A DNA stretch of 55,869 nt from Deltaproteobacteria bacterium. GTDB lineage: Bacteria > Myxococcota > SpSt-1050 > JACRCP01. The stretch spans positions 1 to 55,869 of the forward strand of contig JACRCP010000287.1 in NCBI GenBank assembly GCA_016218965.1, in the 5' to 3' direction. Below, piece after piece: positions 1 through 55,869 of this stretch; positions within the stretch are counted from its first letter, which is position 1; every line of letters starts with the position of its first letter. Below the pieces are notes generated by a model. The model was not told where the DNA came from and made no database searches. It saw only the letters and a list, made by a program, of their open reading frames with translations. The position numbers and the translations under genes are program-made.

Positions 1-242
1 ACGCCAGGGAAGAACGCCGTGAGTGCCGACTCGGCCATCTGCGTCCCCTGGGCCGCGCCGCCCTCCCGCCGCTCGACCCTCGCCCACACCCACAGCCCCG
101 CATTGTCCTCGGGCGCGGGGTCAAGCCAGTCGAAGAGGATTTCGAAGCTCCCCGGTTCGGACTTTCCGAGGCCGCAGGCGGCCGCCATAAAGGCGACCAG
201 CAGGACAACCCACGGTACGTTCGCCAACGGTTTTCGATTCAT
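1..242 (-). CDS. Lipoprotein of unknown function, 3' end outside window
   Basis: The reverse strand reads an open frame from an ATG at 242 to the window edge, about 80 codons. The product begins MNRKPLANVPWVVLLVAFMA and has a lipobox ending AAAC, with the lipidated Cys at residue 23. It is therefore a likely Sec-exported, lipid-anchored protein. The mature start (GLGKSEPGSFEILFDWLDPA) resembles an extracellular beta-sandwich, but I do not recognise the family. It lies downstream of, and on the same strand as, the glycyl radical activase. Function is unknown and the C-terminus is missing. Confidence 0.7.
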   Translation of the reverse strand, partial: MNRKPLANVPWVVLLVAFMAAACGLGKSEPGSFEILFDWLDPAPEDNAGLWVWARVERREGGAAQGTQMAESALTAFFPG

Positions 243-334
243 GGCCCCCTCCGCTCTCAATGCACGAAATCGCCCGTATTCTACCAGATGTCGTCGGGGA
301 AAAGGAAGAGAAAGCGCACTCCAAAACGCCGCAA

Positions 335-1309
335 TCAGCCCTTGAGCGCGGCGGCAAACACGCGCTCGCACTCCTCCACCTCTTCGCGCTTCATGAAACC
401 GTCGTGGCGGAACGACTCGCGCCGGCCCACGGCGGCGGCTTTTTCGGGCCAGAGGGGGTTGTACGGCAAAAGCTTTGCCTCGGTGAAGCCGAGCGAGCGG
501 AGGTGGGCGCCGATGGCGCGGAGGTTTTCGGGCGTTGCCGTGAGACCGGGGATGAGCGGGACGCGGGGGAGGATCTTTTCGCGCGCGGCGGCCGCGAGCG
601 CGGCAAGGTTTTTTAGGATGACCTCGTTTCCGACACCGGTGTGCCGGGCGTGCAACTCGGGGGCGAAAAACTTCATGTCAAAATAGACGGCATTTGCGTA
701 AGGCAGCGCCAGATTGACGAATTTTTCGAGGTTGAAAAGCCCGCACGTTTCAACAATCGTGTGGACGCCCTGCTCCTTGAGAGCCTTGAGAAGCCCTCCC
801 GAAAAGTCGACAAACATCATCGGCTCGCCGCCCGAAAGCGTCACGCCGCCGCCCGAGTTCCGGTAGAACGGCTCGTCCTTGAGGATCTCGGCCACGAGCG
901 CATCGAGTTCCACCGGCCGCCCCGCCCTCCTCCGCGCCCCCGACGGACAGCCGTCGACGCAGGCGAAACACGCCTGGCACCGATCGCGAAAGAAGGCCGG
1001 AGACTGCAGGCTGGAGGCCGGAGGTCGGATTCCGGAGTCCGAGCTGCTCCTGCTACGGCCTACAGCCTCCGGCCTACAGCCTGCTTGTGTTGCTCCGTGC
1101 CGGCACGCCTTCACGCACGCGCCGCAGGCGAGGCACTTCTTTTGAAACCATGCGAGCTCGGCCTTGGGGCTTATGGCCTCGGGGTTGTGGCACCAGACGC
1201 ACCTGAGCGGACAGCCTTTGAAGAAGACGGCAGTGCGCACCCCCGGCCCGTCGTCGAGCGAGTTGTGCCTAACGTCCACGACAAGCGGGCGGGTCTCCCT
1301 GCCACTCAT
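335..1309 (-). CDS. Glycyl-radical enzyme activase (radical SAM, PflA family)
   Basis: This 324-residue protein should install the glycyl radical on the enzyme encoded just upstream, using S-adenosylmethionine and a [4Fe-4S] cluster in the cytoplasm. The radical SAM motif is KGCPLRCVWCHNPE near residue 30 (CxxxCxxC). Two ferredoxin-type Cys clusters follow (CLACGACVKAC and CQACFACVDGC), as in activases of the PFL2/glycerol dehydratase group. A GGVTLSGGEP motif lies further on. Between the two ferredoxin clusters is an odd Ser/Pro/Arg-rich stretch of about 27 residues encoded by an inverted repeat (1006-1084). The start at 1309 is preceded by GGGAGGC inside a tandem repeat. The gap to the enzyme gene is only 40 bases, so the two form an operon. 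Confidence 0.93.
   Translation of the reverse strand: MSGRETRPLVVDVRHNSLDDGPGVRTAVFFKGCPLRCVWCHNPEAISPKAELAWFQKKCLACGACVKACRHGATQAGCRPEAVGRSRSSSDSGIRPPASSLQSPAFFRDRCQACFACVDGCPSGARRRAGRPVELDALVAEILKDEPFYRNSGGGVTLSGGEPMMFVDFSGGLLKALKEQGVHTIVETCGLFNLEKFVNLALPYANAVYFDMKFFAPELHARHTGVGNEVILKNLAALAAAAREKILPRVPLIPGLTATPENLRAIGAHLRSLGFTEAKLLPYNPLWPEKAAAVGRRESFRHDGFMKREEVEECERVFAAALKG
1006..1084. repeat. Inverted repeat inserted in frame in the activase gene
   Basis: Arms at 1006-1024 and 1066-1084 are 19-base inverted repeats with one mismatch, around a 41-base loop. The right side also carries a direct duplication of the 12-base word GGCCTACAGCCT. It is encoded in frame between the two ferredoxin clusters of the activase, in a spacer that is normally short and variable. 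It looks like a small palindromic element that has invaded a coding region. Confidence 0.75.
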
Positions 1310-1348
1310 GCCTCCCGCCTCATGCCTGATGCCTCATGCCTCATGCCT
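1306..1348 (-). repeat. Tandem heptamer repeat forming the activase leader
   Basis: Read on the minus strand, the 40 bases between the two genes are made almost only of repeats of GGCATGA with small variants. The last unit is mutated to GGGAGGCATGAG. This supplies both the ribosome binding sequence (GGGAGG) and the ATG of the activase. The element therefore doubles as a translation initiation region. Confidence 0.75.
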
Positions 1349-1349
1349 T

Positions 1350-4319
1350 CTACTTGTACTCCGCCCTCTCGATCAACTCTATCTGCATCTCGCGGTTGAG
1401 CTCGACGAAGTAGGCGTTGTAGCCCGAAATGCGCACCATGAGGTTCCGGTAGCTCTCGGGGTGTTCCATGGCGTCCTTGAGCATCTCGGTCGTCACCATG
1501 TTGAACTGGATCTGCATCCCGCCAAGCTCGAAATAGGTCTTCGTGTACGCGGTCGCGTGCTCGACGAACTTGTCGTGCGGCTCGCCCGGGGCGGGCGAGA
1601 GTTTTACGTTGAACGCGATGTTGTTGGGCATCTTCTCGGGGTCCAGCGCGGCGACCGCCCGGATGTTGTCAAGCAGGTTGTCCGACGCCGACGCCTCGGG
1701 CGTGATGCCCGGCGTGAACGCCTTCCCCTTCTTCCGGCCGCTGGGGAGTGCGCCCGACAGCGTCCCGAACGCGACGTGGTTCGACATGCTCCAGAAACCG
1801 CTGGTGTACCGGCCGCCGCGGTAGTTCTCGTGCGATTTGTAGCGGGCATGAATGAAATCTATTACCTCCTGCGCCATCTCCACCGTGCCCGGCGCGCCCG
1901 AGCCGAACTTGGCGGCCTTGTGAACAAGCCGCGCCTGGAGCGCCTCGTCCCCGGCAAAGTCGCGATCGAGCGCGGCCTTGAGGTCGGCGAAGGCCACGGC
2001 CTTTTCGTCGTAGACAACCTGTTTCACGGCCAGCAGGCTGTCCACCACGTCAGCGACCGACACGAGCGCCGCGCCCGACGAGTTGTACCGCGCCCCCCCG
2101 TCGATGGCGTCGCGCCCCTTTTCGAGGCAGCCGTTTATGAGCGACGAGACGAGCGGTGTCGGGTGAACGTACTGATGTGCGCGCCCCAGCAAATTGTTGT
2201 ACTCGATCGACTGATCTATCAGAAACCCGAGCTGCTCCTTGTACGCCGCAAAGAAGTCGTCGAAGGCCGCAAAACCGTCCACCGTTCCGGTGCGTGGGCC
2301 AATCTGTTCGCCGATGAGCGGGTGGACGCCGTCGTGAAGCGCCATCTCGAGCGCGGCGACGGTGTTGAGCATCATGCAGTTCGTGTGGCCGTAGTGTCGG
2401 CCGCACAGCGTCGCCTCGACGCAGCCGGTCGCGCCCCAATCGCGGGCGTCTTCAAGGGCGTAGCCGTGCGCGACGAGCGACTTGAGCACGGCCTCGTCGT
2501 TGTGGATCGAGGGCGTGGCGCCGGTGATGGCGTTCACCTCGCACAGGCGCCGCAGGTATTCGATGGAGTTTTGGCCCGGGTGGAACCTGGCATTCAGGTT
2601 CGGGTCCCGAAGCGTGAGCATCTCGGCAACCTTGAGCACCACGTACGTCATGTCGCAGACGGCGCTCCTTCCCTGCGCGTCCACGCCGCCGACCGTGAGC
2701 GCCATGTCCGAGCTGCTCCCGCCAAAGAGCCGATTGGCGACGTCGGGGACCAGCGGCAGGTGGTCGTTGCACTGCAAAAAGAACGACCCGACGAACTCGA
2801 TGGCGCGGCACGTAAGCGCCTCGCGCGCCTCGGGGGTCTTTGCCTTCGCCGCGTCCATCAAGAAATACGGTTGGAGCCAGACATCGAGCCTGCCGATCGA
2901 GAACCCGGCGTTCATGTTCTCCATGTGAAGGGCGATGGCGCAGATCCAGACGGACTGGATGGCCTCGTGCAGGGATTGGGCCGGTCCTTCCGGCACCTTC
3001 CGGCAGATCCGCGCCAGCTCCAATAGCTCGTCCCGGCGGGCAGGGTCGGCCGCGGCCCGCGCCATCTCCTCGGCCCTGCCGGCGAGGCGGCGCGCGTAAG
3101 CGATGACCCCGTCAAGGACCAACTGGACCGCGCGGCAGAAGTTCTTCGCCTTCTGGTCGCGGGCGGTCTTCTCGCGCTCGGCCGCATCCTGACGTATCGC
3201 CGCAAGCCCCCGCCTGAGGACCTGCGGGTAGTCGGGGATGGTGTGCGAGACCGCCGCGACCTTCCACATGAAGTACAGGACCCAGCGCTCGTCGAGCGCC
3301 TGGCAACGCGGGGCGTTGAATCTTGCCCGCACCCACTCGCGGACGTTCCGATCGGTCCAGTACGGAAAGACCTCCTCGTTGAGCACGTCGGCATCCGCCG
3401 GCGAGATCCGGTACGGGTTGAGCCTCCGCCGGTTGGCGTTTGACAGCTCGGCCCAGATCGTCGTTCCCGAGAGCTCGGGGTAAATGACCACGCCGGGGAA
3501 CTTTGCCGTCGTGGTGCCCGCAAGGTACGCCCTGTCGCGGACGATCGGCTCTTTGTTGGCCATGACGTGCGCGAGCGTCCCGGCCTGACGCAGGTAGGGG
3601 TCGTTCGGAGTCCCGTCGGGGGCCGTTTCGAAACCGTGCTCACGGCAGTACTCGGTGACGAGGCGCGGCCGTTCGGTGCAGATCTCGCCGCGGGCGCCGA
3701 AAAACTCGGCGCGCATCTCGGAGAGGCGCGGGAAATCGGCAAGCGAGAAACGCGAAAGAAACGGCTCTTCGAGGACCCGGCACTCCGGGGTCTTGCGGCA
3801 CGCGAGGCGCGCGACCTTCCGTTCGGCCCGCGACGAGCCGAGCATCGTCCCGCCGCGGCCCGCCGCCGTCCCGGTCTCGCCGTTGACTCCGGGTTTTTCG
3901 CGCCACTTGCGGTCCCGAAACGTCGCCGTGAGGTGCCCGAGCCGGGCGAGGTACACGAGGTTCCCCGTAAACGCAAGCTCGTTTCCGAGAAGAAGGTTGA
4001 GCGGGTCCGCCGGCCGGACGGGCGAAAAGAAGTGCCGGAGCGTCGCGGTGTCCTTGAGCGTCGCGGTGAGATGGGGATTTTTTGTGCTGCCGATGCCGCC
4101 GCGCATCTTCCCGCCCTCGATGGCGAGGTACACGGGCACCGAGCCGTCGCGCGTGTTGAACTGGTAGCGGGCGTCAAACGGCACGCGCCCGCCGTTCTCG
4201 CGTCGGAAGAAACTTTTCGAGAGCTCCTTGTCGTGGTTGAAGACAAAGGCCATGCCCTTGAGAAGCCCGGCCAGATAGACGCTGCTCGCCTTGTCCTCGA
4301 ATGCCTGTCTCAGATCCAT
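1350..4319 (-). CDS. Glycyl radical enzyme with N-terminal SCP2-like domain
   Basis: The product has 989 residues. Residues 1 to about 115 look like an SCP2 (sterol carrier) lipid-binding fold: DGSVPVYLAIEGGKMRGG is followed by a segment ending near GNLVYLARLGHLTA. The rest is a pyruvate formate-lyase/glycerol dehydratase type enzyme. The active-site thiyl Cys is Cys633 in GATGCVEATLCG, and the radical Gly is Gly966 in RISGYNAYF, 23 residues from the C-terminus. The GCVE motif fits the dehydratase/decarboxylase branch (glycerol, choline, hydroxyphenylacetate) rather than true PFL, but GCVEA instead of GCVEP is unusual, so I do not assign a substrate. The start at 4319 is chosen over the ATG at 4334 because GGAGG lies 8 bases upstream. 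The activase follows directly. Confidence 0.93.
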   Translation of the reverse strand: MDLRQAFEDKASSVYLAGLLKGMAFVFNHDKELSKSFFRRENGGRVPFDARYQFNTRDGSVPVYLAIEGGKMRGGIGSTKNPHLTATLKDTATLRHFFSPVRPADPLNLLLGNELAFTGNLVYLARLGHLTATFRDRKWREKPGVNGETGTAAGRGGTMLGSSRAERKVARLACRKTPECRVLEEPFLSRFSLADFPRLSEMRAEFFGARGEICTERPRLVTEYCREHGFETAPDGTPNDPYLRQAGTLAHVMANKEPIVRDRAYLAGTTTAKFPGVVIYPELSGTTIWAELSNANRRRLNPYRISPADADVLNEEVFPYWTDRNVREWVRARFNAPRCQALDERWVLYFMWKVAAVSHTIPDYPQVLRRGLAAIRQDAAEREKTARDQKAKNFCRAVQLVLDGVIAYARRLAGRAEEMARAAADPARRDELLELARICRKVPEGPAQSLHEAIQSVWICAIALHMENMNAGFSIGRLDVWLQPYFLMDAAKAKTPEAREALTCRAIEFVGSFFLQCNDHLPLVPDVANRLFGGSSSDMALTVGGVDAQGRSAVCDMTYVVLKVAEMLTLRDPNLNARFHPGQNSIEYLRRLCEVNAITGATPSIHNDEAVLKSLVAHGYALEDARDWGATGCVEATLCGRHYGHTNCMMLNTVAALEMALHDGVHPLIGEQIGPRTGTVDGFAAFDDFFAAYKEQLGFLIDQSIEYNNLLGRAHQYVHPTPLVSSLINGCLEKGRDAIDGGARYNSSGAALVSVADVVDSLLAVKQVVYDEKAVAFADLKAALDRDFAGDEALQARLVHKAAKFGSGAPGTVEMAQEVIDFIHARYKSHENYRGGRYTSGFWSMSNHVAFGTLSGALPSGRKKGKAFTPGITPEASASDNLLDNIRAVAALDPEKMPNNIAFNVKLSPAPGEPHDKFVEHATAYTKTYFELGGMQIQFNMVTTEMLKDAMEHPESYRNLMVRISGYNAYFVELNREMQIELIERAEYK

Positions 4320-4380
4320 GGTTCGAACCTCCATGATGAGATCTCATGGTACAACCGACTCGCCCCGCCTGCAACACGGG

Positions 4381-4408
4381 TTGCGGGGGCGCCGCGCTGT
4401 GGTATAAA
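4381..4408 (+). promoter_or_regulatory. Putative promoter of the amidase gene
   Basis: TTGCGG (4381-4386), a 16-base spacer and TATAAA (4403-4408) precede the amidase ATG at 4417. The expected transcription start falls at the start codon or a base or two before it. No Shine-Dalgarno sequence is visible, so the message may be leaderless. Confidence 0.4.
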
Positions 4409-4416
4409 CCCGCTCC

Positions 4417-5859
4417 ATGAACTCACTGCTCACTCTCTCGGCGACGCGGCTTGCGGAAATGATCAAGTCGGGCGAGGTGACCTCGCGCGAGGTGGTCGGG
4501 GCGCACATCGCCCGGATCGAGGAAGTAAACCCCACGCTCAACGCGATGGTCCGTACGAGATTTGACGAGGCGCGCACCGAGGCGGACGCGGCTGACCGAA
4601 TTCTGCGGCAGAACGGCCGCGACGGCCTGCCGACGTTCCATGGCGTCCCGTGCTCCATCAAAGAGTGCTTCGCGCTCACGGGGATGCCGAATACGGGCGG
4701 GCTGGTGGCGCGCAAAGACGTCGTTTCGAACGAAGACGCGACCGCCGTCAAACGGCTCCGGAAAGCCGGCGCGATCCCGCTCGGCGTGACGAACCTCTCC
4801 GAACTTTGCATGTGGATGGAGTCGGACAACCGCGTGTACGGCCGGACGAACAACCCCTACGACCCCACGCGGATCGTCGGCGGCAGCTCGGGGGGCGAAG
4901 GCGCCATAATCGGGTCGGGCGGGACGCCGTTTGGCCTCGGCTCGGACATAGGCGGCTCGATCCGGATGCCGGCGTTCTTCAACGGCGTCTTTGGCCACAA
5001 GCCCTCGGGAGGGCTCGTCCCGAACACCGGGCAATTTCCCATCTCGCACGGCAAGGCCCGAAGGTACCTGACGACCGGCCCGCTGTGCCGCCGGGCCGAG
5101 GATCTGTGGCCGCTCGTCAAGACCCTCGCCGGACCCGACGAAATCGAGGAGCAGTGCACGCCCCTGCCGCTCGGCGACCCCGCCTCTGTGCGCATCGAAG
5201 GGCTAAACGTGCTCGTCGTCGAGGACAACGGGCGTCGGCCGGTGAGCGGAGAGCTGAAGGCGACGCTCCACCGCGCCGCAAGGGCGCTTGCCGAGCGCGG
5301 CGCCAAGGTCAAAGAGGCGGTGTATCCGGCGCTCGGCCACGCATTTGACATCTGGTCGACGATGCTCACAAAAGCGGGCGGCCCGTCATTCGGGACGCTT
5401 CTCGGAAACGGCAGGCAGGTCAACACGTACTGGGAGGTCGCACGCTGCCTCGCGGGCCGCTCCGAACACACGCTCCCGGCCGTGGGTCTCGCTCTCCTCG
5501 AGCACCTCGCCCCGCTCGTGCTCGGAGACACGGAGCGTTGGGTCAGGATGGGAGAAGAACTCAAGCACGATCTCACGCGCGACATCGGGCCTGACGGTGT
5601 CATGCTCTACCCGCCCTACCCTTCCACGGCCCCAAGGCACCACCGGCCGCTTCTCACGCCGCTCCAGGGCGTGTACACCTCGATCATGAACATCATGGAG
5701 TTCCCGGTCACGCAGGTCCCGGCCGGACTGAGCAACGACGGCCTTCCGCTGGGCCTGCAAGTCGTGTCGATGCACGGCAACGACCACGTGACCGTCGCGG
5801 TCGCGATGGAACTTGAAAAAGCGCTCGGCGGGTGGACGCCGCCACCGCTGGCGATCTGA
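4417..5859 (+). CDS. Amidase (amidase signature family, FAAH/GatA-like)
   Basis: This 480-residue enzyme should hydrolyse an amide in the cytoplasm. The Ser-cisSer-Lys catalytic set is visible. The Lys is in CSIKE near residue 88, and the Gly/Ser-rich signature begins GGSSGGEGAIIGSGG near residue 154. The nucleophile is in DIGGSIRMPA near residue 180. The C-terminal half (TPLQGVYTSIMNIMEFPVTQ followed by GLPLGLQVVS) is as expected for the family. Fatty-acid amide hydrolases and GatA share these motifs. No gatB or gatC is adjacent, so a stand-alone amidase is more likely than the tRNA amidotransferase subunit. The gene is divergent from the glycyl radical enzyme, with 97 bases between start codons. 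Substrate unknown. Confidence 0.92.
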   Translation: MNSLLTLSATRLAEMIKSGEVTSREVVGAHIARIEEVNPTLNAMVRTRFDEARTEADAADRILRQNGRDGLPTFHGVPCSIKECFALTGMPNTGGLVARKDVVSNEDATAVKRLRKAGAIPLGVTNLSELCMWMESDNRVYGRTNNPYDPTRIVGGSSGGEGAIIGSGGTPFGLGSDIGGSIRMPAFFNGVFGHKPSGGLVPNTGQFPISHGKARRYLTTGPLCRRAEDLWPLVKTLAGPDEIEEQCTPLPLGDPASVRIEGLNVLVVEDNGRRPVSGELKATLHRAARALAERGAKVKEAVYPALGHAFDIWSTMLTKAGGPSFGTLLGNGRQVNTYWEVARCLAGRSEHTLPAVGLALLEHLAPLVLGDTERWVRMGEELKHDLTRDIGPDGVMLYPPYPSTAPRHHRPLLTPLQGVYTSIMNIMEFPVTQVPAGLSNDGLPLGLQVVSMHGNDHVTVAVAMELEKALGGWTPPPLAI

Positions 5860-5915
5860 TTTGGAGTGCGCAAGCTTGCTTGCGCTTTGTCTTCGAGCGA
5901 GCTCGCTCGCTCGTC
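5860..5915 (+). repeat. TTGGAGTGCG double-hairpin repeat, copy 1
   Basis: The element starts TTTGGAGTGCG immediately after the amidase stop codon. It continues with the hairpin GCGCAAGCTTGCTTGCGC and a second GAGCGAGCTCGCTCGCTC palindrome. The same layout, with changed hairpin sequences, recurs at 12500-12553, 18695-18749, 34692-34750 and 40029-40083. A trace of the leader word on the other strand lies at 314-326. Confidence 0.8.
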
Positions 5916-5983
5916 TTGACCGCGAGAGCAAGTCCTGACGCGCCATAGCGCCTCGCGACGGCGGAGCTTGCGACAACGCGTTG

Positions 5984-6012
5984 TTGACTTTGCCGCTCGT
6001 ATTCCTGATAAT
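5984..6012 (+). promoter_or_regulatory. Sigma70-type promoter for the small lipoproteins
   Basis: TTGACT (5984-5989), a 17-base spacer and GATAAT (6007-6012) form a close match to the sigma70 consensus. They lie 20 bases upstream of the ATG at 6033. This is one of the two best promoter matches in the window. It probably drives both small lipoprotein genes and perhaps mutS2. Confidence 0.6.
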
Positions 6013-6032
6013 CCCGCCGCCTTGCGAGAGGG

Positions 6033-6362
6033 ATGATGAAAAGAAACCTGTTTTGCGTTTTGGGGGTTTCGGCGGCGGCGGCGGTCGTGGTCTGCCTCGC
6101 CGCGTGTTCGTCCGATCCGTGCGAGGATCTGGAGGGGATGGGCGAACCGTGCTCGGACGAGGTCGTCCGGGCAATGGCGCTTGACCTGGTCGAAAAGGAC
6201 GACAAGAATCAGTGCCGCCTGTACCGCGACGCGTGGTACGTGACATACCAACCCCGATGCGACACGGCCGCGGCCGACGCGGGCGCCCCGGCGGACGCCG
6301 GGATGACGGACGCGGGGTTCGTTGGCGGCGGGGGGACGGACGGTGGCGCGGCCACCGACTGA
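6033..6362 (+). CDS. Small lipoprotein of unknown function
   Basis: The product has 109 residues. It starts MMKRNLFCVLGVSAAAAVVV and has a lipobox LAAC at about residue 25, so it is a lipid-anchored exported protein. The mature part has a short Cys-containing domain (CEDLEGMGEPCSD; further Cys in NQCRLY and PRCDT). A low-complexity Ala/Asp/Gly/Thr tail follows, rich in DAG repeats. The Cys spacing suggests disulphides. No family is recognised. The next gene encodes a similar small Cys lipoprotein, which suggests a related pair. The second ATG at 6036 is an equally possible start. Confidence 0.75.
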   Translation: MMKRNLFCVLGVSAAAAVVVCLAACSSDPCEDLEGMGEPCSDEVVRAMALDLVEKDDKNQCRLYRDAWYVTYQPRCDTAAADAGAPADAGMTDAGFVGGGGTDGGAATD

Positions 6363-6418
6363 CGACTCGCGACTGACGACGCATGACTAACGACTTGCGA
6401 CTCAGCACTCGGCACTTG
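6361..6418 (+). repeat. CGACT-type tandem repeat at the start of a lipoprotein gene
   Basis: About 58 bases consist of degenerate 7-base units of the type CGACTNA. They begin at the stop codon of the previous gene and run across the ATG at 6383 into codon 12 of the next lipoprotein. The same word family appears at 28471-28515 and, inverted, at 28557-28640. Confidence 0.65.
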
Positions 6419-6739
6419 CACAAAAGCCCGGCGATCGCCGCACTGGCCGCGCTGGTCGTTGCGGGAGCTGCCGCGCTCTCGGCCTGCGAAACGGACTGCG
6501 ACAAGACCCTGCGCGAGCTCGCCGCCTGCTGCGCCAGAAACCCGCCCGACGCCGGCGACTGCCAGAAGCTCAACCAGCAGACGTTCATTGACGCGGGCTA
6601 CTGGCCGGACGGCGGTCCGGACGGCTCGGTTGACGCGGGGGGCGCCATCGAGGTCCCTTGCGAGGGCGTCTGGCTCGACTACGCCCGCAACGTCGAGAAC
6701 AAAGGCCTCGATCAAAAAACCTGTACGGTCAAACCATGA
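6383..6739 (+). CDS. Small Cys-containing lipoprotein
   Basis: The product has 118 residues with a signal peptide ending in the lipobox LSAC. Six or more Cys follow (CETDCDKTL, ACCARN, DAGDCQK, EVPCEGV, KTCTV), so a disulphide-bonded periplasmic or surface domain is likely. The first dozen residues (MTNDLRLSTRHLH) are encoded by a CGACT-type repeat. The true start may therefore be different; no better ATG with a binding site is visible. The gene lies 20 bases after the 6033 lipoprotein gene. Function unknown. Confidence 0.7.
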   Translation: MTNDLRLSTRHLHKSPAIAALAALVVAGAAALSACETDCDKTLRELAACCARNPPDAGDCQKLNQQTFIDAGYWPDGGPDGSVDAGGAIEVPCEGVWLDYARNVENKGLDQKTCTVKP

Positions 6740-6779
6740 GAAGGATGATCTCAACTTTCAATTCTCAACCAAAAGCCTG

Positions 6780-9149
6780 ATGCGCCTTAGCGAACGCGCC
6801 GCAAGGGACCTCGGTTGGGACGAATTCCTGCGTCACCTCGCGGGACTGTGCCAGAGCGAGCCGGGCAGGTCCGACTGCCTCTCGCTCCCGTTCATGGACG
6901 ACCCCGGCACGATCGCCGCCGAGCTTCAGGCGGTCAAAGAGGCCCAGGACGTCCTCGCCCGCCGCGAAAAGCCCTCTTTTGGCGACGTTTCGGACATCAC
7001 GCCGGACCTGGACCGCGCGGAGAAGGGCGGCACCCTGCCCGCGGCGTCCCTCCTCTCGATTGCCCGGACGGCCTCGGCATCGAACCTGGTGCGCGGCTTC
7101 ATCGTGCGCCGGCGCGAACACTACCCTGCAATGTCGGCCCGCCACGGCGCGCTCGAGCGCGTCGAGAACCTCGCCGAAGAAATCCGGCGCGTGCTCGACG
7201 AGCAGGGGCAGGTGAAAGACTCGGCCTCGCCGCTCCTTGGCGAGTTCCGGGCACAACTTCTCCGTCTAAGAGAGGAGATCGTCGGCCGCATCAAGGAGAT
7301 GATGGCCCAGCCCCTGTTCTTTGACATGCTCCAGGACGGCTACTACACCATCCGCAACGGCCGCTATGTCCTGCCCGTCAAGGTCAACTTCAAAAACCAG
7401 GTCAAGGGCATCATTCACGGCACGTCGCAGACCGGGGCCACGCTGTTCATCGAGCCCGATCCCCTCATCGAGCCGGGCAACGAGATCATGGTCTGCGAGT
7501 CCCGGATCGAGGACGAAATCGAGCGCCTGCTCTCGTCTCTTTCGCGCGCGGCCGCGCGGGAGTCGGGCGTGCTCCGCGCGAACCTTGAGACGCTCCGCAG
7601 GCTTGACGTGCTTTTCGCAAAGGCCGAGATCGCAAGCCTCCTCAACGCCTCGGCCCCCGCTGCCGGGCCGTCGATCTGTCTGCTGGGGGCGCACCACCCG
7701 CTGTTGTCAATCAGGCAGAAAGAGGTCGTCGCCAACGACATCACCATACCGGAAGCGTGCCGCGGCCTGCTTGTCTCCGGACCCAACGCCGGCGGCAAGA
7801 CGGTGCTGCTCAAGACCGTGGGGCTCGCCGCCGCCATGTTCGCGGCCGGCGTCCCGCCGGCGGTCCTTCCCGGCTCCACGATCCCGCTCTTTGACGAGGT
7901 CTTCGCCGTGTTCGGCGACGCGCAGGACCTGCGCGACGACCTGTCGTCGTTCTCCGGCCACCTTGTTCAGCTCAACGCGATTCTTGACCGCGCCGGGCCC
8001 CGCTCGCTCGTCCTTTTGGACGAGATAGCCTCGGACACCGACCCCCGCGAAGGAGCCGCGCTCGCGGCCGCCATCATCGAGGAGTTGTCGGCGAGGGGCG
8101 CGCTGGTCCTGGCCACCACGCACTTCCACGAGCTGCGCGAGTGGGTTTCCGGCCAGGGCGGGACCGGGCACCGACGGGTCATCAACGCAGCGGTGGGTTT
8201 TGACCTTTTGCGGATGCGTCCCTCGTTTAAGCTGCAGATCGGCGCGGCCGGAGAGTCGTTTGCGCTAAAAATCGCGCTCAACTTCGGATTCCCCGCCAGG
8301 ATCATCGAACGGGCACGGTCGTTTCTGGGCGCCGCGTACGTCGAGGCCGAACGGCTCCTCGGGTCGCTCAAGCAGAGGGAGGCGGAGCTCGACGCGCGCA
8401 TCGCCGCCGCCGACGCCGGCGCCGCCCGGCGCACCCGCGAGATGGAAGAAACGCAGAAGGCCGCCGAGGCCGAACTGGCCGAAAAGAGACGGGAACTCGA
8501 GGCCGAACGCGAAAGACTTTTTAAAGAGATCGGGTCCCTTCGCGACCGCGCGGCCGCCGAGATCTCGCGGATCCAGAGAGGCTCGGACACGAAGGCCGCA
8601 GTCGACGTGCAGAAATGGCTGGGCGAGGTCATGAAGTCCGTCGAGCGCGCCCGGGACCGGGAGAAACCTGCGCGTGCGGCATCGCCGGGCGACCGGGTGC
8701 AGATCGCGTCGCTTAACATCGCCGGGACGGTCGAGCGGATCGACTATCAGAAGCGCGAGGCGGTGGTGGCCGCCCAGGGAAAGCGCGTGACGGTGCCGCT
8801 TTGCTCGCTGGCGCTGGCGCCCGCACCTGCGCCTTCCGCCGGGCAGCCGTCGGGCCGGGCGCTGCTTGACGCCATCAGCAAGGCGGGCGGAGCCGACGGC
8901 CCTGCGGGCGAGGTGGACGTTCGGGGGCTGTTCGCCGACGAGGCCGTGGCCGAAATGGACATCTTTCTCGACAGGTCATACCGCGAGGATGCGGCACAGG
9001 TCCGCATCATCCACGGGCTGGGGACCGGAGCGCTCCAAAGGGCGGTCCGGGAACACCTCAAGGCGTCACCCTACGTCGCCTCGTTCCGGCCGGGGACGCA
9101 AAAAGAAGGGGGTGACGGCGTGACCGTCGTGGTGCTGAAGAACGGTTGA
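6780..9149 (+). CDS. mutS2: MutS2-type ATPase/endonuclease with Smr domain
   Basis: The product has 789 residues, the usual length for MutS2. These proteins act on branched recombination intermediates or on stalled, collided ribosomes rather than in mismatch repair. The N-terminal MutS core has the Walker A motif GPNAGGKTVLLKT and a Walker B segment SLVLLDEIASDTDP, followed by the family's TTHFHELREW. A charged coiled coil lies at about residues 520-625. The C-terminal Smr nuclease domain carries VDVRG and HGLGTGALQ, where the usual motif is HGKGTG. I chose the start at 6780 (MRLSERAARDLGWDEFL) because residues encoded upstream in this frame overlap the lipoprotein gene and match nothing. No clear binding site is seen. 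Confidence 0.95.
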   Translation: MRLSERAARDLGWDEFLRHLAGLCQSEPGRSDCLSLPFMDDPGTIAAELQAVKEAQDVLARREKPSFGDVSDITPDLDRAEKGGTLPAASLLSIARTASASNLVRGFIVRRREHYPAMSARHGALERVENLAEEIRRVLDEQGQVKDSASPLLGEFRAQLLRLREEIVGRIKEMMAQPLFFDMLQDGYYTIRNGRYVLPVKVNFKNQVKGIIHGTSQTGATLFIEPDPLIEPGNEIMVCESRIEDEIERLLSSLSRAAARESGVLRANLETLRRLDVLFAKAEIASLLNASAPAAGPSICLLGAHHPLLSIRQKEVVANDITIPEACRGLLVSGPNAGGKTVLLKTVGLAAAMFAAGVPPAVLPGSTIPLFDEVFAVFGDAQDLRDDLSSFSGHLVQLNAILDRAGPRSLVLLDEIASDTDPREGAALAAAIIEELSARGALVLATTHFHELREWVSGQGGTGHRRVINAAVGFDLLRMRPSFKLQIGAAGESFALKIALNFGFPARIIERARSFLGAAYVEAERLLGSLKQREAELDARIAAADAGAARRTREMEETQKAAEAELAEKRRELEAERERLFKEIGSLRDRAAAEISRIQRGSDTKAAVDVQKWLGEVMKSVERARDREKPARAASPGDRVQIASLNIAGTVERIDYQKREAVVAAQGKRVTVPLCSLALAPAPAPSAGQPSGRALLDAISKAGGADGPAGEVDVRGLFADEAVAEMDIFLDRSYREDAAQVRIIHGLGTGALQRAVREHLKASPYVASFRPGTQKEGGDGVTVVVLKNG

Positions 9150-9232
9150 GCGTCCGGCCCCGCCCCGGCGCGCCCTTCCACCCTGTCTCGGGAAGGCTCC
9201 GCCGGGCGGTCCGGGATTTCGGCGCGGAACGG

Positions 9233-9421
9233 TTACTCTGCCTTGACGATGCACTCGACCGGACAGACCGGGATGCACTTGGGGCCGCCCTCATCCTTGC
9301 ACTCGGTGCACTTGGAGGCGTCGATCACGAATATTTTGTCCGCCTCGGAGATGCACGAGCGGGGGCACTCCGGTTCGCAGGCGCCGCACGAGATGCAGGT
9401 GTCGATGATCTTCATTGCCAT
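9233..9421 (-). CDS. 2[4Fe-4S] ferredoxin, Allochromatium type
   Basis: This 62-residue electron carrier has cluster ligands CISCGACEPECP (Cys9, 12, 15, 19) and CTECKDEGGPKCIPVCP (Cys38, 41, 49, 53). The seven residues between Cys41 and Cys49, and the extra Cys near the C-terminus, are typical of the low-potential Alvin-type ferredoxins. AGGAGG lies 10 bases upstream of the ATG at 9421; the second ATG at 9415 is also possible. It stands alone between mutS2 (convergent) and the M1 peptidase (divergent). Electron partners cannot be told from context; radical SAM enzymes are one option. Confidence 0.93.
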   Translation of the reverse strand: MAMKIIDTCISCGACEPECPRSCISEADKIFVIDASKCTECKDEGGPKCIPVCPVECIVKAE

Positions 9422-9486
9422 TGCGCGTCAACCTCCTGGGGTGATTTGCGCGTCACACAGGTCTGGGGGTATATAATGGATTCACG

Positions 9487-11433
9487 ATGCGGAGTCAAAA
9501 GGAAAGTGAGACGTTGGAGAAAATTGAAAAAACACCCGGGCAGAAACCGCAGAGGACGCAGAGGGCGCAGAGATGTTCAAAAACGCTGGTGAATTTCTCT
9601 CTGCGGTCTCCGCGCTCTCTGCGGTTAATGGGTTTTGCAAGAGGCTCGTTGGAATTCGGATCAAGCGCGGGGAAGCACCGCGGCGGGGCTTCATGCCTGG
9701 TTCTTTTTTTGTGGCTTGGGACGCTTCCGGCGTTGCCGGTTGCGGCGGCGCCCCCGGACGCCGAATCCGAGGCCCTGCTCTCGACGCTCTCGGCCCCTGC
9801 CCGCGCGTCATACAAGGCGCTGTTTGGCGTGGGCTCGATTGCAGAGCTCAACCGCGTCGAGATCGACGTCGACATCGATCCGTCCAAGAACGGCATCCGC
9901 GGCACCGCGAAGCTCTCGGTCCGCAACACCTCGCACACGACGCTTTCGGAGTTCGTCCTCCGCCTGTGGCCCAATTCGGCCGGCGCCGGGCGCGCCATGT
10001 CCATTTCCGAGGTCCGGTCGAAATCCGGACCGCAAAAATTCGAGTGGAAATCCGATTCGGTGGTCTCCGTGCCGCTCGAAAAACCGGCCCGGCCCGGGGA
10101 TTTCATGAACATCGAGACCGGCTTCGCGGCCAAGGTGCCCGAGCTGGGCGAAGAGCAGACCAACCTCTATGCGCAGGCAATAGAGCAGATGCTCAAGATG
10201 CTCGCGGGCGGCGGCGGGAAACCGGCATCCACGGACTACGGGGTTTTCGCGTCGGGCCACGGGATCATGAACCTCGGGGGGTTCTACCCCGCGCCCGCCT
10301 ACCTCGGCTCGGGCGGTTGGGAGACCGACGAATCGAACGGGCTGGGCGATTTTTCGTCCGGCCCGCCCGCGAACTACTTCGTGAGCATCATGACCCCGCC
10401 CGGTTACAAGGCCGCCACCCCCGGGCGGGTGTTCAAGAGCGTCGAAACCGGCGACGGCCGGGTGCGGCAGTACGTCATCGCGTGCGGGGTGCGCGACTTC
10501 GTAATAGAGCTCTCATCCAAATTCGCGACAAAGACCGAAACGTACGACGGGGTGGCGATCACGGCGTACTACCTGCCCGCTGACGCCAAGGCCGGTGCAA
10601 GGGTCCTTCGCGTGGCGAAAGACGCCTTCACGTTCTACTCGCGCAAGTTCGCGACGTACCCGTACGCCGATCTCAAGGTCGTCGAGGCCCCGCTCACGGG
10701 CGGCGCGGGGGGCGTCGAGTTCCCGGGCCTCGTGACCATCGCCGGCATGTTCATGCACGAGGAGCGCGACACGGGCGCTGGCGACTTTTTTGCGGTCAAG
10801 CTCCCGGGGGATCTGCGCGACGACATGCTCGACTTCATCGTGGCCCACGAGGTCGCCCACCAGTGGTGGAATGCGATGGTCGGGAGCAATCCGCGGGTCC
10901 ACCCGTGGGTGGACGAGGCGCTGGCGTCGTATTCGTCGGTGCTCTACTTCGACCAGGTCTACGGAACGGCCCGCGGCAAACGGCTGATGGACACGCAGAT
11001 CAGGCTCAACTACCAGATGATGCGGCTCTTCGGCGGCCAGGACCGGCCCGTGGGCAATCCGGCGTCTTCGTACAACTCGATGCTCGACTACGCGGGGATC
11101 GTCTACGGGAAGGCCCCGATGTTCCACCACGCCATCCGCGAGACGATTGGAGTCAAGGCGTACGCAGACGCGTGCAAAGAATACGCAAGGCGTTTCGCGT
11201 TCAAGACGGCCTCCCCCGGCTCATTCGTGGCGACCACCGGCTCGCTCTACCCCAACTTCAAGCAGAAGCTCGAGGCGCTCGAAAAACGCTGGATCAAGGA
11301 GACCCACGGCGACGAGGACATCGGCCAGCCGGACCTCATGGCGCTGGTCCAGCTTGTAACCGGGCAGTCCCTCGACGGGGATGTCAAGCAGTTCATGGAA
11401 GAACTGTTCCCGATGATGAAGCAGTACAGGTGA
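9487..11433 (+). CDS. Exported M1-family metallopeptidase
   Basis: This 648-residue protein is an aminopeptidase-like zinc metalloprotease. The zinc site is HEVAHQWW (His454, Glu455, His458), with the third ligand Glu in WVDEALASYSS 19 residues later. The upstream GAGGVEFPG takes the place of the GxMEN substrate loop. The N-terminal beta domain (VEIDVDIDPSKNGIRGTAKL) fits M1. A hydrophobic signal (CLVLFLWLGTLPALPVAAAP) comes only at about residues 70-90. The first 48 residues are encoded largely by the CAGAG repeat at 9548-9626. The real start may be the ATG at 9628, but TATAAT at 9472-9477 would suit a leaderless start at 9487. The gene is convergent with the next and overlaps it by 41 bases. 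Confidence 0.88.
   Translation: MRSQKESETLEKIEKTPGQKPQRTQRAQRCSKTLVNFSLRSPRSLRLMGFARGSLEFGSSAGKHRGGASCLVLFLWLGTLPALPVAAAPPDAESEALLSTLSAPARASYKALFGVGSIAELNRVEIDVDIDPSKNGIRGTAKLSVRNTSHTTLSEFVLRLWPNSAGAGRAMSISEVRSKSGPQKFEWKSDSVVSVPLEKPARPGDFMNIETGFAAKVPELGEEQTNLYAQAIEQMLKMLAGGGGKPASTDYGVFASGHGIMNLGGFYPAPAYLGSGGWETDESNGLGDFSSGPPANYFVSIMTPPGYKAATPGRVFKSVETGDGRVRQYVIACGVRDFVIELSSKFATKTETYDGVAITAYYLPADAKAGARVLRVAKDAFTFYSRKFATYPYADLKVVEAPLTGGAGGVEFPGLVTIAGMFMHEERDTGAGDFFAVKLPGDLRDDMLDFIVAHEVAHQWWNAMVGSNPRVHPWVDEALASYSSVLYFDQVYGTARGKRLMDTQIRLNYQMMRLFGGQDRPVGNPASSYNSMLDYAGIVYGKAPMFHHAIRETIGVKAYADACKEYARRFAFKTASPGSFVATTGSLYPNFKQKLEALEKRWIKETHGDEDIGQPDLMALVQLVTGQSLDGDVKQFMEELFPMMKQYR
9548..9626. repeat. 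CAGAG nonamer repeat with inverted partner
   Basis: Three units of roughly ACGCAGAGG (9548-9573) are followed by an inverted set of CTCTGCGGT units at 9597-9625. The whole forms a large imperfect palindrome. It encodes PQRTQRAQR in the peptidase frame. Repeats of this wording occur in many environmental bacteria, from memory; no search was made. Confidence 0.7.
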
Positions 11434-12067
11434 GCCTCAGCCGCCGGGCAAGATCCGGGTACGCCTGGGCGAACGCGATCATCATTTCGTCAAACGGCAG
11501 GTCGTTGAACACGCCGCGGTAGCGCAGGTACTCGATGTAGGGGTGGCCGGCCGGGTCCACCGGGTGGAGCATGGCGTCGTTGGTGCCGTCGAGTGTGACG
11601 GGAAGGACGCCGGCTTTCCGCGAGGACTCCGTGTCGAACGCGGGCGTGGCTTTCACCCACTTGGCGTCGAGATACAGCTCGACGTACCCGTGAAAGACGA
11701 ACACGTCGGTGCCCATGAACTCCCTGAGCCACGCGGGGCTCTGGTGGTTCCTGACGTCGGCGAAACCCAGCCGCGATGGTATCCCGGCCGCGCGCGCGAG
11801 CGCGGCGAGCAGCACCGCTTTCTGGACGCAGAACCCGTGCCTGCGCGCGAGCACCGCGGTCGCCCGATACTCGGCGCGGCCGTCGAGCGCCGAGCGCGGG
11901 TCGTACGTCACGTTGTCGCGCACCCAGTCGAAGAGCGCTATCGCCGCCTCCTGCGGCGTTTCGCGCCGGAGATCCGCGGCCAGGCGCACGATCTCCGGCG
12001 CCCCGGATTCGATGAACTCCGTCGTGGCAAGACATGCAGCGGGAACATCGGGCGTGTTTTCGTTCAT
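11393..12067 (-). CDS. Transglutaminase-like (cysteine protease fold) protein
   Basis: The product has 224 residues and no signal peptide. The transglutaminase-like catalytic triad is visible. Cys80 is in RRHGFCVQKAVLL, His126 is in VFVFHGYVELYL and Asp145 is in ATPAFDTE. Proteins like this are usually cytoplasmic peptidases or amidases of unknown substrate. The ATG at 12067 overlaps the TGA of the DUF1232 gene by one base (TGATG), so the two are translationally coupled. The 3' end overlaps the convergent M1 peptidase gene by 41 bases. Confidence 0.88.
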   Translation of the reverse strand: MNENTPDVPAACLATTEFIESGAPEIVRLAADLRRETPQEAAIALFDWVRDNVTYDPRSALDGRAEYRATAVLARRHGFCVQKAVLLAALARAAGIPSRLGFADVRNHQSPAWLREFMGTDVFVFHGYVELYLDAKWVKATPAFDTESSRKAGVLPVTLDGTNDAMLHPVDPAGHPYIEYLRYRGVFNDLPFDEMMIAFAQAYPDLARRLRLTCTASSSGTVLP

Positions 12068-12483
12068 CAGAAGTAGTTCTTGAGGTCGAACCCCTTGGCC
12101 GCCGCGTACTTCTTGAGGTCTTCCTGGACCGCCCTGAACGCCAGGGCCACCACGAGCGCGTCGTCGAGCTGGCCGAGGATTGGTATGAAGTCGGGGACGA
12201 GGTCAACCGGGTTCAAGAAATACACCAGCGCGGCCACGGCGGTGGCGACCGTGTACCACGGCACCTCGCGGTACAGGCCCTTCCGGTAGTCCGAAAGAAG
12301 CGCAAACAAGAGCATCACCTGGTTCACGAACTTCTGGAACGCCCCCGGCGCCGCGCCGGCGCTGTCGAGGCGCTCTTCGATCTCCTTCTTGCGCCGGAGC
12401 ACCGCGAACAGGTCCTTCTCGGAGACCTTTTTTGCGATCGATTCAAGGGCCTTTTTTGCTTTTTTTGAGTCGATGACTCTCAT
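12067..12483 (-). CDS. DUF1232 (YkvA-like) membrane protein
   Basis: The product has 138 residues. The family motif LVYFLNPVDLVPDFIPILGQLDD is plain in the second half, with one or two hydrophobic segments around it (TVATAVAALVYFL). The N-terminus is Lys-rich. Function of the family is unknown. I start at MRVIDSKKAKK (12483). The 21 codons further upstream in frame are encoded by a dispersed palindrome (12500-12553) and so are probably untranslated. It is coupled to the transglutaminase-like gene by a TGATG overlap. Confidence 0.85.
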   Translation of the reverse strand: MRVIDSKKAKKALESIAKKVSEKDLFAVLRRKKEIEERLDSAGAAPGAFQKFVNQVMLLFALLSDYRKGLYREVPWYTVATAVAALVYFLNPVDLVPDFIPILGQLDDALVVALAFRAVQEDLKKYAAAKGFDLKNYF

Positions 12484-12499
12484 GTGCCGTCGGATGAAC

Positions 12500-12553
12500 C
12501 GGCGAGCAGGCTCGCCGGAAACGAACGCGCGAGCAAGCTTGCGCACTCCAAAA
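12500..12553 (-). repeat. TTGGAGTGCG double-hairpin repeat, copy 2
   Basis: Read on the minus strand it begins TTTTGGAGTGCGCAAGCTTG at 12553, followed by a GCGCGTTCGT spacer and a second hairpin near 12502-12515 (CGGCGAGCCTGCTCGCCG). It fills the gap between the small Cys protein gene and the DUF1232 gene. Confidence 0.8.
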
Positions 12554-12559
12554 CGGAAG

Positions 12560-12769
12560 CTACTTCAGGTACTCATCCCGCAGGTCGTAGAGGTATTTCA
12601 CCTGCGCCTCGGTGATGGCGGCGCCGCGGGCGCACTTGTCGCGGATCGCGCCGACCTTTTCGCGCGCCTCCTCCTCGATGTCATCGACCTTGAGGAGTTC
12701 GTCGGCCAACGACAGGCAGCGCACGCACTTGGTGCCCTTTTCCTTGCGGGTACAGACCTTGGACGCCAT
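12560..12769 (-). CDS. Small Cys-containing protein of unknown function
   Basis: The product has 69 residues, starting MASKVCTRKEKGTKCVRCLS. Four Cys are present (VC, KCVRC, DKC), with charged helices after them (ADELLKVDDIEEEAREKVGA). The start at 12769 has GAGGAGGG about 7 bases upstream, so it is preferred over the ATG at 12832. It follows the cysteine desulfurase gene by 13 bases on the same strand. This suggests an operon and possibly a role in sulphur or Fe-S handling. That is inference only; no family is recognised. Confidence 0.75.
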   Translation of the reverse strand: MASKVCTRKEKGTKCVRCLSLADELLKVDDIEEEAREKVGAIRDKCARGAAITEAQVKYLYDLRDEYLK

Positions 12770-12782
12770 GCGGATTCCCTCC

Positions 12783-14027
12783 TCAGTGGTCGTGACCATC
12801 CCCGATGTCATGGGCGTGCGTCGAGCACGCAAGCTCCTCGTACTTGAGCGCGGGCCGTTCCTCGGGCCGGCGGTTGTAGAGCGGCGACATGGCGCGGAGC
12901 CGTTCGGCGATCCCCGGAAGGACCGACAGCACGTGGTCCACTTCGGCGTCGGTGTTGTCCCTGCCGAGGCTCAGCCGGACGGAACCGTGGGCGAGCTCGT
13001 GCGAAAGCCCCATCGCGAGAAGGACGTGCGAAGGGTCAAGCGACCCGCTGGTGCACGCCGAGCCGGACGACGCCGCCACCCCCTCCATGTCGAGCGAAAG
13101 CAAAATCCCTTCGCCTTCGATGTACTCGAACGAGATATTGGACGTGTTCGGGAGCCTGCGCTCGGGGTGGCCGTTGCGCCTGCAGCGCGGCACCTTCTCG
13201 AATATCCCGCGTTCGAGCCGGTCGCGAAGCCGCTTCGTCCTTGCGGACTCCTCGTCGATTTCCTGCGCCGCGAGCCGCGCGGCCTCGCCCAGCCCTGCTA
13301 TGCCGGGAATGTTTTCGGTGCCCGCCCGCCGATTGCGCTCCTGGTGGCCGCCCGAGATCAGGCGCTCGATCCTCACGCCGCTCCGAATGTACAGCGCGCC
13401 GACGCCCTTGGGAGCGTACAGCTTGTGGCCCGAGAGCGACAGCATGTCGACGCCGAGTTCCTCGACCCTGATGGGCAGCTTGCCCACGGCCTGCACCGCG
13501 TCGGTATGGAAGAGCACGCCTTTCTTCCGGGTGACCGCGCCGATTTCCTTGATTGGAAACACGACACCGGTTTCGTTGTTGGCAAACATGATCGTGACGA
13601 GAACGGTGTCGTCCCGGATTGCCGCCCCGACTTCGGCGGCCTCCATGGTGCCGTCCGGCTTGACCGGGAGGTACGTGACATCGGCGCCGTGCTTCTCGAG
13701 ATCGCGGCAGGTTTCGAGCACCGCCGGATGTTCGACCGCCGTGGTGATGATGTGTTTGCCCTTTTTGCGCAACGCGAAGCAGGCGCCCTTGATGGCCATG
13801 TTGTCGGCCTCGGAGCCGCTCCCGGTGAACACGACCTCCCTGTCCTTCGCCCCGAGGATCCGGGCCACGTGTTCGCGGGCCTCGTCAAGCGCGGCGTGCG
13901 CAGCCCTTCCCGCCCAGTGGACGCTCGACGGGTTGCCGAACTTCCCGCCAAGAAAGGGGAGCACCTTTTCGCGCACTTCCGCCCGCACCGGCGTCGTGGC
14001 GTTGTTGTCCATGTAGACGTTCTTCAT
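12783..14027 (-). CDS. Cysteine desulfurase (NifS/IscS family)
   Basis: This 414-residue PLP enzyme removes sulphur from cysteine for Fe-S cluster or thio-cofactor synthesis. The start MKNVYMDNNATTPVRAEV is typical of the family. The PLP Lys is Lys202 in LSLSGHKLYAPKG, and the persulphide Cys is Cys325 in SSGSACTSGSLDPSH. The C-terminus ends in a His-rich STHAHDIGDGHDH tail, which is unusual. GGAG lies about 9 bases upstream of the ATG at 14027. Upstream codons in frame come from a tandem repeat and are not part of the gene. No IscU, IscA or regulator gene is nearby; only the small Cys protein gene follows. Confidence 0.93.
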   Translation of the reverse strand: MKNVYMDNNATTPVRAEVREKVLPFLGGKFGNPSSVHWAGRAAHAALDEAREHVARILGAKDREVVFTGSGSEADNMAIKGACFALRKKGKHIITTAVEHPAVLETCRDLEKHGADVTYLPVKPDGTMEAAEVGAAIRDDTVLVTIMFANNETGVVFPIKEIGAVTRKKGVLFHTDAVQAVGKLPIRVEELGVDMLSLSGHKLYAPKGVGALYIRSGVRIERLISGGHQERNRRAGTENIPGIAGLGEAARLAAQEIDEESARTKRLRDRLERGIFEKVPRCRRNGHPERRLPNTSNISFEYIEGEGILLSLDMEGVAASSGSACTSGSLDPSHVLLAMGLSHELAHGSVRLSLGRDNTDAEVDHVLSVLPGIAERLRAMSPLYNRRPEERPALKYEELACSTHAHDIGDGHDH

Positions 14028-14043
14028 CGCCTTGTCTCCGGAA

Positions 14044-14106
14044 TGATGCGGCCGATCAGTCCGATCGGTCTGATCGGTCTGATCGGTCCGATCCGTCCGA
14101 TCGGAC
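14044..14106. repeat. GATCGGTC decamer tandem repeat
   Basis: About six degenerate units of CCGATCGGTC/TGATCGGTCT fill most of the gap between the cysteine desulfurase and the Ig-like lipoprotein gene. Each unit is itself near-palindromic around GATC. It lies outside any gene. Confidence 0.75.
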
Positions 14107-14133
14107 GTCCGCCGCCCTGCGCCCGCCTTGCGT

Positions 14134-14559
14134 CTACTCGGCCAGGAAGTAATGCCGGACATCCGCGGCCATGGTGTTGCCCGAGGCCGACTCGATACCT
14201 TCCTTGAGGACTGTGATGCGGCAGTACGTGCCGGGGTTGAGCGGCGCCGTGACCGCGTACATTGCCGTGAGCTTGTCCTCCGTGAGCAACGGGGCGCCCA
14301 GCGCAACCGCCTGTCCTTCGCCGGTGTCGGTCCAGGACCCGACGGCCGCAAGATTGACCCGGCCGGCCAGGGTGTCGCCCGCAACGGCCTCCGAAAAACT
14401 CACCGCGACCACGTTGAGCGCCGCGGCGCTCGTTGTCGCACCGTTGGCGGGCTGCGTGTCCGAAACGAAAAGCGGCGACGAAACCTTGACTGCCGAATCG
14501 CCGCACGAGGCGACGGCCAGGCCCGCGACCACCGCGAATACCGCAACATTTCTCAACAT
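14134..14559 (-). CDS. Lipoprotein with a bacterial Ig-like (SbsA type) domain
   Basis: The product has 141 residues, starting MLRNVAVFAVVAGLAVASCG with a lipobox VASC. The mature part reads DTQPANGATTSAAALNVVAV followed by FSEAVAGDTLAGRVNLAAV. This is the pattern of Big_5/SbsA Ig-like domains (P..G......I.v.FSe.v). GGAGGGG lies just upstream of the ATG at 14559. It is the last of three genes transcribed leftward (15888-16310, 14582-15880, 14134-14559), all for envelope proteins. Role unknown. Confidence 0.8.
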   Translation of the reverse strand: MLRNVAVFAVVAGLAVASCGDSAVKVSSPLFVSDTQPANGATTSAAALNVVAVSFSEAVAGDTLAGRVNLAAVGSWTDTGEGQAVALGAPLLTEDKLTAMYAVTAPLNPGTYCRITVLKEGIESASGNTMAADVRHYFLAE

Positions 14560-14581
14560 GTGCCCCTCCGACCCCCTGTTT

Positions 14582-15880
14582 TCAGAAAGTGAACTCATAT
14601 CCGCCTTCGAAGACCACGCCGCCGACGTGCAGGTCCTGCATCGTCTTGTCCAGCGAAACCGTCGCCTGGTTCATGCGCAACTCGGCAACGATATCCCCGG
14701 GTCCGATTTTGAAGACCGCCCCGGCCAGCACGCAGAACCCGCCGGTGACCCCGGTCTGGCTGGACCCGTCCGCCCCCTCGTTCGGGGCGAGGCTGCTCCC
14801 GACGACGAATACGCCGCCCCCGGCCCCGACGAACGGACGCAGGGGAATGCCAGTGGCAAACGTGTAGACGACCTCGATTTGAATGGGCACCACCCAGTAT
14901 GACGCGTTGATCTCCGAGGCCGCGCCGGTGGACGTGACCTTGGCGGTAAAGAACGGCGCGTAGTACTCGGCGTTGACGCCGACCGAGAGCGGCTGACCCG
15001 AAAGCGGCAGGTAGTACCGTCCCTCGACCCCGAACACCGCGAACGGCCCGCCAATCCCCTGAATGGGCATTATCGCGCCGACCCGGGGCGCGAGGGCGGC
15101 GTGCTTGACCGGCTCCCCGGCCCCCGGCTCCTTGGGTTGCACCCCGGCCTTGACGGCGGGCGCATGGCCGGGCCCGCCCGCGGGAGATGCGACGACCTCC
15201 TTCCACTTGGAGTCCTCTTTGGGCGGAGGGGGCGCCGCGATCGCCCTGGGTTCTTCCTTCTTGGACGCAAGGGGGACCAACGGCACGACCCCCGGGACGG
15301 AGGGCGGCGCCGTCTGCAGCACCGTTTTGGGATCTTCCTTTCTGGGCGCAAGCGGGACCAGGGGGATGAGGGGAACGAGTTCGGGCTCGGGGGCGGCGGC
15401 AACCGTCTGCTCCTCGCGGGCAAACTGTATGTTCACTGCGCCACCCGATGATCCAGGCGAAGCGCGGAGCGTGACCTGGTGCTGTCCCGCGGTGACTGAA
15501 AAGCGCTGCGTGACCGGCGATGAGACAAACCACTTGGGCCGCTCGACCCAGGAATCCTTCGTCAAGAGCTTGCCGGGGACGACCATCGCGCCGATGGTGG
15601 CGCCATCCTGCGCGACCATGAGCGAGAGATCGGTGCCCGGGGATGTCGGGTCGCTGTGGGCGAACGCCCGGACCGTGAGCGTCCCGGGACCCTCGATCCG
15701 CACGACAACGTCGGCGCCCGGCCTGATCTCGTAGTGAACGGTCTTGTCGCTTCTCAAGGTAAGGGCCTTGGAAGCGGAAATCGGCTTGGGATCTTCGATC
15801 TTGAACGTCCCGGCGAATGCCCCGGACACGTCCGCGAACGCGCCGAGCACGACGAAAACGGCGATGTTCGACCTGTTCAC
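14582..15880 (-). CDS. Putative outer membrane beta-barrel protein
   Basis: The product has 432 residues. A signal peptide (VNRSNIAVFVVLGAF, cleavage near AFA) is followed by a beta-rich domain at about residues 25-150 (VHYEIRPGADVVVRIEGPGT). A Pro/Lys-rich linker follows. The last 170 residues look like a small barrel: alternating strands such as EGRYYLPLSGQPLSVGVN, ending GGYEFTF with the terminal aromatic residue recognised by Bam. The GTG at 15880 is used because it starts the signal peptide and lies 7 bases after the previous gene's stop. It may form an envelope complex with its two lipoprotein neighbours. No named family is recognised. Confidence 0.72.
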   Translation of the reverse strand: MNRSNIAVFVVLGAFADVSGAFAGTFKIEDPKPISASKALTLRSDKTVHYEIRPGADVVVRIEGPGTLTVRAFAHSDPTSPGTDLSLMVAQDGATIGAMVVPGKLLTKDSWVERPKWFVSSPVTQRFSVTAGQHQVTLRASPGSSGGAVNIQFAREEQTVAAAPEPELVPLIPLVPLAPRKEDPKTVLQTAPPSVPGVVPLVPLASKKEEPRAIAAPPPPKEDSKWKEVVASPAGGPGHAPAVKAGVQPKEPGAGEPVKHAALAPRVGAIMPIQGIGGPFAVFGVEGRYYLPLSGQPLSVGVNAEYYAPFFTAKVTSTGAASEINASYWVVPIQIEVVYTFATGIPLRPFVGAGGGVFVVGSSLAPNEGADGSSQTGVTGGFCVLAGAVFKIGPGDIVAELRMNQATVSLDKTMQDLHVGGVVFEGGYEFTF

Positions 15881-15887
15881 GGCTGAC

Positions 15888-16310
15888 TCACTCCCCGGCC
15901 GGCGCAACCGTAACCGCCACGAGGTCCTTGAGCGACGTGTAGGACCCGTCGGAGACAATCAGGCCGAACAGGTACACACCTTCGACATCGGGGACAAAAG
16001 AAGGCATCGGCGCTTGGGCTTGGTCGTCGGGAAGCGCGCCGACGGCCGACCCCTCGGGCGCGAACTCGAGCGTCCACACGTACGTCAGGCCGTCACCCTC
16101 GGGGTCGCTGCTGGCCGTGCCGTCAAGAAAGACCGCCGCCCCGATCTCGGCTTCGAGATCGAACCCGGCAAACGCCATCGGCGGCGTGTTGGCCGTCGTA
16201 GCGGCGTCGCCGCACGACGCGCACGCCAAGACCGCCGCAAGTGCGACCGCCGCAAGTGCCAGCAGCCTGGCGCCCATCCCTGCAAACCTGGAAACCCGAA
16301 AGTCCGGCAT
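15888..16310 (-). CDS. Lipoprotein with a PKD-like domain
   Basis: The product has 140 residues from the ATG at 16310. The alternatives at 16349 and 16277 cannot be excluded; 16277 gives the neatest signal peptide, MGARLLALAAVALAAVLACA. The lipobox ends CASC. The mature protein is one PKD-type Ig fold: NTPPMAFAGFDLEAEIGAAV is followed by LDGTASSDPEGDGLTYVWTL. Such domains mediate protein or polysaccharide contacts on the cell surface. It is the first gene of a three-gene leftward set and is divergent from the PEGA kinase gene. Confidence 0.8.
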   Translation of the reverse strand: MPDFRVSRFAGMGARLLALAAVALAAVLACASCGDAATTANTPPMAFAGFDLEAEIGAAVFLDGTASSDPEGDGLTYVWTLEFAPEGSAVGALPDDQAQAPMPSFVPDVEGVYLFGLIVSDGSYTSLKDLVAVTVAPAGE

Positions 16311-16457
16311 CACGGCGAAAATGTTATGAGAAGAAGCGGACAAAGTCAAACAAAACCACTTCCCGGGAAAAGCGACTCAGCGAACGCAGGCGGATTCACT
16401 CCGCCGGAGTGAGCAGGGGGTCCGGGGGAGACGTTCGCGTAGCGATCCCCCGGGAAA

Positions 16458-16486
16458 TTGACTTGGCCTCCCCGCCAATCTATCAT
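16458..16486 (+). promoter_or_regulatory. Sigma70-type promoter of the kinase gene
   Basis: TTGACT (16458-16463), exactly 17 bases and TATCAT (16481-16486) precede the kinase ATG at 16506. The predicted transcript starts near 16493, leaving a leader of only about 13 bases. It is one of the two best promoter matches in the window and could drive the whole kinase and cassette 1 unit. Confidence 0.6.
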
Positions 16487-16505
16487 CCGTTTCGACGGGA
16501 ACCGA

Positions 16506-18686
16506 ATGGGCAACACCTTCGGAAAGTATGGGCTTGTGCGCAAACTCGCGACCGGCGGGATGGCGGAGATCTGGCTCGCGCGCCAGACGGGGATGCAGGG
16601 GTTCGAAAAGCCCGTCGTCATCAAGCGCATCCTCCCGCACCTTTCCACCGATCAGGTTTTCGTGAAGATGTTCCTGGATGAAGCGCGGGTGGCGGCGTGC
16701 CTCAACCACCCGAACATCGTCCAGATCTACGACCTCGGCTGCGTCGATGGCCAGTACTTCATCGCCATGGAGTTCGTCGACGGCGTCGATGTCTCGACCG
16801 TGCTCAAGATGGGGCGAACGCGCAAGACACCGCTCAAGCTCAGGTTCACGCTCCGGATCGTCAGTCAGGCCTGCGAGGGGCTCCACCACGCCCATTTCCT
16901 CACGGACATGAACGGCCAAAAGCTCAGCCTGGTGCACCGGGACGTGAGCCCGCAGAACATATTGGTGTCGTACACGGGAAACGTCAAGGTCACGGACTTC
17001 GGCATCGCCAAGGCGCGGGGGCGCTCGACGAAGACGACCACCGGGACGCTAAAGGGGAAGTTCGGCTACATGTCCCCCGAACAGATCTCGGGCGGATTCG
17101 TCGATCACCGCTCTGACGTGTTCTCGCTGGGGACCGTGCTGTGGGAAATGCTCACCTACCGCCGGCTCTTCAAGCGCGACAACGAGGCGGCCACCATCAT
17201 GGCCGTCGCGGGCGACGAGATCCCGTCGCCCAGGCGTTATTGGCCCAAGCTCCCCGAAGAACTCGACCGGATCACGATGAAAGCCCTCGATCGGAACATC
17301 GAGAACCGCTATCAGAGCGCCCGGGAGCTCGGCAACGCGCTCGAGCAGTACCTCGCCTCGCAGGGCCTCGGCGTCGTTTCCTCGGAGATCGCCCAGTTTC
17401 TGGACAGTCTGTTCCCCGAGAAACAGCTCGGCGCCCGCGACGCGTCAACGGTTTCCGGCCTCTCGGCGGCCGTGTACCGGGATCAGAAGAGCGGCTCGGT
17501 GAGCCTGCCGGTGGTCACCAACCCCGGCATGCGTTCTGCGGCCGCTTCGTCGATGATGGGGCCGGAGATCTCCGTTCCGCCCGGCGCCGCGGGGCCGGCG
17601 GCAGGCGGGGGCGCGGGCGAACCGGCCGCCGGGGACGGAACCGGCGGCGACGGTGGGCCTCCCGCGCTCCCCCCGGGACCCGAACAGGACGCCCTCGCGC
17701 AGGCAATGAGAGGCGTGCTCGACCAGATCGAGCCGCCCGCGCCCGAGGAGGTGGACGATGACGACATCGAGGTTTTTGAGGAGCCCGCACGAGAGCAGGC
17801 CCAAAAACACGCGGCACCCGCGGCGCCGGCGCCCGAAGACGCCGGGTTCGGCTTCCCCGAGACGGAGGAACGTCGGCCGGGCAGAATGAAGGTCGTGTTC
17901 ATCGCAGCCCCTCTGGTTGTCGCGGCTCTGGCCGCCGGCGTGTATTTCGGGCTCGGCGGCGCAACGAAAGGTCCTGCCCCGGCGCCAGCGGCGACGGCGG
18001 CCGCGGCGACGCCCGCAGCGAAGCCTGCGGACGGCGACGCTCACAAAGGGCAGGAATCCGCCGCCAAACCCGCCGAGGCGAAACCGGCCGTGGAGCCGGG
18101 CGCAAACGAGCCGGCAAAAAAGGAACCCAAAAAAAAGGAGACCAAGAAGGCAGAAACGGCCCCAAAGACCGCGGCGCCCGAGAAAAAGGTCAAGGAAACC
18201 CCGACACAGGCCGAGGAGCCGAAAAAGGAGCCGGCGCCCCCGCCGAAGGTCGCAACGGCGGCCCCGGTGGGCGACGGTTTTTTGAACCTCGACTCCGACC
18301 CGTGGGCCGAGGTGTGGACCGGCGGGTCCAAACTCGGCGACACGCCGCTCATCAAGGTCAAGGTCCCCTCCGGCAGAATCCAGCTCGTCCTGAAGAACCC
18401 CGAGCTCGGTTTCGAAAAAAAGATCACCATCGACGTTCCGGCCAACGAAACAGTGGGGCAGAAAATCTCGGTAAAAAAGGGTATTATCAACGTCAGGTCC
18501 GACCCGCCCGCCGAGGTGTACATAGGCAGGACCAAGGTGGGCGACACGCCGCTCTCGGACCACGAGGTCTTCGAAGGGGTCCACAAACTGCGGCTGGTCA
18601 ACCGCGAGAAGGGGCTCGAGAAGGCGATTTCGGTGAGCGTGGGCCCCGGGCAGGTGAAGACGATAAACGAGAACCTGGCGAAGTAG
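16506..18686 (+). CDS. Ser/Thr protein kinase with one membrane helix and PEGA repeats
   Basis: The product has 726 residues. The Hanks-type kinase domain occupies about residues 8-285: Gly loop LATGGMAEIW, Lys40 in VVIKRI, Glu59 in the C helix, HRDVSPQN at 145-152 and DFG at 164-166. An activation loop TKTTTGTLKGKFGYMSPEQ follows. A Gly/Pro-rich linker precedes a membrane helix at about 463-483 (FIAAPLVVAALAAGVYF). The outer part is an Ala/Lys/Pro-rich spacer and two PEGA repeats (LNLDSDPWAEVWTGG near 592 and INVRSDPPAEVYIGR near 661), which usually contact the envelope. This is a typical myxobacterial layout. It opens the four-cassette region and may sense or control the surface proteins that follow. 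The second is inference. Confidence 0.93.
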   Translation: MGNTFGKYGLVRKLATGGMAEIWLARQTGMQGFEKPVVIKRILPHLSTDQVFVKMFLDEARVAACLNHPNIVQIYDLGCVDGQYFIAMEFVDGVDVSTVLKMGRTRKTPLKLRFTLRIVSQACEGLHHAHFLTDMNGQKLSLVHRDVSPQNILVSYTGNVKVTDFGIAKARGRSTKTTTGTLKGKFGYMSPEQISGGFVDHRSDVFSLGTVLWEMLTYRRLFKRDNEAATIMAVAGDEIPSPRRYWPKLPEELDRITMKALDRNIENRYQSARELGNALEQYLASQGLGVVSSEIAQFLDSLFPEKQLGARDASTVSGLSAAVYRDQKSGSVSLPVVTNPGMRSAAASSMMGPEISVPPGAAGPAAGGGAGEPAAGDGTGGDGGPPALPPGPEQDALAQAMRGVLDQIEPPAPEEVDDDDIEVFEEPAREQAQKHAAPAAPAPEDAGFGFPETEERRPGRMKVVFIAAPLVVAALAAGVYFGLGGATKGPAPAPAATAAAATPAAKPADGDAHKGQESAAKPAEAKPAVEPGANEPAKKEPKKKETKKAETAPKTAAPEKKVKETPTQAEEPKKEPAPPPKVATAAPVGDGFLNLDSDPWAEVWTGGSKLGDTPLIKVKVPSGRIQLVLKNPELGFEKKITIDVPANETVGQKISVKKGIINVRSDPPAEVYIGRTKVGDTPLSDHEVFEGVHKLRLVNREKGLEKAISVSVGPGQVKTINENLAK

Positions 18687-18694
18687 GCGGCGGT

Positions 18695-18749
18695 CTTGGA
18701 GTGCGGCTTGACGCCGCCTTGAATTCGCGCGGGCTTGACGGCGCGCGGA
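18695..18749 (+). repeat. TTGGAGTGCG double-hairpin repeat, copy 3
   Basis: CTTGGAGTGCGGCTTGACGC is followed by CGCCTTGAATTCGCGCGGGC and TTGACGGCGCGCGGA. It is the same element as at 34692-34750, with GGC-TTGA-CGCC and GCGC-GGCTTGACG-GCGCGC hairpins. It lies between the kinase and the first TPR-like gene. Confidence 0.8.
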
Positions 18750-18783
18750 CCGTTGAGCGAAGGTGAAAAGACGGCAAGAAAGG

Positions 18784-19728
18784 ATGACGGCCACGAAGTT
18801 CGCCGCAGGTCTGTTGGCGGGCGCGTGCATTGCGTGCGCTTTCGCCGCCGCCGCGCGCGCGGGGACGGCGCTGCCGGACGAGTACAGCCCCGACGATCTC
18901 ATCCGGGACGCCGTAGGCGCCTACGATGCGATGGAGTACGATCGGGCCGTACCGATTCTCCAGGAGGCGTTCAAATTGCCAGGCTTGAGCCAGAAACAGC
19001 GTATCACCGTTCTCCAGTACGGCGCCCTGATCTGCATCATCCAGAAAAAAGACCCGCTCGCGCGCGAGACCATCCGCGAGATCTACCGGCTCAAGCCCGA
19101 CTTCGAACTCCCGCAAACGATGGCTCCGAGCTTCAGGAAATTCTTTGAGGACGTCCGGAATGAAAACAAGCCGAAACCCGCGCCCGCGCCGGTTCCGGTC
19201 CCTGAGCCCGAACACCGGCCGACTCCGCGCGTGATCGAACCCTGGGCCGTCCCGCCGCCGCCGCCAGCCAACGCGAGGGCGGCGGACCCCGTGGACGCAG
19301 ACGACGACAAGCCGCCGCCGGACGGCGCCCGCCCGGGCGTGGGACGCAAGGTCGAGGGGCCGAACTGGTTCGTCCGTTTCTGGCCTTCGTGGACCTGCTT
19401 CATCGCGGGGGCGGCGCTCCTCACCCCCGGGATTCTCGTCGGCCTCGACGCCGACTCGGGCCGGGGCGATCTCGAGGCGGCCGAGCGCGACAGCCAGGGC
19501 CGGATCACGTCGCTCTCCTACGAGCAGGCGCGGGCGCTGCAGGACGAGGCCGACCGCAAGGGACTCACTGCGACGGCGCTCATGGGCGCCGGCGCGGCGG
19601 CAATGGTGACCGGCGCGATCATGTTCTTCGTCTACGACGGCGCGTCTCCCCCTTCAAAACCCGACTTGTCTCTGTCGCCGGCAACCGATGGAAGGTCGAT
19701 CCTGGTGACGTTGGGCGGAGGCTTTTGA
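18784..19728 (+). CDS. Cassette 1: exported TPR-like protein with two membrane helices
   Basis: The product has 314 residues. The signal peptide (MTATKFAAGLLAGACIACAF, cut near ARA) precedes a helical TPR-like domain at about 30-120 (DLIRDAVGAYDAMEYDRAVP then YRLKPDFELPQTMAPSFRKF). A Pro-rich linker follows, then WFVRFWPSWTCFIAGAALL and ALMGAGAAAMVTGAIMFFVY, two membrane helices about 45 residues apart. The C-terminal tail ends LGGGF. Three paralogues in this window share every part (22345, 26982, 33227). AAGAAAGG precedes the ATG at 18784. The lipoprotein gene begins one base after the stop, so the pair is co-translated. Likely an inner-membrane, periplasm-facing partner of the lipoprotein. 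Function unknown. Confidence 0.82.
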   Translation: MTATKFAAGLLAGACIACAFAAAARAGTALPDEYSPDDLIRDAVGAYDAMEYDRAVPILQEAFKLPGLSQKQRITVLQYGALICIIQKKDPLARETIREIYRLKPDFELPQTMAPSFRKFFEDVRNENKPKPAPAPVPVPEPEHRPTPRVIEPWAVPPPPPANARAADPVDADDDKPPPDGARPGVGRKVEGPNWFVRFWPSWTCFIAGAALLTPGILVGLDADSGRGDLEAAERDSQGRITSLSYEQARALQDEADRKGLTATALMGAGAAAMVTGAIMFFVYDGASPPSKPDLSLSPATDGRSILVTLGGGF

Positions 19729-19729
19729 G

Positions 19730-21487
19730 ATGTTCGCCGATTCTGCAAATCCCAAATCCCAAATCCCGAATCCCAAATTGTGCCTGCTTCTAACTGTCCA
19801 CTTCTTACTTCTCACCGTCCTGGGCGGTTGTTTTCCCGATCTTGGCGTTGACGACTTCAAGTACCGCTGCCAGTCGGCCGCCGACTGCGACACGGGAGCA
19901 TACGTGCCGTGGGACATCGGTGTGCCGGACTATGGCGTGGCCGGAGACACGGGCGCCGCGACAGACCGGGGACCGGAGGACCGGGGGACGAGGGACGAGG
20001 GGACGACGGACGAGGGGACAACGGACGACGGGACGACGGACGACGGGACGACGGACGACGCCGGGGCCGACTCGTCAGACCTGTCCGACGTGTCCGACAC
20101 GTCCGGCGGCGGCGATGATGCTCCAGACGCAGCGGACGCGGGCGGTGACATCGAAACGACCGACACCGGCGCGGATGCCGGTGATGACACGGGGGCCGCC
20201 GACTCCGGGGCCGACTCCGGGACTGACGCGGGCGCAGACGCCGGCTTCGACGCGGGGCAGTCGTGCCTCCCCTGCACCGGATGCTGTGACGGGGTCGCGT
20301 GCCGCGCGGGCGCGATGGACGTCCAGTGCGGCAAAAACGGCGCCGCGTGCGAGGACTGCACCGCGTCGGGCGGGGCGTGCCGCAACCAGGCGTGCGAAGT
20401 CCAGCCGCCGGTCTGCAACTCCACTTCGTGCCCGAACGGCTGTTGCAGCGGCACCACGTGCCAGAACGGCGACATCGACACCGTTTGCGGGACGGGCGGG
20501 ACGCTCTGCCAGAACTGCACTTCTTTCAGCCAGACCTGCATCAACAAGGGCTGCCACGGGGCGTGCGACGCGGTCACGTGCGGGAGCGGGTGCTGCGATG
20601 GAGACTCGTGCCTCCCGGGGAACACCGCGGACAAATGCGGGAAGGGCGGCGGCGCCTGCGGGACATGCGGGATTTTCAAGCCCCACTGCCTCAACCAGGC
20701 GTGCGGAATCTGCGGCCTCAACGCGTGTTTCCTCCAGGACAAGTGCTGCGACTCGTCCGGCGGCTGCCATGCGGGCGACACCGACACGCTGTGCGGCGAG
20801 AGCGGAGAGATGTGCGAGGACTGCGCGGCCATCGGGCAGAAATGCGTCTACCAAAACTGCCACGGCTGCGACCCCCTCACATGCCCCAACGGCTGTTGCG
20901 ACGGAAACGTCTGCAGGCCGGGGACCGACAACAACGCGTGCGGCACCAACGGCGCGGCGTGTGCAAACTGCACATCCGGGGCGAGCCCCGTGTGCAGCAA
21001 CCGTTCATGCGGTTTGTGCAACGCTACGACGTGCCCCGACGGCTGTTGTGACGGAAGCGGAACATGCCAGCCGGGCACCGCAAACACCGCCTGCGGAACT
21101 GCCGGCGCGCTCTGCCAGGATTGCGGTGGCGGCGCCTGCAACAACAAGAGTTGCGGGGCATGCAACGCGACGACCTGCGGAAGCGGCTGCTGCGACGCGC
21201 AAGGGAACTGCCGCCCGGGGACGCTAAACGACGTGTGCGGAAAGGGCGGCGGAGCGTGCGCCGACTGCAACACGACGGCGACCGCCCGGGCGTGCGTGAG
21301 CCAGCAGTGCGCGTGCAACAAGACGCACTGCAACCTTATGGACGACTACAACTGCTGCGACCCCGACGACAACACCTGCAAGGACGGAAATTCAAGCAAC
21401 TACTGCGGCAAGTCCGGCAACCAGTGTTCTGACTGCGGCTCGGGATACTGCTGCTCGCACGCATGCCAGTCGTCGGCGTGCAACTGA
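19730..21487 (+). CDS. Cassette 1: Cys-rich repeat lipoprotein (8 repeats)
   Basis: The product has 585 residues with a signal ending VLGGC, a lipobox. A short domain (DLGVDDFKYRCQSAADCDTG) follows, the shared head of all four cassette lipoproteins. Next comes a Thr/Asp/Gly linker encoded by 15-base repeats (19985-20060) and a DLSDVSDTS segment. Then come eight Cys-rich repeats of roughly 45-50 residues built on C...TCPxGCCDGxxCxxG (Cys pair in each) and CGxxGxxCxxC. The last unit is degenerate (NCCDPDDNTC). All Cys are likely disulphide-bonded outside the cell. The residues before the signal core (ANPKSQIPNPK) are encoded by a tandem repeat. The family resembles repeat proteins I recall from myxobacteria. 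Function unknown. Confidence 0.85.
   Translation: MFADSANPKSQIPNPKLCLLLTVHFLLLTVLGGCFPDLGVDDFKYRCQSAADCDTGAYVPWDIGVPDYGVAGDTGAATDRGPEDRGTRDEGTTDEGTTDDGTTDDGTTDDAGADSSDLSDVSDTSGGGDDAPDAADAGGDIETTDTGADAGDDTGAADSGADSGTDAGADAGFDAGQSCLPCTGCCDGVACRAGAMDVQCGKNGAACEDCTASGGACRNQACEVQPPVCNSTSCPNGCCSGTTCQNGDIDTVCGTGGTLCQNCTSFSQTCINKGCHGACDAVTCGSGCCDGDSCLPGNTADKCGKGGGACGTCGIFKPHCLNQACGICGLNACFLQDKCCDSSGGCHAGDTDTLCGESGEMCEDCAAIGQKCVYQNCHGCDPLTCPNGCCDGNVCRPGTDNNACGTNGAACANCTSGASPVCSNRSCGLCNATTCPDGCCDGSGTCQPGTANTACGTAGALCQDCGGGACNNKSCGACNATTCGSGCCDAQGNCRPGTLNDVCGKGGGACADCNTTATARACVSQQCACNKTHCNLMDDYNCCDPDDNTCKDGNSSNYCGKSGNQCSDCGSGYCCSHACQSSACN
19747..19779. repeat. AAATCCC heptamer tandem repeat inside a signal peptide
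   Basis: Four to five units of AAATCCC or GAATCCC encode NPKSQIPNPK, the basic n-region of the lipoprotein signal peptide. Related words occur at 23220-23251 at the same place in the cassette 2 lipoprotein gene. Confidence 0.75.
19985..20060 (+). repeat. 15-base coding repeat (GTTDD linker)
   Basis: About five units of GGGACGACGGACGAC or close variants encode the linker RGTRDE-GTTDE-GTTDD-GTTDD-GTTDD of the cassette 1 lipoprotein. The wording is close to the non-coding GGGACGA repeat at 27843-27885. Unit number could vary between strains by slippage. Confidence 0.75.
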
Positions 21488-21587
21488 CGTCCGACGCGCG
21501 CCGGCGGCGGCGCAAGGGAGAACGGATTTGCAAAAGACAAACGAAAGGGGGTTCGGCATGAAAACAAGGGTGCGTAGCGGTCTCATG

Positions 21588-22173
<586 letters not shown>

Positions 22174-22275
22174 ACTGGAACCCCCTTCTCCACGAGTGGC
22201 AATGTACGCTTCGGCGTGTCTCGTTGTCAAACGCCCCGCACGACGGTTCAGTGAATCGCCGCTGCGAACCGACGC

Positions 22276-22304
22276 TTTACTCCCGGCGCGGTTGACGGTA
22301 GTAT
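22276..22304 (+). promoter_or_regulatory. Possible promoter of cassette 2
   Basis: TTTACT (22276-22281), 17 bases and TAGTAT (22299-22304) lie 40 bases upstream of the TPR-like gene at 22345. GGGAGGG is present just before its ATG. This supports separate transcription of cassette 2 after the intervening minus-strand pair. Confidence 0.4.
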
Positions 22305-22344
22305 GTCGGCGTAGAAGTCTTCGGGCCGGCCGACGGGAGGGTGG

Positions 22345-23211
22345 ATGGCGCAGAGGCTCAATGCCGGTGCGATGGTTGTCGCGGTTGTCGCCGGCCTCTT
22401 CCCGGCCGCGGCGGGCGCGGGAACGTCCCTCCCGGACGGCCTCACCGCCGACGAGCTCATCAAGGACGCCGTCAACGCCTACGAGGCAATGGACTACGAC
22501 CGCGCCCTGCCGCTCCTTTCGGAAGCCGAGAGACTGCCGGGACTAAGCAAGATCGTCCGCATCACCATCCTCAAGTACCGCGCGTTCATCCTCATTCTCG
22601 AGGGAAAAGAAATCCTCGCGCGCGACGCCGTCACCGTGATCTACGACCTCAAGCCCGACTTCGAACTCCCGCAGACGGTGGCGCCCAAGTTCAGGATCTT
22701 CTTCGCCGGGGTCAGAGAAGACTACAAGCCCAAGACCAAACCGAAAAAAGCACAAACCGACCGCATCCTCACGGTTCAACCCGTGCCGCCGGCACCCGCT
22801 CCCCGGGTCCAGAGGACCTCGCCGCCGGCGCCCGAAGCGCCGAACTGGTTCGTCCGGTGGTGGCCCTCGTGGACCTGCCTGGCCGCCGGAACGGCGCTTG
22901 CCGTCCCAGGCGTCATCATCGGCCTCGATGTCAAGTCCGGGCAGGACGAGTTAAAGAACGCCCAAAGGGACGATGCGGGGCACATCATCGGAATGACGTA
23001 CGACGAGGCGAAGTCGCTCCAGAACGAGGCCGACAAGAAGGGCCTGACCTCCACCATCCTCCTCGGCGCCGGGGGCGCCGTTGTCGCCGCCGGCATCGCC
23101 CTGTTCTTCGTGTACGACGGCGCCGCGCCCGCCACCGGCCGTACGAGTGTTTCGGTGTCGCCGGGAACGGACGGCCGATCGCTGCTCCTGCATCTCGGCG
23201 GAGGATTCTGA
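22345..23211 (+). CDS. Cassette 2: exported TPR-like protein with two membrane helices
   Basis: The product has 288 residues and is a close paralogue of the product at 18784. Parts in order: signal peptide (cut near AGA), TPR-like domain (DELIKDAVNAYEAMDYDRAL then VIYDLKPDFELPQTVAPKF), linker, WFVRWWPSWTCLAAGTALAV helix, loop (QDELKNAQRDDAGHIIGMTY), second helix (TILLGAGGAVVAAGIALFFV), tail LGGGF. The stop overlaps the next ATG by one base (TGATG), so lipoprotein synthesis is coupled. The loop between the helices is as conserved as the helices, so it may bind a shared partner. Function unknown. Confidence 0.83.
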   Translation: MAQRLNAGAMVVAVVAGLFPAAAGAGTSLPDGLTADELIKDAVNAYEAMDYDRALPLLSEAERLPGLSKIVRITILKYRAFILILEGKEILARDAVTVIYDLKPDFELPQTVAPKFRIFFAGVREDYKPKTKPKKAQTDRILTVQPVPPAPAPRVQRTSPPAPEAPNWFVRWWPSWTCLAAGTALAVPGVIIGLDVKSGQDELKNAQRDDAGHIIGMTYDEAKSLQNEADKKGLTSTILLGAGGAVVAAGIALFFVYDGAAPATGRTSVSVSPGTDGRSLLLHLGGGF

Positions 23212-26200
23212 TGCAACCCCCGAATTCCGAATCCCGAACGCCGAATTCCGGTCTGTTGCTCGCTCTGATCCTCACTTCCCACCTTTCATTTCTCACTCTA
23301 CTCTCCGGCTGCGACACCGACCTCGGCCTCCAGGAATTCCAGTTCGGCTGCAAGACCGACTCGGACTGCGGAACGGGGTTTAAGTGCGAAGGGGCGAAGA
23401 AGTGCGTCCGGATCCCCGTGACCGAAGACACCGGAATCCCGGTCGACGCGGCACCGGAGGACCGGGGGACGGCGAAAGACGCGGGGACCACGCCCGACTC
23501 GGCGTCCGACGGGTCGGACCTGTCCGACGTGTCCGACGCGTCCGACGGCGGCGTTGATGCATCTGACGCGATGGACGCGGGCGAAGACACCGGGATCACC
23601 GACGCCGGCGAGGACGTTGGTGATGCGGGCGGTGACGCCGAGATCACCGACACCGGCGAAGACGTTGGTGACGCGGGTGGCGACGCCGCGACCCCGGACG
23701 CCGGCGAGGACACCGGGATCACCGACGCCGGCGAAGACGTCGGTGACGCAGGTGGCGACGCCGGCACCCCGGACACCGGCCAGGACGCCGGCGAGGACGC
23801 CGGACCCGACGGCGGCCTCCCCTGCGGGCCGTGCAGCGGCTGCTGCAACGGTGCGACGTGTGTTGCGGGCACGGACGACCTCATGTGCGGGAGCGGCGGG
23901 GCGGCATGCCAAGACTGCACGGCGGCGGGGATGGAGTGCGAAAACCAGGCGTGCCGGACGCCCCCGACCTGCGACTCCTCGACGTGCCCCAACGGTTGCT
24001 GCGACGCGATGGGTCAATGTCTGACCGGCGAACTCAACACCTCTTGCGGCACCGGCGGCGGCGCCTGCTCCGATTGCACGCTTGCCGGAAAGACGTGTGT
24101 CGGGAAGACCTGTCACGGTTGCGACTACCTTACATGCCCCAACGGGTGCTGCGACGCCGGCGGTGTGTGCCGGACCGGAGACCAGAACTCCGTCTGCGGT
24201 TCCGGCGGGTCGGCGTGCATCGACTGCACGACCGGCGGCGGCACGTGCCAGACCAAGTCATGCACGTACCCGACGTGCAATGCGGGGACGTGCCCCGGCG
24301 GCTGTTGCGACACGGGCGGCGCCTGCCAAGGCGGCGATCAGGACACGCTTTGCGGCACCGGCGGCGTTTCGTGTCAAGACTGCGCCGCGGGCGGAAGGAC
24401 GTGCGCCGGGAAGGCCTGCCACGGGTGCGACAGCGTCACGTGCCCCGCGGGTTGCTGCGACGCCACCGGTGTCTGCCACTCCGGCGACCAGAATACGCAA
24501 TGCGGGACCAACGGCGCGCTCTGCGCCAATTGCTCCGTGACCGGCTCGAGATACTGCGTCAACAGAACATGTACACCGTGCAACGCGACGACCTGCCCGA
24601 ACGGCTGTTGCGACGCGTCGGGGGTCTGCCAGACGGGCGACCAGAACTCGGCTTGCGGAACCGGCGGAGCGGCGTGCCAGGAATGTGCGGCGGGAAGTCA
24701 GACGTGCGTCGCAAAAGCCTGCCACGGTTGCGACGCCGTGACCTGCGCGGCGGGGTGCTGTTCGGCCGGCGGGACGTGCATGGGCGGGACGACCGACATC
24801 GCCTGCGGGACCAACGGCGCCGCGTGCACGGACTGCACCGGCACAACCAACAAGTACTGCGTCAACAAGACCTGCACGTCGTGCAATGCCGCGACCTGCC
24901 CGACGGGCTGCTGCGATGCGAACGGTGCGTGCCAGGTCGGCACCGGCGACGGCCAGTGCGGCGCCGGCGGGGCCGCGTGCGAAAACTGCACGTCTTCGGG
25001 GAAGTCGTGCATCGGGCAGGCCTGCCACGGATGCGACGCAACCACGTGCCCGGACGGGTGCTGCGACTTGAGCGGCGTCTGCCAGCCCGGCACCGCACAC
25101 GACAGTTGCGGCGACAACGGGGCCTCGTGCGCGAGCTGCTCGTCAACCGCCAACCGTTATTGCTACAATCGCGCCTGCGCGCCCTGCAACGCCCAGACCT
25201 GCCCCGACGGGTGCTGCGACGGCAACGGCGTCTGCCAGGCGGGCGACGTGGTCAGCCAGTGCGGCACCGGCGGTGTCGTCTGCTCCGACTGCGCGCTCAA
25301 CCCGCTCGACAAGTTCTGCTACAACAAGGTGTGCACCCCCTGCAACGCAAACACCTGCCCCAGCGGGTGCTGCGACGGAACCGTTTGCCGAACTGGCGAT
25401 CAGGACAACCAGTGCGGCAATTCGGGCGTTGCGTGCAGCGACTGCACCGCCACGGCGAACAAGTACTGCTACAACAAGACCTGCACCGCTTGCGGCGCGA
25501 GCACGTGCCCGTCGGGCTGCTGCTCTTCGGGCCTCTGCCAGGGCGGGACGCAGAACACCCAATGCGGCACGGGAGGGGCGGCGTGCTCCGACTGCACCGC
25601 CGGCGCAAACAAGTACTGCTACAACCAGGTGTGCACGGCGTGCAACGCCAGTACGTGCCCGTTGGGATGCTGCGCCAGCGGGCTGTGCGAGCCGGGAGAC
25701 CAGCAGACACAGTGCGGGACCGGCGGCGTCGCATGCGCGAACTGCACGTCTCAAGGCAAGACGTGTGCCGAGCAAGCCTGCCACGGATGCGACTCGGTCA
25801 CCTGCCCGAGCGGGTGCTGCTCGGGCGGGACCTGCTATCCCGGGACTGCCGAGGACAAGTGCGGGAAGAACGGCGCAAACTGCAGCGACTGCGGATCGCT
25901 CACCACCTGCAAGAACCAGTCCTGCCAGCTCTGTGCGTTCGTGTGCGGCTTTGGCAACAAGTGCTGCGACGGCACCGGCGGCTGCCACACGGGCGACACC
26001 AACGACTTCTGCGGCGAGGCCGGCGAGCGGTGTTCGGACTGCAACGCGGTGCCCGGCCAGAACTGCATAAACAGGATGTGCCACGGCTGCGACGTCCTCA
26101 CATGCCCGGACGGGTGCTGCGACACCAACACCTGCCGGGTCGGCACGGAACACACGGCGTGCGGCGCAAACTCGGCCGCCTGCGCCAACTGCACGGCGGG

Positions 26201-26855
26201 CGCGAACAAGGCATGCGCCAACCAGGGGTGCGCGGCCTGCAACCCGACCAACTGCCCCGACGGCTGCTGTGACGCGGGCGGCAACTGCCAGCCCGGCAAC
26301 ACCGACACGGTCTGCGGCAACGCCGGCGCGACATGCCAGAACTGTGCGGGATCGGGACAGACTTGCGTCAACAGGCACTGCACTCCGGCGTGCGACGCGA
26401 GCACCTGTCCAAACGGGTGCTGCGACGGGACCGGCGCCTGCCGGTCGGGCACGGAACACGCGGCCTGCGGGTCGGCCGGCCTGTTGTGCGCGGCCTGTGC
26501 GGGCGGCACACCCCACTGCGTCAACCGAGCCTGCGGGACGTGCAACGCGGCGAGCTGCCCGACCGGCTGCTGCAGCAACGGCTACTGCCGCCCCGGGACG
26601 CAAAACGCCTTCTGCGGCAACAACGGAATCGCGTGCGCCGACTGCGACCCGCCGGCCAACCAGCGCACCTGCGCCGGCAATCAGTGCATGTGCCACGAGG
26701 ACCTGTGTGACTGGTACGACTGGAGCAACTGCTGTGACCCCGCCGACCAGGTTTGCAAGGACGGGTATGACGACGGCCACTGCGGCGAGTACGGCGAGCA
26801 GTGCGACGACTGCGGCGGATGGACGTGCGACAGCTCGTCCAGAACCTGCCAGTAG
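23211..26855 (+). CDS. Cassette 2: giant Cys-rich repeat lipoprotein (20 repeats)
   Basis: The product has 1214 residues. The signal peptide ends LLSGC. The shared head domain is DLGLQEFQFGCKTDSDCGTGFKC. A DLSDVSDASD segment and a repeat-encoded acidic linker (23583-23780) follow. Then come 20 Cys-rich repeats with the pattern C-TCPxGCCD-xxC-xxG-xxxxxCGxxGxxCxxC. Many contain a CHGCD or YCYNKxCTxCN connector, so two repeat subtypes alternate irregularly. The last unit (NCCDPADQVC) is degenerate, like the end of the cassette 1 protein. This should be a long disulphide-rich stalk on the cell surface. The start at 23211 is fixed by the TGATG overlap with the TPR-like gene. Confidence 0.88.
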   Translation: MQPPNSESRTPNSGLLLALILTSHLSFLTLLSGCDTDLGLQEFQFGCKTDSDCGTGFKCEGAKKCVRIPVTEDTGIPVDAAPEDRGTAKDAGTTPDSASDGSDLSDVSDASDGGVDASDAMDAGEDTGITDAGEDVGDAGGDAEITDTGEDVGDAGGDAATPDAGEDTGITDAGEDVGDAGGDAGTPDTGQDAGEDAGPDGGLPCGPCSGCCNGATCVAGTDDLMCGSGGAACQDCTAAGMECENQACRTPPTCDSSTCPNGCCDAMGQCLTGELNTSCGTGGGACSDCTLAGKTCVGKTCHGCDYLTCPNGCCDAGGVCRTGDQNSVCGSGGSACIDCTTGGGTCQTKSCTYPTCNAGTCPGGCCDTGGACQGGDQDTLCGTGGVSCQDCAAGGRTCAGKACHGCDSVTCPAGCCDATGVCHSGDQNTQCGTNGALCANCSVTGSRYCVNRTCTPCNATTCPNGCCDASGVCQTGDQNSACGTGGAACQECAAGSQTCVAKACHGCDAVTCAAGCCSAGGTCMGGTTDIACGTNGAACTDCTGTTNKYCVNKTCTSCNAATCPTGCCDANGACQVGTGDGQCGAGGAACENCTSSGKSCIGQACHGCDATTCPDGCCDLSGVCQPGTAHDSCGDNGASCASCSSTANRYCYNRACAPCNAQTCPDGCCDGNGVCQAGDVVSQCGTGGVVCSDCALNPLDKFCYNKVCTPCNANTCPSGCCDGTVCRTGDQDNQCGNSGVACSDCTATANKYCYNKTCTACGASTCPSGCCSSGLCQGGTQNTQCGTGGAACSDCTAGANKYCYNQVCTACNASTCPLGCCASGLCEPGDQQTQCGTGGVACANCTSQGKTCAEQACHGCDSVTCPSGCCSGGTCYPGTAEDKCGKNGANCSDCGSLTTCKNQSCQLCAFVCGFGNKCCDGTGGCHTGDTNDFCGEAGERCSDCNAVPGQNCINRMCHGCDVLTCPDGCCDTNTCRVGTEHTACGANSAACANCTAGANKACANQGCAACNPTNCPDGCCDAGGNCQPGNTDTVCGNAGATCQNCAGSGQTCVNRHCTPACDASTCPNGCCDGTGACRSGTEHAACGSAGLLCAACAGGTPHCVNRACGTCNAASCPTGCCSNGYCRPGTQNAFCGNNGIACADCDPPANQRTCAGNQCMCHEDLCDWYDWSNCCDPADQVCKDGYDDGHCGEYGEQCDDCGGWTCDSSSRTCQ
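23220..23251. repeat. CCGAATT/CCGAATCC tandem repeat in a signal peptide
   Basis: Four degenerate units encode PNSESRTPNSG at residues 4-14 of the cassette 2 lipoprotein, just before the hydrophobic core. This is the same position as the AAATCCC repeat in the cassette 1 lipoprotein gene. Confidence 0.65.
23583..23780 (+). repeat. 27/48-base nested coding repeats in the linker
   Basis: Units run 27, 48, 48, 27 and 48 bases. The 48-base unit encodes EDVGDAGGDAEITDTG and variants; the 27-base unit encodes EDTGITDAG. All units end GA(C/T)(G/A)CCGGC or similar and begin GA(A/G)GAC. The array gives an acidic flexible spacer between the membrane-proximal head and the Cys-rich stalk. Confidence 0.85.
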
Positions 26856-26916
26856 GCCCCGCACGAAACCGGGCTTCCCCGACCAAACCCGGGTCCATGC
26901 GCCGCGCGCCGGAAAG

Positions 26917-26945
26917 TGGCAAAATTTTAGGAAAATCGGTACAAT
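26917..26945 (+). promoter_or_regulatory. Possible promoter of cassette 3
   Basis: TACAAT (26940-26945) lies 17 bases after TGGCAA (26917-26922), in a short AT-rich patch of otherwise GC-rich DNA. It is 36 bases upstream of the ATG at 26982. The -35 match is weak. Confidence 0.35.
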
Positions 26946-26981
26946 ACGCATCAGCGGCCGATTTGACGTGCGGAGTGCCCG

Positions 26982-27842
26982 ATGACGAATAAGACGAGTC
27001 TTGCTGCGGTCGTGGTTCTGTTTGCGGCCGCGGGGCACGCGGACGCGGCGGAAAAGCCCTCGGGTCCGCCGACGAAAGAACTGATTTCGCAGGGCGTCGC
27101 CGCCTACGATTCGATGGACCTTGACAAGGCCTTCCCGCTGTTCGAGCAGGCATCCAGACATTCCGATTTGACCAGGGCCGACCGAATCAATGTGTTCAAG
27201 CACCAGGCGTTCATCCTCATGCTCCAGGGAAAGGAGATCCTGGCGCGCGACAAGGTCACCGCCATCTACACGATGGACCCGGCGTTCGAGCTTCCGGCCA
27301 CCGTGTCGCCCAAGTTCCGGAGGTTTTTCGCCGACGTCAAAAGGGACATGGCGCCCCCGCCGACGGCACAGCCGGCCCCTCCTTCGCAGCCGCCGCACCG
27401 GACGATCGAGGTACGGCCCGCCGCGAAGCCGCCGCCCGCCGTGCAGAAGACGGCTCCCGCCCCGCCGGACGGCCAGCCGAACCTCTTTGTGCGTTTCTGG
27501 CCGTCGTGGACGTGTTTTGCCACGGGCCTTGCCCTGGTTGTGCCCGGAATAGTGGTCGGCCTTGACGTCAAGTCGGGACGGGACGAGCTCGAGAACGCGC
27601 CCAGGGACGAGACCGGCAGGTTCACAACGCTCACGCTCGAAGACGCAAAGGCGCTCCAGAACGCGGCCGACCAGAAGGGTGTCACCTCGACCATCCTCCT
27701 AAGCGTGGGTGCGGCGGCGTTGGTCACGGGCGGCGTGATGTTCTTCGTCTACGACGGCGCCAAGGAGGTCACCAAGAGAACCACGGTGTCGTTCGGTTCC
27801 GACGGGACGACGCACGCCGTGACCGCGGCGTGGAAATTCTGA
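26982..27842 (+). CDS. Cassette 3: exported TPR-like protein with two membrane helices
   Basis: This 286-residue paralogue has a signal peptide (MTNKTSLAAVVVLFAAAGHA, cut near ADA). The TPR-like domain is KELISQGVAAYDSMDLDKAF then AIYTMDPAFELPATVSPKF. A Pro-rich linker follows, then LFVRFWPSWTCFATGLALVV, a conserved loop and ILLSVGAAALVTGGVMFFVY. It is followed after 39 bases by a lipoprotein gene, and then by a fibre gene. This places it in the same role as the paralogues at 18784, 22345 and 33227. Confidence 0.83.
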   Translation: MTNKTSLAAVVVLFAAAGHADAAEKPSGPPTKELISQGVAAYDSMDLDKAFPLFEQASRHSDLTRADRINVFKHQAFILMLQGKEILARDKVTAIYTMDPAFELPATVSPKFRRFFADVKRDMAPPPTAQPAPPSQPPHRTIEVRPAAKPPPAVQKTAPAPPDGQPNLFVRFWPSWTCFATGLALVVPGIVVGLDVKSGRDELENAPRDETGRFTTLTLEDAKALQNAADQKGVTSTILLSVGAAALVTGGVMFFVYDGAKEVTKRTTVSFGSDGTTHAVTAAWKF

Positions 27843-27885
27843 AGGGACGAGGGACGAGCGAAGAAGGATGAAGGACGAGGGATGA
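27843..27885. repeat. GGGACGA heptamer tandem repeat
   Basis: Six or so degenerate 7-base units (GGGACGA, GGATGAA, GGACGAG) fill the gap between the cassette 3 TPR-like gene and its lipoprotein gene. They end at the ATG, so the binding sequence AAGGA is part of the repeat. Confidence 0.7.
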
Positions 27886-28475
27886 AAAGACACGAACAAA
27901 ACGCGGGCGGCGCGTGGAATCTGATTGCCGAGTGCCGGTCTGGGTGCCACGGACAACCGCAGGTTGCCCGTGTCCGAAGGCCGGGCATCCCGCACGGACA
28001 AGCGCTGCTTGTCCGTGGCACCCGGAAACACCGGGGCTTCCTGTTCGCACTGGCCACTGTCCACTGTGCGCTGTTCACTCTGCTTGCCTGCGACACCGAC
28101 CTTGCGATCTCCGATTTCAAGTACGCGTGCGAGTCGGACAACGAGTGCGGCGCGGGGCACAAATGCGAGCCCGGGGTTGGGTGCGTGAAGTTTCCGGAGT
28201 CCAAGGATGCCGGGCGGGGCGACGCGGGAGGCGGGCGGGACGCAGGGGCCGCGGACGGCGGCACCGACGCGGGGACCGACGCAGGGGCAGACGCGGGGAC
28301 AGCCGACGGGGGTTTCATGCTCCGGTATTCGAGCACGAGCGATTCGGCGGCGGGCGCCGGCACGTCCGACAAGTACATGCTCAAGTCGGTCACCGGTTGG
28401 TCCACGGGCCCGAAATGGAACGTCGGAAACTACGAGTTGAAGATGGGCAGTCCGTTTGAACAGGGGAAAAAGTGA
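27882..28475 (+). CDS. Cassette 3: short lipoprotein preceding the fibre
   Basis: The product has 197 residues. The first 45 residues are encoded by a palindromic repeat (27942-28023) and precede the signal core LFALATVHCALFTLLAC, so the true start may lie further in; no better start codon is seen. The mature head DLAISDFKYACESDNECGAG followed by HKCEPGVGC matches the other cassette lipoproteins. An Asp/Gly/Ala linker follows (DAGTDAGADAGTADGG). The C-terminal domain is about 50 residues (TSDKYMLKSVTGWSTGPKW), with a counterpart in the product at 34139 (YVLRSTTGW). It may anchor or chaperone the fibre encoded next. That is inference. Confidence 0.75.
   Translation: MKRHEQNAGGAWNLIAECRSGCHGQPQVARVRRPGIPHGQALLVRGTRKHRGFLFALATVHCALFTLLACDTDLAISDFKYACESDNECGAGHKCEPGVGCVKFPESKDAGRGDAGGGRDAGAADGGTDAGTDAGADAGTADGGFMLRYSSTSDSAAGAGTSDKYMLKSVTGWSTGPKWNVGNYELKMGSPFEQGKK
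27942..28023. repeat. GGGTGCCACGGACAA double-hairpin repeat, copy 1
   Basis: The outer arms GGGTGCCACGGACAA (27942-27956) and TTGTCCGTGGCACCC (28009-28023) are perfect 15-base inverted repeats. Between them are two short hairpins, each of CACGGACAA and TTGTCCGTG (one mismatch in the first) around loops CCGCAGG and GCGCTGC. Other copies: 34166-34202 (single hairpin), 37431-37520 and 43138-43218. Confidence 0.88.
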
Positions 28476-28640
28476 CTCACGACAAACGACTCACGACTCA
28501 TGACTCACGGCACGCGCAACCCGACTTCCCGGTCCGGTGGTCGTTCCCCTGCCTGCTGTCGTGGGTCGTTCGTCGTCGGTCGATGTTCTTGGGTCGTTTG
28601 TCGGATCGGTCGTTTGTCGAAAGTCGTAAGTCGTCGGTCG
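28471..28640. repeat. Inverted pair of CGACTCA/TGGGTCGT tandem repeats
   Basis: 28471-28515 has units of the type GACTCAC/GACAAAC. 28557-28640 has the reverse complement type (GTCGTTCGTCG, GGGTCGTTTGTCGG, AAGTCGTAAGTCG). Together they make a long imperfect inverted repeat around a 40-base centre. It fills the gap between the cassette 3 lipoprotein and fibre genes. No gene is seen here. Confidence 0.7.
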
Positions 28641-28660
28641 TATCGCCCGGAGGGATCGTC

Positions 28661-31600
28661 ATGAACAAAGTTATCAGCATCGCCATCGCGTCCGCGTTCG
28701 CTATCGCCGCAGGCGCCGCCGCCCGCGCGGAGGTGCCGCTTACGCTGTCGCACAACGGGTATCTCACGGACACGCAGGGCGCGCCGGTGAACGTCACCCT
28801 GCCCTTCGTCTTCAAGGTGTACGCCGAGGAGACGGGAGGCGACCCCGTATGGGTCGAAGCGATACCCAACGTCGGGGTTCAAAACGGTTTTTACGCGACG
28901 ACACTGGGTCTTTCGACGTCGCTCGCGAGCGTGTTCAACGCGCGGAAGGACGTGTGGCTCGAGATCTCGGTTGACGGGATCGCGATCACTCCGCGGCAGA
29001 AGATAAGCGCGGTGCCATACGCGCTGGTGGCGGACGACGCGGTCGGGGCCATTCACCCTACATCCATCACGGTTGGCGGGAAGAAAGTGGTTGACGAGGA
29101 AGGCAAGTGGTCGGGGGACCCTTCGGGGATACCCGGGGTCAAGAGCGTCGGGACGGCGGCGCCTTTGACGGGTGGGCCGATCACGGACACGGGGACGATC
29201 GGGATGGCAAAGGCTGACGGGACGGCGGACGGGTACCTTTCGGCGGCCGATTTCGCGGCTTTTTGGACCAAGCAGAACCGTGTGAGCGGGAAGTGCAACG
29301 ACGGTTTTTGCGTCTATCAGGTCAACGAGGACGGTTCGGTGGACTGCTTCCCCTGCGGGGGCGGTGCGGGGTCCGGGACGGTGACGTCCGTGGCGACTGG
29401 GCCCGGGCTGACGGGCGGGCCGGTGACGACGTCGGGGACCATCAGCCTCGACTCGGCCTGGCTGGACGGGTCTGCGCACGACGCGCGTTTTGTGAACGAG
29501 GGCCAGGCCGACGCCGTGACCTCGGCGATGATCCTGGACGGGACGATAGTGTTTGGCGACATCGGGCAGAACGCCTGCGTCGCGGGCCAGGTAATCAAGT
29601 GGGACGGGACGGCGTGGACTTGCGCGGCGGATCTGAACACCGTGTTGACCGTTGCGGCCGGCTCCGGGCTGGAGATGGCCGGGTCGAGCCTGTCGCTGCT
29701 GAAGACGTGCTCATCGGGGAACGTGCTCAAGTGGGACGGAACGAAGTGGGACTGCGCGGCGGATGTAAGCTCGGGGGGGACGGTGACGAGCATCGGCACG
29801 GGGGCCGGGCTGACCGGCGGGCCGATCACGGGGACGGGGACGATCAGCATTGCGACGGACAGTGTCACGACGGCGATGATCAAGAATGCGACCATCAAGT
29901 TCGAGGATTTCGACCCCAACGGCTGTGTCGCCGGGCAGATCCCCAAGTTCGACGGCGTGAACTGGATCTGCGGCAACGACGCCGGCGGCGCCGCCGGATA
30001 CGTGACCGACGTGTCGGCAACTGCGCCCGTCGCGAGCACCGGCGGCACGATGCCGGTCATCAGCATCGCAAAGGCGACGACAGCCGTGAGCGGCTACCTC
30101 TCCGCCGTCGACTGGAACCTCTTCAACAACAAGCAGGACCAGGTTGCCGGGGCGTGCCTGGCCGGGAGTTCGATTAGGGCGGTCAACCCGGACGGCTCGG
30201 TTCTTTGCGAAACGGACGACAACACGACGTACACGGCGGCGGCTGGATCGGGGATCGAAGTCGCCGGCACCGCCCTGTCTCTCCTCAAGACCTGCGTCTC
30301 CGGAAACGTCCTCAAGTACGACGGCACCAACTGGATTTGCTCGCCCGACCTGAACTCCGGCGGGACGGTGACAGCGGTGACGGCCTCGGCGCCTTTGTCG
30401 AGCATCGGTGGGGCCACGCCGAACATCGCGATGCCGGCGGCTTCGTCGTCCGCGGACGGCTACCTGACATCGGCGAACTGGACGGCGTTCGATGCGAAGC
30501 AGAACCGGGTCGCCGGGACGTGCGCCGCAGGGAGCGCCATCCGCGCCATCGACGTGAACGGGGCGGTGACGTGCGAGACGGACGACGGCCAGTCGTACAC
30601 CGCCTCAAGCGGCGTGATGCTGGTGGGCACGGACCTTCAGTTGAGCACGGTGGGATGCGCGTTTGGGGAGGTATGGAAGTACACGGCGGGCGGCTGGAGC
30701 TGCGAGCCGGACATTGACTCGGGCGGCGACGTAACGGGGGTCACGGCGGGCACGGGTCTCACGGGAGGCGGCGGCGCCGGGGACGTGACTTTGAACGTCT
30801 CGTTTGGGGGTACGGGGGCGGCGACTTCGGCGGCGCGAAGCGACCACAACCACACCGGGACGTACGAGCCGGAGATCGCCGCCGGGACGAACGCGCAGTA
30901 CTGGCGGGGGGACAAGACGTGGCAGGCGCTCAACACCACCGCGGTCACCGAGAGCGGCAACCTCTATTATACCGACGCAAGGGCGCGTGGCGCCCTGTCG
31001 GGAACCTTGCCCGTCACGTACAACTCCGGCACGGGCGCGATCGGAGTGTCGGCTAACTCGTCGTCCTCGGCGGGCGTGGTGGCGACCAGCGCGGGGCAGG
31101 CGAACATGGTTTGGAAGACCGACGGGAGTGGCAACCCCGCGTGGAGGTCGGACGCGGACTCCGGCGGCGACATCACGGCGGTCAACGTCACGGCGCCCAT
31201 CACGGGCGGCGGGGCGAGCGGGTCCGTGACGGTCGGCATCAGCCAGGCCGGCGCCGCCGCAGACGGCTACCTGTCGAGCGCGAACTGGAACACTTTCAGC
31301 GACAAGCAGAACAGGGTTACGGGCACCTGCGCGGCCGGCAGCTCGATCCGCGTCGTCAACGCCGACGGCACGGTCACGTGCGAGACCGACGACGGGCAGC
31401 TCTACACGGCCTCCGGCGGTGTTACTCTTTCAGGAAGCGACTTCCGCCTTGATACCACCGGGTGCCTGGCCTTCGAGGTCCTCAAGAGGAACGCCGCCAA
31501 CAACGCCTGGGAATGCGTCGCCGACGCCGACAGCGGCACCGTCACAAACGTGGCCACGGGGACCGGATTGACCGGAGGCCCCATCACGACCACGGGGACC

Positions 31601-33046
31601 ATCAGCCTGGCGGACACCGCCGTGACCCCCGGCAGTTACACACTCTCAAGCATCACCGTCGATGCCCAGGGGAGAATCACCGCGGCGTCCAGCGGGGCTG
31701 AGGTCGACGGCGTCATCGGCAACGAGGTGACCAACGCGACCAACGCGACGCTGACCAGGGGCGGCACAGGGACGGCGGGGGACCCTTATACTCTCGGCCT
31801 GAACCTGGGCAACGCGAACACATGGACGGGGCTTCAGACATTGTCGCGGGCCAGCGGCAGCCCGCCGATTGCGGTGGCGACGGCATATGCGGCGGGGGCG
31901 ACGGTCACGGATTTGAGCGCCGACATGGTTGACGGCAACCACGCGAGCGACTTTGCCGGCGCGTCCCACAACCACGACGCGACGTACGTCAACGAGGCGC
32001 AGGCCGACTCCATAACCTCCACGATGGTGGCCTTTGACTACGCCGGCTCGTCGAGCGAAGGCGGCAGCGCCACGAGCTGCGTCAATATTGATCCAGGGAC
32101 GTACGACTGGCACACCGACGGCACAAGGACTGTCAACGTCGATTACGCCTCGACGGCCGGGAGCGCGACTTCCGCGACTTCGGCGACAACCGCCACCAAC
32201 CTGGCAGGTGGAGGTGCCGGTACAATCCCCTATCAGAGTGCCGCCAACACAACCGCGATGCTCGCCGCGGGAACATCAGGTTACCTGCTACAGAGCGGCG
32301 GCGCAGGGGCGCCATCGTGGATCAACGCGACGAACGCGAGCACCGCAAGCACCGTGGTGAAGCGCGACGGCTCGGGCAACTTTTCCGCCGGGACGATCAC
32401 GGCGGCCCTTACAGGAAACGTGACGGGCAACGCATCGACGGCTACCACCCTTGCCGCCGATCCGGGCAACTGTTCCGCCGGGAACGCCCCCCTTGGCATC
32501 ACCGCCGCGGGAGTCGCAGAAGGCTGCTTTGACGTGGCGACACAGTCCGAACTCGACACCCACGCCGCCCTGACCTCCGCCCACGGCGCGACGAGCTCTA
32601 ACACCGCGTCAACGATCGTCATGCGCGACGCCTCGGGGAACTTCTCCGCAGGAAAAGTCACGGCAACGGCCCTCGGCGGCAGTGCTACGTCAGCCTACAA
32701 TGAAAGTGAGGCGGTGTCCACGACGACAAGCACGACCTATCAAACCAAAGTGACTTTGAATCTCCCGGTCGCCGGCACATATATTCTTTTCGCCTCGGCT
32801 GTTTTCGCCAACAACGCATATGTATACAACCCTCTGCGTTTCTACGACACGTCGACAAGTACTCTGATAAGCGGCGGCGACAACTACCAGAGTAGCAGCG
32901 CCGCGGGCGGCTGGGGGACCTACACCGTGATGCGGAGCTACACTACGTCCGGAAGTCAAAACGTCAATATTCAGTATCGTGCCTATGACGGAACAGACAC
33001 GGCTTCAATTAAATTCGCGCGCATTTTTGCACTGAGGATCAACTGA
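28661..33046 (+). CDS. Cassette 3: large exported fibre-like protein (phage tail-fibre modules)
   Basis: The product has 1461 residues with a signal peptide MNKVISIAIASAFAIAAGAA (cut near ARA). The N-terminal domain runs from LTLSHNGYLTDTQGAPVNV to ITPRQKISAVPYALVADDA. A long shaft follows of modules such as GTVTSVATGPGLTGGPVTT, ADGYLSAADFAAFWTKQNRV, NLYYTDARARGALSG and VVKRDGSGNFSAGTITAALT. These are familiar from phage tail fibres. Residues from about 1347 form a globular tip ending KFARIFALRIN. DNA for the tip is about 50 percent GC by my hand count of 32701-32880, far below the shaft DNA. GGAGGG precedes the ATG at 28661. Probably a trimeric surface adhesin. Host phage genes are absent. 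Confidence 0.85.
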   Translation: MNKVISIAIASAFAIAAGAAARAEVPLTLSHNGYLTDTQGAPVNVTLPFVFKVYAEETGGDPVWVEAIPNVGVQNGFYATTLGLSTSLASVFNARKDVWLEISVDGIAITPRQKISAVPYALVADDAVGAIHPTSITVGGKKVVDEEGKWSGDPSGIPGVKSVGTAAPLTGGPITDTGTIGMAKADGTADGYLSAADFAAFWTKQNRVSGKCNDGFCVYQVNEDGSVDCFPCGGGAGSGTVTSVATGPGLTGGPVTTSGTISLDSAWLDGSAHDARFVNEGQADAVTSAMILDGTIVFGDIGQNACVAGQVIKWDGTAWTCAADLNTVLTVAAGSGLEMAGSSLSLLKTCSSGNVLKWDGTKWDCAADVSSGGTVTSIGTGAGLTGGPITGTGTISIATDSVTTAMIKNATIKFEDFDPNGCVAGQIPKFDGVNWICGNDAGGAAGYVTDVSATAPVASTGGTMPVISIAKATTAVSGYLSAVDWNLFNNKQDQVAGACLAGSSIRAVNPDGSVLCETDDNTTYTAAAGSGIEVAGTALSLLKTCVSGNVLKYDGTNWICSPDLNSGGTVTAVTASAPLSSIGGATPNIAMPAASSSADGYLTSANWTAFDAKQNRVAGTCAAGSAIRAIDVNGAVTCETDDGQSYTASSGVMLVGTDLQLSTVGCAFGEVWKYTAGGWSCEPDIDSGGDVTGVTAGTGLTGGGGAGDVTLNVSFGGTGAATSAARSDHNHTGTYEPEIAAGTNAQYWRGDKTWQALNTTAVTESGNLYYTDARARGALSGTLPVTYNSGTGAIGVSANSSSSAGVVATSAGQANMVWKTDGSGNPAWRSDADSGGDITAVNVTAPITGGGASGSVTVGISQAGAAADGYLSSANWNTFSDKQNRVTGTCAAGSSIRVVNADGTVTCETDDGQLYTASGGVTLSGSDFRLDTTGCLAFEVLKRNAANNAWECVADADSGTVTNVATGTGLTGGPITTTGTISLADTAVTPGSYTLSSITVDAQGRITAASSGAEVDGVIGNEVTNATNATLTRGGTGTAGDPYTLGLNLGNANTWTGLQTLSRASGSPPIAVATAYAAGATVTDLSADMVDGNHASDFAGASHNHDATYVNEAQADSITSTMVAFDYAGSSSEGGSATSCVNIDPGTYDWHTDGTRTVNVDYASTAGSATSATSATTATNLAGGGAGTIPYQSAANTTAMLAAGTSGYLLQSGGAGAPSWINATNASTASTVVKRDGSGNFSAGTITAALTGNVTGNASTATTLAADPGNCSAGNAPLGITAAGVAEGCFDVATQSELDTHAALTSAHGATSSNTASTIVMRDASGNFSAGKVTATALGGSATSAYNESEAVSTTTSTTYQTKVTLNLPVAGTYILFASAVFANNAYVYNPLRFYDTSTSTLISGGDNYQSSSAAGGWGTYTVMRSYTTSGSQNVNIQYRAYDGTDTASIKFARIFALRIN

Positions 33047-33104
33047 GTATCGATTGCCGAGTGTCTGTATTTTTCTTTTACTGAGGGTTTTATGCAGGGA
33101 GATG

Positions 33105-33224
33105 CTAGGGCGGCGCCTGGCCGGCTCAAAGACGTTTGCAATCCAGCAGAAGGTACAGGCTGGCGGCTCCGGGACGTGCTACACCCGGTTCGCCCGCATC
33201 TTCGCTCTCAGAGTGGGGCCTTGA
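33105..33224 (+). pseudogene. Displaced C-terminal tip remnant of a fibre gene
   Basis: The frame ending in TGA at 33222-33224 reads GSKTFAIQQKVQAGGSGTCY then TRFARIFALRVGP. It aligns along its length with the last 30 residues of the active fibre tip (GSQNVNIQYRAYDG then IKFARIFALRIN). It is in another frame from the fibre gene, has no start or binding site, and is GC-rich like the rest of the region. It looks like the former 3' end of the fibre gene, pushed out when the present low-GC tip was acquired. The upstream limit is approximate. Confidence 0.7.
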
Positions 33225-33226
33225 CG

Positions 33227-34138
33227 ATGGGAACACGCTTGCGCTCGCACCACGGTCGGATACTGGCAGGAGGTTTCCTGCTTCTGCCGTTGACTCCGGC
33301 GTTGGTTCACGCTCAAGACGACGTCTTGGCCCCGGCACCCGAATCAACTCCCGCCCCCGACAACCCCTCTGCCCCGTCCTCCGAAGAGACGGCGGACTCG
33401 CTCCGGAACGCCGAGCGGGCGTATGACGAGATGAACTACGAGAAGGCCCTGTCAATCTTGTCGGACGTCGAGAAGAAGACCGATCTCAAGACATGGGAGG
33501 TCATCACCGTTTTCAAGCTCAAGGCGTTCATCCACATCAACAACGAAAACGACATCTTCGCCCGCGACGCGATACTCTCGATCTACAATCTCGATCCGAA
33601 GTTCAAGCTCCCCGAAAATCTCCCGCCCAAAATCCTCAAGGTGTTCGCCGAGGTCAAAAAAGACTTCAAACCCAAAAAGAAAAAGAAGCCCAAAACGTTT
33701 GGCGCGGCGCCGGCGACGGCGCCCTCCCCTGCCCCGCCGGCCGAGGTTTCCAAACCGGCCACGCCAGTTTCCGACGCGAACCTTTTTGTCCGGTTCTGGC
33801 CGTCTTGGGCGTGCCTCGTCGCAGGCGTCGGCCTCTTCGTCCCGGGGGCCATCGTCGGCGCCGGCGCCACGGCCGACCGCGAGAAGTTCGAGGACGCTCC
33901 CCGCGACGCCGCGGGCCGGATTATCGGAATAACGCGTGCGCAGGCCGAAAAGATGCAGGAAGATGCGAACACCAAGGCCTTGACCGGAAACCTCCTGATC
34001 GGCGCCGGCGCAGCGGCAGCAACAGCCGGTGTTGTGCTATTGTTCTTTTACGACGACGGTTTCCACCCGTGGGCGGTTCCGGTTTTGTCGACGGCCGACG
34101 GACGAGGCTTCGTCGCCGGCTTCGGCGGGGAGTTTTGA
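33227..34138 (+). CDS. Cassette 4: exported TPR-like protein with two membrane helices
   Basis: The product has 303 residues and is the most diverged of the four paralogues. A signal peptide (ILAGGFLLLPLTPALVHAQD) precedes the TPR-like domain (DSLRNAERAYDEMNYEKALS then SIYNLDPKFKLPENLPPKI). A Lys-rich linker (KPKKKKKPK) follows, then LFVRFWPSWACLVAGVGLFV, the loop and LLIGAGAAAATAGVVLLFFY. I start at the ATG at 33227; codons further upstream in frame belong to the tip remnant region. The next gene starts at a GTG directly after the stop codon. Confidence 0.82.
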   Translation: MGTRLRSHHGRILAGGFLLLPLTPALVHAQDDVLAPAPESTPAPDNPSAPSSEETADSLRNAERAYDEMNYEKALSILSDVEKKTDLKTWEVITVFKLKAFIHINNENDIFARDAILSIYNLDPKFKLPENLPPKILKVFAEVKKDFKPKKKKKPKTFGAAPATAPSPAPPAEVSKPATPVSDANLFVRFWPSWACLVAGVGLFVPGAIVGAGATADREKFEDAPRDAAGRIIGITRAQAEKMQEDANTKALTGNLLIGAGAAAATAGVVLLFFYDDGFHPWAVPVLSTADGRGFVAGFGGEF

Positions 34139-34666
34139 GTGCCGGTGACCTGCATTTCGCCGGATGGGTGCCACGGACAACCCCGGTTTGTCCGTGCCAC
34201 CCGGCGTTTCTTTTTCCTGATCACCGTACATCTGGCGATGTTGACGTTCTTTGCGGGATGTTCCGGCGGCCTCGGCCTCGGCGACTTCACGTTCGCCTGC
34301 GAAAAAGACTCGGAGTGCGGCAAGGGACAGAGGTGCGACCCGTCCGCCGGGTGCGTCGCAATTGGAAAACCCGACGGGGGACCAACGGATCGAGGGACAA
34401 CGGACGACAGCTTCCATCCGACGGACTCGTCGGACATGCCTGACCTGTCGGACGTGTCGGACGGAGCTGATGGTGACGCTTCGGACGCGGGCGGTGAAGA
34501 CGCCGGCGTCGCCGACGGCGGCGGGCTCGTCCTCGACTGGGCGGGCGTGTATCACGGCGCGTCCGGCACGTGTTCTTCGGCGGACTACGTTTTGCGTTCG
34601 ACGACGGGTTGGATGGTCCTGCCGGCGGGCGAATCGCCGTCGCACACGATTCGCCCGGCCGAGTAG
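34139..34666 (+). CDS. Cassette 4: short lipoprotein preceding the fibre
   Basis: The product has 175 residues from a GTG directly after the previous stop. Residues 10-22 are encoded by a single-hairpin palindromic repeat (34166-34202). The signal core FFFLITVHLAMLTFFAGC ends in a lipobox. The head LGLGDFTFACEKDSECGKGQ then RCDPSAGC matches the other cassette lipoproteins. The linker contains RGTTDD and DMPDLSDVSD words. The C-terminal part (SADYVLRSTTGWMVLPAGES) resembles that of the product at 27882. It is paired with the short fibre gene at 34781. Confidence 0.78.
   Translation: MPVTCISPDGCHGQPRFVRATRRFFFLITVHLAMLTFFAGCSGGLGLGDFTFACEKDSECGKGQRCDPSAGCVAIGKPDGGPTDRGTTDDSFHPTDSSDMPDLSDVSDGADGDASDAGGEDAGVADGGGLVLDWAGVYHGASGTCSSADYVLRSTTGWMVLPAGESPSHTIRPAE
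34166..34202. repeat. GGGTGCCACGGACAA repeat, copy 2 (single hairpin)
   Basis: GGGTGCCACGGACAA (34166-34180) and TTGTCCGTGCCACC (34188-34201, one mismatch) flank CCCCGGT. The short form has one hairpin where the other copies have two. It lies in frame near the start of a lipoprotein gene, as copy 1 does. Confidence 0.82.
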
Positions 34667-34670
34667 TTGC

Positions 34671-34750
34671 GTCTTGGAGCGTCCTGGAGTGTCTTGGAGT
34701 GCGGCGGCTTGACGCCGCCTTGAATTCGCGCCGGCTTGACGGCGCGCGGA
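34671..34750 (+). repeat. TTGGAGTGCG double-hairpin repeat, copy 4, with duplicated leader
   Basis: Three tandem decamers (GTCTTGGAGC, GTCCTGGAGT, GTCTTGGAGT) lead into GCGGCGGCTTGACGCCGCC and a second hairpin GCGCCGGCTTGACGGCGCGC. The same bases, apart from the duplicated leader, follow the kinase gene at 18695-18749. It lies between the cassette 4 lipoprotein and fibre genes. Confidence 0.82.
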
Positions 34751-34780
34751 ACGACGGAACGGAAAACGGAGGCTCGCGAC

Positions 34781-36148
34781 ATGAAAAACGTCTTCGCGCT
34801 TGTTGGGTTGTTCCTGGCCCTCGCGATGTTCCCTTCCCCCGCCCCCGCCGCCGTTCCCCAGACCCTCGTCCACACGGGGCACCTGTCGGACGCGCAGGGA
34901 AAACCGGTCGACGCGACGCTGGCGTTCGGCTTCACGCTCTTCACGTCCGAGTCGGGCGACGAGTCCGTGTGGACCGAGGAGCACGCGGACGTCGTCGTGA
35001 AGAACGGCGCGTACACAGTCACACTCGGCCAATTCAACGCCGTGACCCCCGAGCTGTTCTTCAAATACGGCAACCTCTGGCTCGAGATCTCGGTCGGCGC
35101 CCAGAAACTTCTGCCCCGCCAGAAGGTCAGCTCGGTCCCGTTCGCCCTTGTCTCGCACGACGCCATCGGCGCCATCCACCCCGCGTCCGTCACCGTCAAC
35201 GGGAAAACCGTGATCGACACCGAGGGAAAGTGGACCGGCGACCCCGCGGGGATGGCCGGCGTCCAGCAGATTGACACGACCGCGCCGCTTTACGGGGGGC
35301 CAATCACCAATACGGGCGCCATCGGCATCACAAAGGCGGCGGCCGACGCCGACGGCTACCTTTCGAAAGAGGACTGGACGGCATTCGGCGCCAAGCAGAC
35401 GCGCATCACCGGGCTGTGCCCGAACGGCCAGTGCGCGGTCGCGGTCAACTCGGACGGCACGCTCGTTTGCGAACCATGCGCCGGCGGCGTGTCAAAGGTC
35501 GACACGGGAAGCGGCCTCACGGGCGGGCCGATCACGGGCGAAGGCACAATCAGTCTCGACAAGACGCTCACCGACATCTGGTACGTAAACACCGAAGGCG
35601 ACGTGATGTCCGGCGGCCTCAAGATCACGCCCGCCGGCGGGTTCTCGGTCGGCACCGACCAGCTCGTCTGTCTCGACACCGGCAACGTCGGCATAGGAAC
35701 CGCGACGCCCGCCGCCAAGCTCCACGTCGCCGGCGACGCGACAATCGGCGGAGATCTCACCATCACGGGCGGAGGACTGAAGGGGTTTGTTCAATACGCC
35801 GAGGATGACACCGAGACGCAAAGCCAGACCACCACCTGGGTTACCAAGATCTCCCTCACGCTCGAACAGGGCACGTACCTGGTCAACGCGTTGGGCGATT
35901 TCAGGCACAGCTCAGACCCCGCCGGAGGCACCGAGGTGCGCATCTACAACACGACCGACACCGCCGTGATGTACGGACCCGTCTCGCTAAACGTAGCCGA
36001 CACGACGACCTACCAGTCGCTCAACTGGCTCAAACAGCTCACGCTCACAAAACAGACCACGGTCGCCCTCCAGTTCCGCTCAACCACCGGCGCCCTCTAC
36101 CGCGCCTACATGAAAATGGCCCGCCTCAAGGCCGAAAGAGTGGACTGA
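34781..36148 (+). CDS. Cassette 4: shorter exported fibre-like protein
   Basis: The product has 455 residues with a signal peptide MKNVFALVGLFLALAMFPSP (cut near PAA). The N-terminal domain (QTLVHTGHLSDAQGKPVDA to LLPRQKVSSVPFALVSHDA) matches that of the large fibre residue for residue in many places. The shaft is short, with modules TTAPLYGGPITNTGAIGIT, ADGYLSKEDWTAFGAKQTRI and GSGLTGGPITGEGTISL. The C-terminal globular tip (about 345-455) has a beta pattern TQSQTTTWVTKISLTLEQGT and ends AYMKMARLKAERVD. GGAGG lies 10 bases before the ATG. The stop codon abuts the convergent thiolase stop. Confidence 0.83.
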   Translation: MKNVFALVGLFLALAMFPSPAPAAVPQTLVHTGHLSDAQGKPVDATLAFGFTLFTSESGDESVWTEEHADVVVKNGAYTVTLGQFNAVTPELFFKYGNLWLEISVGAQKLLPRQKVSSVPFALVSHDAIGAIHPASVTVNGKTVIDTEGKWTGDPAGMAGVQQIDTTAPLYGGPITNTGAIGITKAAADADGYLSKEDWTAFGAKQTRITGLCPNGQCAVAVNSDGTLVCEPCAGGVSKVDTGSGLTGGPITGEGTISLDKTLTDIWYVNTEGDVMSGGLKITPAGGFSVGTDQLVCLDTGNVGIGTATPAAKLHVAGDATIGGDLTITGGGLKGFVQYAEDDTETQSQTTTWVTKISLTLEQGTYLVNALGDFRHSSDPAGGTEVRIYNTTDTAVMYGPVSLNVADTTTYQSLNWLKQLTLTKQTTVALQFRSTTGALYRAYMKMARLKAERVD

Positions 36149-37330
36149 CTACACCGCCCTCTCGAACAGCCCCGCGGCGCCCATGCCGCCGCCAATGCAC
36201 ATCGAGACGACGCCCCATCTCGCGTTTCGGGCTTCCATCTCGTAGAGCAGCTTCGTCGTGATGTACGCGCCGGTGCACCCCAGCGGGTGACCGAGTGCGA
36301 TGGCGCCGCCGTTGACGTTGACGCGGTCGGCCGGAAGTCCAAGCTCCCGGATGCAGTACACCGCCTGGCTCGCAAACGCCTCGTTGAGCTCATAGAGGTC
36401 TATGTCGCCGGCCTTCATCCCCGTCTTTTCGAAGAGCTTCCTGATGGCGAACACCGGCCCGATGCCCATGATGCCCGGCGGGACCCCGACGGCGGCGAAG
36501 TGCCTGAAAACCGCCATCGGCTTGAGCCCCTTCTTCTTCGCCGTCTCGGCGCTCATGACCATGGTCATCGAGGCGCCGTCGTTTAGCGGACTCGAGTTCC
36601 CGGGCGTCACGCTCCCGTCGGTCGAGAATGAAGGCCGAAGGGTCGCAAGTTTTTCGAGGCTCGTGTCGGCCCGCGGGCACTCGTCGGTGTCGAACACAAC
36701 GTCTTTTTCGACCATGTCCCCGTCCGCCCCCGGGACTTCGACCTTGACCTCAAGCGGCAGGATCTGCGACTTGAACTTCCCTTCCTTGATGGCCCCGACG
36801 GCCTTCATGTGCGACTCGTAGGCGAACTTGTCCTGATCCTCCCGGACGATGTTGAACTGCTGGGCCACGTTCTCGGCGGTCATCCCCATCGGCATGTAGA
36901 CGTCGGGGCAGGAGTCGATCAGTCTCGGATTGATGGACGTATTGAAACCGCCCATGGGGACCATCGACATCGATTCGACGCCGCCCGCGAGCGCGACGTC
37001 AATGAACCCGCACATCACGCTCTCGGCGGCCATCGCAATGGCGTTGAGGCCCGAGCTGCAGAAGCGGTTCACCGTCGCCGCTGCAACCGAATGTGGAAGC
37101 CCGGCGTTGACGCCGATGATGCGCGCCACGTTCATCCCCTGCGCGGCCTCCGGCATGGCGTTGCCGACGATGAGGTCTTCGACCTCCTCGGGTTTGACCT
37201 GCGGCGTCCTTCGCAGGGCCTCCTTGACGGTCTCGGCCGCCATGTCGTCGGGCCTCGTGTCCTTGAGCGTCCCTTTGGTCGCGCGCCCGATCGCCGTTCG
37301 CACCGCGCTCACGATGACCGCTTCCTTCAT
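36149..37330 (-). CDS. Acetyl-CoA acyltransferase (thiolase)
   Basis: The product has 393 residues, normal for degradative or biosynthetic thiolases. It cleaves 3-ketoacyl-CoA with CoA or condenses acyl-CoAs in the cytoplasm. The nucleophile is Cys91 in VNRFCSSGLNAIAMA. NEAFASQAV, the His in GGAIALGHPLGCTGA and the second Cys in MCIGGGMGAAGLFE are all present. AGGAGGT lies just upstream of the ATG at 37330. Upstream in-frame codons come from a palindromic repeat and the divergent gene. No partner beta-oxidation genes are nearby. Confidence 0.95.
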   Translation of the reverse strand: MKEAVIVSAVRTAIGRATKGTLKDTRPDDMAAETVKEALRRTPQVKPEEVEDLIVGNAMPEAAQGMNVARIIGVNAGLPHSVAAATVNRFCSSGLNAIAMAAESVMCGFIDVALAGGVESMSMVPMGGFNTSINPRLIDSCPDVYMPMGMTAENVAQQFNIVREDQDKFAYESHMKAVGAIKEGKFKSQILPLEVKVEVPGADGDMVEKDVVFDTDECPRADTSLEKLATLRPSFSTDGSVTPGNSSPLNDGASMTMVMSAETAKKKGLKPMAVFRHFAAVGVPPGIMGIGPVFAIRKLFEKTGMKAGDIDLYELNEAFASQAVYCIRELGLPADRVNVNGGAIALGHPLGCTGAYITTKLLYEMEARNARWGVVSMCIGGGMGAAGLFERAV

Positions 37331-37430
37331 ACCGGCACCTCCTGTTGGCCGTCTTGTACCCGAGGCGAATACGGTTGGCAAGCGGACGCATCCGCAGTAC
37401 AGTCTGTTTTGCCCGGCCGAATGCGGAATC

Positions 37431-37520
37431 GGGTGCCACGGACAAGTCCCGTTCGACGGGCCTTGTCCGTGTGTCCGGGCGCGAATCGACACGGACAACC
37501 TGCGGTTGTCCGTGGCACCC
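37431..37520. repeat. GGGTGCCACGGACAA double-hairpin repeat, copy 3
   Basis: GGGTGCCACGGACAA (37431-37445) and TTGTCCGTGGCACCC (37506-37520) are perfect inverted arms. Two inner hairpins have different loops. The first stem is extended by CCCGTTCGACGGG; the second is ACAACC-TGC-GGTTGT. It lies in the divergent gap between thiolase and the GH92 gene. Confidence 0.88.
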
Positions 37521-37558
37521 CGACTGTGGCACCGTTGGCTTCGACGAAGGGTCCAACA

Positions 37559-39916
37559 ATGTATGTCCCGCACTGCCGACTGGCGCCCACCGTACTTGGC
37601 CTCGCGTTTCTCGCGGCCTGCGCAGACCGAACCGTTTTCATCGGCTCGGATGCCGTTGCCCCCGACGCCGGTCCCGCCGACGCGGGAACACCCGACGCCG
37701 CGGTGACGCCGCGGCAGATCCCCGACCTTTCGCGCTGGGTTCGCCCGACTATCGGCACGCAGGGATCGGGCAACACGTTCCCCGGCCCGTGCCTCCCGCA
37801 CGGGATGGTGAAACCCGGCCCCGACACGCACGTCGAGACCGGCAACCTCGTCGGGTATGAGTACGACGACACGCGCATCGAGGGCTTCTCGCACACGCAG
37901 CTCGATGGTCCGGGCGGGTCGTCGTACGGCTACAGCCACGTCCTCTTGCTGCCGGCGACCGGGGAGATCCTGACCGAAGAGACGGACTACGCCTCGGCCT
38001 TTTCGCATGACACGGAGATCGCCGCCCTCGGGTACTACGCGGTCACGCTCGGCGACTACGGGATCAGGGCCGAACTTGCCGCCTCGCACCACGGCGGGTT
38101 CCACCGCTACACGTTCCCCGCGTCCGGGAGTGCGCACGTCCTCATCGACCTCGGCCACTCCCGCGGCGCCTCCCGCGACGGCCACGTCGAGATTTCGGGA
38201 TCGACGGTCAAGGGCTTCGGCGTCTACTCGGTCCAGCCGCTCCTCACAAGTCTCCTGGAAGGCTGGGCGCCCGGAACGACCGGCGTCGCAACCGTGTACT
38301 TTGCGGCCCGTTTCTCCAAGTCCCCAAAGTCGTTCGGGACGTGGCGGGCCGATGAACAGGCGCCCGGTGCCGCCTCGGCCGACGGAAAGCTGATCGGGGC
38401 ATGGCTTGCGTTCGACACGGCCGAGGACGAGGTCATCGAGGCGCGCGTCGGAATCTCATTCATCTCGGTCGAGGAGGCCGAAAGACACATCGCCGGCGAA
38501 CTTGAGGGCCGCTCTTTCGAGGACGTCCGCGCCGCCGCCGTGGACGCATGGAACAGACTGCTCTCGCGCGTCGAAGTCGAGGGCGGCACGGACGACGACC
38601 GGACCCGTTTCTACACCGCGCTCTACCACGCCCTGCTCCAGCCCGCCGATTACACCGAACACGGCAGGTTCTGGATTGGCGCCGACGGCAAAGGCGCAGT
38701 TCGCGACGCCGGGGCGCACCGCTACTTCACCGACAACTGGTGCCTGTGGGACACCGCCAAGACGACGCACCCCCTCGTCACGATCGTCGAGCCCGAGGTC
38801 GTGGGCGACATGGTCCAGTCCATGGTCTGGAACTACGAGGAACAGGGTTGGATGTCGAAGTGCACGTGGAACGCCACGGGCGACTCGCGCATCATGACCG
38901 CGAACCACGCCTTCTGCGTCGTGGCCGACGCCTGGGTCAAGGGTCTCCGCGATTTCGACCCCGCCACGGCGTACGAGGCCATGCGCAAAGGCTCGCTCGA
39001 GGACAGCCCCAATCCCATGGAAGACGGACTCTGCGGCTATCTCGGCCAGGGAACGCCGCCGAGTTACATCGAGCTCGGATATGTGCCGAAGGAGTGCGAT
39101 TCGATGCAGGCCGCTTCAATGACGCTCGAGTATTCCTACAACGACTGGTGCGTTTCGACCGTCGCCGCCGGGCTTGGCAGGACCGAAGACGCCGCGACGT
39201 TCGGCGCCCGCGCCTCGAACTGGAAAAACGTCTGGAACCCGGCGCAGGGCTTCACTCAGATGAAGAAAGAGGATGGGTCGTGGGACGAGCCGTTCGATCC
39301 CGCAAAGATGGACTACGGCTTCACCGAGGCGAACGCGTGGATATACACTTGGCACGTCCAGCACGACGTGTGCGGGCTCGTGACGGCGATGGGAGGACAC
39401 GATGCGTTCACCGCAAAGCTAAACGCGTTCTTTGACGAGGGGCACTTCGACATGACAAACGAGCCCGACTTCCATGCGCCGTGGCTCTACGACCGTGTGG
39501 GGCTCCCGCCAAAGACGAGCGAGCGCGTCCATGCCCTGATGCGAACTCATTTCACGACCGCCCCCGGCGGCCTCCCCGGAAACGACGACGCCGGCGCCAC
39601 GAGCGCGTGGTTCGTGTTTGCCGCGATGGGCCTTTACCCAATCGCACCCGGCGACGGTCTCTATGACTTGAACGTCCCCCTCTTCGACCGAGTGGCAATC
39701 CACCTGGAGCCCGAAATCGCGGGCGGGCGCGACTTCGTCCTTGAAGCCCAGGGCGCGTCCGAGGAGAAGATCCACATCGCCTCAGCCGCGCTCAACGGCA
39801 AACCGCTGGACCGCCCGCAGATCACGCACGCCGACATCACAGCCGGCGGCAGACTCGTGCTTGAACTTTCGTCCGAGCCGACGAACTGGGGCACGGATTG
39901 GAAGTGCGGGGAGTGA
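37559..39916 (+). CDS. GH92-family alpha-mannosidase lipoprotein
   Basis: This 785-residue exo-acting, calcium-dependent alpha-mannosidase acts on mannose-containing glycans outside the cytoplasm. The signal peptide ends FLAAC (lipobox), so the enzyme is lipid-anchored. The N-terminal beta domain has RWVRPTIGTQGSGNTFPGP, then RIEGFSHTQLDGPGGSSYG. The catalytic (alpha/alpha)6 domain has DNWCLWDTAKTTHPL. The family motif GLPGNDDAGATSAWFVFAAM then GLYPIAPG lies near the C-terminus. The linker after the lipobox has the same Asp/Ala/Gly words as other lipoproteins here (DAGPADAGTPDA). The ATG at 37559 is used because it begins the signal peptide. It is divergent from thiolase. Confidence 0.94.
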   Translation: MYVPHCRLAPTVLGLAFLAACADRTVFIGSDAVAPDAGPADAGTPDAAVTPRQIPDLSRWVRPTIGTQGSGNTFPGPCLPHGMVKPGPDTHVETGNLVGYEYDDTRIEGFSHTQLDGPGGSSYGYSHVLLLPATGEILTEETDYASAFSHDTEIAALGYYAVTLGDYGIRAELAASHHGGFHRYTFPASGSAHVLIDLGHSRGASRDGHVEISGSTVKGFGVYSVQPLLTSLLEGWAPGTTGVATVYFAARFSKSPKSFGTWRADEQAPGAASADGKLIGAWLAFDTAEDEVIEARVGISFISVEEAERHIAGELEGRSFEDVRAAAVDAWNRLLSRVEVEGGTDDDRTRFYTALYHALLQPADYTEHGRFWIGADGKGAVRDAGAHRYFTDNWCLWDTAKTTHPLVTIVEPEVVGDMVQSMVWNYEEQGWMSKCTWNATGDSRIMTANHAFCVVADAWVKGLRDFDPATAYEAMRKGSLEDSPNPMEDGLCGYLGQGTPPSYIELGYVPKECDSMQAASMTLEYSYNDWCVSTVAAGLGRTEDAATFGARASNWKNVWNPAQGFTQMKKEDGSWDEPFDPAKMDYGFTEANAWIYTWHVQHDVCGLVTAMGGHDAFTAKLNAFFDEGHFDMTNEPDFHAPWLYDRVGLPPKTSERVHALMRTHFTTAPGGLPGNDDAGATSAWFVFAAMGLYPIAPGDGLYDLNVPLFDRVAIHLEPEIAGGRDFVLEAQGASEEKIHIASAALNGKPLDRPQITHADITAGGRLVLELSSEPTNWGTDWKCGE

Positions 39917-39937
39917 GTCGGCTCAAGTCGCAACAAA

Positions 39938-39975
39938 AAATCTTTCAAAGCTCGCAAAGATCGCCAAGCGAACAC
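39938..39975. repeat. CAAAGATCG-type nonamer repeat
   Basis: CTTTCAAAGCTCGCAAAGAT and CGCCAAG form about three 9-base units of the type TCGCAAAGA downstream of the GH92 gene. It lies outside genes, followed by a TTGGAGTGCG palindrome. Weak but fits the other short-word tandem repeats of the window. Confidence 0.5.
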
Positions 39976-40028
39976 GACAAAAACCGGCTGGCATGTGAAC
40001 CTCCCTGTTCCGTTTCGATCGAACATCG

Positions 40029-40083
40029 CGCGCCAGCAAGCTGGCCGCGGAGAAAGCGCAGGCAAGCTTGCGCACTCCAAAAT
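40029..40083 (-). repeat. TTGGAGTGCG double-hairpin repeat, copy 5
   Basis: On the minus strand it begins TTTTGGAGTGCGCAAGCTTG at 40083, continues CCTGCGCTTTC and ends with the hairpin GCCAGCTTGCTGGC. It begins at the stop codon of the DUF1460 gene, so copies 1 and 5 both sit directly behind a gene. Confidence 0.8.
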
Positions 40084-40973
40084 CAGCCGGGCCTGCGGGG
40101 GACAAACACCCTGATCCCGAGTGCGGGCCATTTTTCGTACTTTTCGAGCGTCGAAAGAAACGACGAGAGCGTCATGTCGGTGACCTTGCCGCCGAAGTGC
40201 CTGCTTGCGTGGCGGATGTACCGGCGCTCCTTTTTTCCTTCCTTCTTGACAACCACGATCCCCTGGTGCGTCGTCATGTACGCCTTGCGGGGGTTTTCGA
40301 CGCGGACGATGTGAACGATCGCCCCGTGAGGGATCTGGTCGGCAAACGCGGACATTTTCGCGTACGGGATGTAAACGATCCCGACGTCGCCGGAAGGGAA
40401 CGCGTTGACCGGCAGCTCGAACCCGTCGACCTTCCTGGACTGTCGTCCCGGGTCGAGCGCGCGCCGATGGACCCTCGCCTCCTTTCCGCCTATCTCGAAC
40501 GTGATATCCCAGACGTACCCCTTTTTTGCGTTGTTCGTAACCCACTGCGCCTCGGGGAAGTGGTTGCGCGTCTCAAAAGACGGCTCGCCGTTTGAGTACC
40601 GTATGTCGTTGAGCGCCTTTTTGAAGACCTCAAACGACGGCGAAACCGCGAGCGCAAGCGCCTCCTCGACGAAGGTCTGACAGTCCACGGTCTCGAAAGA
40701 GTACAGGGGGTCTTCGTCCGGCTCGTTGCCTTCGCCTTCGCCGAGCGGCGACACCCCGAACGGCGTCCCGACAAACAGCGCCGACGCCTCGGCCAGACGC
40801 GCCGGCGTGTCTTTTGTTTTGTCTTCATGGAGCTTCTTGAGATAGCCGTCGATCGCGGCCTCATCCATGTCCGAAATCGGCGCCCCTGCGATCGCCTCGG
40901 GGGCGAAGGCGGCAAGGCAGCACGCGAAAGCCGCGACTGCGATTCCTACTTCACGCGTTCCGGAACCGTCCAT
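40083..40973 (-). CDS. DUF1460 (amidase-like, NlpC/P60-fold) exported protein
   Basis: The product has 296 residues with a signal peptide (GIAVAAFACCLAAFAPEAIA). Family motifs are the active-site Cys in FETVDCQTFVEEALAL, a central NHFPEAQWVTNN, MTTHQGIVVV with the His, and RHASRHFGGKV. Some DUF1460 members act as N-acetylmuramoyl-L-alanine amidases in cell-wall recycling, so a periplasmic peptidoglycan role is likely. The ATG at 40973 overlaps the end of the S46 peptidase gene by 28 bases, so both are read from one message. Confidence 0.9.
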   Translation of the reverse strand: MDGSGTREVGIAVAAFACCLAAFAPEAIAGAPISDMDEAAIDGYLKKLHEDKTKDTPARLAEASALFVGTPFGVSPLGEGEGNEPDEDPLYSFETVDCQTFVEEALALAVSPSFEVFKKALNDIRYSNGEPSFETRNHFPEAQWVTNNAKKGYVWDITFEIGGKEARVHRRALDPGRQSRKVDGFELPVNAFPSGDVGIVYIPYAKMSAFADQIPHGAIVHIVRVENPRKAYMTTHQGIVVVKKEGKKERRYIRHASRHFGGKVTDMTLSSFLSTLEKYEKWPALGIRVFVPRRPG

Positions 40974-43093
40974 TTTCTTTTCTCGGGCGCACCCTTGTCC
41001 GCGGGCGGCGGGACAAGCTCGTAGGCCAGGCGGCCGAATTCGTAGACCTTTCGGATCGCCTCGATGATGCCTTTGGAATGCACCGACACGGCGCGGGCCT
41101 TTTCGTCGGAGTAGAGATAACGGAGGATGAACCCCTGTATGTTCCCGTCAAAGATGATCCCGACGATCTCTTTGTTGCGGTTGATGACCGGGCTTCCGGA
41201 GTTTCCTCCAACGATGTCGGCGGTCGAAACGAAGTTTAGGGGCACCGAGAGGTCGACCGCGGCCTTTTTGTCGTGCCAGCGCTTCGGAAGGTCAAACGGC
41301 GGCTTCCCCGCAAAATCGGCGTTCCGGGCGAAAAGACCGTAAAAAGACGTCGTGGGCGCGACGATCGTCCCCTCGGCCTCGTAGCCCTTGACCGTCCCGA
41401 ACGTGATCCGCGGGGTAAACGTCGCGTCGGGCGGCACGCCTTTTCCGAACACCACAAACCGCGCGTCCTGCAGGCGCTTTCCCTGCGACCGCTCGACGCT
41501 CTGGACCCTGTCCTCGTAGGTCTTCCGAAGTTCCCGAAGTATCGGTTCGATCTTGAGGGCCAGATCGAGCATCGGGTCGGAGAGCTTCGAGAGGTACTCC
41601 AAACGCTCCTTCGCCGGCAGCTTCCCGGCGTTTGTCACGATCTCCTTTCGAAAGGCCGCGTCGTAGAGTTTCGTTCCCTCAACGCACTTCTTTATGACCT
41701 CATCCTCGGGCCGCCCGGCGAGCGCAGCGGCCACAAACGGGTCGTTGCTCCCGAGTTTTTCGGAGGCGTCCGAAAACGAGGCCAAAAGCACTGTCTTTTC
41801 GACACCCTGGTAGATGGGCGCGTTCGAATAGAGCTGGAGTTCGAGCGAGGCAAGCGCCGAGTCCCGGTATTCTTCGAACCGTTCCTCGTTGGGCCTTTGC
41901 TTCTCCTCGAGCATCTGTACGATCGTGAACGCCCGCCACAGGAGGTCCGAGCGCATCACCGGCGTGAACGAGTGGTAGCGCCTCAGGAAGAACGAAGCCT
42001 GGATCTTCTGGGCGGCCGCGGTCCTGGCAATCGCGTCCCTGACCGCCGCCCCAACCTTCGGGTCCTTCGCCGCGGCCGCCTTGACGAACGCGGCCTCGTC
42101 CTTTTTCTTGCGCGCGAGAAGCGAGCCGTCCTTGAACTCGATCACGGTCCATCGCCACGCCTTGAGCGAGTTCTCATACCCGAAGATGTGCTCCTTCACC
42201 TGCCGGAGGTTCTCCTCTCCCCCGTGGCCGTACGCCTTGAGCGCCTTGACCATTTTCTCGAGCGCATCGAGCCGCACCGGGATGAACTGTGACCGCTCGA
42301 AGTCGAGCTGGGCGTGGGTCATGAGGCGCCCGGTGCTCCCCGGGTTCCCGATCACGAAAACGAGGTCTCCGTCAGCCGCCCCCTCGGCGCTCCACGCAAA
42401 GTGGTGCGGCGGGTGATACGGTTTGCCCTCCTCGTACACGCGGAAAAAGCTCACGTCGAGGTCGTAGCGCGGGTAGGTGAAGTTGTCCGGGTCGCCGCCG
42501 AAGAACGCCATCTGCTGCTCGGGGGCGAAGACCAGCCGGACGTCGGTGTGCTTGCGGTACCTGTGGAGGACGTACTGCCCCCCGCCGTAGAGCGCCACGA
42601 CGTTGCACCGATGGCCGGTCTTTTCGTTGCACTCCTTCTCGACGGTGGCCGAGGCCTTCTTGCGCGCCTTTTCGGCATCGGTGTCGTTTTTGGCCCCCTT
42701 GGCGGCCGAGGTCACCTTTTCGGTCACATCCTCGAGCGCCACGAGGACGTTGAGCTCCAGGTCCGGGCACTTCGCCTCGTCCTCGGGTTTCGCGGCGACG
42801 TAGCCGTCTTTCACGTAGTCCTTCTGCGGCGTCGAGAGCTTCTGTATGCAGTCGAACCCCACATGATGGTTGGTCATCACGAGGCCGGTCCGCGAAACGA
42901 ACGACCCGCTCCCGCCGTTGTTGAACCTCAAGGCGGCCTGCATCACGTGGTCGAACCACTTGTCGTCGGTTTTGAACTTGTGGGCCTTTTCGAGCGCCTC
43001 GCGCGGCGGGTTGTCAAACGTGTACATCCCCTCGTCGGCAAGGGCGGGGGGACAGAACAGGACCAACGAAGTCAACGCGACCGCACGCATCAT
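40946..43093 (-). CDS. S46-family dipeptidyl peptidase (DPP7/DPP11-like)
   Basis: This 715-residue serine exopeptidase releases dipeptides from oligopeptides, normally in the periplasm. The signal peptide is MMRAVALTSLVLFCPPALAD. The chymotrypsin-like triad is visible as TNHHVGFDC (His76/77) and GGNSGSPVINRNKEIVGI (Ser632), with GGDPDNFTYPRYDLD in between. A long helical domain is inserted between the halves, as in the family. The specificity segment IIFDGNIQGFILRYLYSDEK does not let me choose between DPP7 and DPP11. The start at 43093 is favoured by the signal peptide. An overlap joins it to the DUF1460 gene. Confidence 0.94.
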   Translation of the reverse strand: MMRAVALTSLVLFCPPALADEGMYTFDNPPREALEKAHKFKTDDKWFDHVMQAALRFNNGGSGSFVSRTGLVMTNHHVGFDCIQKLSTPQKDYVKDGYVAAKPEDEAKCPDLELNVLVALEDVTEKVTSAAKGAKNDTDAEKARKKASATVEKECNEKTGHRCNVVALYGGGQYVLHRYRKHTDVRLVFAPEQQMAFFGGDPDNFTYPRYDLDVSFFRVYEEGKPYHPPHHFAWSAEGAADGDLVFVIGNPGSTGRLMTHAQLDFERSQFIPVRLDALEKMVKALKAYGHGGEENLRQVKEHIFGYENSLKAWRWTVIEFKDGSLLARKKKDEAAFVKAAAAKDPKVGAAVRDAIARTAAAQKIQASFFLRRYHSFTPVMRSDLLWRAFTIVQMLEEKQRPNEERFEEYRDSALASLELQLYSNAPIYQGVEKTVLLASFSDASEKLGSNDPFVAAALAGRPEDEVIKKCVEGTKLYDAAFRKEIVTNAGKLPAKERLEYLSKLSDPMLDLALKIEPILRELRKTYEDRVQSVERSQGKRLQDARFVVFGKGVPPDATFTPRITFGTVKGYEAEGTIVAPTTSFYGLFARNADFAGKPPFDLPKRWHDKKAAVDLSVPLNFVSTADIVGGNSGSPVINRNKEIVGIIFDGNIQGFILRYLYSDEKARAVSVHSKGIIEAIRKVYEFGRLAYELVPPPADKGAPEKRKWTVPERVK

Positions 43094-43137
43094 GGGTTTG
43101 CCTCGACGTTGAAAAGGAGAACCGAGCGCCTTGCGAT

Positions 43138-43218
43138 GGGTGCCACGGACAAGCGCAACTTGTCCGTGTGAGCCGGGTTTTCGGAGGCACGGACAAACCG
43201 GGTTTGTCCGTGGCACCC
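43138..43218. repeat. GGGTGCCACGGACAA double-hairpin repeat, copy 4
   Basis: Outer arms at 43138-43152 and 43204-43218 are perfect 15-base inverted repeats. The inner hairpins are CACGGACAAG-CGCAA-CTTGTCCGTG without mismatch and CACGGACAAAC-CG-GGTTTGTCCGTG without mismatch. It lies in the 220-base gap between the PPIase and S46 peptidase genes. Confidence 0.9.
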
Positions 43219-43313
43219 TCCGGACCCACCGCCCACCGCCCAACAACCGACCCACTCCTTCGGTCACCCTCTCCGCGTCAGAGAGGGCCGGGGTGAGGTT
43301 CACCGCCTTGCGC

Positions 43314-44279
43314 TCACTTCCCCTTCGGCGCGGTCGGCGCGGGGGGCCTCGGCTGCTGGGCCGGGACGGCCTTGGGCAGCGGCTGCTGGGGCGGAGGCGG
43401 GGCTTTGGGCCCGGCCACGAACTCGTCGTTTACCGACACCTTGGTCTGCTCGCGCAGGTTCTTTAAAAACCCGTTGTACGCCTCCTGGCGTTTCATGGCC
43501 TGGAGCCTCGCCTTGAGCGAGTCCTTGACCTGGTCGATTGTTTTTTCCTCGGGCGGGATCTTCTTGACGAACTTCATGACGTGGAAACCCTGCGAGGTCT
43601 TCACGGGACCGATGATCTGGCCGGGCTTTTTGGCGGCCGCCGCGTCGGCGAAAAGCTCCTGCCGCATGTCTTTTGTGAACTCCGGCAGATCGCCCGAGCG
43701 CTCCTTGGTGTACGGGTCTACCGATTTTTCGCGGGCGAGCGCCGCGAAGTCCGCGCCCTTGTTGAGCTGGGCGACGACGGCCTTCGCCTCGTCTTCCTTT
43801 GCGAGCACGATGTCAAGGACTTTGACCCTCTCGGGCTGTCTGAACTCGGCGGGGTGCCCGTCGAAGTACTTCTGGACGTCGGCGTCCGTCACCTGCGTCT
43901 CTCCCTTCAGGATGTCTTCCATGAGACCGTCTTTTAGGAGCTGGCGCCGATAGTTGTCGATCTTCTGGACGACGTCCGGCCGTTTGTCCACCCCGCGCCG
44001 CTTCGCCTCGTCCTCGATGAGAAAGCCCTCGACGAGGTTGTCCACAATGTACTTGCGCCCCTGCGGGGTCTGCGTCCACGCGCGGTGCTGCTGCGGAAGC
44101 TTGTCGACCTCGGTCTGGAACGCCGCGGTGTTGATCACATGGTCGCCCACGACGGCGACGTTGTCGCCGGTCGCCTCGGCCTTGACCGCCTTCGACTCGT
44201 CGGCCGTCTTTGCCTTCTCGGCCGGACACCCCAAAAGCGCCACAGCGAGAATCGTGAGGATGAGGATTGTTCTTCGCAT
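43314..44279 (-). CDS. Peptidyl-prolyl isomerase lipoprotein (parvulin, PrsA/SurA-like)
   Basis: The product has 321 residues with a signal MRRTILILTILAVALLGC ending in a lipobox. A SurA-like helical N-terminal domain (QTEVDKLPQQHRAWTQTPQG) precedes one parvulin domain at about 160-260 (VKVLDIVLAKEDEAKAVVAQ, then GDLPEFTKDMRQELFADAA and KTSQGFHVMKFVKK). The C-terminal tail is Pro/Gln-rich (PPPPQQPLPKAVPAQQPRPP). It should assist folding of exported proteins. The start at 44279 has GAGGGAG upstream. The 3' end is 220 bases from the S46 peptidase start. Confidence 0.92.
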   Translation of the reverse strand: MRRTILILTILAVALLGCPAEKAKTADESKAVKAEATGDNVAVVGDHVINTAAFQTEVDKLPQQHRAWTQTPQGRKYIVDNLVEGFLIEDEAKRRGVDKRPDVVQKIDNYRRQLLKDGLMEDILKGETQVTDADVQKYFDGHPAEFRQPERVKVLDIVLAKEDEAKAVVAQLNKGADFAALAREKSVDPYTKERSGDLPEFTKDMRQELFADAAAAKKPGQIIGPVKTSQGFHVMKFVKKIPPEEKTIDQVKDSLKARLQAMKRQEAYNGFLKNLREQTKVSVNDEFVAGPKAPPPPQQPLPKAVPAQQPRPPAPTAPKGK

Positions 44280-44324
44280 GTCGTTTTCTCCCTCGGAAGT
44301 CGTTTTCAAGGCGCTGACTTACCA

Positions 44325-45905
44325 CTACTCCCCGGTCCCTGCAAGTTCCTTTGCGCCGGAGAGGCCGCGCCACGTCATGAGCTTGGCCGCTCCGCCCTCG
44401 ACCAGCACGAACGTGTTGCCCATGACCTGTTCGGCGGCGGCCTTGAGGTCTATGTTCTGGACCCACGTTCCGGAGTTGACGAACACGCCGCCGTGCGAAA
44501 CGTGCTCGATGCGCGCGACGTGCGTGTGCCCGAACACCACCGTACGAACGCCCGCGAGCTTGAGCATCTTGGCCGCCACGCGCACCTCGTCGGCGTTCTC
44601 GTCGCCCGGCCGCGCGCGCGGCTCGTCAATCGAAAAGCGGATGGTGCGATCGGCGTCGTAGAAGAAATAAATGACCACCGCGATCACGACCGGGATCCAG
44701 AAGAACCTCACGACGCCAAAGAGAAAGAGCCCGGCGGCGAGAAAGATCAGCATCCGGTAGATGAAGATGGTGGTGTAGATGTAGAAGTTAAGCCTCAGCA
44801 GGTAGTATCTGACGGCCTTCGCCACGAGATACACCCCGACCGAGCCTGCGACGAACATGAGGAACCGAAGCCCCTCCTTGCCCACGTACGAGAGCGACGT
44901 GAGAAGCGACATCTTTTTCTCGACGTCAAAGACGAAGAGCCCGCGCACCAGGAGATAGACCAGCATGAAAAAGACCGTGAGCGTCGTGAGCCGCCCGAAG
45001 TGCGAGAGCATCGTCTCCTGGACCGAGACCTTCTCGGGGGCCGACTCGGTCCCCGTCCGCCGCGGCCGGTAGTGGCGGACGAAGAAGGTCGAGAGGTCCC
45101 TCTTGAGCACCGAGGCCGCGAGGTCGTAGAAGAAGTCGAACTTCAGAAACCAGAACGTCGGCCGCCGCGCGGCGACGACGGCTATCGTGTCTCCCATCGG
45201 GCGCACCTTGTCGACAAACGGGAACTCGCCCTCGACCCGGTTCCAAAAGGTCTTGACGAAGATCGATCCGAACGGCGTTTCGAGTATGCGCTTGTCGCGG
45301 TCGACGAACGGCTCGGAGAAACTGTGAAACGAATTCCAGCGGTCGAGCTGGTTTCCGTGCTCGATGTAGAGCCCCTGCCCTTCGTCCCAGATCCCGTAGG
45401 CCGGGAAATCGACGCGCGTGCCCGCCTCGTCCCCCAGTTCCTTGACGATGCGCTTCTTCACGCCCTCGAACGCCAGCTCTATGTCGTGGTTGCCCTTGAG
45501 GATGGAAAGCCGGTTGTCGGGGCCGGCCAGGACAAGCTCTTTTAACGCCGCGAAAAAGCGCGGATGCCGCTCGATGGTCTTTTCGAGCGCCACCACGGCC
45601 TGGCCTTCGCTGTAGGTGATCGGGTGGACGCTTTCGAGCTTGTGCTCAAGGCGGTGCTGGTCCTCGGTGAGCCGTCGGCCGTCGGCCTGCAAAAAGTCGA
45701 GGAAGTCGCCGTTCAGCACGAGCCTGACGGCCTTCCCCCGCGCGGAGTAGTACCGGAGGAAGTCGCCGAACTCCTCGTCGGCCTTGAAGTCGTCGAGCTC
45801 TTCCTCGGACGAGAGGTGCAGGTCCGAGACGATGAGGTAGGTGTACTCCACCCCGGCGGGCGCCGGAGGCCGGGTTTTCGCGGTGTCGGTCGCGGTTGAT
45901 TCCAT
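44325..45905 (-). CDS. Metallophosphoesterase interrupted by a membrane segment
   Basis: The product has 526 residues. The calcineurin-like metal-binding motifs are all present: SDLHLS near residue 27, NGDFLDF near 65, KGNHDIEL near 138, EHGNQLDR near 182, and FGHTHVARIEH only near 467. About 180 residues between the fourth and fifth motifs are not phosphoesterase-like. They contain four or five hydrophobic helices (LTTLTVFFMLVYLLVRGLFV, FLMFVAGSVGVYLVAKAV, MLIFLAAGLFLFGVV, FFWIPVVIAVVIYFFY). A split catalytic domain anchored by an inserted membrane bundle is unusual. The substrate may be a lipid pyrophosphate or nucleotide, but this is a guess. Confidence 0.88.
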   Translation of the reverse strand: MESTATDTAKTRPPAPAGVEYTYLIVSDLHLSSEEELDDFKADEEFGDFLRYYSARGKAVRLVLNGDFLDFLQADGRRLTEDQHRLEHKLESVHPITYSEGQAVVALEKTIERHPRFFAALKELVLAGPDNRLSILKGNHDIELAFEGVKKRIVKELGDEAGTRVDFPAYGIWDEGQGLYIEHGNQLDRWNSFHSFSEPFVDRDKRILETPFGSIFVKTFWNRVEGEFPFVDKVRPMGDTIAVVAARRPTFWFLKFDFFYDLAASVLKRDLSTFFVRHYRPRRTGTESAPEKVSVQETMLSHFGRLTTLTVFFMLVYLLVRGLFVFDVEKKMSLLTSLSYVGKEGLRFLMFVAGSVGVYLVAKAVRYYLLRLNFYIYTTIFIYRMLIFLAAGLFLFGVVRFFWIPVVIAVVIYFFYDADRTIRFSIDEPRARPGDENADEVRVAAKMLKLAGVRTVVFGHTHVARIEHVSHGGVFVNSGTWVQNIDLKAAAEQVMGNTFVLVEGGAAKLMTWRGLSGAKELAGTGE

Positions 45906-45916
45906 AGAGCGGGCGT

Positions 45917-45945
45917 AACATAACAGGCCGGATCGAAACGGTCAA
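45917..45945 (-). promoter_or_regulatory. Promoter of the metallophosphoesterase gene
   Basis: On the minus strand TTGACC (45945-45940), 17 bases and TATGTT (45922-45917) are followed after 11 bases by the ATG at 45905. The transcript would start only about five bases before the start codon, and no binding site is visible. A nearly leaderless message is likely. Confidence 0.45.
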
Positions 45946-46046
45946 AGGCAAAGGCGTCAAGACAAAGGCGTCAACGCGATTTACAACGGATGCACAGACT
46001 GGTAATCTGCGCATGGCGATCAGCGCACAGACAAGGAGGGGTCCCA

Positions 46047-46829
46047 GTGGAGTGGTACTACGCCGAAGCCGACAGGAAGATGGGCCCCGTTGGTGAGGAT
46101 GAGTTGAAAAGGCTTTTGGCCGAGGGGATGGTCGGCGGCGGCACCATGGTATGGCGCCAGGGGATGAGCGCCTGGGCGGAGTTGGGAACCGTCCTGCCGG
46201 ACCTCGCATCGTCCGCCCCTGCGGCGCCCGGGGCCGCCACGGCCGGCATCACGTGCAGTCAGTGCGGCCGCCGGTTCCCGCCGGGCGAGGTGATAAAGCT
46301 CAGCGGCACCTGGGTGTGCGCCGCCTGCAAGCCCATCTTCGTTCAGAGGCTCAAGGAGGGCGCCGCGCTGCCCGGTATCGCCCAGTACGCGGGCTTCTGG
46401 ATCCGTTTCGCGGCGAAGATCATCGACGGGATGATCCTTGCCGTCCCGAACTTCGTCGTGATGGCGCTGACGGCGATTCTGACCGGCACGGTCATGAAAG
46501 CGGCCGGCATGGCGGACGCCGTCACCGCGGTGGTCGCGGTCCTGGTGAACTGGACGTTCCAACTCGGCCTTCCCGTCGTCTACAACACGTTCTTCGTCGG
46601 GAGGTTCGCCGCCACGCCGGGCAAGATGGCGTGCGGCCTGCAAGTGATACTGCCCGGCGGGGGAAAGGTGAGCTACGCCCGGGCCTTCGGACGGTGTTTC
46701 GCCGAGTGGGTCAGCGGTTTCACCCTGGGCATCGGCTACATCATCGCCGGGTTCGACCGTGAGAAGCGGGCCCTTCACGACCATATCTGCGGCACCCGGG
46801 TCGCAAAAAAACAACGCGCCGCGGGTTGA
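46047..46829 (+). CDS. GYF-domain, zinc-ribbon and RDD membrane protein
   Basis: The product has 260 residues. An N-terminal GYF-like (DUF4339) domain reads VEWYYAEADRKMGPVGEDEL then MVWRQGMSAW. A zinc ribbon follows (CSQCGRRFPPGEVI then WVCAAC). Then comes an RDD domain at about 115-250 (GFWIRFAAKIIDGMILAVPN, GRFAATPGKMACGLQVI, DREKRALHDHICGTRVA) with three membrane helices. The GTG at 46047 is chosen for its AGGAGG 10 bases upstream. It is the first gene of a ten-gene operon that runs to 55577 with gaps of 13 bases or less. Likely an inner-membrane accessory of the MoxR system. Confidence 0.9.
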   Translation: MEWYYAEADRKMGPVGEDELKRLLAEGMVGGGTMVWRQGMSAWAELGTVLPDLASSAPAAPGAATAGITCSQCGRRFPPGEVIKLSGTWVCAACKPIFVQRLKEGAALPGIAQYAGFWIRFAAKIIDGMILAVPNFVVMALTAILTGTVMKAAGMADAVTAVVAVLVNWTFQLGLPVVYNTFFVGRFAATPGKMACGLQVILPGGGKVSYARAFGRCFAEWVSGFTLGIGYIIAGFDREKRALHDHICGTRVAKKQRAAG

Positions 46830-46834
46830 GCCCA

Positions 46835-47401
46835 GTGCCGATCTCCTGTACCAGATGCGGCTCGCCGCTCCCCGCCGGGATCTTCAACACCGAAAATGCC
46901 GAGGACTGCCCTTCGTGCGGCGCCCGGACCCGGATCGACGTGTTCCCCGCCCTGTTTCGGGGGATCGGACCGGCGCCGGCGGCCCAAGGGGTTTCGGGCG
47001 AAATGGAGGCGAGCTGTTTTTTCCACGAGGGCAAGAAGGCGGTGGTCCCGTGCGAGGGCTGCGGGAGGTTCCTCTGCTCGCTTTGCGACATCGACTTCGA
47101 CGGCCGGCACCTGTGCCCGCACTGCGTTGAGGTCGGGAAGACCAAGGGCACGCTTGCGAACATCGAGACGCAGCGGGTCCTCTACGACAACGTCGCGTTG
47201 TTCATTGCGGTGGTCCCGCTGCTCGCGTGCTACTTCTTCACGTTCGTGACCGCTCCGATCGCGCTGTATGTCGCAATACGTTACTGGAACGCGCCGTCGA
47301 GCATCATCGCGCGCACGAAGGCGCGCGCCGTGGCCGCGATCGCGCTGGCGTGCCTGCAGATCGTCGTCTGGGGAATGATCCTCGTGAGAGCCGTCGCGTG
47401 A
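46835..47401 (+). CDS. Zinc-ribbon / B-box membrane protein
   Basis: The product has 188 residues. It opens with a zinc ribbon (CTRCGSPLPAGIFN then DCPSCGARTRI). A B-box-like finger follows at about 58-98 (CFFHEGKKAVVPCEGCGRFL then CSLCDIDFDGRHLCPHC). Two hydrophobic helices lie near the C-terminus (VALFIAVVPLLACYFFTFVT and AVAAIALACLQIVVWGMILV). The GTG at 46835 is five bases after the previous stop; a TTG at 46826 is an alternative. Such finger-helix proteins recur in MoxR clusters. Its role is unknown. Confidence 0.82.
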   Translation: MPISCTRCGSPLPAGIFNTENAEDCPSCGARTRIDVFPALFRGIGPAPAAQGVSGEMEASCFFHEGKKAVVPCEGCGRFLCSLCDIDFDGRHLCPHCVEVGKTKGTLANIETQRVLYDNVALFIAVVPLLACYFFTFVTAPIALYVAIRYWNAPSSIIARTKARAVAAIALACLQIVVWGMILVRAVA

Positions 47402-48399
47402 GGATGACCGTGCAATCCGGTGTCACATACAAGAGGCTCCCCGGCAGTGGGCACCATTGGGGCGGTTTCGCCAGGCTCTACGCGGGCACGGACCACCTCC
47501 TCTCGATAACCGGCCCGGTGTTCCGCGAGAAGTACAAGAGATTCTACTACCGCGACATCCAGGCCTTGCTCATCCGCAAGACGTGGGTAGGCAGAGCCGG
47601 AAACATTGGAAGCGCGGCCCTTGCGGCATTGTTCGCCCTCGCGGGAATTGCCGGCGGCGGAAACGCGCAAATCTGGTACGCGTTTGCAGGTTCGTTCTGC
47701 GTCCTGCTCATCGCAAATTCCCTGCTGGGCCCCACATGCGTGTGCCACATCAAGACCGCCGTACAGTCCGATGTCCTTCATTCGCTCAAGCGCTACAGGA
47801 CTGCGTCGAAGTTCCTGGCCCGGCTCAAGTCCCTTGTCACCGAGGTCCAGGGTACCGTGTCCCGGGAGCAGCTTCAGGCGGGCATCCCGGATGAGCCGGC
47901 CCCCGCGCCGCTCCCCGCCGGGGACCCGGCAAGGCGCGCCTACGGCGGAGGTGTCCACCGGGCGTTGTTCTTTGCGCTCTTTGTGGACGGGAGCCTGACG
48001 GCCGCATCGCTTGTGATAAGAAACGTCGCGTTCCACGTGTTGGCCACGATGGTGACGCTTGGGATGATTGCCCTGGCGGCCACGGCGCTCACGGCACAGC
48101 AAAACAGCGGCGTGGGGAGGGGCCTGCGGCAGGTCACATGGGCCGTTCTGGGGTGTCTCGTCGCGCAGGCGGTGTGGTCCACCTTCGAACAGGTGTTTTT
48201 CGCCATGACCCCGGGGAGCAGCCCGTTCAACCAGTGGGATCTCTTCCTGAAAACGGCCGAGCAGTCGCCGCTGGACTCGCCGGCCAGGACGACGGTGTAC
48301 TCCCTCGCCGCGGTCCTGGAGATTGGCCTCAGCATCGCCGGCGACGTCCTTGTCAGTCGTTTCCGCCGGGGCCGCGCGACGTCTGTTCCGGCGCCGTAG
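47398..48399 (+). CDS. Membrane protein of the MoxR operon, unknown family
   Basis: The product has 333 residues. The N-terminal 70 residues are soluble (GGFARLYAGTDHLLSITGPV then FYYRDIQALLIRKTWVG), resembling a PH-like membrane-associated domain. Five or six hydrophobic segments follow (NIGSAALAALFALAGIAGGG, IWYAFAGSFCVLLIANSLLG, VLATMVTLGMIALAATALTA, VTWAVLGCLVAQAVW and others). The GTG at 47398 overlaps the previous stop (GTGA), matching the coupling seen later in the operon; an ATG at 47404 is also possible. No family is recognised with confidence. Confidence 0.75.
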   Translation: MRMTVQSGVTYKRLPGSGHHWGGFARLYAGTDHLLSITGPVFREKYKRFYYRDIQALLIRKTWVGRAGNIGSAALAALFALAGIAGGGNAQIWYAFAGSFCVLLIANSLLGPTCVCHIKTAVQSDVLHSLKRYRTASKFLARLKSLVTEVQGTVSREQLQAGIPDEPAPAPLPAGDPARRAYGGGVHRALFFALFVDGSLTAASLVIRNVAFHVLATMVTLGMIALAATALTAQQNSGVGRGLRQVTWAVLGCLVAQAVWSTFEQVFFAMTPGSSPFNQWDLFLKTAEQSPLDSPARTTVYSLAAVLEIGLSIAGDVLVSRFRRGRATSVPAP

Positions 48400-48412
48400 A
48401 CCAAGGGGACGC

Positions 48413-48718
48413 ATGGCAGAGATATCGAGTCTGCGCTGCAACAATCACCCGGATCGCGAGGCGGTCGCCCGGTGCCCCGACTGCCGCCAGTCGTACTGCC
48501 GCGAATGCGTCACCGAGCACGAGGACCGGGTGCTCTGCGCCGCCTGCCTGGGAAGGCTCACGGGCGTGCACCGGGTGGGGACGCGACGCCCAGGCTGGAT
48601 TGTCTTTACGATCCGGTGCGCCGCCGGGTTCCTGCTGGCGTGGTCGTGTTTCTACCTTTTCGGCCGTATCCTGCTTCTCGTGCCGAACTCATTTCATGAG
48701 GGACACATTTGGCAGTAG
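48413..48718 (+). CDS. Small B-box zinc-finger membrane protein
   Basis: The product has 101 residues. The B-box-type zinc finger CNNHPDREAVARCPDCRQSY followed by CRECVTEHEDRVLCAACLGR occupies residues 9-49. One or two membrane helices follow (WIVFTIRCAAGFLLAWSCFY then LFGRILLLV). AAGGGGAC precedes the ATG at 48413. It overlaps the next gene by 10 bases. It probably recruits or stabilises a partner at the membrane; this is inference from domain type. Confidence 0.85.
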   Translation: MAEISSLRCNNHPDREAVARCPDCRQSYCRECVTEHEDRVLCAACLGRLTGVHRVGTRRPGWIVFTIRCAAGFLLAWSCFYLFGRILLLVPNSFHEGHIWQ

Positions 48719-50361
48719 AGACGGAAAAAGGCGGGACGACCCCCGGCGCGCCGCGGGGAAAGGGGCCGCTGGAAATCCTCGAGGAGGCCGCAGCCCTCCT
48801 GCGGACGACGCCGGCCCGCGACCTGGTCACCTGCTACCTCGGGAGCGTACCGTTCGTCCTGGGGCTCCTCTTTTTCTGGGGATACATGAGCAGCAGCCCG
48901 TTTGCATACACGCATTGCGCGGCCGCCTCCCTGTGCCTCACGCTCCTGTTCTTCTGGATGAAAGGCTGGCAGGCGGTATTCATGCGCCGCCTGACGGGCC
49001 GGCTGCTGGGAAAACGGCACGCCCGCACCGACCCGGCACGCCTCATGGCGGTCCAGATCCCGGTCCAGTCCGCGTCGTTTCTCGTGATCCCGATCGCCGC
49101 GCTGGCGGTCGTGCCGCTTGGATGGACCTTCGCGTTCTTCCAGAACGTGTCCGCCCTGGACGAGGGCGAGAACGACGGCCTCCGGGAGTCCTTGAAGACC
49201 GCCGGCCGGCTGGCCGCCATGTGGCCCGCCCAGAACCACCTGGCGCTGGCGGCCCTCGCCCTGTTTTCCCTGTTTGTCTTCCTGAATCTCGGCGTCGCGA
49301 CTTACCTTTTGCCGTGGATGTTGAAGGCCCTGCTCGGCATCGAAACCGTCTTCGCCAGGAGCGGGCAGCACTACCTCAACACCACCTTCGTCGCCGCGAT
49401 CGCCGGCATGACGTATCTTTGCGTCGACCCTTTCGTGAGGGCCGTCTACGTCCTCCGGTGCTTCTACGGGAAGTCCGTCCGTACCGGGGAAGACCTGCGC
49501 GAGGGTTTCCGGGGGACGGCGCCGGCGGGAGGAAGAATCGCGGCGGCCGTCCTGGTGACGCTTTTCATCGTCGGGGCATCCGCCGGGGCTGGCGCCGGGG
49601 CGGCGCCGCGCGTTCCGCCGGCCGAGCTGGACGGGGCTTTGAGCGAGGTGATCGAACAGCCCGAGTACACGTGGCGCCTGCCGCGGGAGAGGCCCCCGGA
49701 CGACGGGAGCGACAAAGGCATATTCCGGCGGTTTTTCGACCAGGCGGCCGCTTTGATGCGTTCCGCGTGGTCGGCGGTGGTCCGCGGGATCGAGAGGGTC
49801 CTGGACTGGGTATTCCGCCAGCTCTTCCGCTGGGCATTGGAACGGCAGGGAGGAACGGACGTTTCCGGGTGGCCGTCGTACGTCAAATGGCTTCTGGGAG
49901 CGCTCCTCGGGGCGGTGTGCCTTTGCCTGGCCGTCTTCATCGCCAGGATGTGGCGGGCGCGGCGGCGGAAGGCCTCCGAAACCGCGCCCGAGGTTGCCGC
50001 CCCGACGCCCGATCTGTTGAGCGAAGACACGCGCCCCGAAACCCTTCCCCGCGACCGTTGGCTGGAGTTGGCGGACGACCTGCTGCGGCGCAAAGAGTAC
50101 CGGCTTGCGCTCAGGGCGGTGTACCTCGCGACCCTGGCCCATCTCGGCCAGCGCGAAATCATCTTCCTTGCACGGTTCAAGACCAACAGGGAATACGAAC
50201 GGGAACTTCGAAGGCACGCGAGCTCCCGGCCCAATCTGGTGGCCGCGTTTGCCGAGAACGTCTCGGCCTTCGACAGGTCGTGGTACGGGATGCACGAAGT
50301 CAGCCCCGTAGTGTTCGAGCGTTTCAGGGAGAACTCCCGGCAGGTGATCGACGGTGCGTAG
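48709..50361 (+). CDS. DUF4129-domain multi-pass membrane protein
   Basis: The product has 550 residues from a TTG start at 48709, with GAGGG six bases upstream. Four to six membrane helices occupy the first 260 residues (YLGSVPFVLGLLFFWGYMSS, FLVIPIAALAVVPLGWTFAF and more). A single helix lies near 395-415 (WLLGALLGAVCLCLAVFIAR). The C-terminal DUF4129 domain (WLELADDLLRRKEYRLALRA then TNREYERELRRHASS) ends the protein. DUF4129 proteins recur beside MoxR, DUF58 and DUF4350 genes and are thought to belong to the same membrane complex. It overlaps its neighbours at both ends. Confidence 0.87.
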   Translation: MAVETEKGGTTPGAPRGKGPLEILEEAAALLRTTPARDLVTCYLGSVPFVLGLLFFWGYMSSSPFAYTHCAAASLCLTLLFFWMKGWQAVFMRRLTGRLLGKRHARTDPARLMAVQIPVQSASFLVIPIAALAVVPLGWTFAFFQNVSALDEGENDGLRESLKTAGRLAAMWPAQNHLALAALALFSLFVFLNLGVATYLLPWMLKALLGIETVFARSGQHYLNTTFVAAIAGMTYLCVDPFVRAVYVLRCFYGKSVRTGEDLREGFRGTAPAGGRIAAAVLVTLFIVGASAGAGAGAAPRVPPAELDGALSEVIEQPEYTWRLPRERPPDDGSDKGIFRRFFDQAAALMRSAWSAVVRGIERVLDWVFRQLFRWALERQGGTDVSGWPSYVKWLLGALLGAVCLCLAVFIARMWRARRRKASETAPEVAAPTPDLLSEDTRPETLPRDRWLELADDLLRRKEYRLALRAVYLATLAHLGQREIIFLARFKTNREYERELRRHASSRPNLVAAFAENVSAFDRSWYGMHEVSPVVFERFRENSRQVIDGA

Positions 50362-51568
50362 GCGCGGCGCGATTGCAGTCCTTTGGGTGGTCCTCCCGGC
50401 GGGCTTCGTCCTGGGCCTCGCCCAACTGTTCATGCTGCGCTTCGACGCCGGCGACGTCTACCCCGCGTACTCGTCGCTCCGGCCGGACCCGCTGGGCGCC
50501 AAGGCGGTCTGCGAGGCGCTGGGGCGCGTGCGCGGGATGTCGATCGAGAGGAACTACGCCCCGCTCAGGGCGCTGTCCGGAGGTCCGGGAGCGGCCCTGT
50601 TCGTGCTTGGCGCCGGCGCCCGTGACCTCCGCACAGCAACCATCGACGATGTGCAGTCGGTCGAAGCGTTCGCCTCCGGCGGAGGGCGGGTCGTGATTTC
50701 GCTTAACGATACGGGCGGCGCCCATCGAGCGCCGGCGGACGGGGGCGAGGGGGATCCGTTCAAGGCCTTCCAGGGGTTGGCCGACCTCGGAAGGCGCTGG
50801 GGGTTCGCCATCGCGTGGACCGCCCCGACCGCAGATCAGGCCACCGAAACGGCGGAGCTCAAGGCGGACGGCATCGACCTGCCCCACTACGTGACATGGA
50901 AAAAGGGCCTTTTCTTCGATTCGCTCTTCCCCGATTGGACGACAGTCTATGCGCGCGAAGGCAGCCCCGTGGTCGTGGAGCGCCCCTACGGCGAAGGCAG
51001 CATCGTCCTCCTGGCATCCTCGCACCTTCTGAGCAACGAGGCGATGCGGCGCGAGCGCCACGCGGCGATCATCTCCTGGCTCGTCGGACCGGCGAGCCGC
51101 GTCGTTTTCGACGAATCTCACATGGGCATCCGGGAGGAGTCGGGCCTGGCCGACCTCGTGAAGAGGTACCGCCTCCAGTGGCTGCTCGGGGTGTGTCTTG
51201 CGCTGATGGCACTCTACGTGTGGCAAAACCTGAGCCCTTTCACCCCCCCCGATGACTCCGGCACGGAACGGGACGAGCGGGCGGAGGGCATGGGGTCGGC
51301 GACTGGGTTCGTCAACCTCCTCCGGAGGAGCATCCCCGCCGGGAAGATCCTCGCCGCGTGCCTGGATGAGTGGGAAAGGACTTACCCCCGCGAGTCCGGA
51401 ACGCCAAAGGCCGGGCGGATGCGGGCGGCACTCGGCGATGGGGCCGCGGGCGCGCGGGCCGACCCGGTGGCGGGATACAATGCAATGAGCCGGATAGCCA
51501 ACGAAAGGAAGGGTGGATATGGGAGCAGACACCGGACGGCTAAGAGAGATCCTGACCCGCGCCCGTGA
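50354..51568 (+). CDS. DUF4350 membrane protein
   Basis: The product has 404 residues. An N-terminal helix (AIAVLWVVLPAGFVLGLAQL) is followed by a ThuA/GATase-like domain (SSLRPDPLGAKAVCEALGRV, then GGGRVVISLNDTGG and PYGEGSIVLLASSHLLSNEA). HAAIISWLVGPASRVVFDES and a second helix (LQWLLGVCLALMALYVWQNL) come next, then a soluble tail. This is the DUF4350 layout, usual in MoxR clusters. The GTG start overlaps the DUF4129 gene by 8 bases. The 3' end overlaps the MoxR gene by 50 bases, a long overlap for this operon. Confidence 0.85.
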   Translation: MRRRGAIAVLWVVLPAGFVLGLAQLFMLRFDAGDVYPAYSSLRPDPLGAKAVCEALGRVRGMSIERNYAPLRALSGGPGAALFVLGAGARDLRTATIDDVQSVEAFASGGGRVVISLNDTGGAHRAPADGGEGDPFKAFQGLADLGRRWGFAIAWTAPTADQATETAELKADGIDLPHYVTWKKGLFFDSLFPDWTTVYAREGSPVVVERPYGEGSIVLLASSHLLSNEAMRRERHAAIISWLVGPASRVVFDESHMGIREESGLADLVKRYRLQWLLGVCLALMALYVWQNLSPFTPPDDSGTERDERAEGMGSATGFVNLLRRSIPAGKILAACLDEWERTYPRESGTPKAGRMRAALGDGAAGARADPVAGYNAMSRIANERKGGYGSRHRTAKRDPDPRP

Positions 51569-52484
51569 GGAGGCGGGCAAGGTCATCATAGGCCAGAACG
51601 ACGTCCTGGAGAAGGCGCTCGTCGCGATATTCGCCGACCAGCACGCGCTCATCGAGGGGGTACCGGGGATCGCGAAAACGCTCCTCGTCCGGACGCTCTC
51701 GCACGTTTTGGGCTGCGAGTTCGCCAGGATCCAGTTCACGCCGGACCTCATGCCGGCGGACATCATCGGCACCAACATTTTCAACATGCAGCGGAACGAG
51801 TTTGCGCTCATGAAAGGGCCGGTCTTCACCACGTTCCTTCTCGCGGACGAGATAAACAGGGCGCCGCCCAAGACGCAGTCCGCCCTTCTCCAGGCCATGC
51901 AGGAGCGGGCCGTCACCATCGACCGCGAGACCTACCAACTCTCGCCCAACTTCACGGTCTTCGCCACGCAAAACCCCATCGAATTCGAGGGGACCTACCC
52001 GCTTCCCGAGGCACAAAAGGACCGTTTCATGCTCAAGATCACGATGGACCACCCCACGAGGGACGAGGAGCTTGTTCTTGCAGGGCGGATGCTGGGCCGG
52101 GACTCGCCCGAGGCGGTCCTCAACCGGGGCGCGGTCCGGGCGGTCATCCACCCCGAGGACCTGGCCGAGCTGCGTTCGGCGCTCTCGGGGATACTCCTTC
52201 GGGATGAACTGCTGGGCTACATCGTGGACCTGGTCCGGGCCACGCGGACCCACGAGGCGGTGTTGGTGGGCGGCGGGCCGCGCGCCACCCAGGCGCTGCT
52301 CTTGTCCAGCCGGGTCCAGGCCGCGCTCGCGGGCCGCGACTTCGTGACGCCGGACGACGTGAAGACCATGCTGTTCCCGGTCCTCGACCACCGGTTGATC
52401 CTGCGCCCGGAACACGAGTTGGAGGGCCTGACCGCCCGGGAGGTGATCCACGGTATCCTCGAAGAGGTGAGCGTGCCTCGATGA
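51519..52484 (+). CDS. moxR: MoxR-family AAA+ ATPase
   Basis: This 321-residue ATPase acts as a chaperone with von Willebrand-type or membrane partners. Walker A is EGVPGIAKT near residue 45, Walker B is TFLLADEINRAPPKTQSALL near 107. Sensor 1 is FTVFATQNPIEFEGTYPLPE near 146, with an arginine finger in AQKDRF. The C-terminal lid is typical. The ATG at 51519 is preferred over the GTG at 51513 for spacing to AAGGAAGGG. It partners with the DUF58 protein encoded next (ATGA overlap). The substrate is unknown. Confidence 0.95.
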   Translation: MGADTGRLREILTRAREEAGKVIIGQNDVLEKALVAIFADQHALIEGVPGIAKTLLVRTLSHVLGCEFARIQFTPDLMPADIIGTNIFNMQRNEFALMKGPVFTTFLLADEINRAPPKTQSALLQAMQERAVTIDRETYQLSPNFTVFATQNPIEFEGTYPLPEAQKDRFMLKITMDHPTRDEELVLAGRMLGRDSPEAVLNRGAVRAVIHPEDLAELRSALSGILLRDELLGYIVDLVRATRTHEAVLVGGGPRATQALLLSSRVQAALAGRDFVTPDDVKTMLFPVLDHRLILRPEHELEGLTAREVIHGILEEVSVPR

Positions 52485-53806
52485 TCGTGCCGCGCACGAA
52501 GTTGCTGGCCTGGACGGGCGTCGTGGCCATCCCCTTTTCGGCCGCGGCGGCCGTCGCGCCCTCCGTGGCGCCCGTCTCCCTGGCGGCCATCCTCGGGTTC
52601 CTCGTGCTCGCCCTGCTTGACGCGGCGCTCTCGTACGGCGGACTCGACGCCGTTTCGGTGGAATTGCCCCCGGTCGTCCGCCTCCTGAAGGGCCGCCGCG
52701 GGGCCTTGGGCCTCCGTTTCGGCAACGCCGACCCGAAGGCGGTGCGGCTCCGGCTGGGACTCGCGTTCCCGCGCGGGATCACGTCGGAGATCGAGGAGCT
52801 GACCGCGGAACTCCGCGGAGGGGCCGAAACGGTCCGGCTGGAATGGCCCTGCACGCCGCTTGCGCGGGGGGTATTCAACGTCGACGCCTGTCACCTCGAG
52901 CGCGCCTCGATCCTCGGGTTCTGGGGGCTGAGGGCCGTGCGGCGGGCCCAAACCGAGATTCGCGTCTATCCCGACATGCTGCCCGAGCAGAAGCGGCTCG
53001 GGGCGATCTTCCTCGATCGGGGGTCTTTGGGCGTCCACGCCAGGCGCCAGGCCGGCCGGGGACGCGAGTTCGAGAAACTCCGCGAGTACGTCGCCGGCGA
53101 CTGCCTCAAGGAAATCCACTGGAAGGCGACCGCAAAACGGGGGCGGCCGTTCACCAAGGTCTTCCAGATCGAACGCACCCAGGAGGTGTACGTGATCGTC
53201 GACGCGTCGCGCTTGAGCGCCCGCCCTGCGTCCGGCGGCGATGACATCCTCGAGCGCTATGTCACAGCGGCTCTCATCCTGGGCCAGGTCGCCCATCGCC
53301 AGGGCGACCTCTTCGGCCTCCTGACCTTTTCGGACCGCATCCACGGTTTCATCCGGGCAAGGGGCGGGCACGGGCACTACAGGGTCTGCCGCGACGCCCT
53401 CTACACAGTCAGGCCGCGGGTGGTCACCCCCGACTTCGAGGAGCTTGCGGGCTTCATCCGGAGCCGCATACGGCGCCGGGCGCTGCTCGTCTTCCTGACG
53501 GGACTTGACGATCCCGTGCTGTCGGAGGGTTTCATCCGCGGGGCGGAGATCCTCCGCCAAAAACACCTGATGCTGGTGAACATGCTCAAACCCCCGCTCG
53601 CCTCACCCCTGTTCTCGGACGAAGACGTGGTCTCGCCTGACGACCTCTATGCGAAGCTGGCCGGCCACCTTAAGTGGTGCAACCTGCGCGAGCTCGAAAA
53701 GGTGCTCCGGCAGCGGGGGATCCGGTTCCACCTCCTGGACCATGAGCGCCTGTGCGCGCAGATCGTCTCGCAGTACATGGACATCAAGCGGAGGCTGCTC
53801 CTGTGA
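52481..53806 (+). CDS. DUF58 protein with von Willebrand-like domain
   Basis: The product has 441 residues. Two helices at the N-terminus (LLAWTGVVAIPFSAAAAVAP and SLAAILGFLVLALLDAALSY) anchor it in the inner membrane. The middle beta domain is followed by the DUF58 signature REFEKLREYVAGDCLKEIHW then KATAKRGRPFTKVFQ near residues 190-225. A vWA-like fold begins at VYVIVDASRLSARP (a degenerate metal site, DASRLS). This is the usual partner of MoxR. ATGA and GTGA overlaps link it to both neighbours. Confidence 0.93.
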   Translation: MIVPRTKLLAWTGVVAIPFSAAAAVAPSVAPVSLAAILGFLVLALLDAALSYGGLDAVSVELPPVVRLLKGRRGALGLRFGNADPKAVRLRLGLAFPRGITSEIEELTAELRGGAETVRLEWPCTPLARGVFNVDACHLERASILGFWGLRAVRRAQTEIRVYPDMLPEQKRLGAIFLDRGSLGVHARRQAGRGREFEKLREYVAGDCLKEIHWKATAKRGRPFTKVFQIERTQEVYVIVDASRLSARPASGGDDILERYVTAALILGQVAHRQGDLFGLLTFSDRIHGFIRARGGHGHYRVCRDALYTVRPRVVTPDFEELAGFIRSRIRRRALLVFLTGLDDPVLSEGFIRGAEILRQKHLMLVNMLKPPLASPLFSDEDVVSPDDLYAKLAGHLKWCNLRELEKVLRQRGIRFHLLDHERLCAQIVSQYMDIKRRLLL

Positions 53807-54813
53807 TCATGGACCTTAAGCGGTTCGTCGCGGGGGAGCGCCCCTGCTGGGCGGAGTTCGAGGCCGTGCTCAAGAGGCTCGACGCCGACCCGGCCTTGCG
53901 GCTGACGCTTCCCGAGGTGAAGAGGTTCCACTACCTGTACGAGCGGACGGCCGCCGATCTTGCGAAGGTCGTCACTTTCGCCTCGGAGCCCGGGCTCAAG
54001 CGCTATCTCGAGACGATCGTGGCGAACGCATACGAGGAGGTGCACGAAACCAGGAGCAGGCATTCGCCCCTCGTCCCGTGGCGGTGGTTCGCCCGGGACT
54101 TCCCGCACGCCGTGCGCCGCAACGGGGTCGCGCTTGCCTTGTCCGCGGCGATCATGCTGCTGGGCTGCACCTTCGGCGCCGCGGCGATCGCCTTCGACCC
54201 GGCCGCCAGGGACATGCTGCTACCCGCCCCGCACCGCGCGGTCTCGCCCTCCGAACGCGTGGCCCGGGAGGAGGGCACGACGACGGACCGGTTGAGAAAC
54301 CTCAAGGCCTCGTTCTCGGCGTTCCTCGTGCAGAACAACGTCAAGGTGTCGATCCTGGCCCTGGGTCTGGGGATGACCTTCGGCGTCGGAACGGCCGCCC
54401 TCCTCTTCTTCAACGGCGCGATGCTGGGGGCGGTGGCCATGGAGTACGTGCGGGCGGGCCAGGCCGCGTTTCTGGCCGGGTGGCTCCTCCCGCACGGAGT
54501 CGTCGAACTGCCGGCGATCGTGATCGCCGGACAGGCCGGCCTGATCCTCGGAGGGGCGCTGATAGGCCGGGGCCGGCGCGACCGGTTGGGGGAACGCCTG
54601 AGGGCCGTTGCGCGTGACATCGTCATCCTCGTCTTCGGCGTCGCCGTCCTGCTCTTGTGGGCGGCCGCGGTGGAGTCCTTCTTCTCGCAGTACCACGAAC
54701 CCCTGGTCCCATACGGCGTCAAGATCGCGTTCGGGGCGGCGGAACTCGCGCTGCTGTTCCTCTTCCTGGCACGCTCCGGGGCCCGCACCGCCGCGGGGGA
54801 GGGCCGCGGATGA
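53803..54813 (+). CDS. SpoIIM-like (stage II sporulation M family) membrane protein
   Basis: The product has 336 residues. A soluble N-terminal region (MDLKRFVAGERPCWAEFEAV) leads into a multi-helix domain with NVKVSILALGLGMTFGVGTA, LLFFNGAMLGAVAMEYVRAG and LAGWLLPHGVVELPAIVIAG. This is the SpoIIM family pattern. Despite the name, the family is widespread in non-sporulating bacteria beside MoxR and RDD genes. The start is the GTG of a GTGA overlap; the ATG at 53809 is equally plausible. No other sporulation gene is seen. Confidence 0.92.
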   Translation: MIMDLKRFVAGERPCWAEFEAVLKRLDADPALRLTLPEVKRFHYLYERTAADLAKVVTFASEPGLKRYLETIVANAYEEVHETRSRHSPLVPWRWFARDFPHAVRRNGVALALSAAIMLLGCTFGAAAIAFDPAARDMLLPAPHRAVSPSERVAREEGTTTDRLRNLKASFSAFLVQNNVKVSILALGLGMTFGVGTAALLFFNGAMLGAVAMEYVRAGQAAFLAGWLLPHGVVELPAIVIAGQAGLILGGALIGRGRRDRLGERLRAVARDIVILVFGVAVLLLWAAAVESFFSQYHEPLVPYGVKIAFGAAELALLFLFLARSGARTAAGEGRG

Positions 54814-55577
54814 CGGGAAGGCGGACGAACGTCGTGACCATCAAGACCCCCGAGGGAATCGTGTTCTCCCTCCCCCTGGCGGGCACGATCACGCGGTTCC
54901 TCGCCTGGCTCGTCGATTTCGCCTGCATCTCCGCCATCTCCGGCGCCGTCACGATCGTGCTCGCCGGGCTCGCGGTCTTAAGCGCCGATATCGCCGTCGC
55001 CGGGGCGATTCTGGGCCCGTTCGCCGTCTCGATCGGCTACGGGATCGCGATGGAGTGGTACTTCCGCGGCCAGACATTCGGGAAAAGGGTCCTTCGCTGC
55101 AGGGTCGTGGACGAACAGGGTTTGAGGCTCCGCTTCCCGCAGGTTGCAATTCGGAACCTGCTCCGGGCGGTTGACTCGATTCCGCTTTTCTACCTCGTGG
55201 GCGGGATCTCCACACTTGTCAGCCGCCGCTCGCAGAGGATCGGCGACATCGCCGCCGGCACCATCGTCGTACGGATCCCCCCGGCCGTACAGCCGGACCT
55301 CGACCAGATTTCGTTCGGCAAATACAACTCCTTCAGGGACCACCCGCACCTTGTGGCGCGGCTCCGCCAGCAGGTTTCGCCGCACGAGGCCTCGCTGGCC
55401 CTGGACGCGCTGCTGCGACGCGAAACCTTGGACCCGCTTGCGCGCGTGGACCTGTTCCGCGACATCGCCCGCTTTTTCCGCGCCGCGGCCCGCTTCCCCC
55501 CCGAGGCGACCGAAGGGCTCTCGGACGAGCAGTACATCAAGAACGTCGTCGAGGTGCTCTTCCGGACGGGCAGGTGA
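54810..55577 (+). CDS. RDD-family membrane protein
   Basis: The product has 255 residues. The RDD domain covers about 20-160: GTITRFLAWLVDFACISAIS, then YFRGQTFGKRVLRCRVVDEQ and SQRIGDIAAGTIVVR, with three membrane helices. The C-terminal 90 residues are soluble and helical (LVARLRQQVSPHEASLALDA then ARVDLFRDIARFFRAAA). The start overlaps the SpoIIM stop (ATGA). It is the last gene of the operon. It differs from the first-gene RDD protein in lacking the GYF and zinc parts, so two RDD types frame the cluster. Confidence 0.92.
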   Translation: MTGRRTNVVTIKTPEGIVFSLPLAGTITRFLAWLVDFACISAISGAVTIVLAGLAVLSADIAVAGAILGPFAVSIGYGIAMEWYFRGQTFGKRVLRCRVVDEQGLRLRFPQVAIRNLLRAVDSIPLFYLVGGISTLVSRRSQRIGDIAAGTIVVRIPPAVQPDLDQISFGKYNSFRDHPHLVARLRQQVSPHEASLALDALLRRETLDPLARVDLFRDIARFFRAAARFPPEATEGLSDEQYIKNVVEVLFRTGR

Positions 55578-55702
55578 ACGCGGGATCTTCGCGGCCCGTT
55601 CGCAGCCTGTCGCGGCACGGTGATCATTCGGTCTTGGGTGGGGGACGGGTTTCCCGGAGCGGCGTGTTTTCGGCAACCGCCGGGCGAAGTCAGATGATGA
55701 CG

Positions 55703-55819
55703 CATCGGTTATGTGACTAGTCACATAACCGATGTTATGTGCGCAGTCACGTTATGTGACGAGTGCGGCTGATCCCCTTATCGTTCGAGCCTTTCCGAAG
55801 AAAACTCAGCACATAACGT
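55703..55819. repeat. Cluster of nested palindromes (possible recombination or binding site)
   Basis: A perfect 32-base palindrome at 55703-55734 has the centre TTATGTGACTAGTCACATAA. Its right half plus following bases make a second palindrome (CACATAAC-CGAT-GTTATGTG). The 10-base words ACGTTATGTG (55749-55758) and CACATAACGT (55810-55819) are perfect inverted repeats around 51 bases. No gene was found from 55578 to the window end. It could be a recombinase site, a regulator-binding array or the end of a mobile element; the sequence to the right is needed. Confidence 0.7.
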
Positions 55820-55869
55820 CATCGCTCCGGGTGACCGCCTATAGTGCGATCTCGTCGCGGAATGACCCG

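Follow-up and report, generated by a model that had tools for sequence, protein, structure and literature searches.

A repeated TPR/lipoprotein cassette beside a PEGA kinase, with MAT-like fibers in some copies, in an uncultured member of the Myxococcota

Four cassettes behind a kinase

The window, which is the whole stretch of DNA that we analyzed, is positions 1-55,869 (forward strand) of contig JACRCP010000287.1 from Deltaproteobacteria bacterium GCA_016218965.1. This uncultured, myxobacterium-like organism is classified by GTDB as Bacteria; Myxococcota; SpSt-1050; JACRCP01. The array at 16506-36148 comprises a kinase gene and then four cassettes (Table 1). Each cassette encodes an exported protein with a TPR-like domain and two C-terminal helices (TPR-2TM) and, directly after it, a lipoprotein.

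Table 1. Genes of the array, with positions in the window
Feature	Position	Strand	Remarks
Ser/Thr kinase with a TM helix near residue 480 and two PEGA repeats at the C-terminus	16506..18686	+	Pfam matches; ortholog in G001
TPR-2TM protein 1	18784..19728	+	Paralog alignment
Lipoprotein 1: divergent head, acidic linker, 8 Cys-rich repeats of ~50 aa, no fiber after	19730..21487	+	
TPR-2TM protein 2, structure modeled	22345..23211	+	
Lipoprotein 2: head, acidic linker, 20 Cys-rich repeats, no fiber after	23211..26855	+	ATG overlaps TPR stop
TPR-2TM protein 3	26982..27842	+	Paralog alignment
Lipoprotein 3: head, linker, short tail domain	27882..28475	+	Start uncertain; palindromic repeat 27942-28023
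Fiber A, 1461 aa, MAT-N-like N-terminal domain	28661..33046	+	ORF opens at 28472; NF053851 E 8.7e-5
TPR-2TM protein 4	33227..34138	+	Paralog alignment
Lipoprotein 4: head, linker, short tail domain	34139..34666	+	Start uncertain; repeat 34166-34180
Fiber B, MAT-N-like N-terminal domain	34781..36148	+	ORF opens at 34736; NF053851 E 2.5e-6; model

The initial annotation of this DNA, which was made from the sequence alone, described four paralogous TPR/two-helix proteins behind a PEGA kinase, and this description holds. The TPR-2TM proteins align end to end (the other three are 54, 47, and 37% identical to protein 1), and three DNA-level repeat families (D8, D9, and D12) coincide with the same four cassette copies. 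The F/WWPSW phrase and the inter-helix loop that had been pointed out are kept in all four proteins. The kinase matches Pkinase (119.2 bits, E = 2.7e-34) and PEGA (34.6 bits, E = 1.8e-8) from Pfam, both above the gathering scores.

In a model of TPR-2TM protein 2, residues 35-126 are confidently predicted (pLDDT of 92-97) to form stacked pairs of antiparallel helices. The best structural matches are TPR domains, including those of PilF and YbgF (TMt up to 0.77, all with E > 0.08), which agrees with the earlier reading of this domain as TPR-like. We rejected membership in the TssQ family (NF038027), as the scores of 24.7-30.3 bits fall short of its cut-off (65 bits). A scan of genome contigs with the TPR alignment gave 0 confirmed loci. 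The C-terminus of the TPR-2TM proteins has a conserved Phe/Trp with a beta-hairpin; the explanation that we favor below leaves this feature unaccounted for, and we count it against that explanation. On two other contigs of the same genome (C38 and C206), a CsgG-like domain sits on the two-helix C-terminus instead, and a lipoprotein with the head follows. Since the TPR domain can be replaced, the hairpin is pointed to as the partner module.

All four lipoproteins have a similar head, as annotated, but the motif given for it (D-F-x-x-x-C-x-S/T-D-x-D/E-C-G-x-G) fits exactly in cassette 3 only. Neither C-G nor the third Cys is present in cassette 1, cassette 2 reads E-F, and cassette 4 has K for S/T. 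Myxo_Cys_RPT (TIGR04201) was considered for the head and rejected (at most 16.5 bits, with a cut-off of 25). Of the touching or overlapping start and stop codons that had been reported, only those of cassette 2 are solid. The true starts of lipoproteins 3 and 4 are uncertain, because a palindromic repeat that occurs throughout the genome extends across their apparent N-termini. None of the four lipoproteins has Lys at +2, which is a reported inner-membrane signal for lipoproteins of M. xanthus. Two kinds of lipoprotein tail had been described: Cys-rich stalks in cassettes 1 and 2, and a short domain in cassettes 3 and 4, which are exactly the cassettes with a separate fiber after the lipoprotein.

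The array is not unique. Three further strong copies lie on other contigs of the same genome: C312 and C363 keep the order TPR-2TM, lipoprotein, fiber, and C116 has a lipoprotein and then a fiber. (The fiber at C312 is interrupted by stop codons, which fits the frameshift seen there.) The three-gene order is also found in both of the order-mates that we searched (G001 and G002). We therefore regard the repeating unit as one of up to three genes, encoding a TPR-2TM protein, a lipoprotein with a Cys head, an acidic linker, and a short C-terminal tail, and a fiber whose N-terminal domain is similar to that of the MAT (mosaic adhesive trimer) fibers of Bdellovibrio. Like the initial annotation, our literature searches, which mostly did not extend to subscription papers, found no named system with this layout.

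Pairing across the phylum

The one-to-one pairing of TPR and lipoprotein genes that was noticed in the window is real and reaches far beyond it. A lipoprotein is encoded directly after 40 of 84 TPR-TM homologs, as compared to 12 of 213 background genes (Fisher P of about 5e-16; the count is automated and conservative, and the homologs are not phylogenetically independent). We used three versions of the lipobox rule, and all of them agree in direction. The misses and false calls of the first version were read by eye, the second gave the counts reported here, and the third also requires the head. The reported rule overlooks some lipoproteins that are visible by eye, and these are left out of the 40. 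The pairing spans many families of the phylum, whose sequences are strongly diverged.

The initial annotation asked if a lipoprotein with the same head always follows, and it named homologs that mostly lack such a neighbor as a refutation, which applies by half. All of the same-order homologs are followed by one, but among the distant homologs, a regular expression for the head matched at 12 of 84, as compared to 3 of 213 background genes. The head is thus commoner than background, yet found in a minority. One-TM variants of the TPR-TM protein are paired with a different, headless lipoprotein. Most of the pairs across the phylum have no fiber, which means that their role must be a different or a more general one.

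What links the kinase to these genes is gene neighborhood. A full-length ortholog (42% identity) lies in the cassette neighborhood of G001, another genome (G008) has a kinase divergent from its TPR-TM/lipoprotein pair, and a paralog of the kinase is found on contig C351 of the same genome. Immediately downstream of TPR-TM genes, kinases of this type occur in 7/84 cases, as compared to 1/213 for the background.

Fibers and tail lipoproteins

Fibers A and B score 22.4 and 27.4 bits against NF053851, whose curated cut-off is 60, so we call them MAT-like and not members of MAT. A search of the window's own genome with NF053851 gave no matches, but it is uninformative, since the control genomes gave none either. 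The model of fiber B has an N-terminal beta-sandwich at residues 29-116 (pLDDT of about 90-96). A search of the PDB with this domain found no match at E ≤ 0.001, as reported for MAT, although such a negative result is weak evidence.

The presence of the tail tracks the presence of the fiber. All seven cassettes with a tail lipoprotein (cassettes 3 and 4 of the window, C312, C363, C116, G001, and G002) have a fiber, and cassettes 1 and 2 and the pair from G008 have neither tail nor fiber. Conversely, a tail lipoprotein is encoded upstream of 12 of the 15 same-order fibers with enough upstream sequence (6/9 if seeds of the HMM are excluded). A second type of tail, with the motif SxxYxLxxxxGQP, is found upstream of 27 of 56 fibers from other families (17/46 among non-seeds). 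Only 7 of 386 control windows reached 8 bits, and these were six duplicate fiber windows and one orphan tail lipoprotein. In the window's own genome, contig C84 has an orphan tail lipoprotein, and three fibers (C206:5189, C363:37944, and C363:41024) lack an adjacent one. In one other set of genomes, the tail scored in only 2 of 20 fiber regions.

We do not treat the two groups of tails as one family. Neither type detects the other by HMM, and since this cross-validation failed, the weak match in a profile comparison (E = 3e-4, probability of 40%) suggests only a remote relation. A DAVGDIHP-like motif in the fibers is more frequent where the tail is present (27/34 vs. 14/41, P = 1.5e-4), but this is only a lead, because the sequences are related and we chose the motif after looking.

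A possible trans-envelope module and its relatives

Our best explanation, which we offer tentatively, is that the array consists of variants of one trans-envelope module: a TPR-TM protein paired with a lipoprotein, to which this lineage has added a putative fiber-docking tail, with proposed control by the kinase. The TPR protein, with its proline-rich linker and helical hairpin, would probably sit in the inner membrane and expose its TPR domain to the periplasm. The lipoprotein would probably be in the outer membrane, and the paired conservation suggests that its Cys-rich head is the side that meets the TPR protein. In cassettes 3 and 4, the tail domain may dock the N-terminal domain of the fiber that is encoded next and would in this way hold a MAT-like trimeric adhesin on the cell surface. 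The lipoproteins of cassettes 1 and 2 would have their Cys-rich stalk in place of tail and fiber. The membrane kinase may sense or regulate the module, perhaps by phosphorylation. In favor of this explanation are the conserved gene order, the co-occurrence of tail and fiber, the excess of lipoproteins after TPR-TM genes, the exchangeable TPR domain, the kinases nearby, and the lack of Lys at +2. Besides the C-terminal feature named above, it is weakened by the fibers without a tail lipoprotein, the orphan tail lipoprotein, the poor match between the two tail types, the MAT scores below the cut-off, and the many pairs that have no fiber. The initial annotation proposed a platform that displays alternative surface structures, and we find its interpretation supported in part. 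The coupling of tail and fiber, which it did not notice, is compatible with such a platform, in which the physical link is a proposal.

The TPR-TM protein and the lipoprotein might instead form an envelope sensor that reports the state of the surface to the PEGA kinase, with the fiber as one of several sensory heads. The many pairs without a fiber, the excess of kinases beside TPR-TM genes, and the three different arrangements of kinase and pair (in the window, G001, and G008) all fit such a signaling complex. But at most TPR-TM loci, the gene just downstream does not encode a kinase, and this type of kinase is so numerous (13-24 matches per genome) that adjacency is only moderately telling. 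We consider signaling as the main role to be somewhat unlikely.

The matches to PilF and YbgF, the weak similarity to TssQ, and the gene order (TPR, client, client) raise another idea: as a chaperone or in a pilotin-like role, the TPR-TM protein might help to deliver or assemble the lipoprotein and the fiber without remaining in the finished structure. This seems improbable. A structural partner would account better than a general chaperone for the fact that each client has a dedicated paralog and that the hairpin is conserved while the N-terminal domain varies (TPR or CsgG-like). We think it just as improbable that there is no shared machine. The array would then be a mosaic of surface proteins that are each useful by themselves, were duplicated together, and are neighbors through local duplication and inheritance as an operon. 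In favor of this, the cassettes are recent enough to retain DNA similarity, and fibers and lipoproteins are also found apart; against it, the pairing persists over many families despite strong divergence, and the tail tracks the fiber.

If the trans-envelope module is correct, then the TPR-TM/lipoprotein pairing, for which we found no name in the literature searched, would gain its first functional hypothesis. Also, the repeated co-encoding of a surface fiber of the kind seen in predatory bacteria, a small lipoprotein, and a TPR protein beside a kinase suggests how such fibers might be anchored to the cell.

Several known systems resemble parts of the array. The T6SS-associated lipoproteins of the TssQ family share weak TPR similarity, but TPR-2TM proteins are not lipoproteins, and we saw no T6SS context in the cassettes. 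TPR-PEGA-two-helix proteins (with a copy on contig C418 of the same genome) are exported TPR proteins with a similar hairpin and a C-terminal aromatic residue; unlike in TPR-2TM proteins, a PEGA domain separates the TPR from the hairpin, and the gene is not directly followed by one for a head lipoprotein. Elsewhere in the phylum, TPR-2TM proteins have partner lipoproteins, some with MopE-type metal-binding repeats (L034), that are also encoded directly downstream, often with overlapping stop and start codons, but these lipoproteins have no tail and no fiber, and only part of them have the head.

The MAT fibers of Bdellovibrio bacteriovorus (PMC10769870) are likewise long exported fiber-like proteins, of which a genome has several diverse copies. 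Their N-terminal domain is a beta-sandwich that is reported to have no structural homolog in the PDB. The fibers in the window are encoded directly after a tail lipoprotein and a TPR-2TM gene, which may set them apart. According to the study that defined MAT fibers, their N-terminal domain is presumed to bind to some surface element yet to be identified (PMC10769870), and the tail lipoprotein is a concrete candidate for this partner. That the tail is the surface anchor of MAT-type trimeric fibers, and that the TPR-2TM protein and the PEGA kinase link this anchor through the envelope with the inside of the cell, strikes us as rather unlikely in full. The conserved neighbors offer a specific and small candidate partner, and cultivable relatives such as Polyangium (L125, L127, and L133) would allow the gene order to be tested.

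The cassettes and their TPR-2TM proteins

The source genome is a MAG of 418 contigs (6.29 Mb, 94.7% complete), and the window corresponds to its contig C180 in full. The initial annotation proposed four paralogous TPR/two-helix proteins, each followed by a lipoprotein with the same head. We found all four, and alignment confirms that they are paralogs. A lipoprotein comes after each of them, and the four heads are related; the head motif as first written matches exactly in cassette 3 only, and not in cassettes 1, 2, or 4. The Cys-rich stalks that had been described for two lipoproteins are made of ~50-residue repeats, with 8 in lipoprotein 1 and 20 in lipoprotein 2. The start and stop codons of the paired genes had been read as usually touching or overlapping. 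In cassettes 3 and 4, this is not dependable, because the predicted lipoprotein N-termini cross a palindromic, REPIN-like 15-mer, GGGTGCCACGGACAA. The genome contains 131 copies of this repeat, mostly as inverted pairs ~65-80 bases apart, and 0 copies of the reversed control. The signal-peptide starts of lipoproteins 1 and 2 are also uncertain, since these N-terminal regions are encoded by short direct repeats.

Features of the window, with positions in the contig
Feature	Position	Remark
PEGA kinase	16506-18686	
TPR-2TM proteins 1-4	18784-19728, 22345-23211, 26982-27842, 33227-34138	
REPIN-like palindromic repeat	27942-28023, 34166-34180, 37431-37520, 43138-43218	two copies within predicted lipoprotein N-termini
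Short direct repeats	19730-19790, 23211-23280	AATCCC-type and similar; lipoprotein 1 and 2 N-terminal regions
ORF(s) between cassettes 1 and 2	21588-22254, minus strand	presumably resembling a DUF2442/DUF4160-type pair
C-terminal Phe/Trp	23200-23208	after predicted beta-hairpin

In the AlphaFold2 model of TPR-2TM protein 2, a confident helical domain (residues 35-126) is followed by a disordered proline-rich linker, long helices (173-204 and 219-259), and a C-terminal beta-hairpin. Its matches in PDB are mostly TPR domains, with high target-normalised TM-scores and E-values above 0.08. The C-terminal residue is Phe or Trp in the window proteins and in many relatives, and this feature is absent from some of the families examined. 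The position of this conserved residue after a predicted beta-hairpin, for example here and at loci L010-L016, resembles an outer-membrane beta-signal.

N-terminal domains of other kinds also occur on the two-helix module. At C418, the domains are TPR plus PEGA; a CsgG-like domain is found at C38 (L009/L044), C206 (L096), and C146 (L101). The CsgG-like label is our own reading of the N-terminal sequences of the C38 and C206 proteins; the family-model search gave zero matches for this domain. At C206 and C38, a head lipoprotein is encoded next. The C146 gene lies downstream of a fibre.

Pairing with lipoproteins and kinases

A profile search gave 89 TPR-TM homologs, of which 84 were evaluable. 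As background, we used 213 genes from stretches of related genomes that were not picked for such genes. By an automated lipobox rule, a lipoprotein is directly downstream of 40/84 homologs and 12/213 background genes (Fisher P = 5e-16, which overstates the case because the search also admits generic TPR proteins and because relatedness inflates significance). The rule, which was rewritten once after a first pass over the same loci, was used unchanged on the background genes, and a third version of it gave an association in the same direction. A regular expression for the head matched downstream of 12/84 homologs (3/213 in the background). Most one-TM TPR variants have a headless lipoprotein partner.

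Among the genomes searched, the nearest are two order-mates (G001 and G002), and both have the order TPR-2TM, lipoprotein, fibre, as in the window's own genome. G001 also encodes an ortholog of the window kinase (42% identity over the full length, including PEGA) past the fibre, on the same strand, with two genes intervening. In G008, from another family, a PEGA kinase is divergent from a TPR-2TM protein and head lipoprotein that lack both tail and fibre. A GMxEVFLA-type kinase is immediately downstream of 7/84 TPR-TM homologs and 1/213 background genes (P = 7e-4, an overstatement for the reasons given above). The nearest paralog of the window kinase (59%) is at C351, where an ORF with a signal-peptide-like start begins ~90 bases after the kinase and is cut off by the contig end.

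Lipoprotein tails and fibres

Further strong copies of the cassette are on C312, C363, and C116. On C312 and C363, the order is TPR-2TM, head-and-tail lipoprotein, fibre; the C312 fibre has an apparent frameshift, which may be an assembly error. On C116, lipoprotein and fibre precede the TPR-2TM gene, which is followed by an unrelated choice-of-anchor D lipoprotein. A profile of the fibre N-terminal domain has 30 matches in this genome, some of which are internal repeats.

A fibre is next in 7/7 cassettes with a tail and in 0/3 without. For the same-order fibres that had 300 or more bases of upstream sequence, an HMM of the same-order tail found a tail lipoprotein upstream of 12/15 (6/9 non-seeds), and an HMM of a second tail type matched 27/56 fibres of other families (17/46 without seeds); these are not independent events, since the seeds were chosen by eye from the very loci counted and several non-seed matches are close kin of seeds. 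In control windows upstream of other genes, the pooled HMM at 8 bits matched 7/386. On inspection, six of these were duplicate fibre windows that had slipped through the filter and one was an orphan tail lipoprotein (C84) with a phosphatidyltransferase-like gene next. In 20 further fibre regions (19 from one genome), just 2 had a tail. An HMM from either tail type fails to find the other, and profile comparison of the two gives E = 3e-4 with a probability of 40%.

In another family, three small-lipoprotein/fibre pairs are in tandem (L109; G020 C2:80000-92000). Outside the phylum, in a Krumholzibacteriia MAG (L152), the gene directly upstream of a fibre resembling the mosaic adhesive trimer (MAT) fibres of Bdellovibrio bacteriovorus encodes a tail-like segment and a FlgD-like/Por secretion-type C-terminus.

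A proposed anchor and its relation to MAT fibres

These results support the view that the TPR-TM protein and lipoprotein form a general envelope unit of this phylum, with the fibre as an optional third part that is coupled to the lipoprotein tail. We propose that the hairpin of the TPR-2TM protein would sit in the inner membrane and the lipoprotein in the outer membrane, that the fibre would dock on the tail, and that the kinase may control the module. None of the four window lipoproteins (0/4) has Lys at +2, the inner-membrane signal reported for Myxococcus xanthus; this fits an outer-membrane site and is no proof of one. We found no name for the anchoring cassette in the papers searched. If confirmed, the proposed anchor would be the more important finding.

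The fibre belongs to a recently described kind. Its named relatives are from Kofleriaceae, Polyangium, and Myxococcales, which suggests Myxococcota as the phylum. The window fibres match the NCBIfam model Bdello_MAT_N (NF053851) with E = 2.5e-6 and 8.7e-5; both are under the curated cut-off, so we call them MAT-like and do not assign them to the family. The modelled beta-sandwich of the fibre has zero matches in PDB at E ≤ 0.001, and in this it is like the N-terminal domain of the Bdellovibrio MAT proteins, which is likewise reported to be without a structural relative there (PMC10769870).

Follow-up and report, generated by a model that had tools for sequence, protein, structure and literature searches.

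A fibre gene of Deltaproteobacteria bacterium (GTDB phylum Myxococcota; assembly GCA_016218965.1, contig JACRCP010000287.1) carries a low-GC C-terminal tip and is followed, in a different reading frame, by a stub homologous to the end of that tip. We analyzed the whole 55,869-bp stretch around this gene (hereafter the window) and consider it probable that an older, homologous tip gave way for the most part to a foreign C-terminal cassette. The ancestral fibre gene, in which stub and shaft would once have been joined, would have reached to 33224, with two bases separating it from the next gene. Incoming foreign DNA of about 412 bp (32696-33107) would have supplied a new tip, a stop codon and a short spacer, and perhaps also a phage-type distal shaft from about 32228; most of the old tip would have been replaced and its last 35 codons left out of frame beside the following gene. 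If read rightly, the locus directly records a way in which fibres may switch their binding targets.

The fibre (fibre 1; 1461 aa, 28661..33046, forward strand, called as an open reading frame with its translation) consists of a signal peptide, recognized by eye, a conserved N-terminal domain, a repeat shaft (GC 0.67, third-position GC (GC3) 0.85) and the C-terminal tip. The N-terminal domain (28700..29110, forward strand; 137 residues including the end of the signal peptide, delimited in a 36-sequence alignment) is homologous to that of paralogues and relatives. Its AlphaFold2 model is beta-rich (mean pLDDT 83); Foldseek returned no match to it in the PDB at E 0.001, and a Pfam scan of fibre 1 gave no family at E 1.

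A stub homologous to the fibre tip

The stub (33117..33224, forward strand; delimited by alignment and profile search) comprises 35 codons in a frame differing from that of fibre 1, has a GC content of 0.64-0.66 and a GC3 of 0.77, ends LAGSKTFAIQQKVQAGGSGTCYTRFARIFALRVGP-stop at 33224, and aligns to the last two strands of the present tip. An earlier note on this DNA had described a GC-rich, other-frame segment at 33105-33224 aligning to the tip C-terminus, which we confirmed (78/120 G+C), placing the start of the stub at 33117. The stub scored 57 against the present tip, a value that none of 5000 shuffles reached (mean 20.9, sd 3.8, maximum 41). The two complete tips of the window scored 77 against each other (0/5000 shuffles), and the stub scored 38 against the tip of the paralogue fibre 2, which 9/5000 shuffles reached. 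When 1128 window peptides were ranked by their scores against the tip, the stub took third place after the two fibres; a longer unrelated frame scored 51.

Similarity of the remnant to fibre C-termini was also recovered by profile search: with a profile of the two tips alone, the stub ranked third among 9809 peptides (E 0.0013; next E 4.9). We further compared 710 peptides lying 3' of 38 fibre-family ORFs with the 38 C-termini of these ORFs, which are complete in the sense of stop-to-stop frames, a few looking mis-framed (e.g. L069 and one of L134). The stub was the best C-terminus-to-C-terminus match (E 1.2e-4; next unrelated 0.008), and the remaining strong matches comprised an adjacent fibre ORF (L134), sequence of repeat-shaft or glycine-rich character, and a single frame behind a fibre on contig C178 that is discussed below. 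A profile built from an alignment containing the stub finds the stub again, a circular result that was not counted; its weak match in genome G023 had an E of 0.004. Weak stub matches in the phylum set (G104, G056) and on contig C321 were dismissed as chance, the frames there lacking a fibre-like end. A chance resemblance of an intergenic frame at the fibre 1 locus itself would agree with a plain six-frame search of the whole genome, in which stub and tip matched at E 0.13 only, but it is close to excluded by the shuffles, by the profile rank and by the joint alignment of C-terminus and stop codon. The evidence supports the stub as a real fibre-type C-terminus.

The two sequences are related but distinct. 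Old and new tips are homologues sharing 44% identity over 32 residues and hence not unrelated cassettes. In the motif FARIFALR, common to stub and tip, 6/8 codons differ, all at synonymous third positions; the stub is therefore not a recent copy of the tip, and the differences fit two coding sequences long separated. A tandem duplication of fibre 1's own tip with decay of the second copy would account for two adjacent sequences of one fold family, but the modest identity, the synonymous differences and the GC3 of the two sequences (0.77 for the stub, 0.63 for the tip) disfavour it, and we regard it as improbable.

The stop codon of the stub ends at 33224 and the ATG of the next gene (33227..34138, forward strand; a 303-aa protein with a signal peptide seen by eye and no Pfam family above the cut-off) follows 2 bp on, the stop codon of the present fibre lying 180 bp away. 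On contig C116, where a clear homologue of the gene at 33227 follows the fibre (33%, E 7e-28), there is a 4-bp overlap between the fibre stop and the earliest possible ATG, and a gap of 2 bp separates that stop from a second in-frame ATG. The next gene is 35 bp away behind the C206 fibre and overlaps the C177 fibre by 4 bp; these two next genes are homologous to each other and not detectably to the gene at 33227, so C116 is the only strict spacing control. From the 2-bp gap and the C116 spacing it follows that the stub occupies the place expected for the end of a fibre gene. The spacer also contains an ATG at 33092, four bases 3' of GAGGG and in frame with the gene at 33227; a start there would lengthen that gene's product at its N-terminus by reading the stub DNA in yet another frame.

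Composition, fold and origin of the present tip

The present tip (32696..33043, forward strand; delimited by GC and GC3, segmentation and a structural model) is encoded by the last 116 codons of fibre 1 and has a GC content of 0.52 and a GC3 of 0.63. That it is poorer in GC than the shaft (0.67) had been noted before from a hand count over 32701-32880, which we reproduced to within one base (92/180 G+C against 91). A GC3 this low occurred in none of 3795 other 116-codon windows (minimum 0.71) drawn from ten CDS segments of the cluster, fibre 1 being represented only to 32140 and hence without tip and distal shaft; when all of fibre 1 was included (4096 windows), the five lowest-GC3 windows listed all overlapped the tip. 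The homologous fibre 2 tip has a GC3 of 0.85, so low GC is not inherent to the fold. When tip and shaft were compared across the fibre family (38 rows, of which L069 was dropped for want of a shaft), fibre 1 had the second-lowest tip-minus-shaft GC3 of 37 rows (-0.23), behind L116 (-0.28); values of -0.13 or less were found in 8 rows and of +0.12 or more in 3. The L116 locus (G020:C2:80000-99000), from another genome, holds three tandem fibre genes, in each of which tip GC3 lies below that of the shaft (-0.14, -0.28 and -0.16).

A two-level GC segmentation of 31500-33420, blind to genes, delimited an odd segment at 32696-33107 (GC 0.50 against 0.67; support 32594-32953 for the left edge and 33078-33169 for the right). 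It corresponds to the tip plus the low-GC spacer 3' of the present stop codon (33047..33104, forward strand, 41% GC; delimited by GC and segmentation) and is the lowest 410-bp stretch of the window. Of the contig's 225 windows, none shows a stronger GC dip than the one at the tip, and 1/221 windows at eight other loci of the genome does. The next dip in the contig (33421-33702) lies within a lysine-rich coding stretch, so a GC dip alone is no proof of foreign DNA, and GC3 serves better as a measure. On its right, the odd segment consists partly of non-coding spacer, and non-coding spacers are often AT-rich anyway. Short imperfect repeats occur, and at the junctions none exceeds chance: the one that spans the segment (16 nt, 81%, at 32230 and 33205) was matched in 6/20 shuffles. 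A transposase gene would not fit into the 180 bp that separate fibre 1 from the next gene.

An AlphaFold2 model of the tip, built from three window sequences, is a beta sandwich (mean pLDDT 86.5). Among solved structures, searched also with Foldseek, it comes closest to PLTL of Photorhabdus (9ib6; Z 13.6, rmsd 2.0 over 116 residues) and the N-terminal lectin domain of BC2L-C of Burkholderia (6zzw; Z 13.1, rmsd 2.1 over 116 residues); the TNF-like tip of Bd2734, a mosaic adhesive trimer (MAT) protein of Bdellovibrio, has a Z of 10.4 (8okw). The predicted fold is thus a TNF/C1q-like jelly roll, with TNF-like lectins of bacteria as its nearest neighbours; PLTL and BC2L-C share this fold but only 14-15% sequence identity, and glycans are probably the ligands of the fibre 1 tip. 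Against a viral structure library the model gave 302 matches at E ≤ 0.001, with phage and giant-virus proteins among the 50 listed. By sequence, the tip had no match in the 194 other genomes of the phylum set at E 0.01, none in phages when searched alone, none in plasmids (with a longer query) or viral contigs and, as an alignment, none in genome contigs, and its best PDB match had an E of 0.86; no donor was found in any of these genome, phage, plasmid, viral-contig and genome-contig collections, which counts against the replacement reading. By composition, the tip looks foreign in origin.

The main rival to tip replacement holds that another fibre gene once ended in the stub, that the intervening module was deleted save for the last 35 codons of that fibre, and that tip and spacer are fibre 1's own. 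Its plausibility comes from the tandem arrangement of gene copies in this cluster (18763-36148). The gene at 33227 is one of four tandem copies in the window (18763, 22345, 26982 and 33227), of which those at 26982 and 33227 are followed by a putative lipoprotein and a fibre, and those at 18763 and 22345 by cysteine-rich proteins without a fibre, as if modules come and go. Behind the copy at 33227, these are a putative lipoprotein recognized by eye (34139..34666, forward strand, an open reading frame) and fibre 2 (34781..36148, forward strand), whose tip (about 35798-36145) is distantly homologous to both the present tip and the stub. Contig C206 likewise has two successive fibres with two genes between them, and the spacing to 33227 would fit a deletion equally well. 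However, a deletion would need a separate acquisition event for the low-GC tip and makes no prediction of an odd segment that starts at the border of shaft and tip and ends where the stub begins. We therefore judge the deletion unlikely, if well short of negligible, and retain tip replacement as the preferred reading. Two further features of the cluster are a protein kinase with a PEGA domain upstream of the tandem copies and a 1185-aa cysteine-rich repeat protein without a Pfam family (23298-26852).

Assembly offers another way to place two fibre ends side by side, since two strain variants of the 3' end could have been joined in a metagenome. The assembly comprises 418 contigs, whose ends cut off several fibre genes, but the reading frame of the fibre is unbroken up to the junction and the following gene is intact beyond it, and we give such an artefact only a slim chance. 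One fibre gene that meets a contig end before its tip is the paralogue L069 (G000:C312), with 57% over N-domain residues and a similar-looking shaft.

A phage-type distal shaft

The incoming DNA may have extended further upstream than the tip. In a tblastn search with 32021-33043 as query, 279 phage records matched, 273 of them named Synechococcus, Cyanophage or Prochlorococcus; the 30 listed of the 279 all fell within query residues 70-213, ending by 32659. They delimit a distal shaft of phage tail-fibre type with two GNFSAG repeats (32228..32659, forward strand). Tail fibres of cyanophages (S-CBS4 and others) resemble it, the identity reaching 53.8% for 42% query coverage; they differ in having no match to the fibre 1 tip, and the scanned genes flanking fibre 1 are cellular. 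Two viral contigs (L141/L142) encode fibres with a related distal shaft and a different end, without such a tip. By sequence, the phage and viral matches cover the distal shaft and not the tip. At E 1e-5 the distal shaft matched nothing else in its own genome and nothing in 194 others, its GNFSAG repeats occur in 1/46 family rows, and its GC3 of 0.78 falls in the lowest 3% of windows. Because of the phage matches, the lack of other genome matches, the rare repeats and the low GC3, the distal shaft may be imported, either as part of the incoming DNA or in an earlier import, and the donor may have been a phage or phage-like.

Fibre 1 as the tail fibre of a prophage was considered and rejected: no phage structural genes occurred among the neighbours scanned, a subset of the window's genes. 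Pfam assigned cellular families to eight of ten window proteins and none to two, and among eight neighbours a kinase was the only one with a PHROGs match. Fibre 2 matched a PHROG tail-fibre family (E 3e-5), and fibre 1 a PHROG of unknown function (E 0.004).

A mosaic fibre family and a second stub

Relatives of the N-terminal region were found in 18/58 genomes, its own counted, and 45 frames with the N-domain were collected; the nearest genomes of the set belong to another family of the same order, and a scan of the region against genome contigs gave no match. With L069 and frames open at contig ends left out, the 11 N-domains of this genome are homologous in 55/55 pairs and the 10 C-termini in 7/45, six of these pairs being among S74-type ends and one being the tips of fibres 1 and 2. 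Pfam identified S74 in 4 of 8 paralogue pieces, Collar (a phage tail collar domain) in 1, Gly_rich_2 in 1 and no family in 2. S74 and non-S74 C-termini hence coexist in the genome, together with the TNF-like tip modelled for fibre 1 and its fibre 2 homologue by sequence, which supports a family that is mosaic at its C-termini. One S74 fibre, ending at 12155 of L066, has 2768 aa and a hydrophobic C-terminal stretch and is followed by a gene that looks protein-kinase-like by eye.

This architecture recalls the MAT superfamily. According to the available part of its description (PMC10769870), the signal peptide of the 21 MATs of Bdellovibrio bacteriovorus is followed by a beta-rich domain of ~130 aa. 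These proteins form an S74 and a non-S74 group, some of their tips are TNF-like (among them those of Bd2439 and Bd2734), and tips have been swapped in evolution (Bd1334 and Bd2133). The fibre 1 family shares with them, as far as that account extends, the ~130-aa N-domain, mixed C-termini and exchangeable tips, TNF-like ones among them; it differs in belonging to another bacterium, in the arrangement of its genes in tandem modules and in the older C-terminus stubs still present. Fibre 1 thus resembles a MAT adhesin by architecture and fold, its family is here called MAT-like, and its N-terminal domain is probably located at the cell surface. A regular expression written from the printed MAT capping-loop motif matched 8/15 rows of the genome including fibre 2 and was absent in fibre 1; in the portion of the source consulted, this motif is not stated as a requirement for MATs (PMC10769870).

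A second locus in the same genome shows a comparable arrangement. The fibre on contig C178 (L068; stop at 4954), whose own end has no Pfam family, is followed on the same strand by an IS200-like transposase gene (L068 (G000:C178) 4290-4775; Y1_Tnp, E 6e-7). Directly 3' of it, also on the fibre strand, is a 54-residue anchor-type fibre end (4125-4289), recognized by its 69% identity (E 1.8e-9) to the membrane-anchor end of the S74-type C177 fibre, its only other match in the genome. The score of 120 was reached in 0/5000 shuffles (maximum 63). This frame had been missed by the C-terminus-to-C-terminus filter, as the C177 protein continues for some 20 residues more; its classification as an interspersed repeat was rejected, and on checking it proved to be a stub of a different C-terminal type from that behind fibre 1. 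Fibre-end stubs were thus present at 2/38 loci, both in this genome, and the second raises the odds of tip replacement a little. A similar transposase gene lies behind an S74 fibre on contig C113.

Old C-termini left downstream are known from other systems. In the part of the contact-dependent inhibition (CDI) literature drawn on here, a new C-terminal module displaces the older one downstream and leaves it as a 'fossil', and transposase genes are reported near orphan modules (PMC4927057). Orphan cdiA-CT/cdiI and Rhs modules, as represented there, resemble the fibre 1 locus in the old C-terminus left downstream, and their nearby transposases recall the gene behind the C178 fibre; they differ from fibre 1, where no toxin or immunity gene was seen and 35 residues remain, not a whole module (PMC4927057). 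The stub as a displaced CDI/Rhs toxin module was rejected, as it is a 35-residue homologue of an adhesin tip and the next gene is one of four window paralogues. The earlier note had proposed that a new cassette was inserted before the old tip. It is supported in part, in that the stub is real, the tip foreign-looking, the C-termini mosaic and a second stub present; a simple insertion does not, because only ~35 of roughly 115 old-tip residues remain, and the old tip would have been mostly replaced. Selection for receptor change, which the note took to be implied, is only a possibility.

We tentatively propose, as possible rather than probable, that MAT-type adhesins renew their tips with C-terminal cassettes (distal shaft, tip and stop codon) from tailed phages, sometimes aided by IS200-type transposases, and that the incoming cassette takes the place of the old tip up to a point shortly before its end, leaving a readable stub. 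MAT tip swapping has, in the account available, so far been deduced by comparing present-day proteins (PMC10769870), and a limited literature search found no paper on the stub of a replaced fibre tip. At the fibre 1 locus, a new tip and the last part of its predecessor appear to be preserved together, with visible compositional borders of the incoming DNA, and the C178 locus has a similar stub. If the proposal is true, the exchanged unit comprises tip, stop codon, spacer and perhaps a phage-type distal shaft; replaced tips could be sought as a fibre C-terminus stub 3' of a fibre with another end, and such searches could count and date tip turnover across bacteria.

The window also contains seven copies of TGCCACGGACAA on either strand (27945, 28009, 34169, 37434, 37506, 43141 and 43204), an interspersed repeat of which six copies are paired ~63-72 bp apart.
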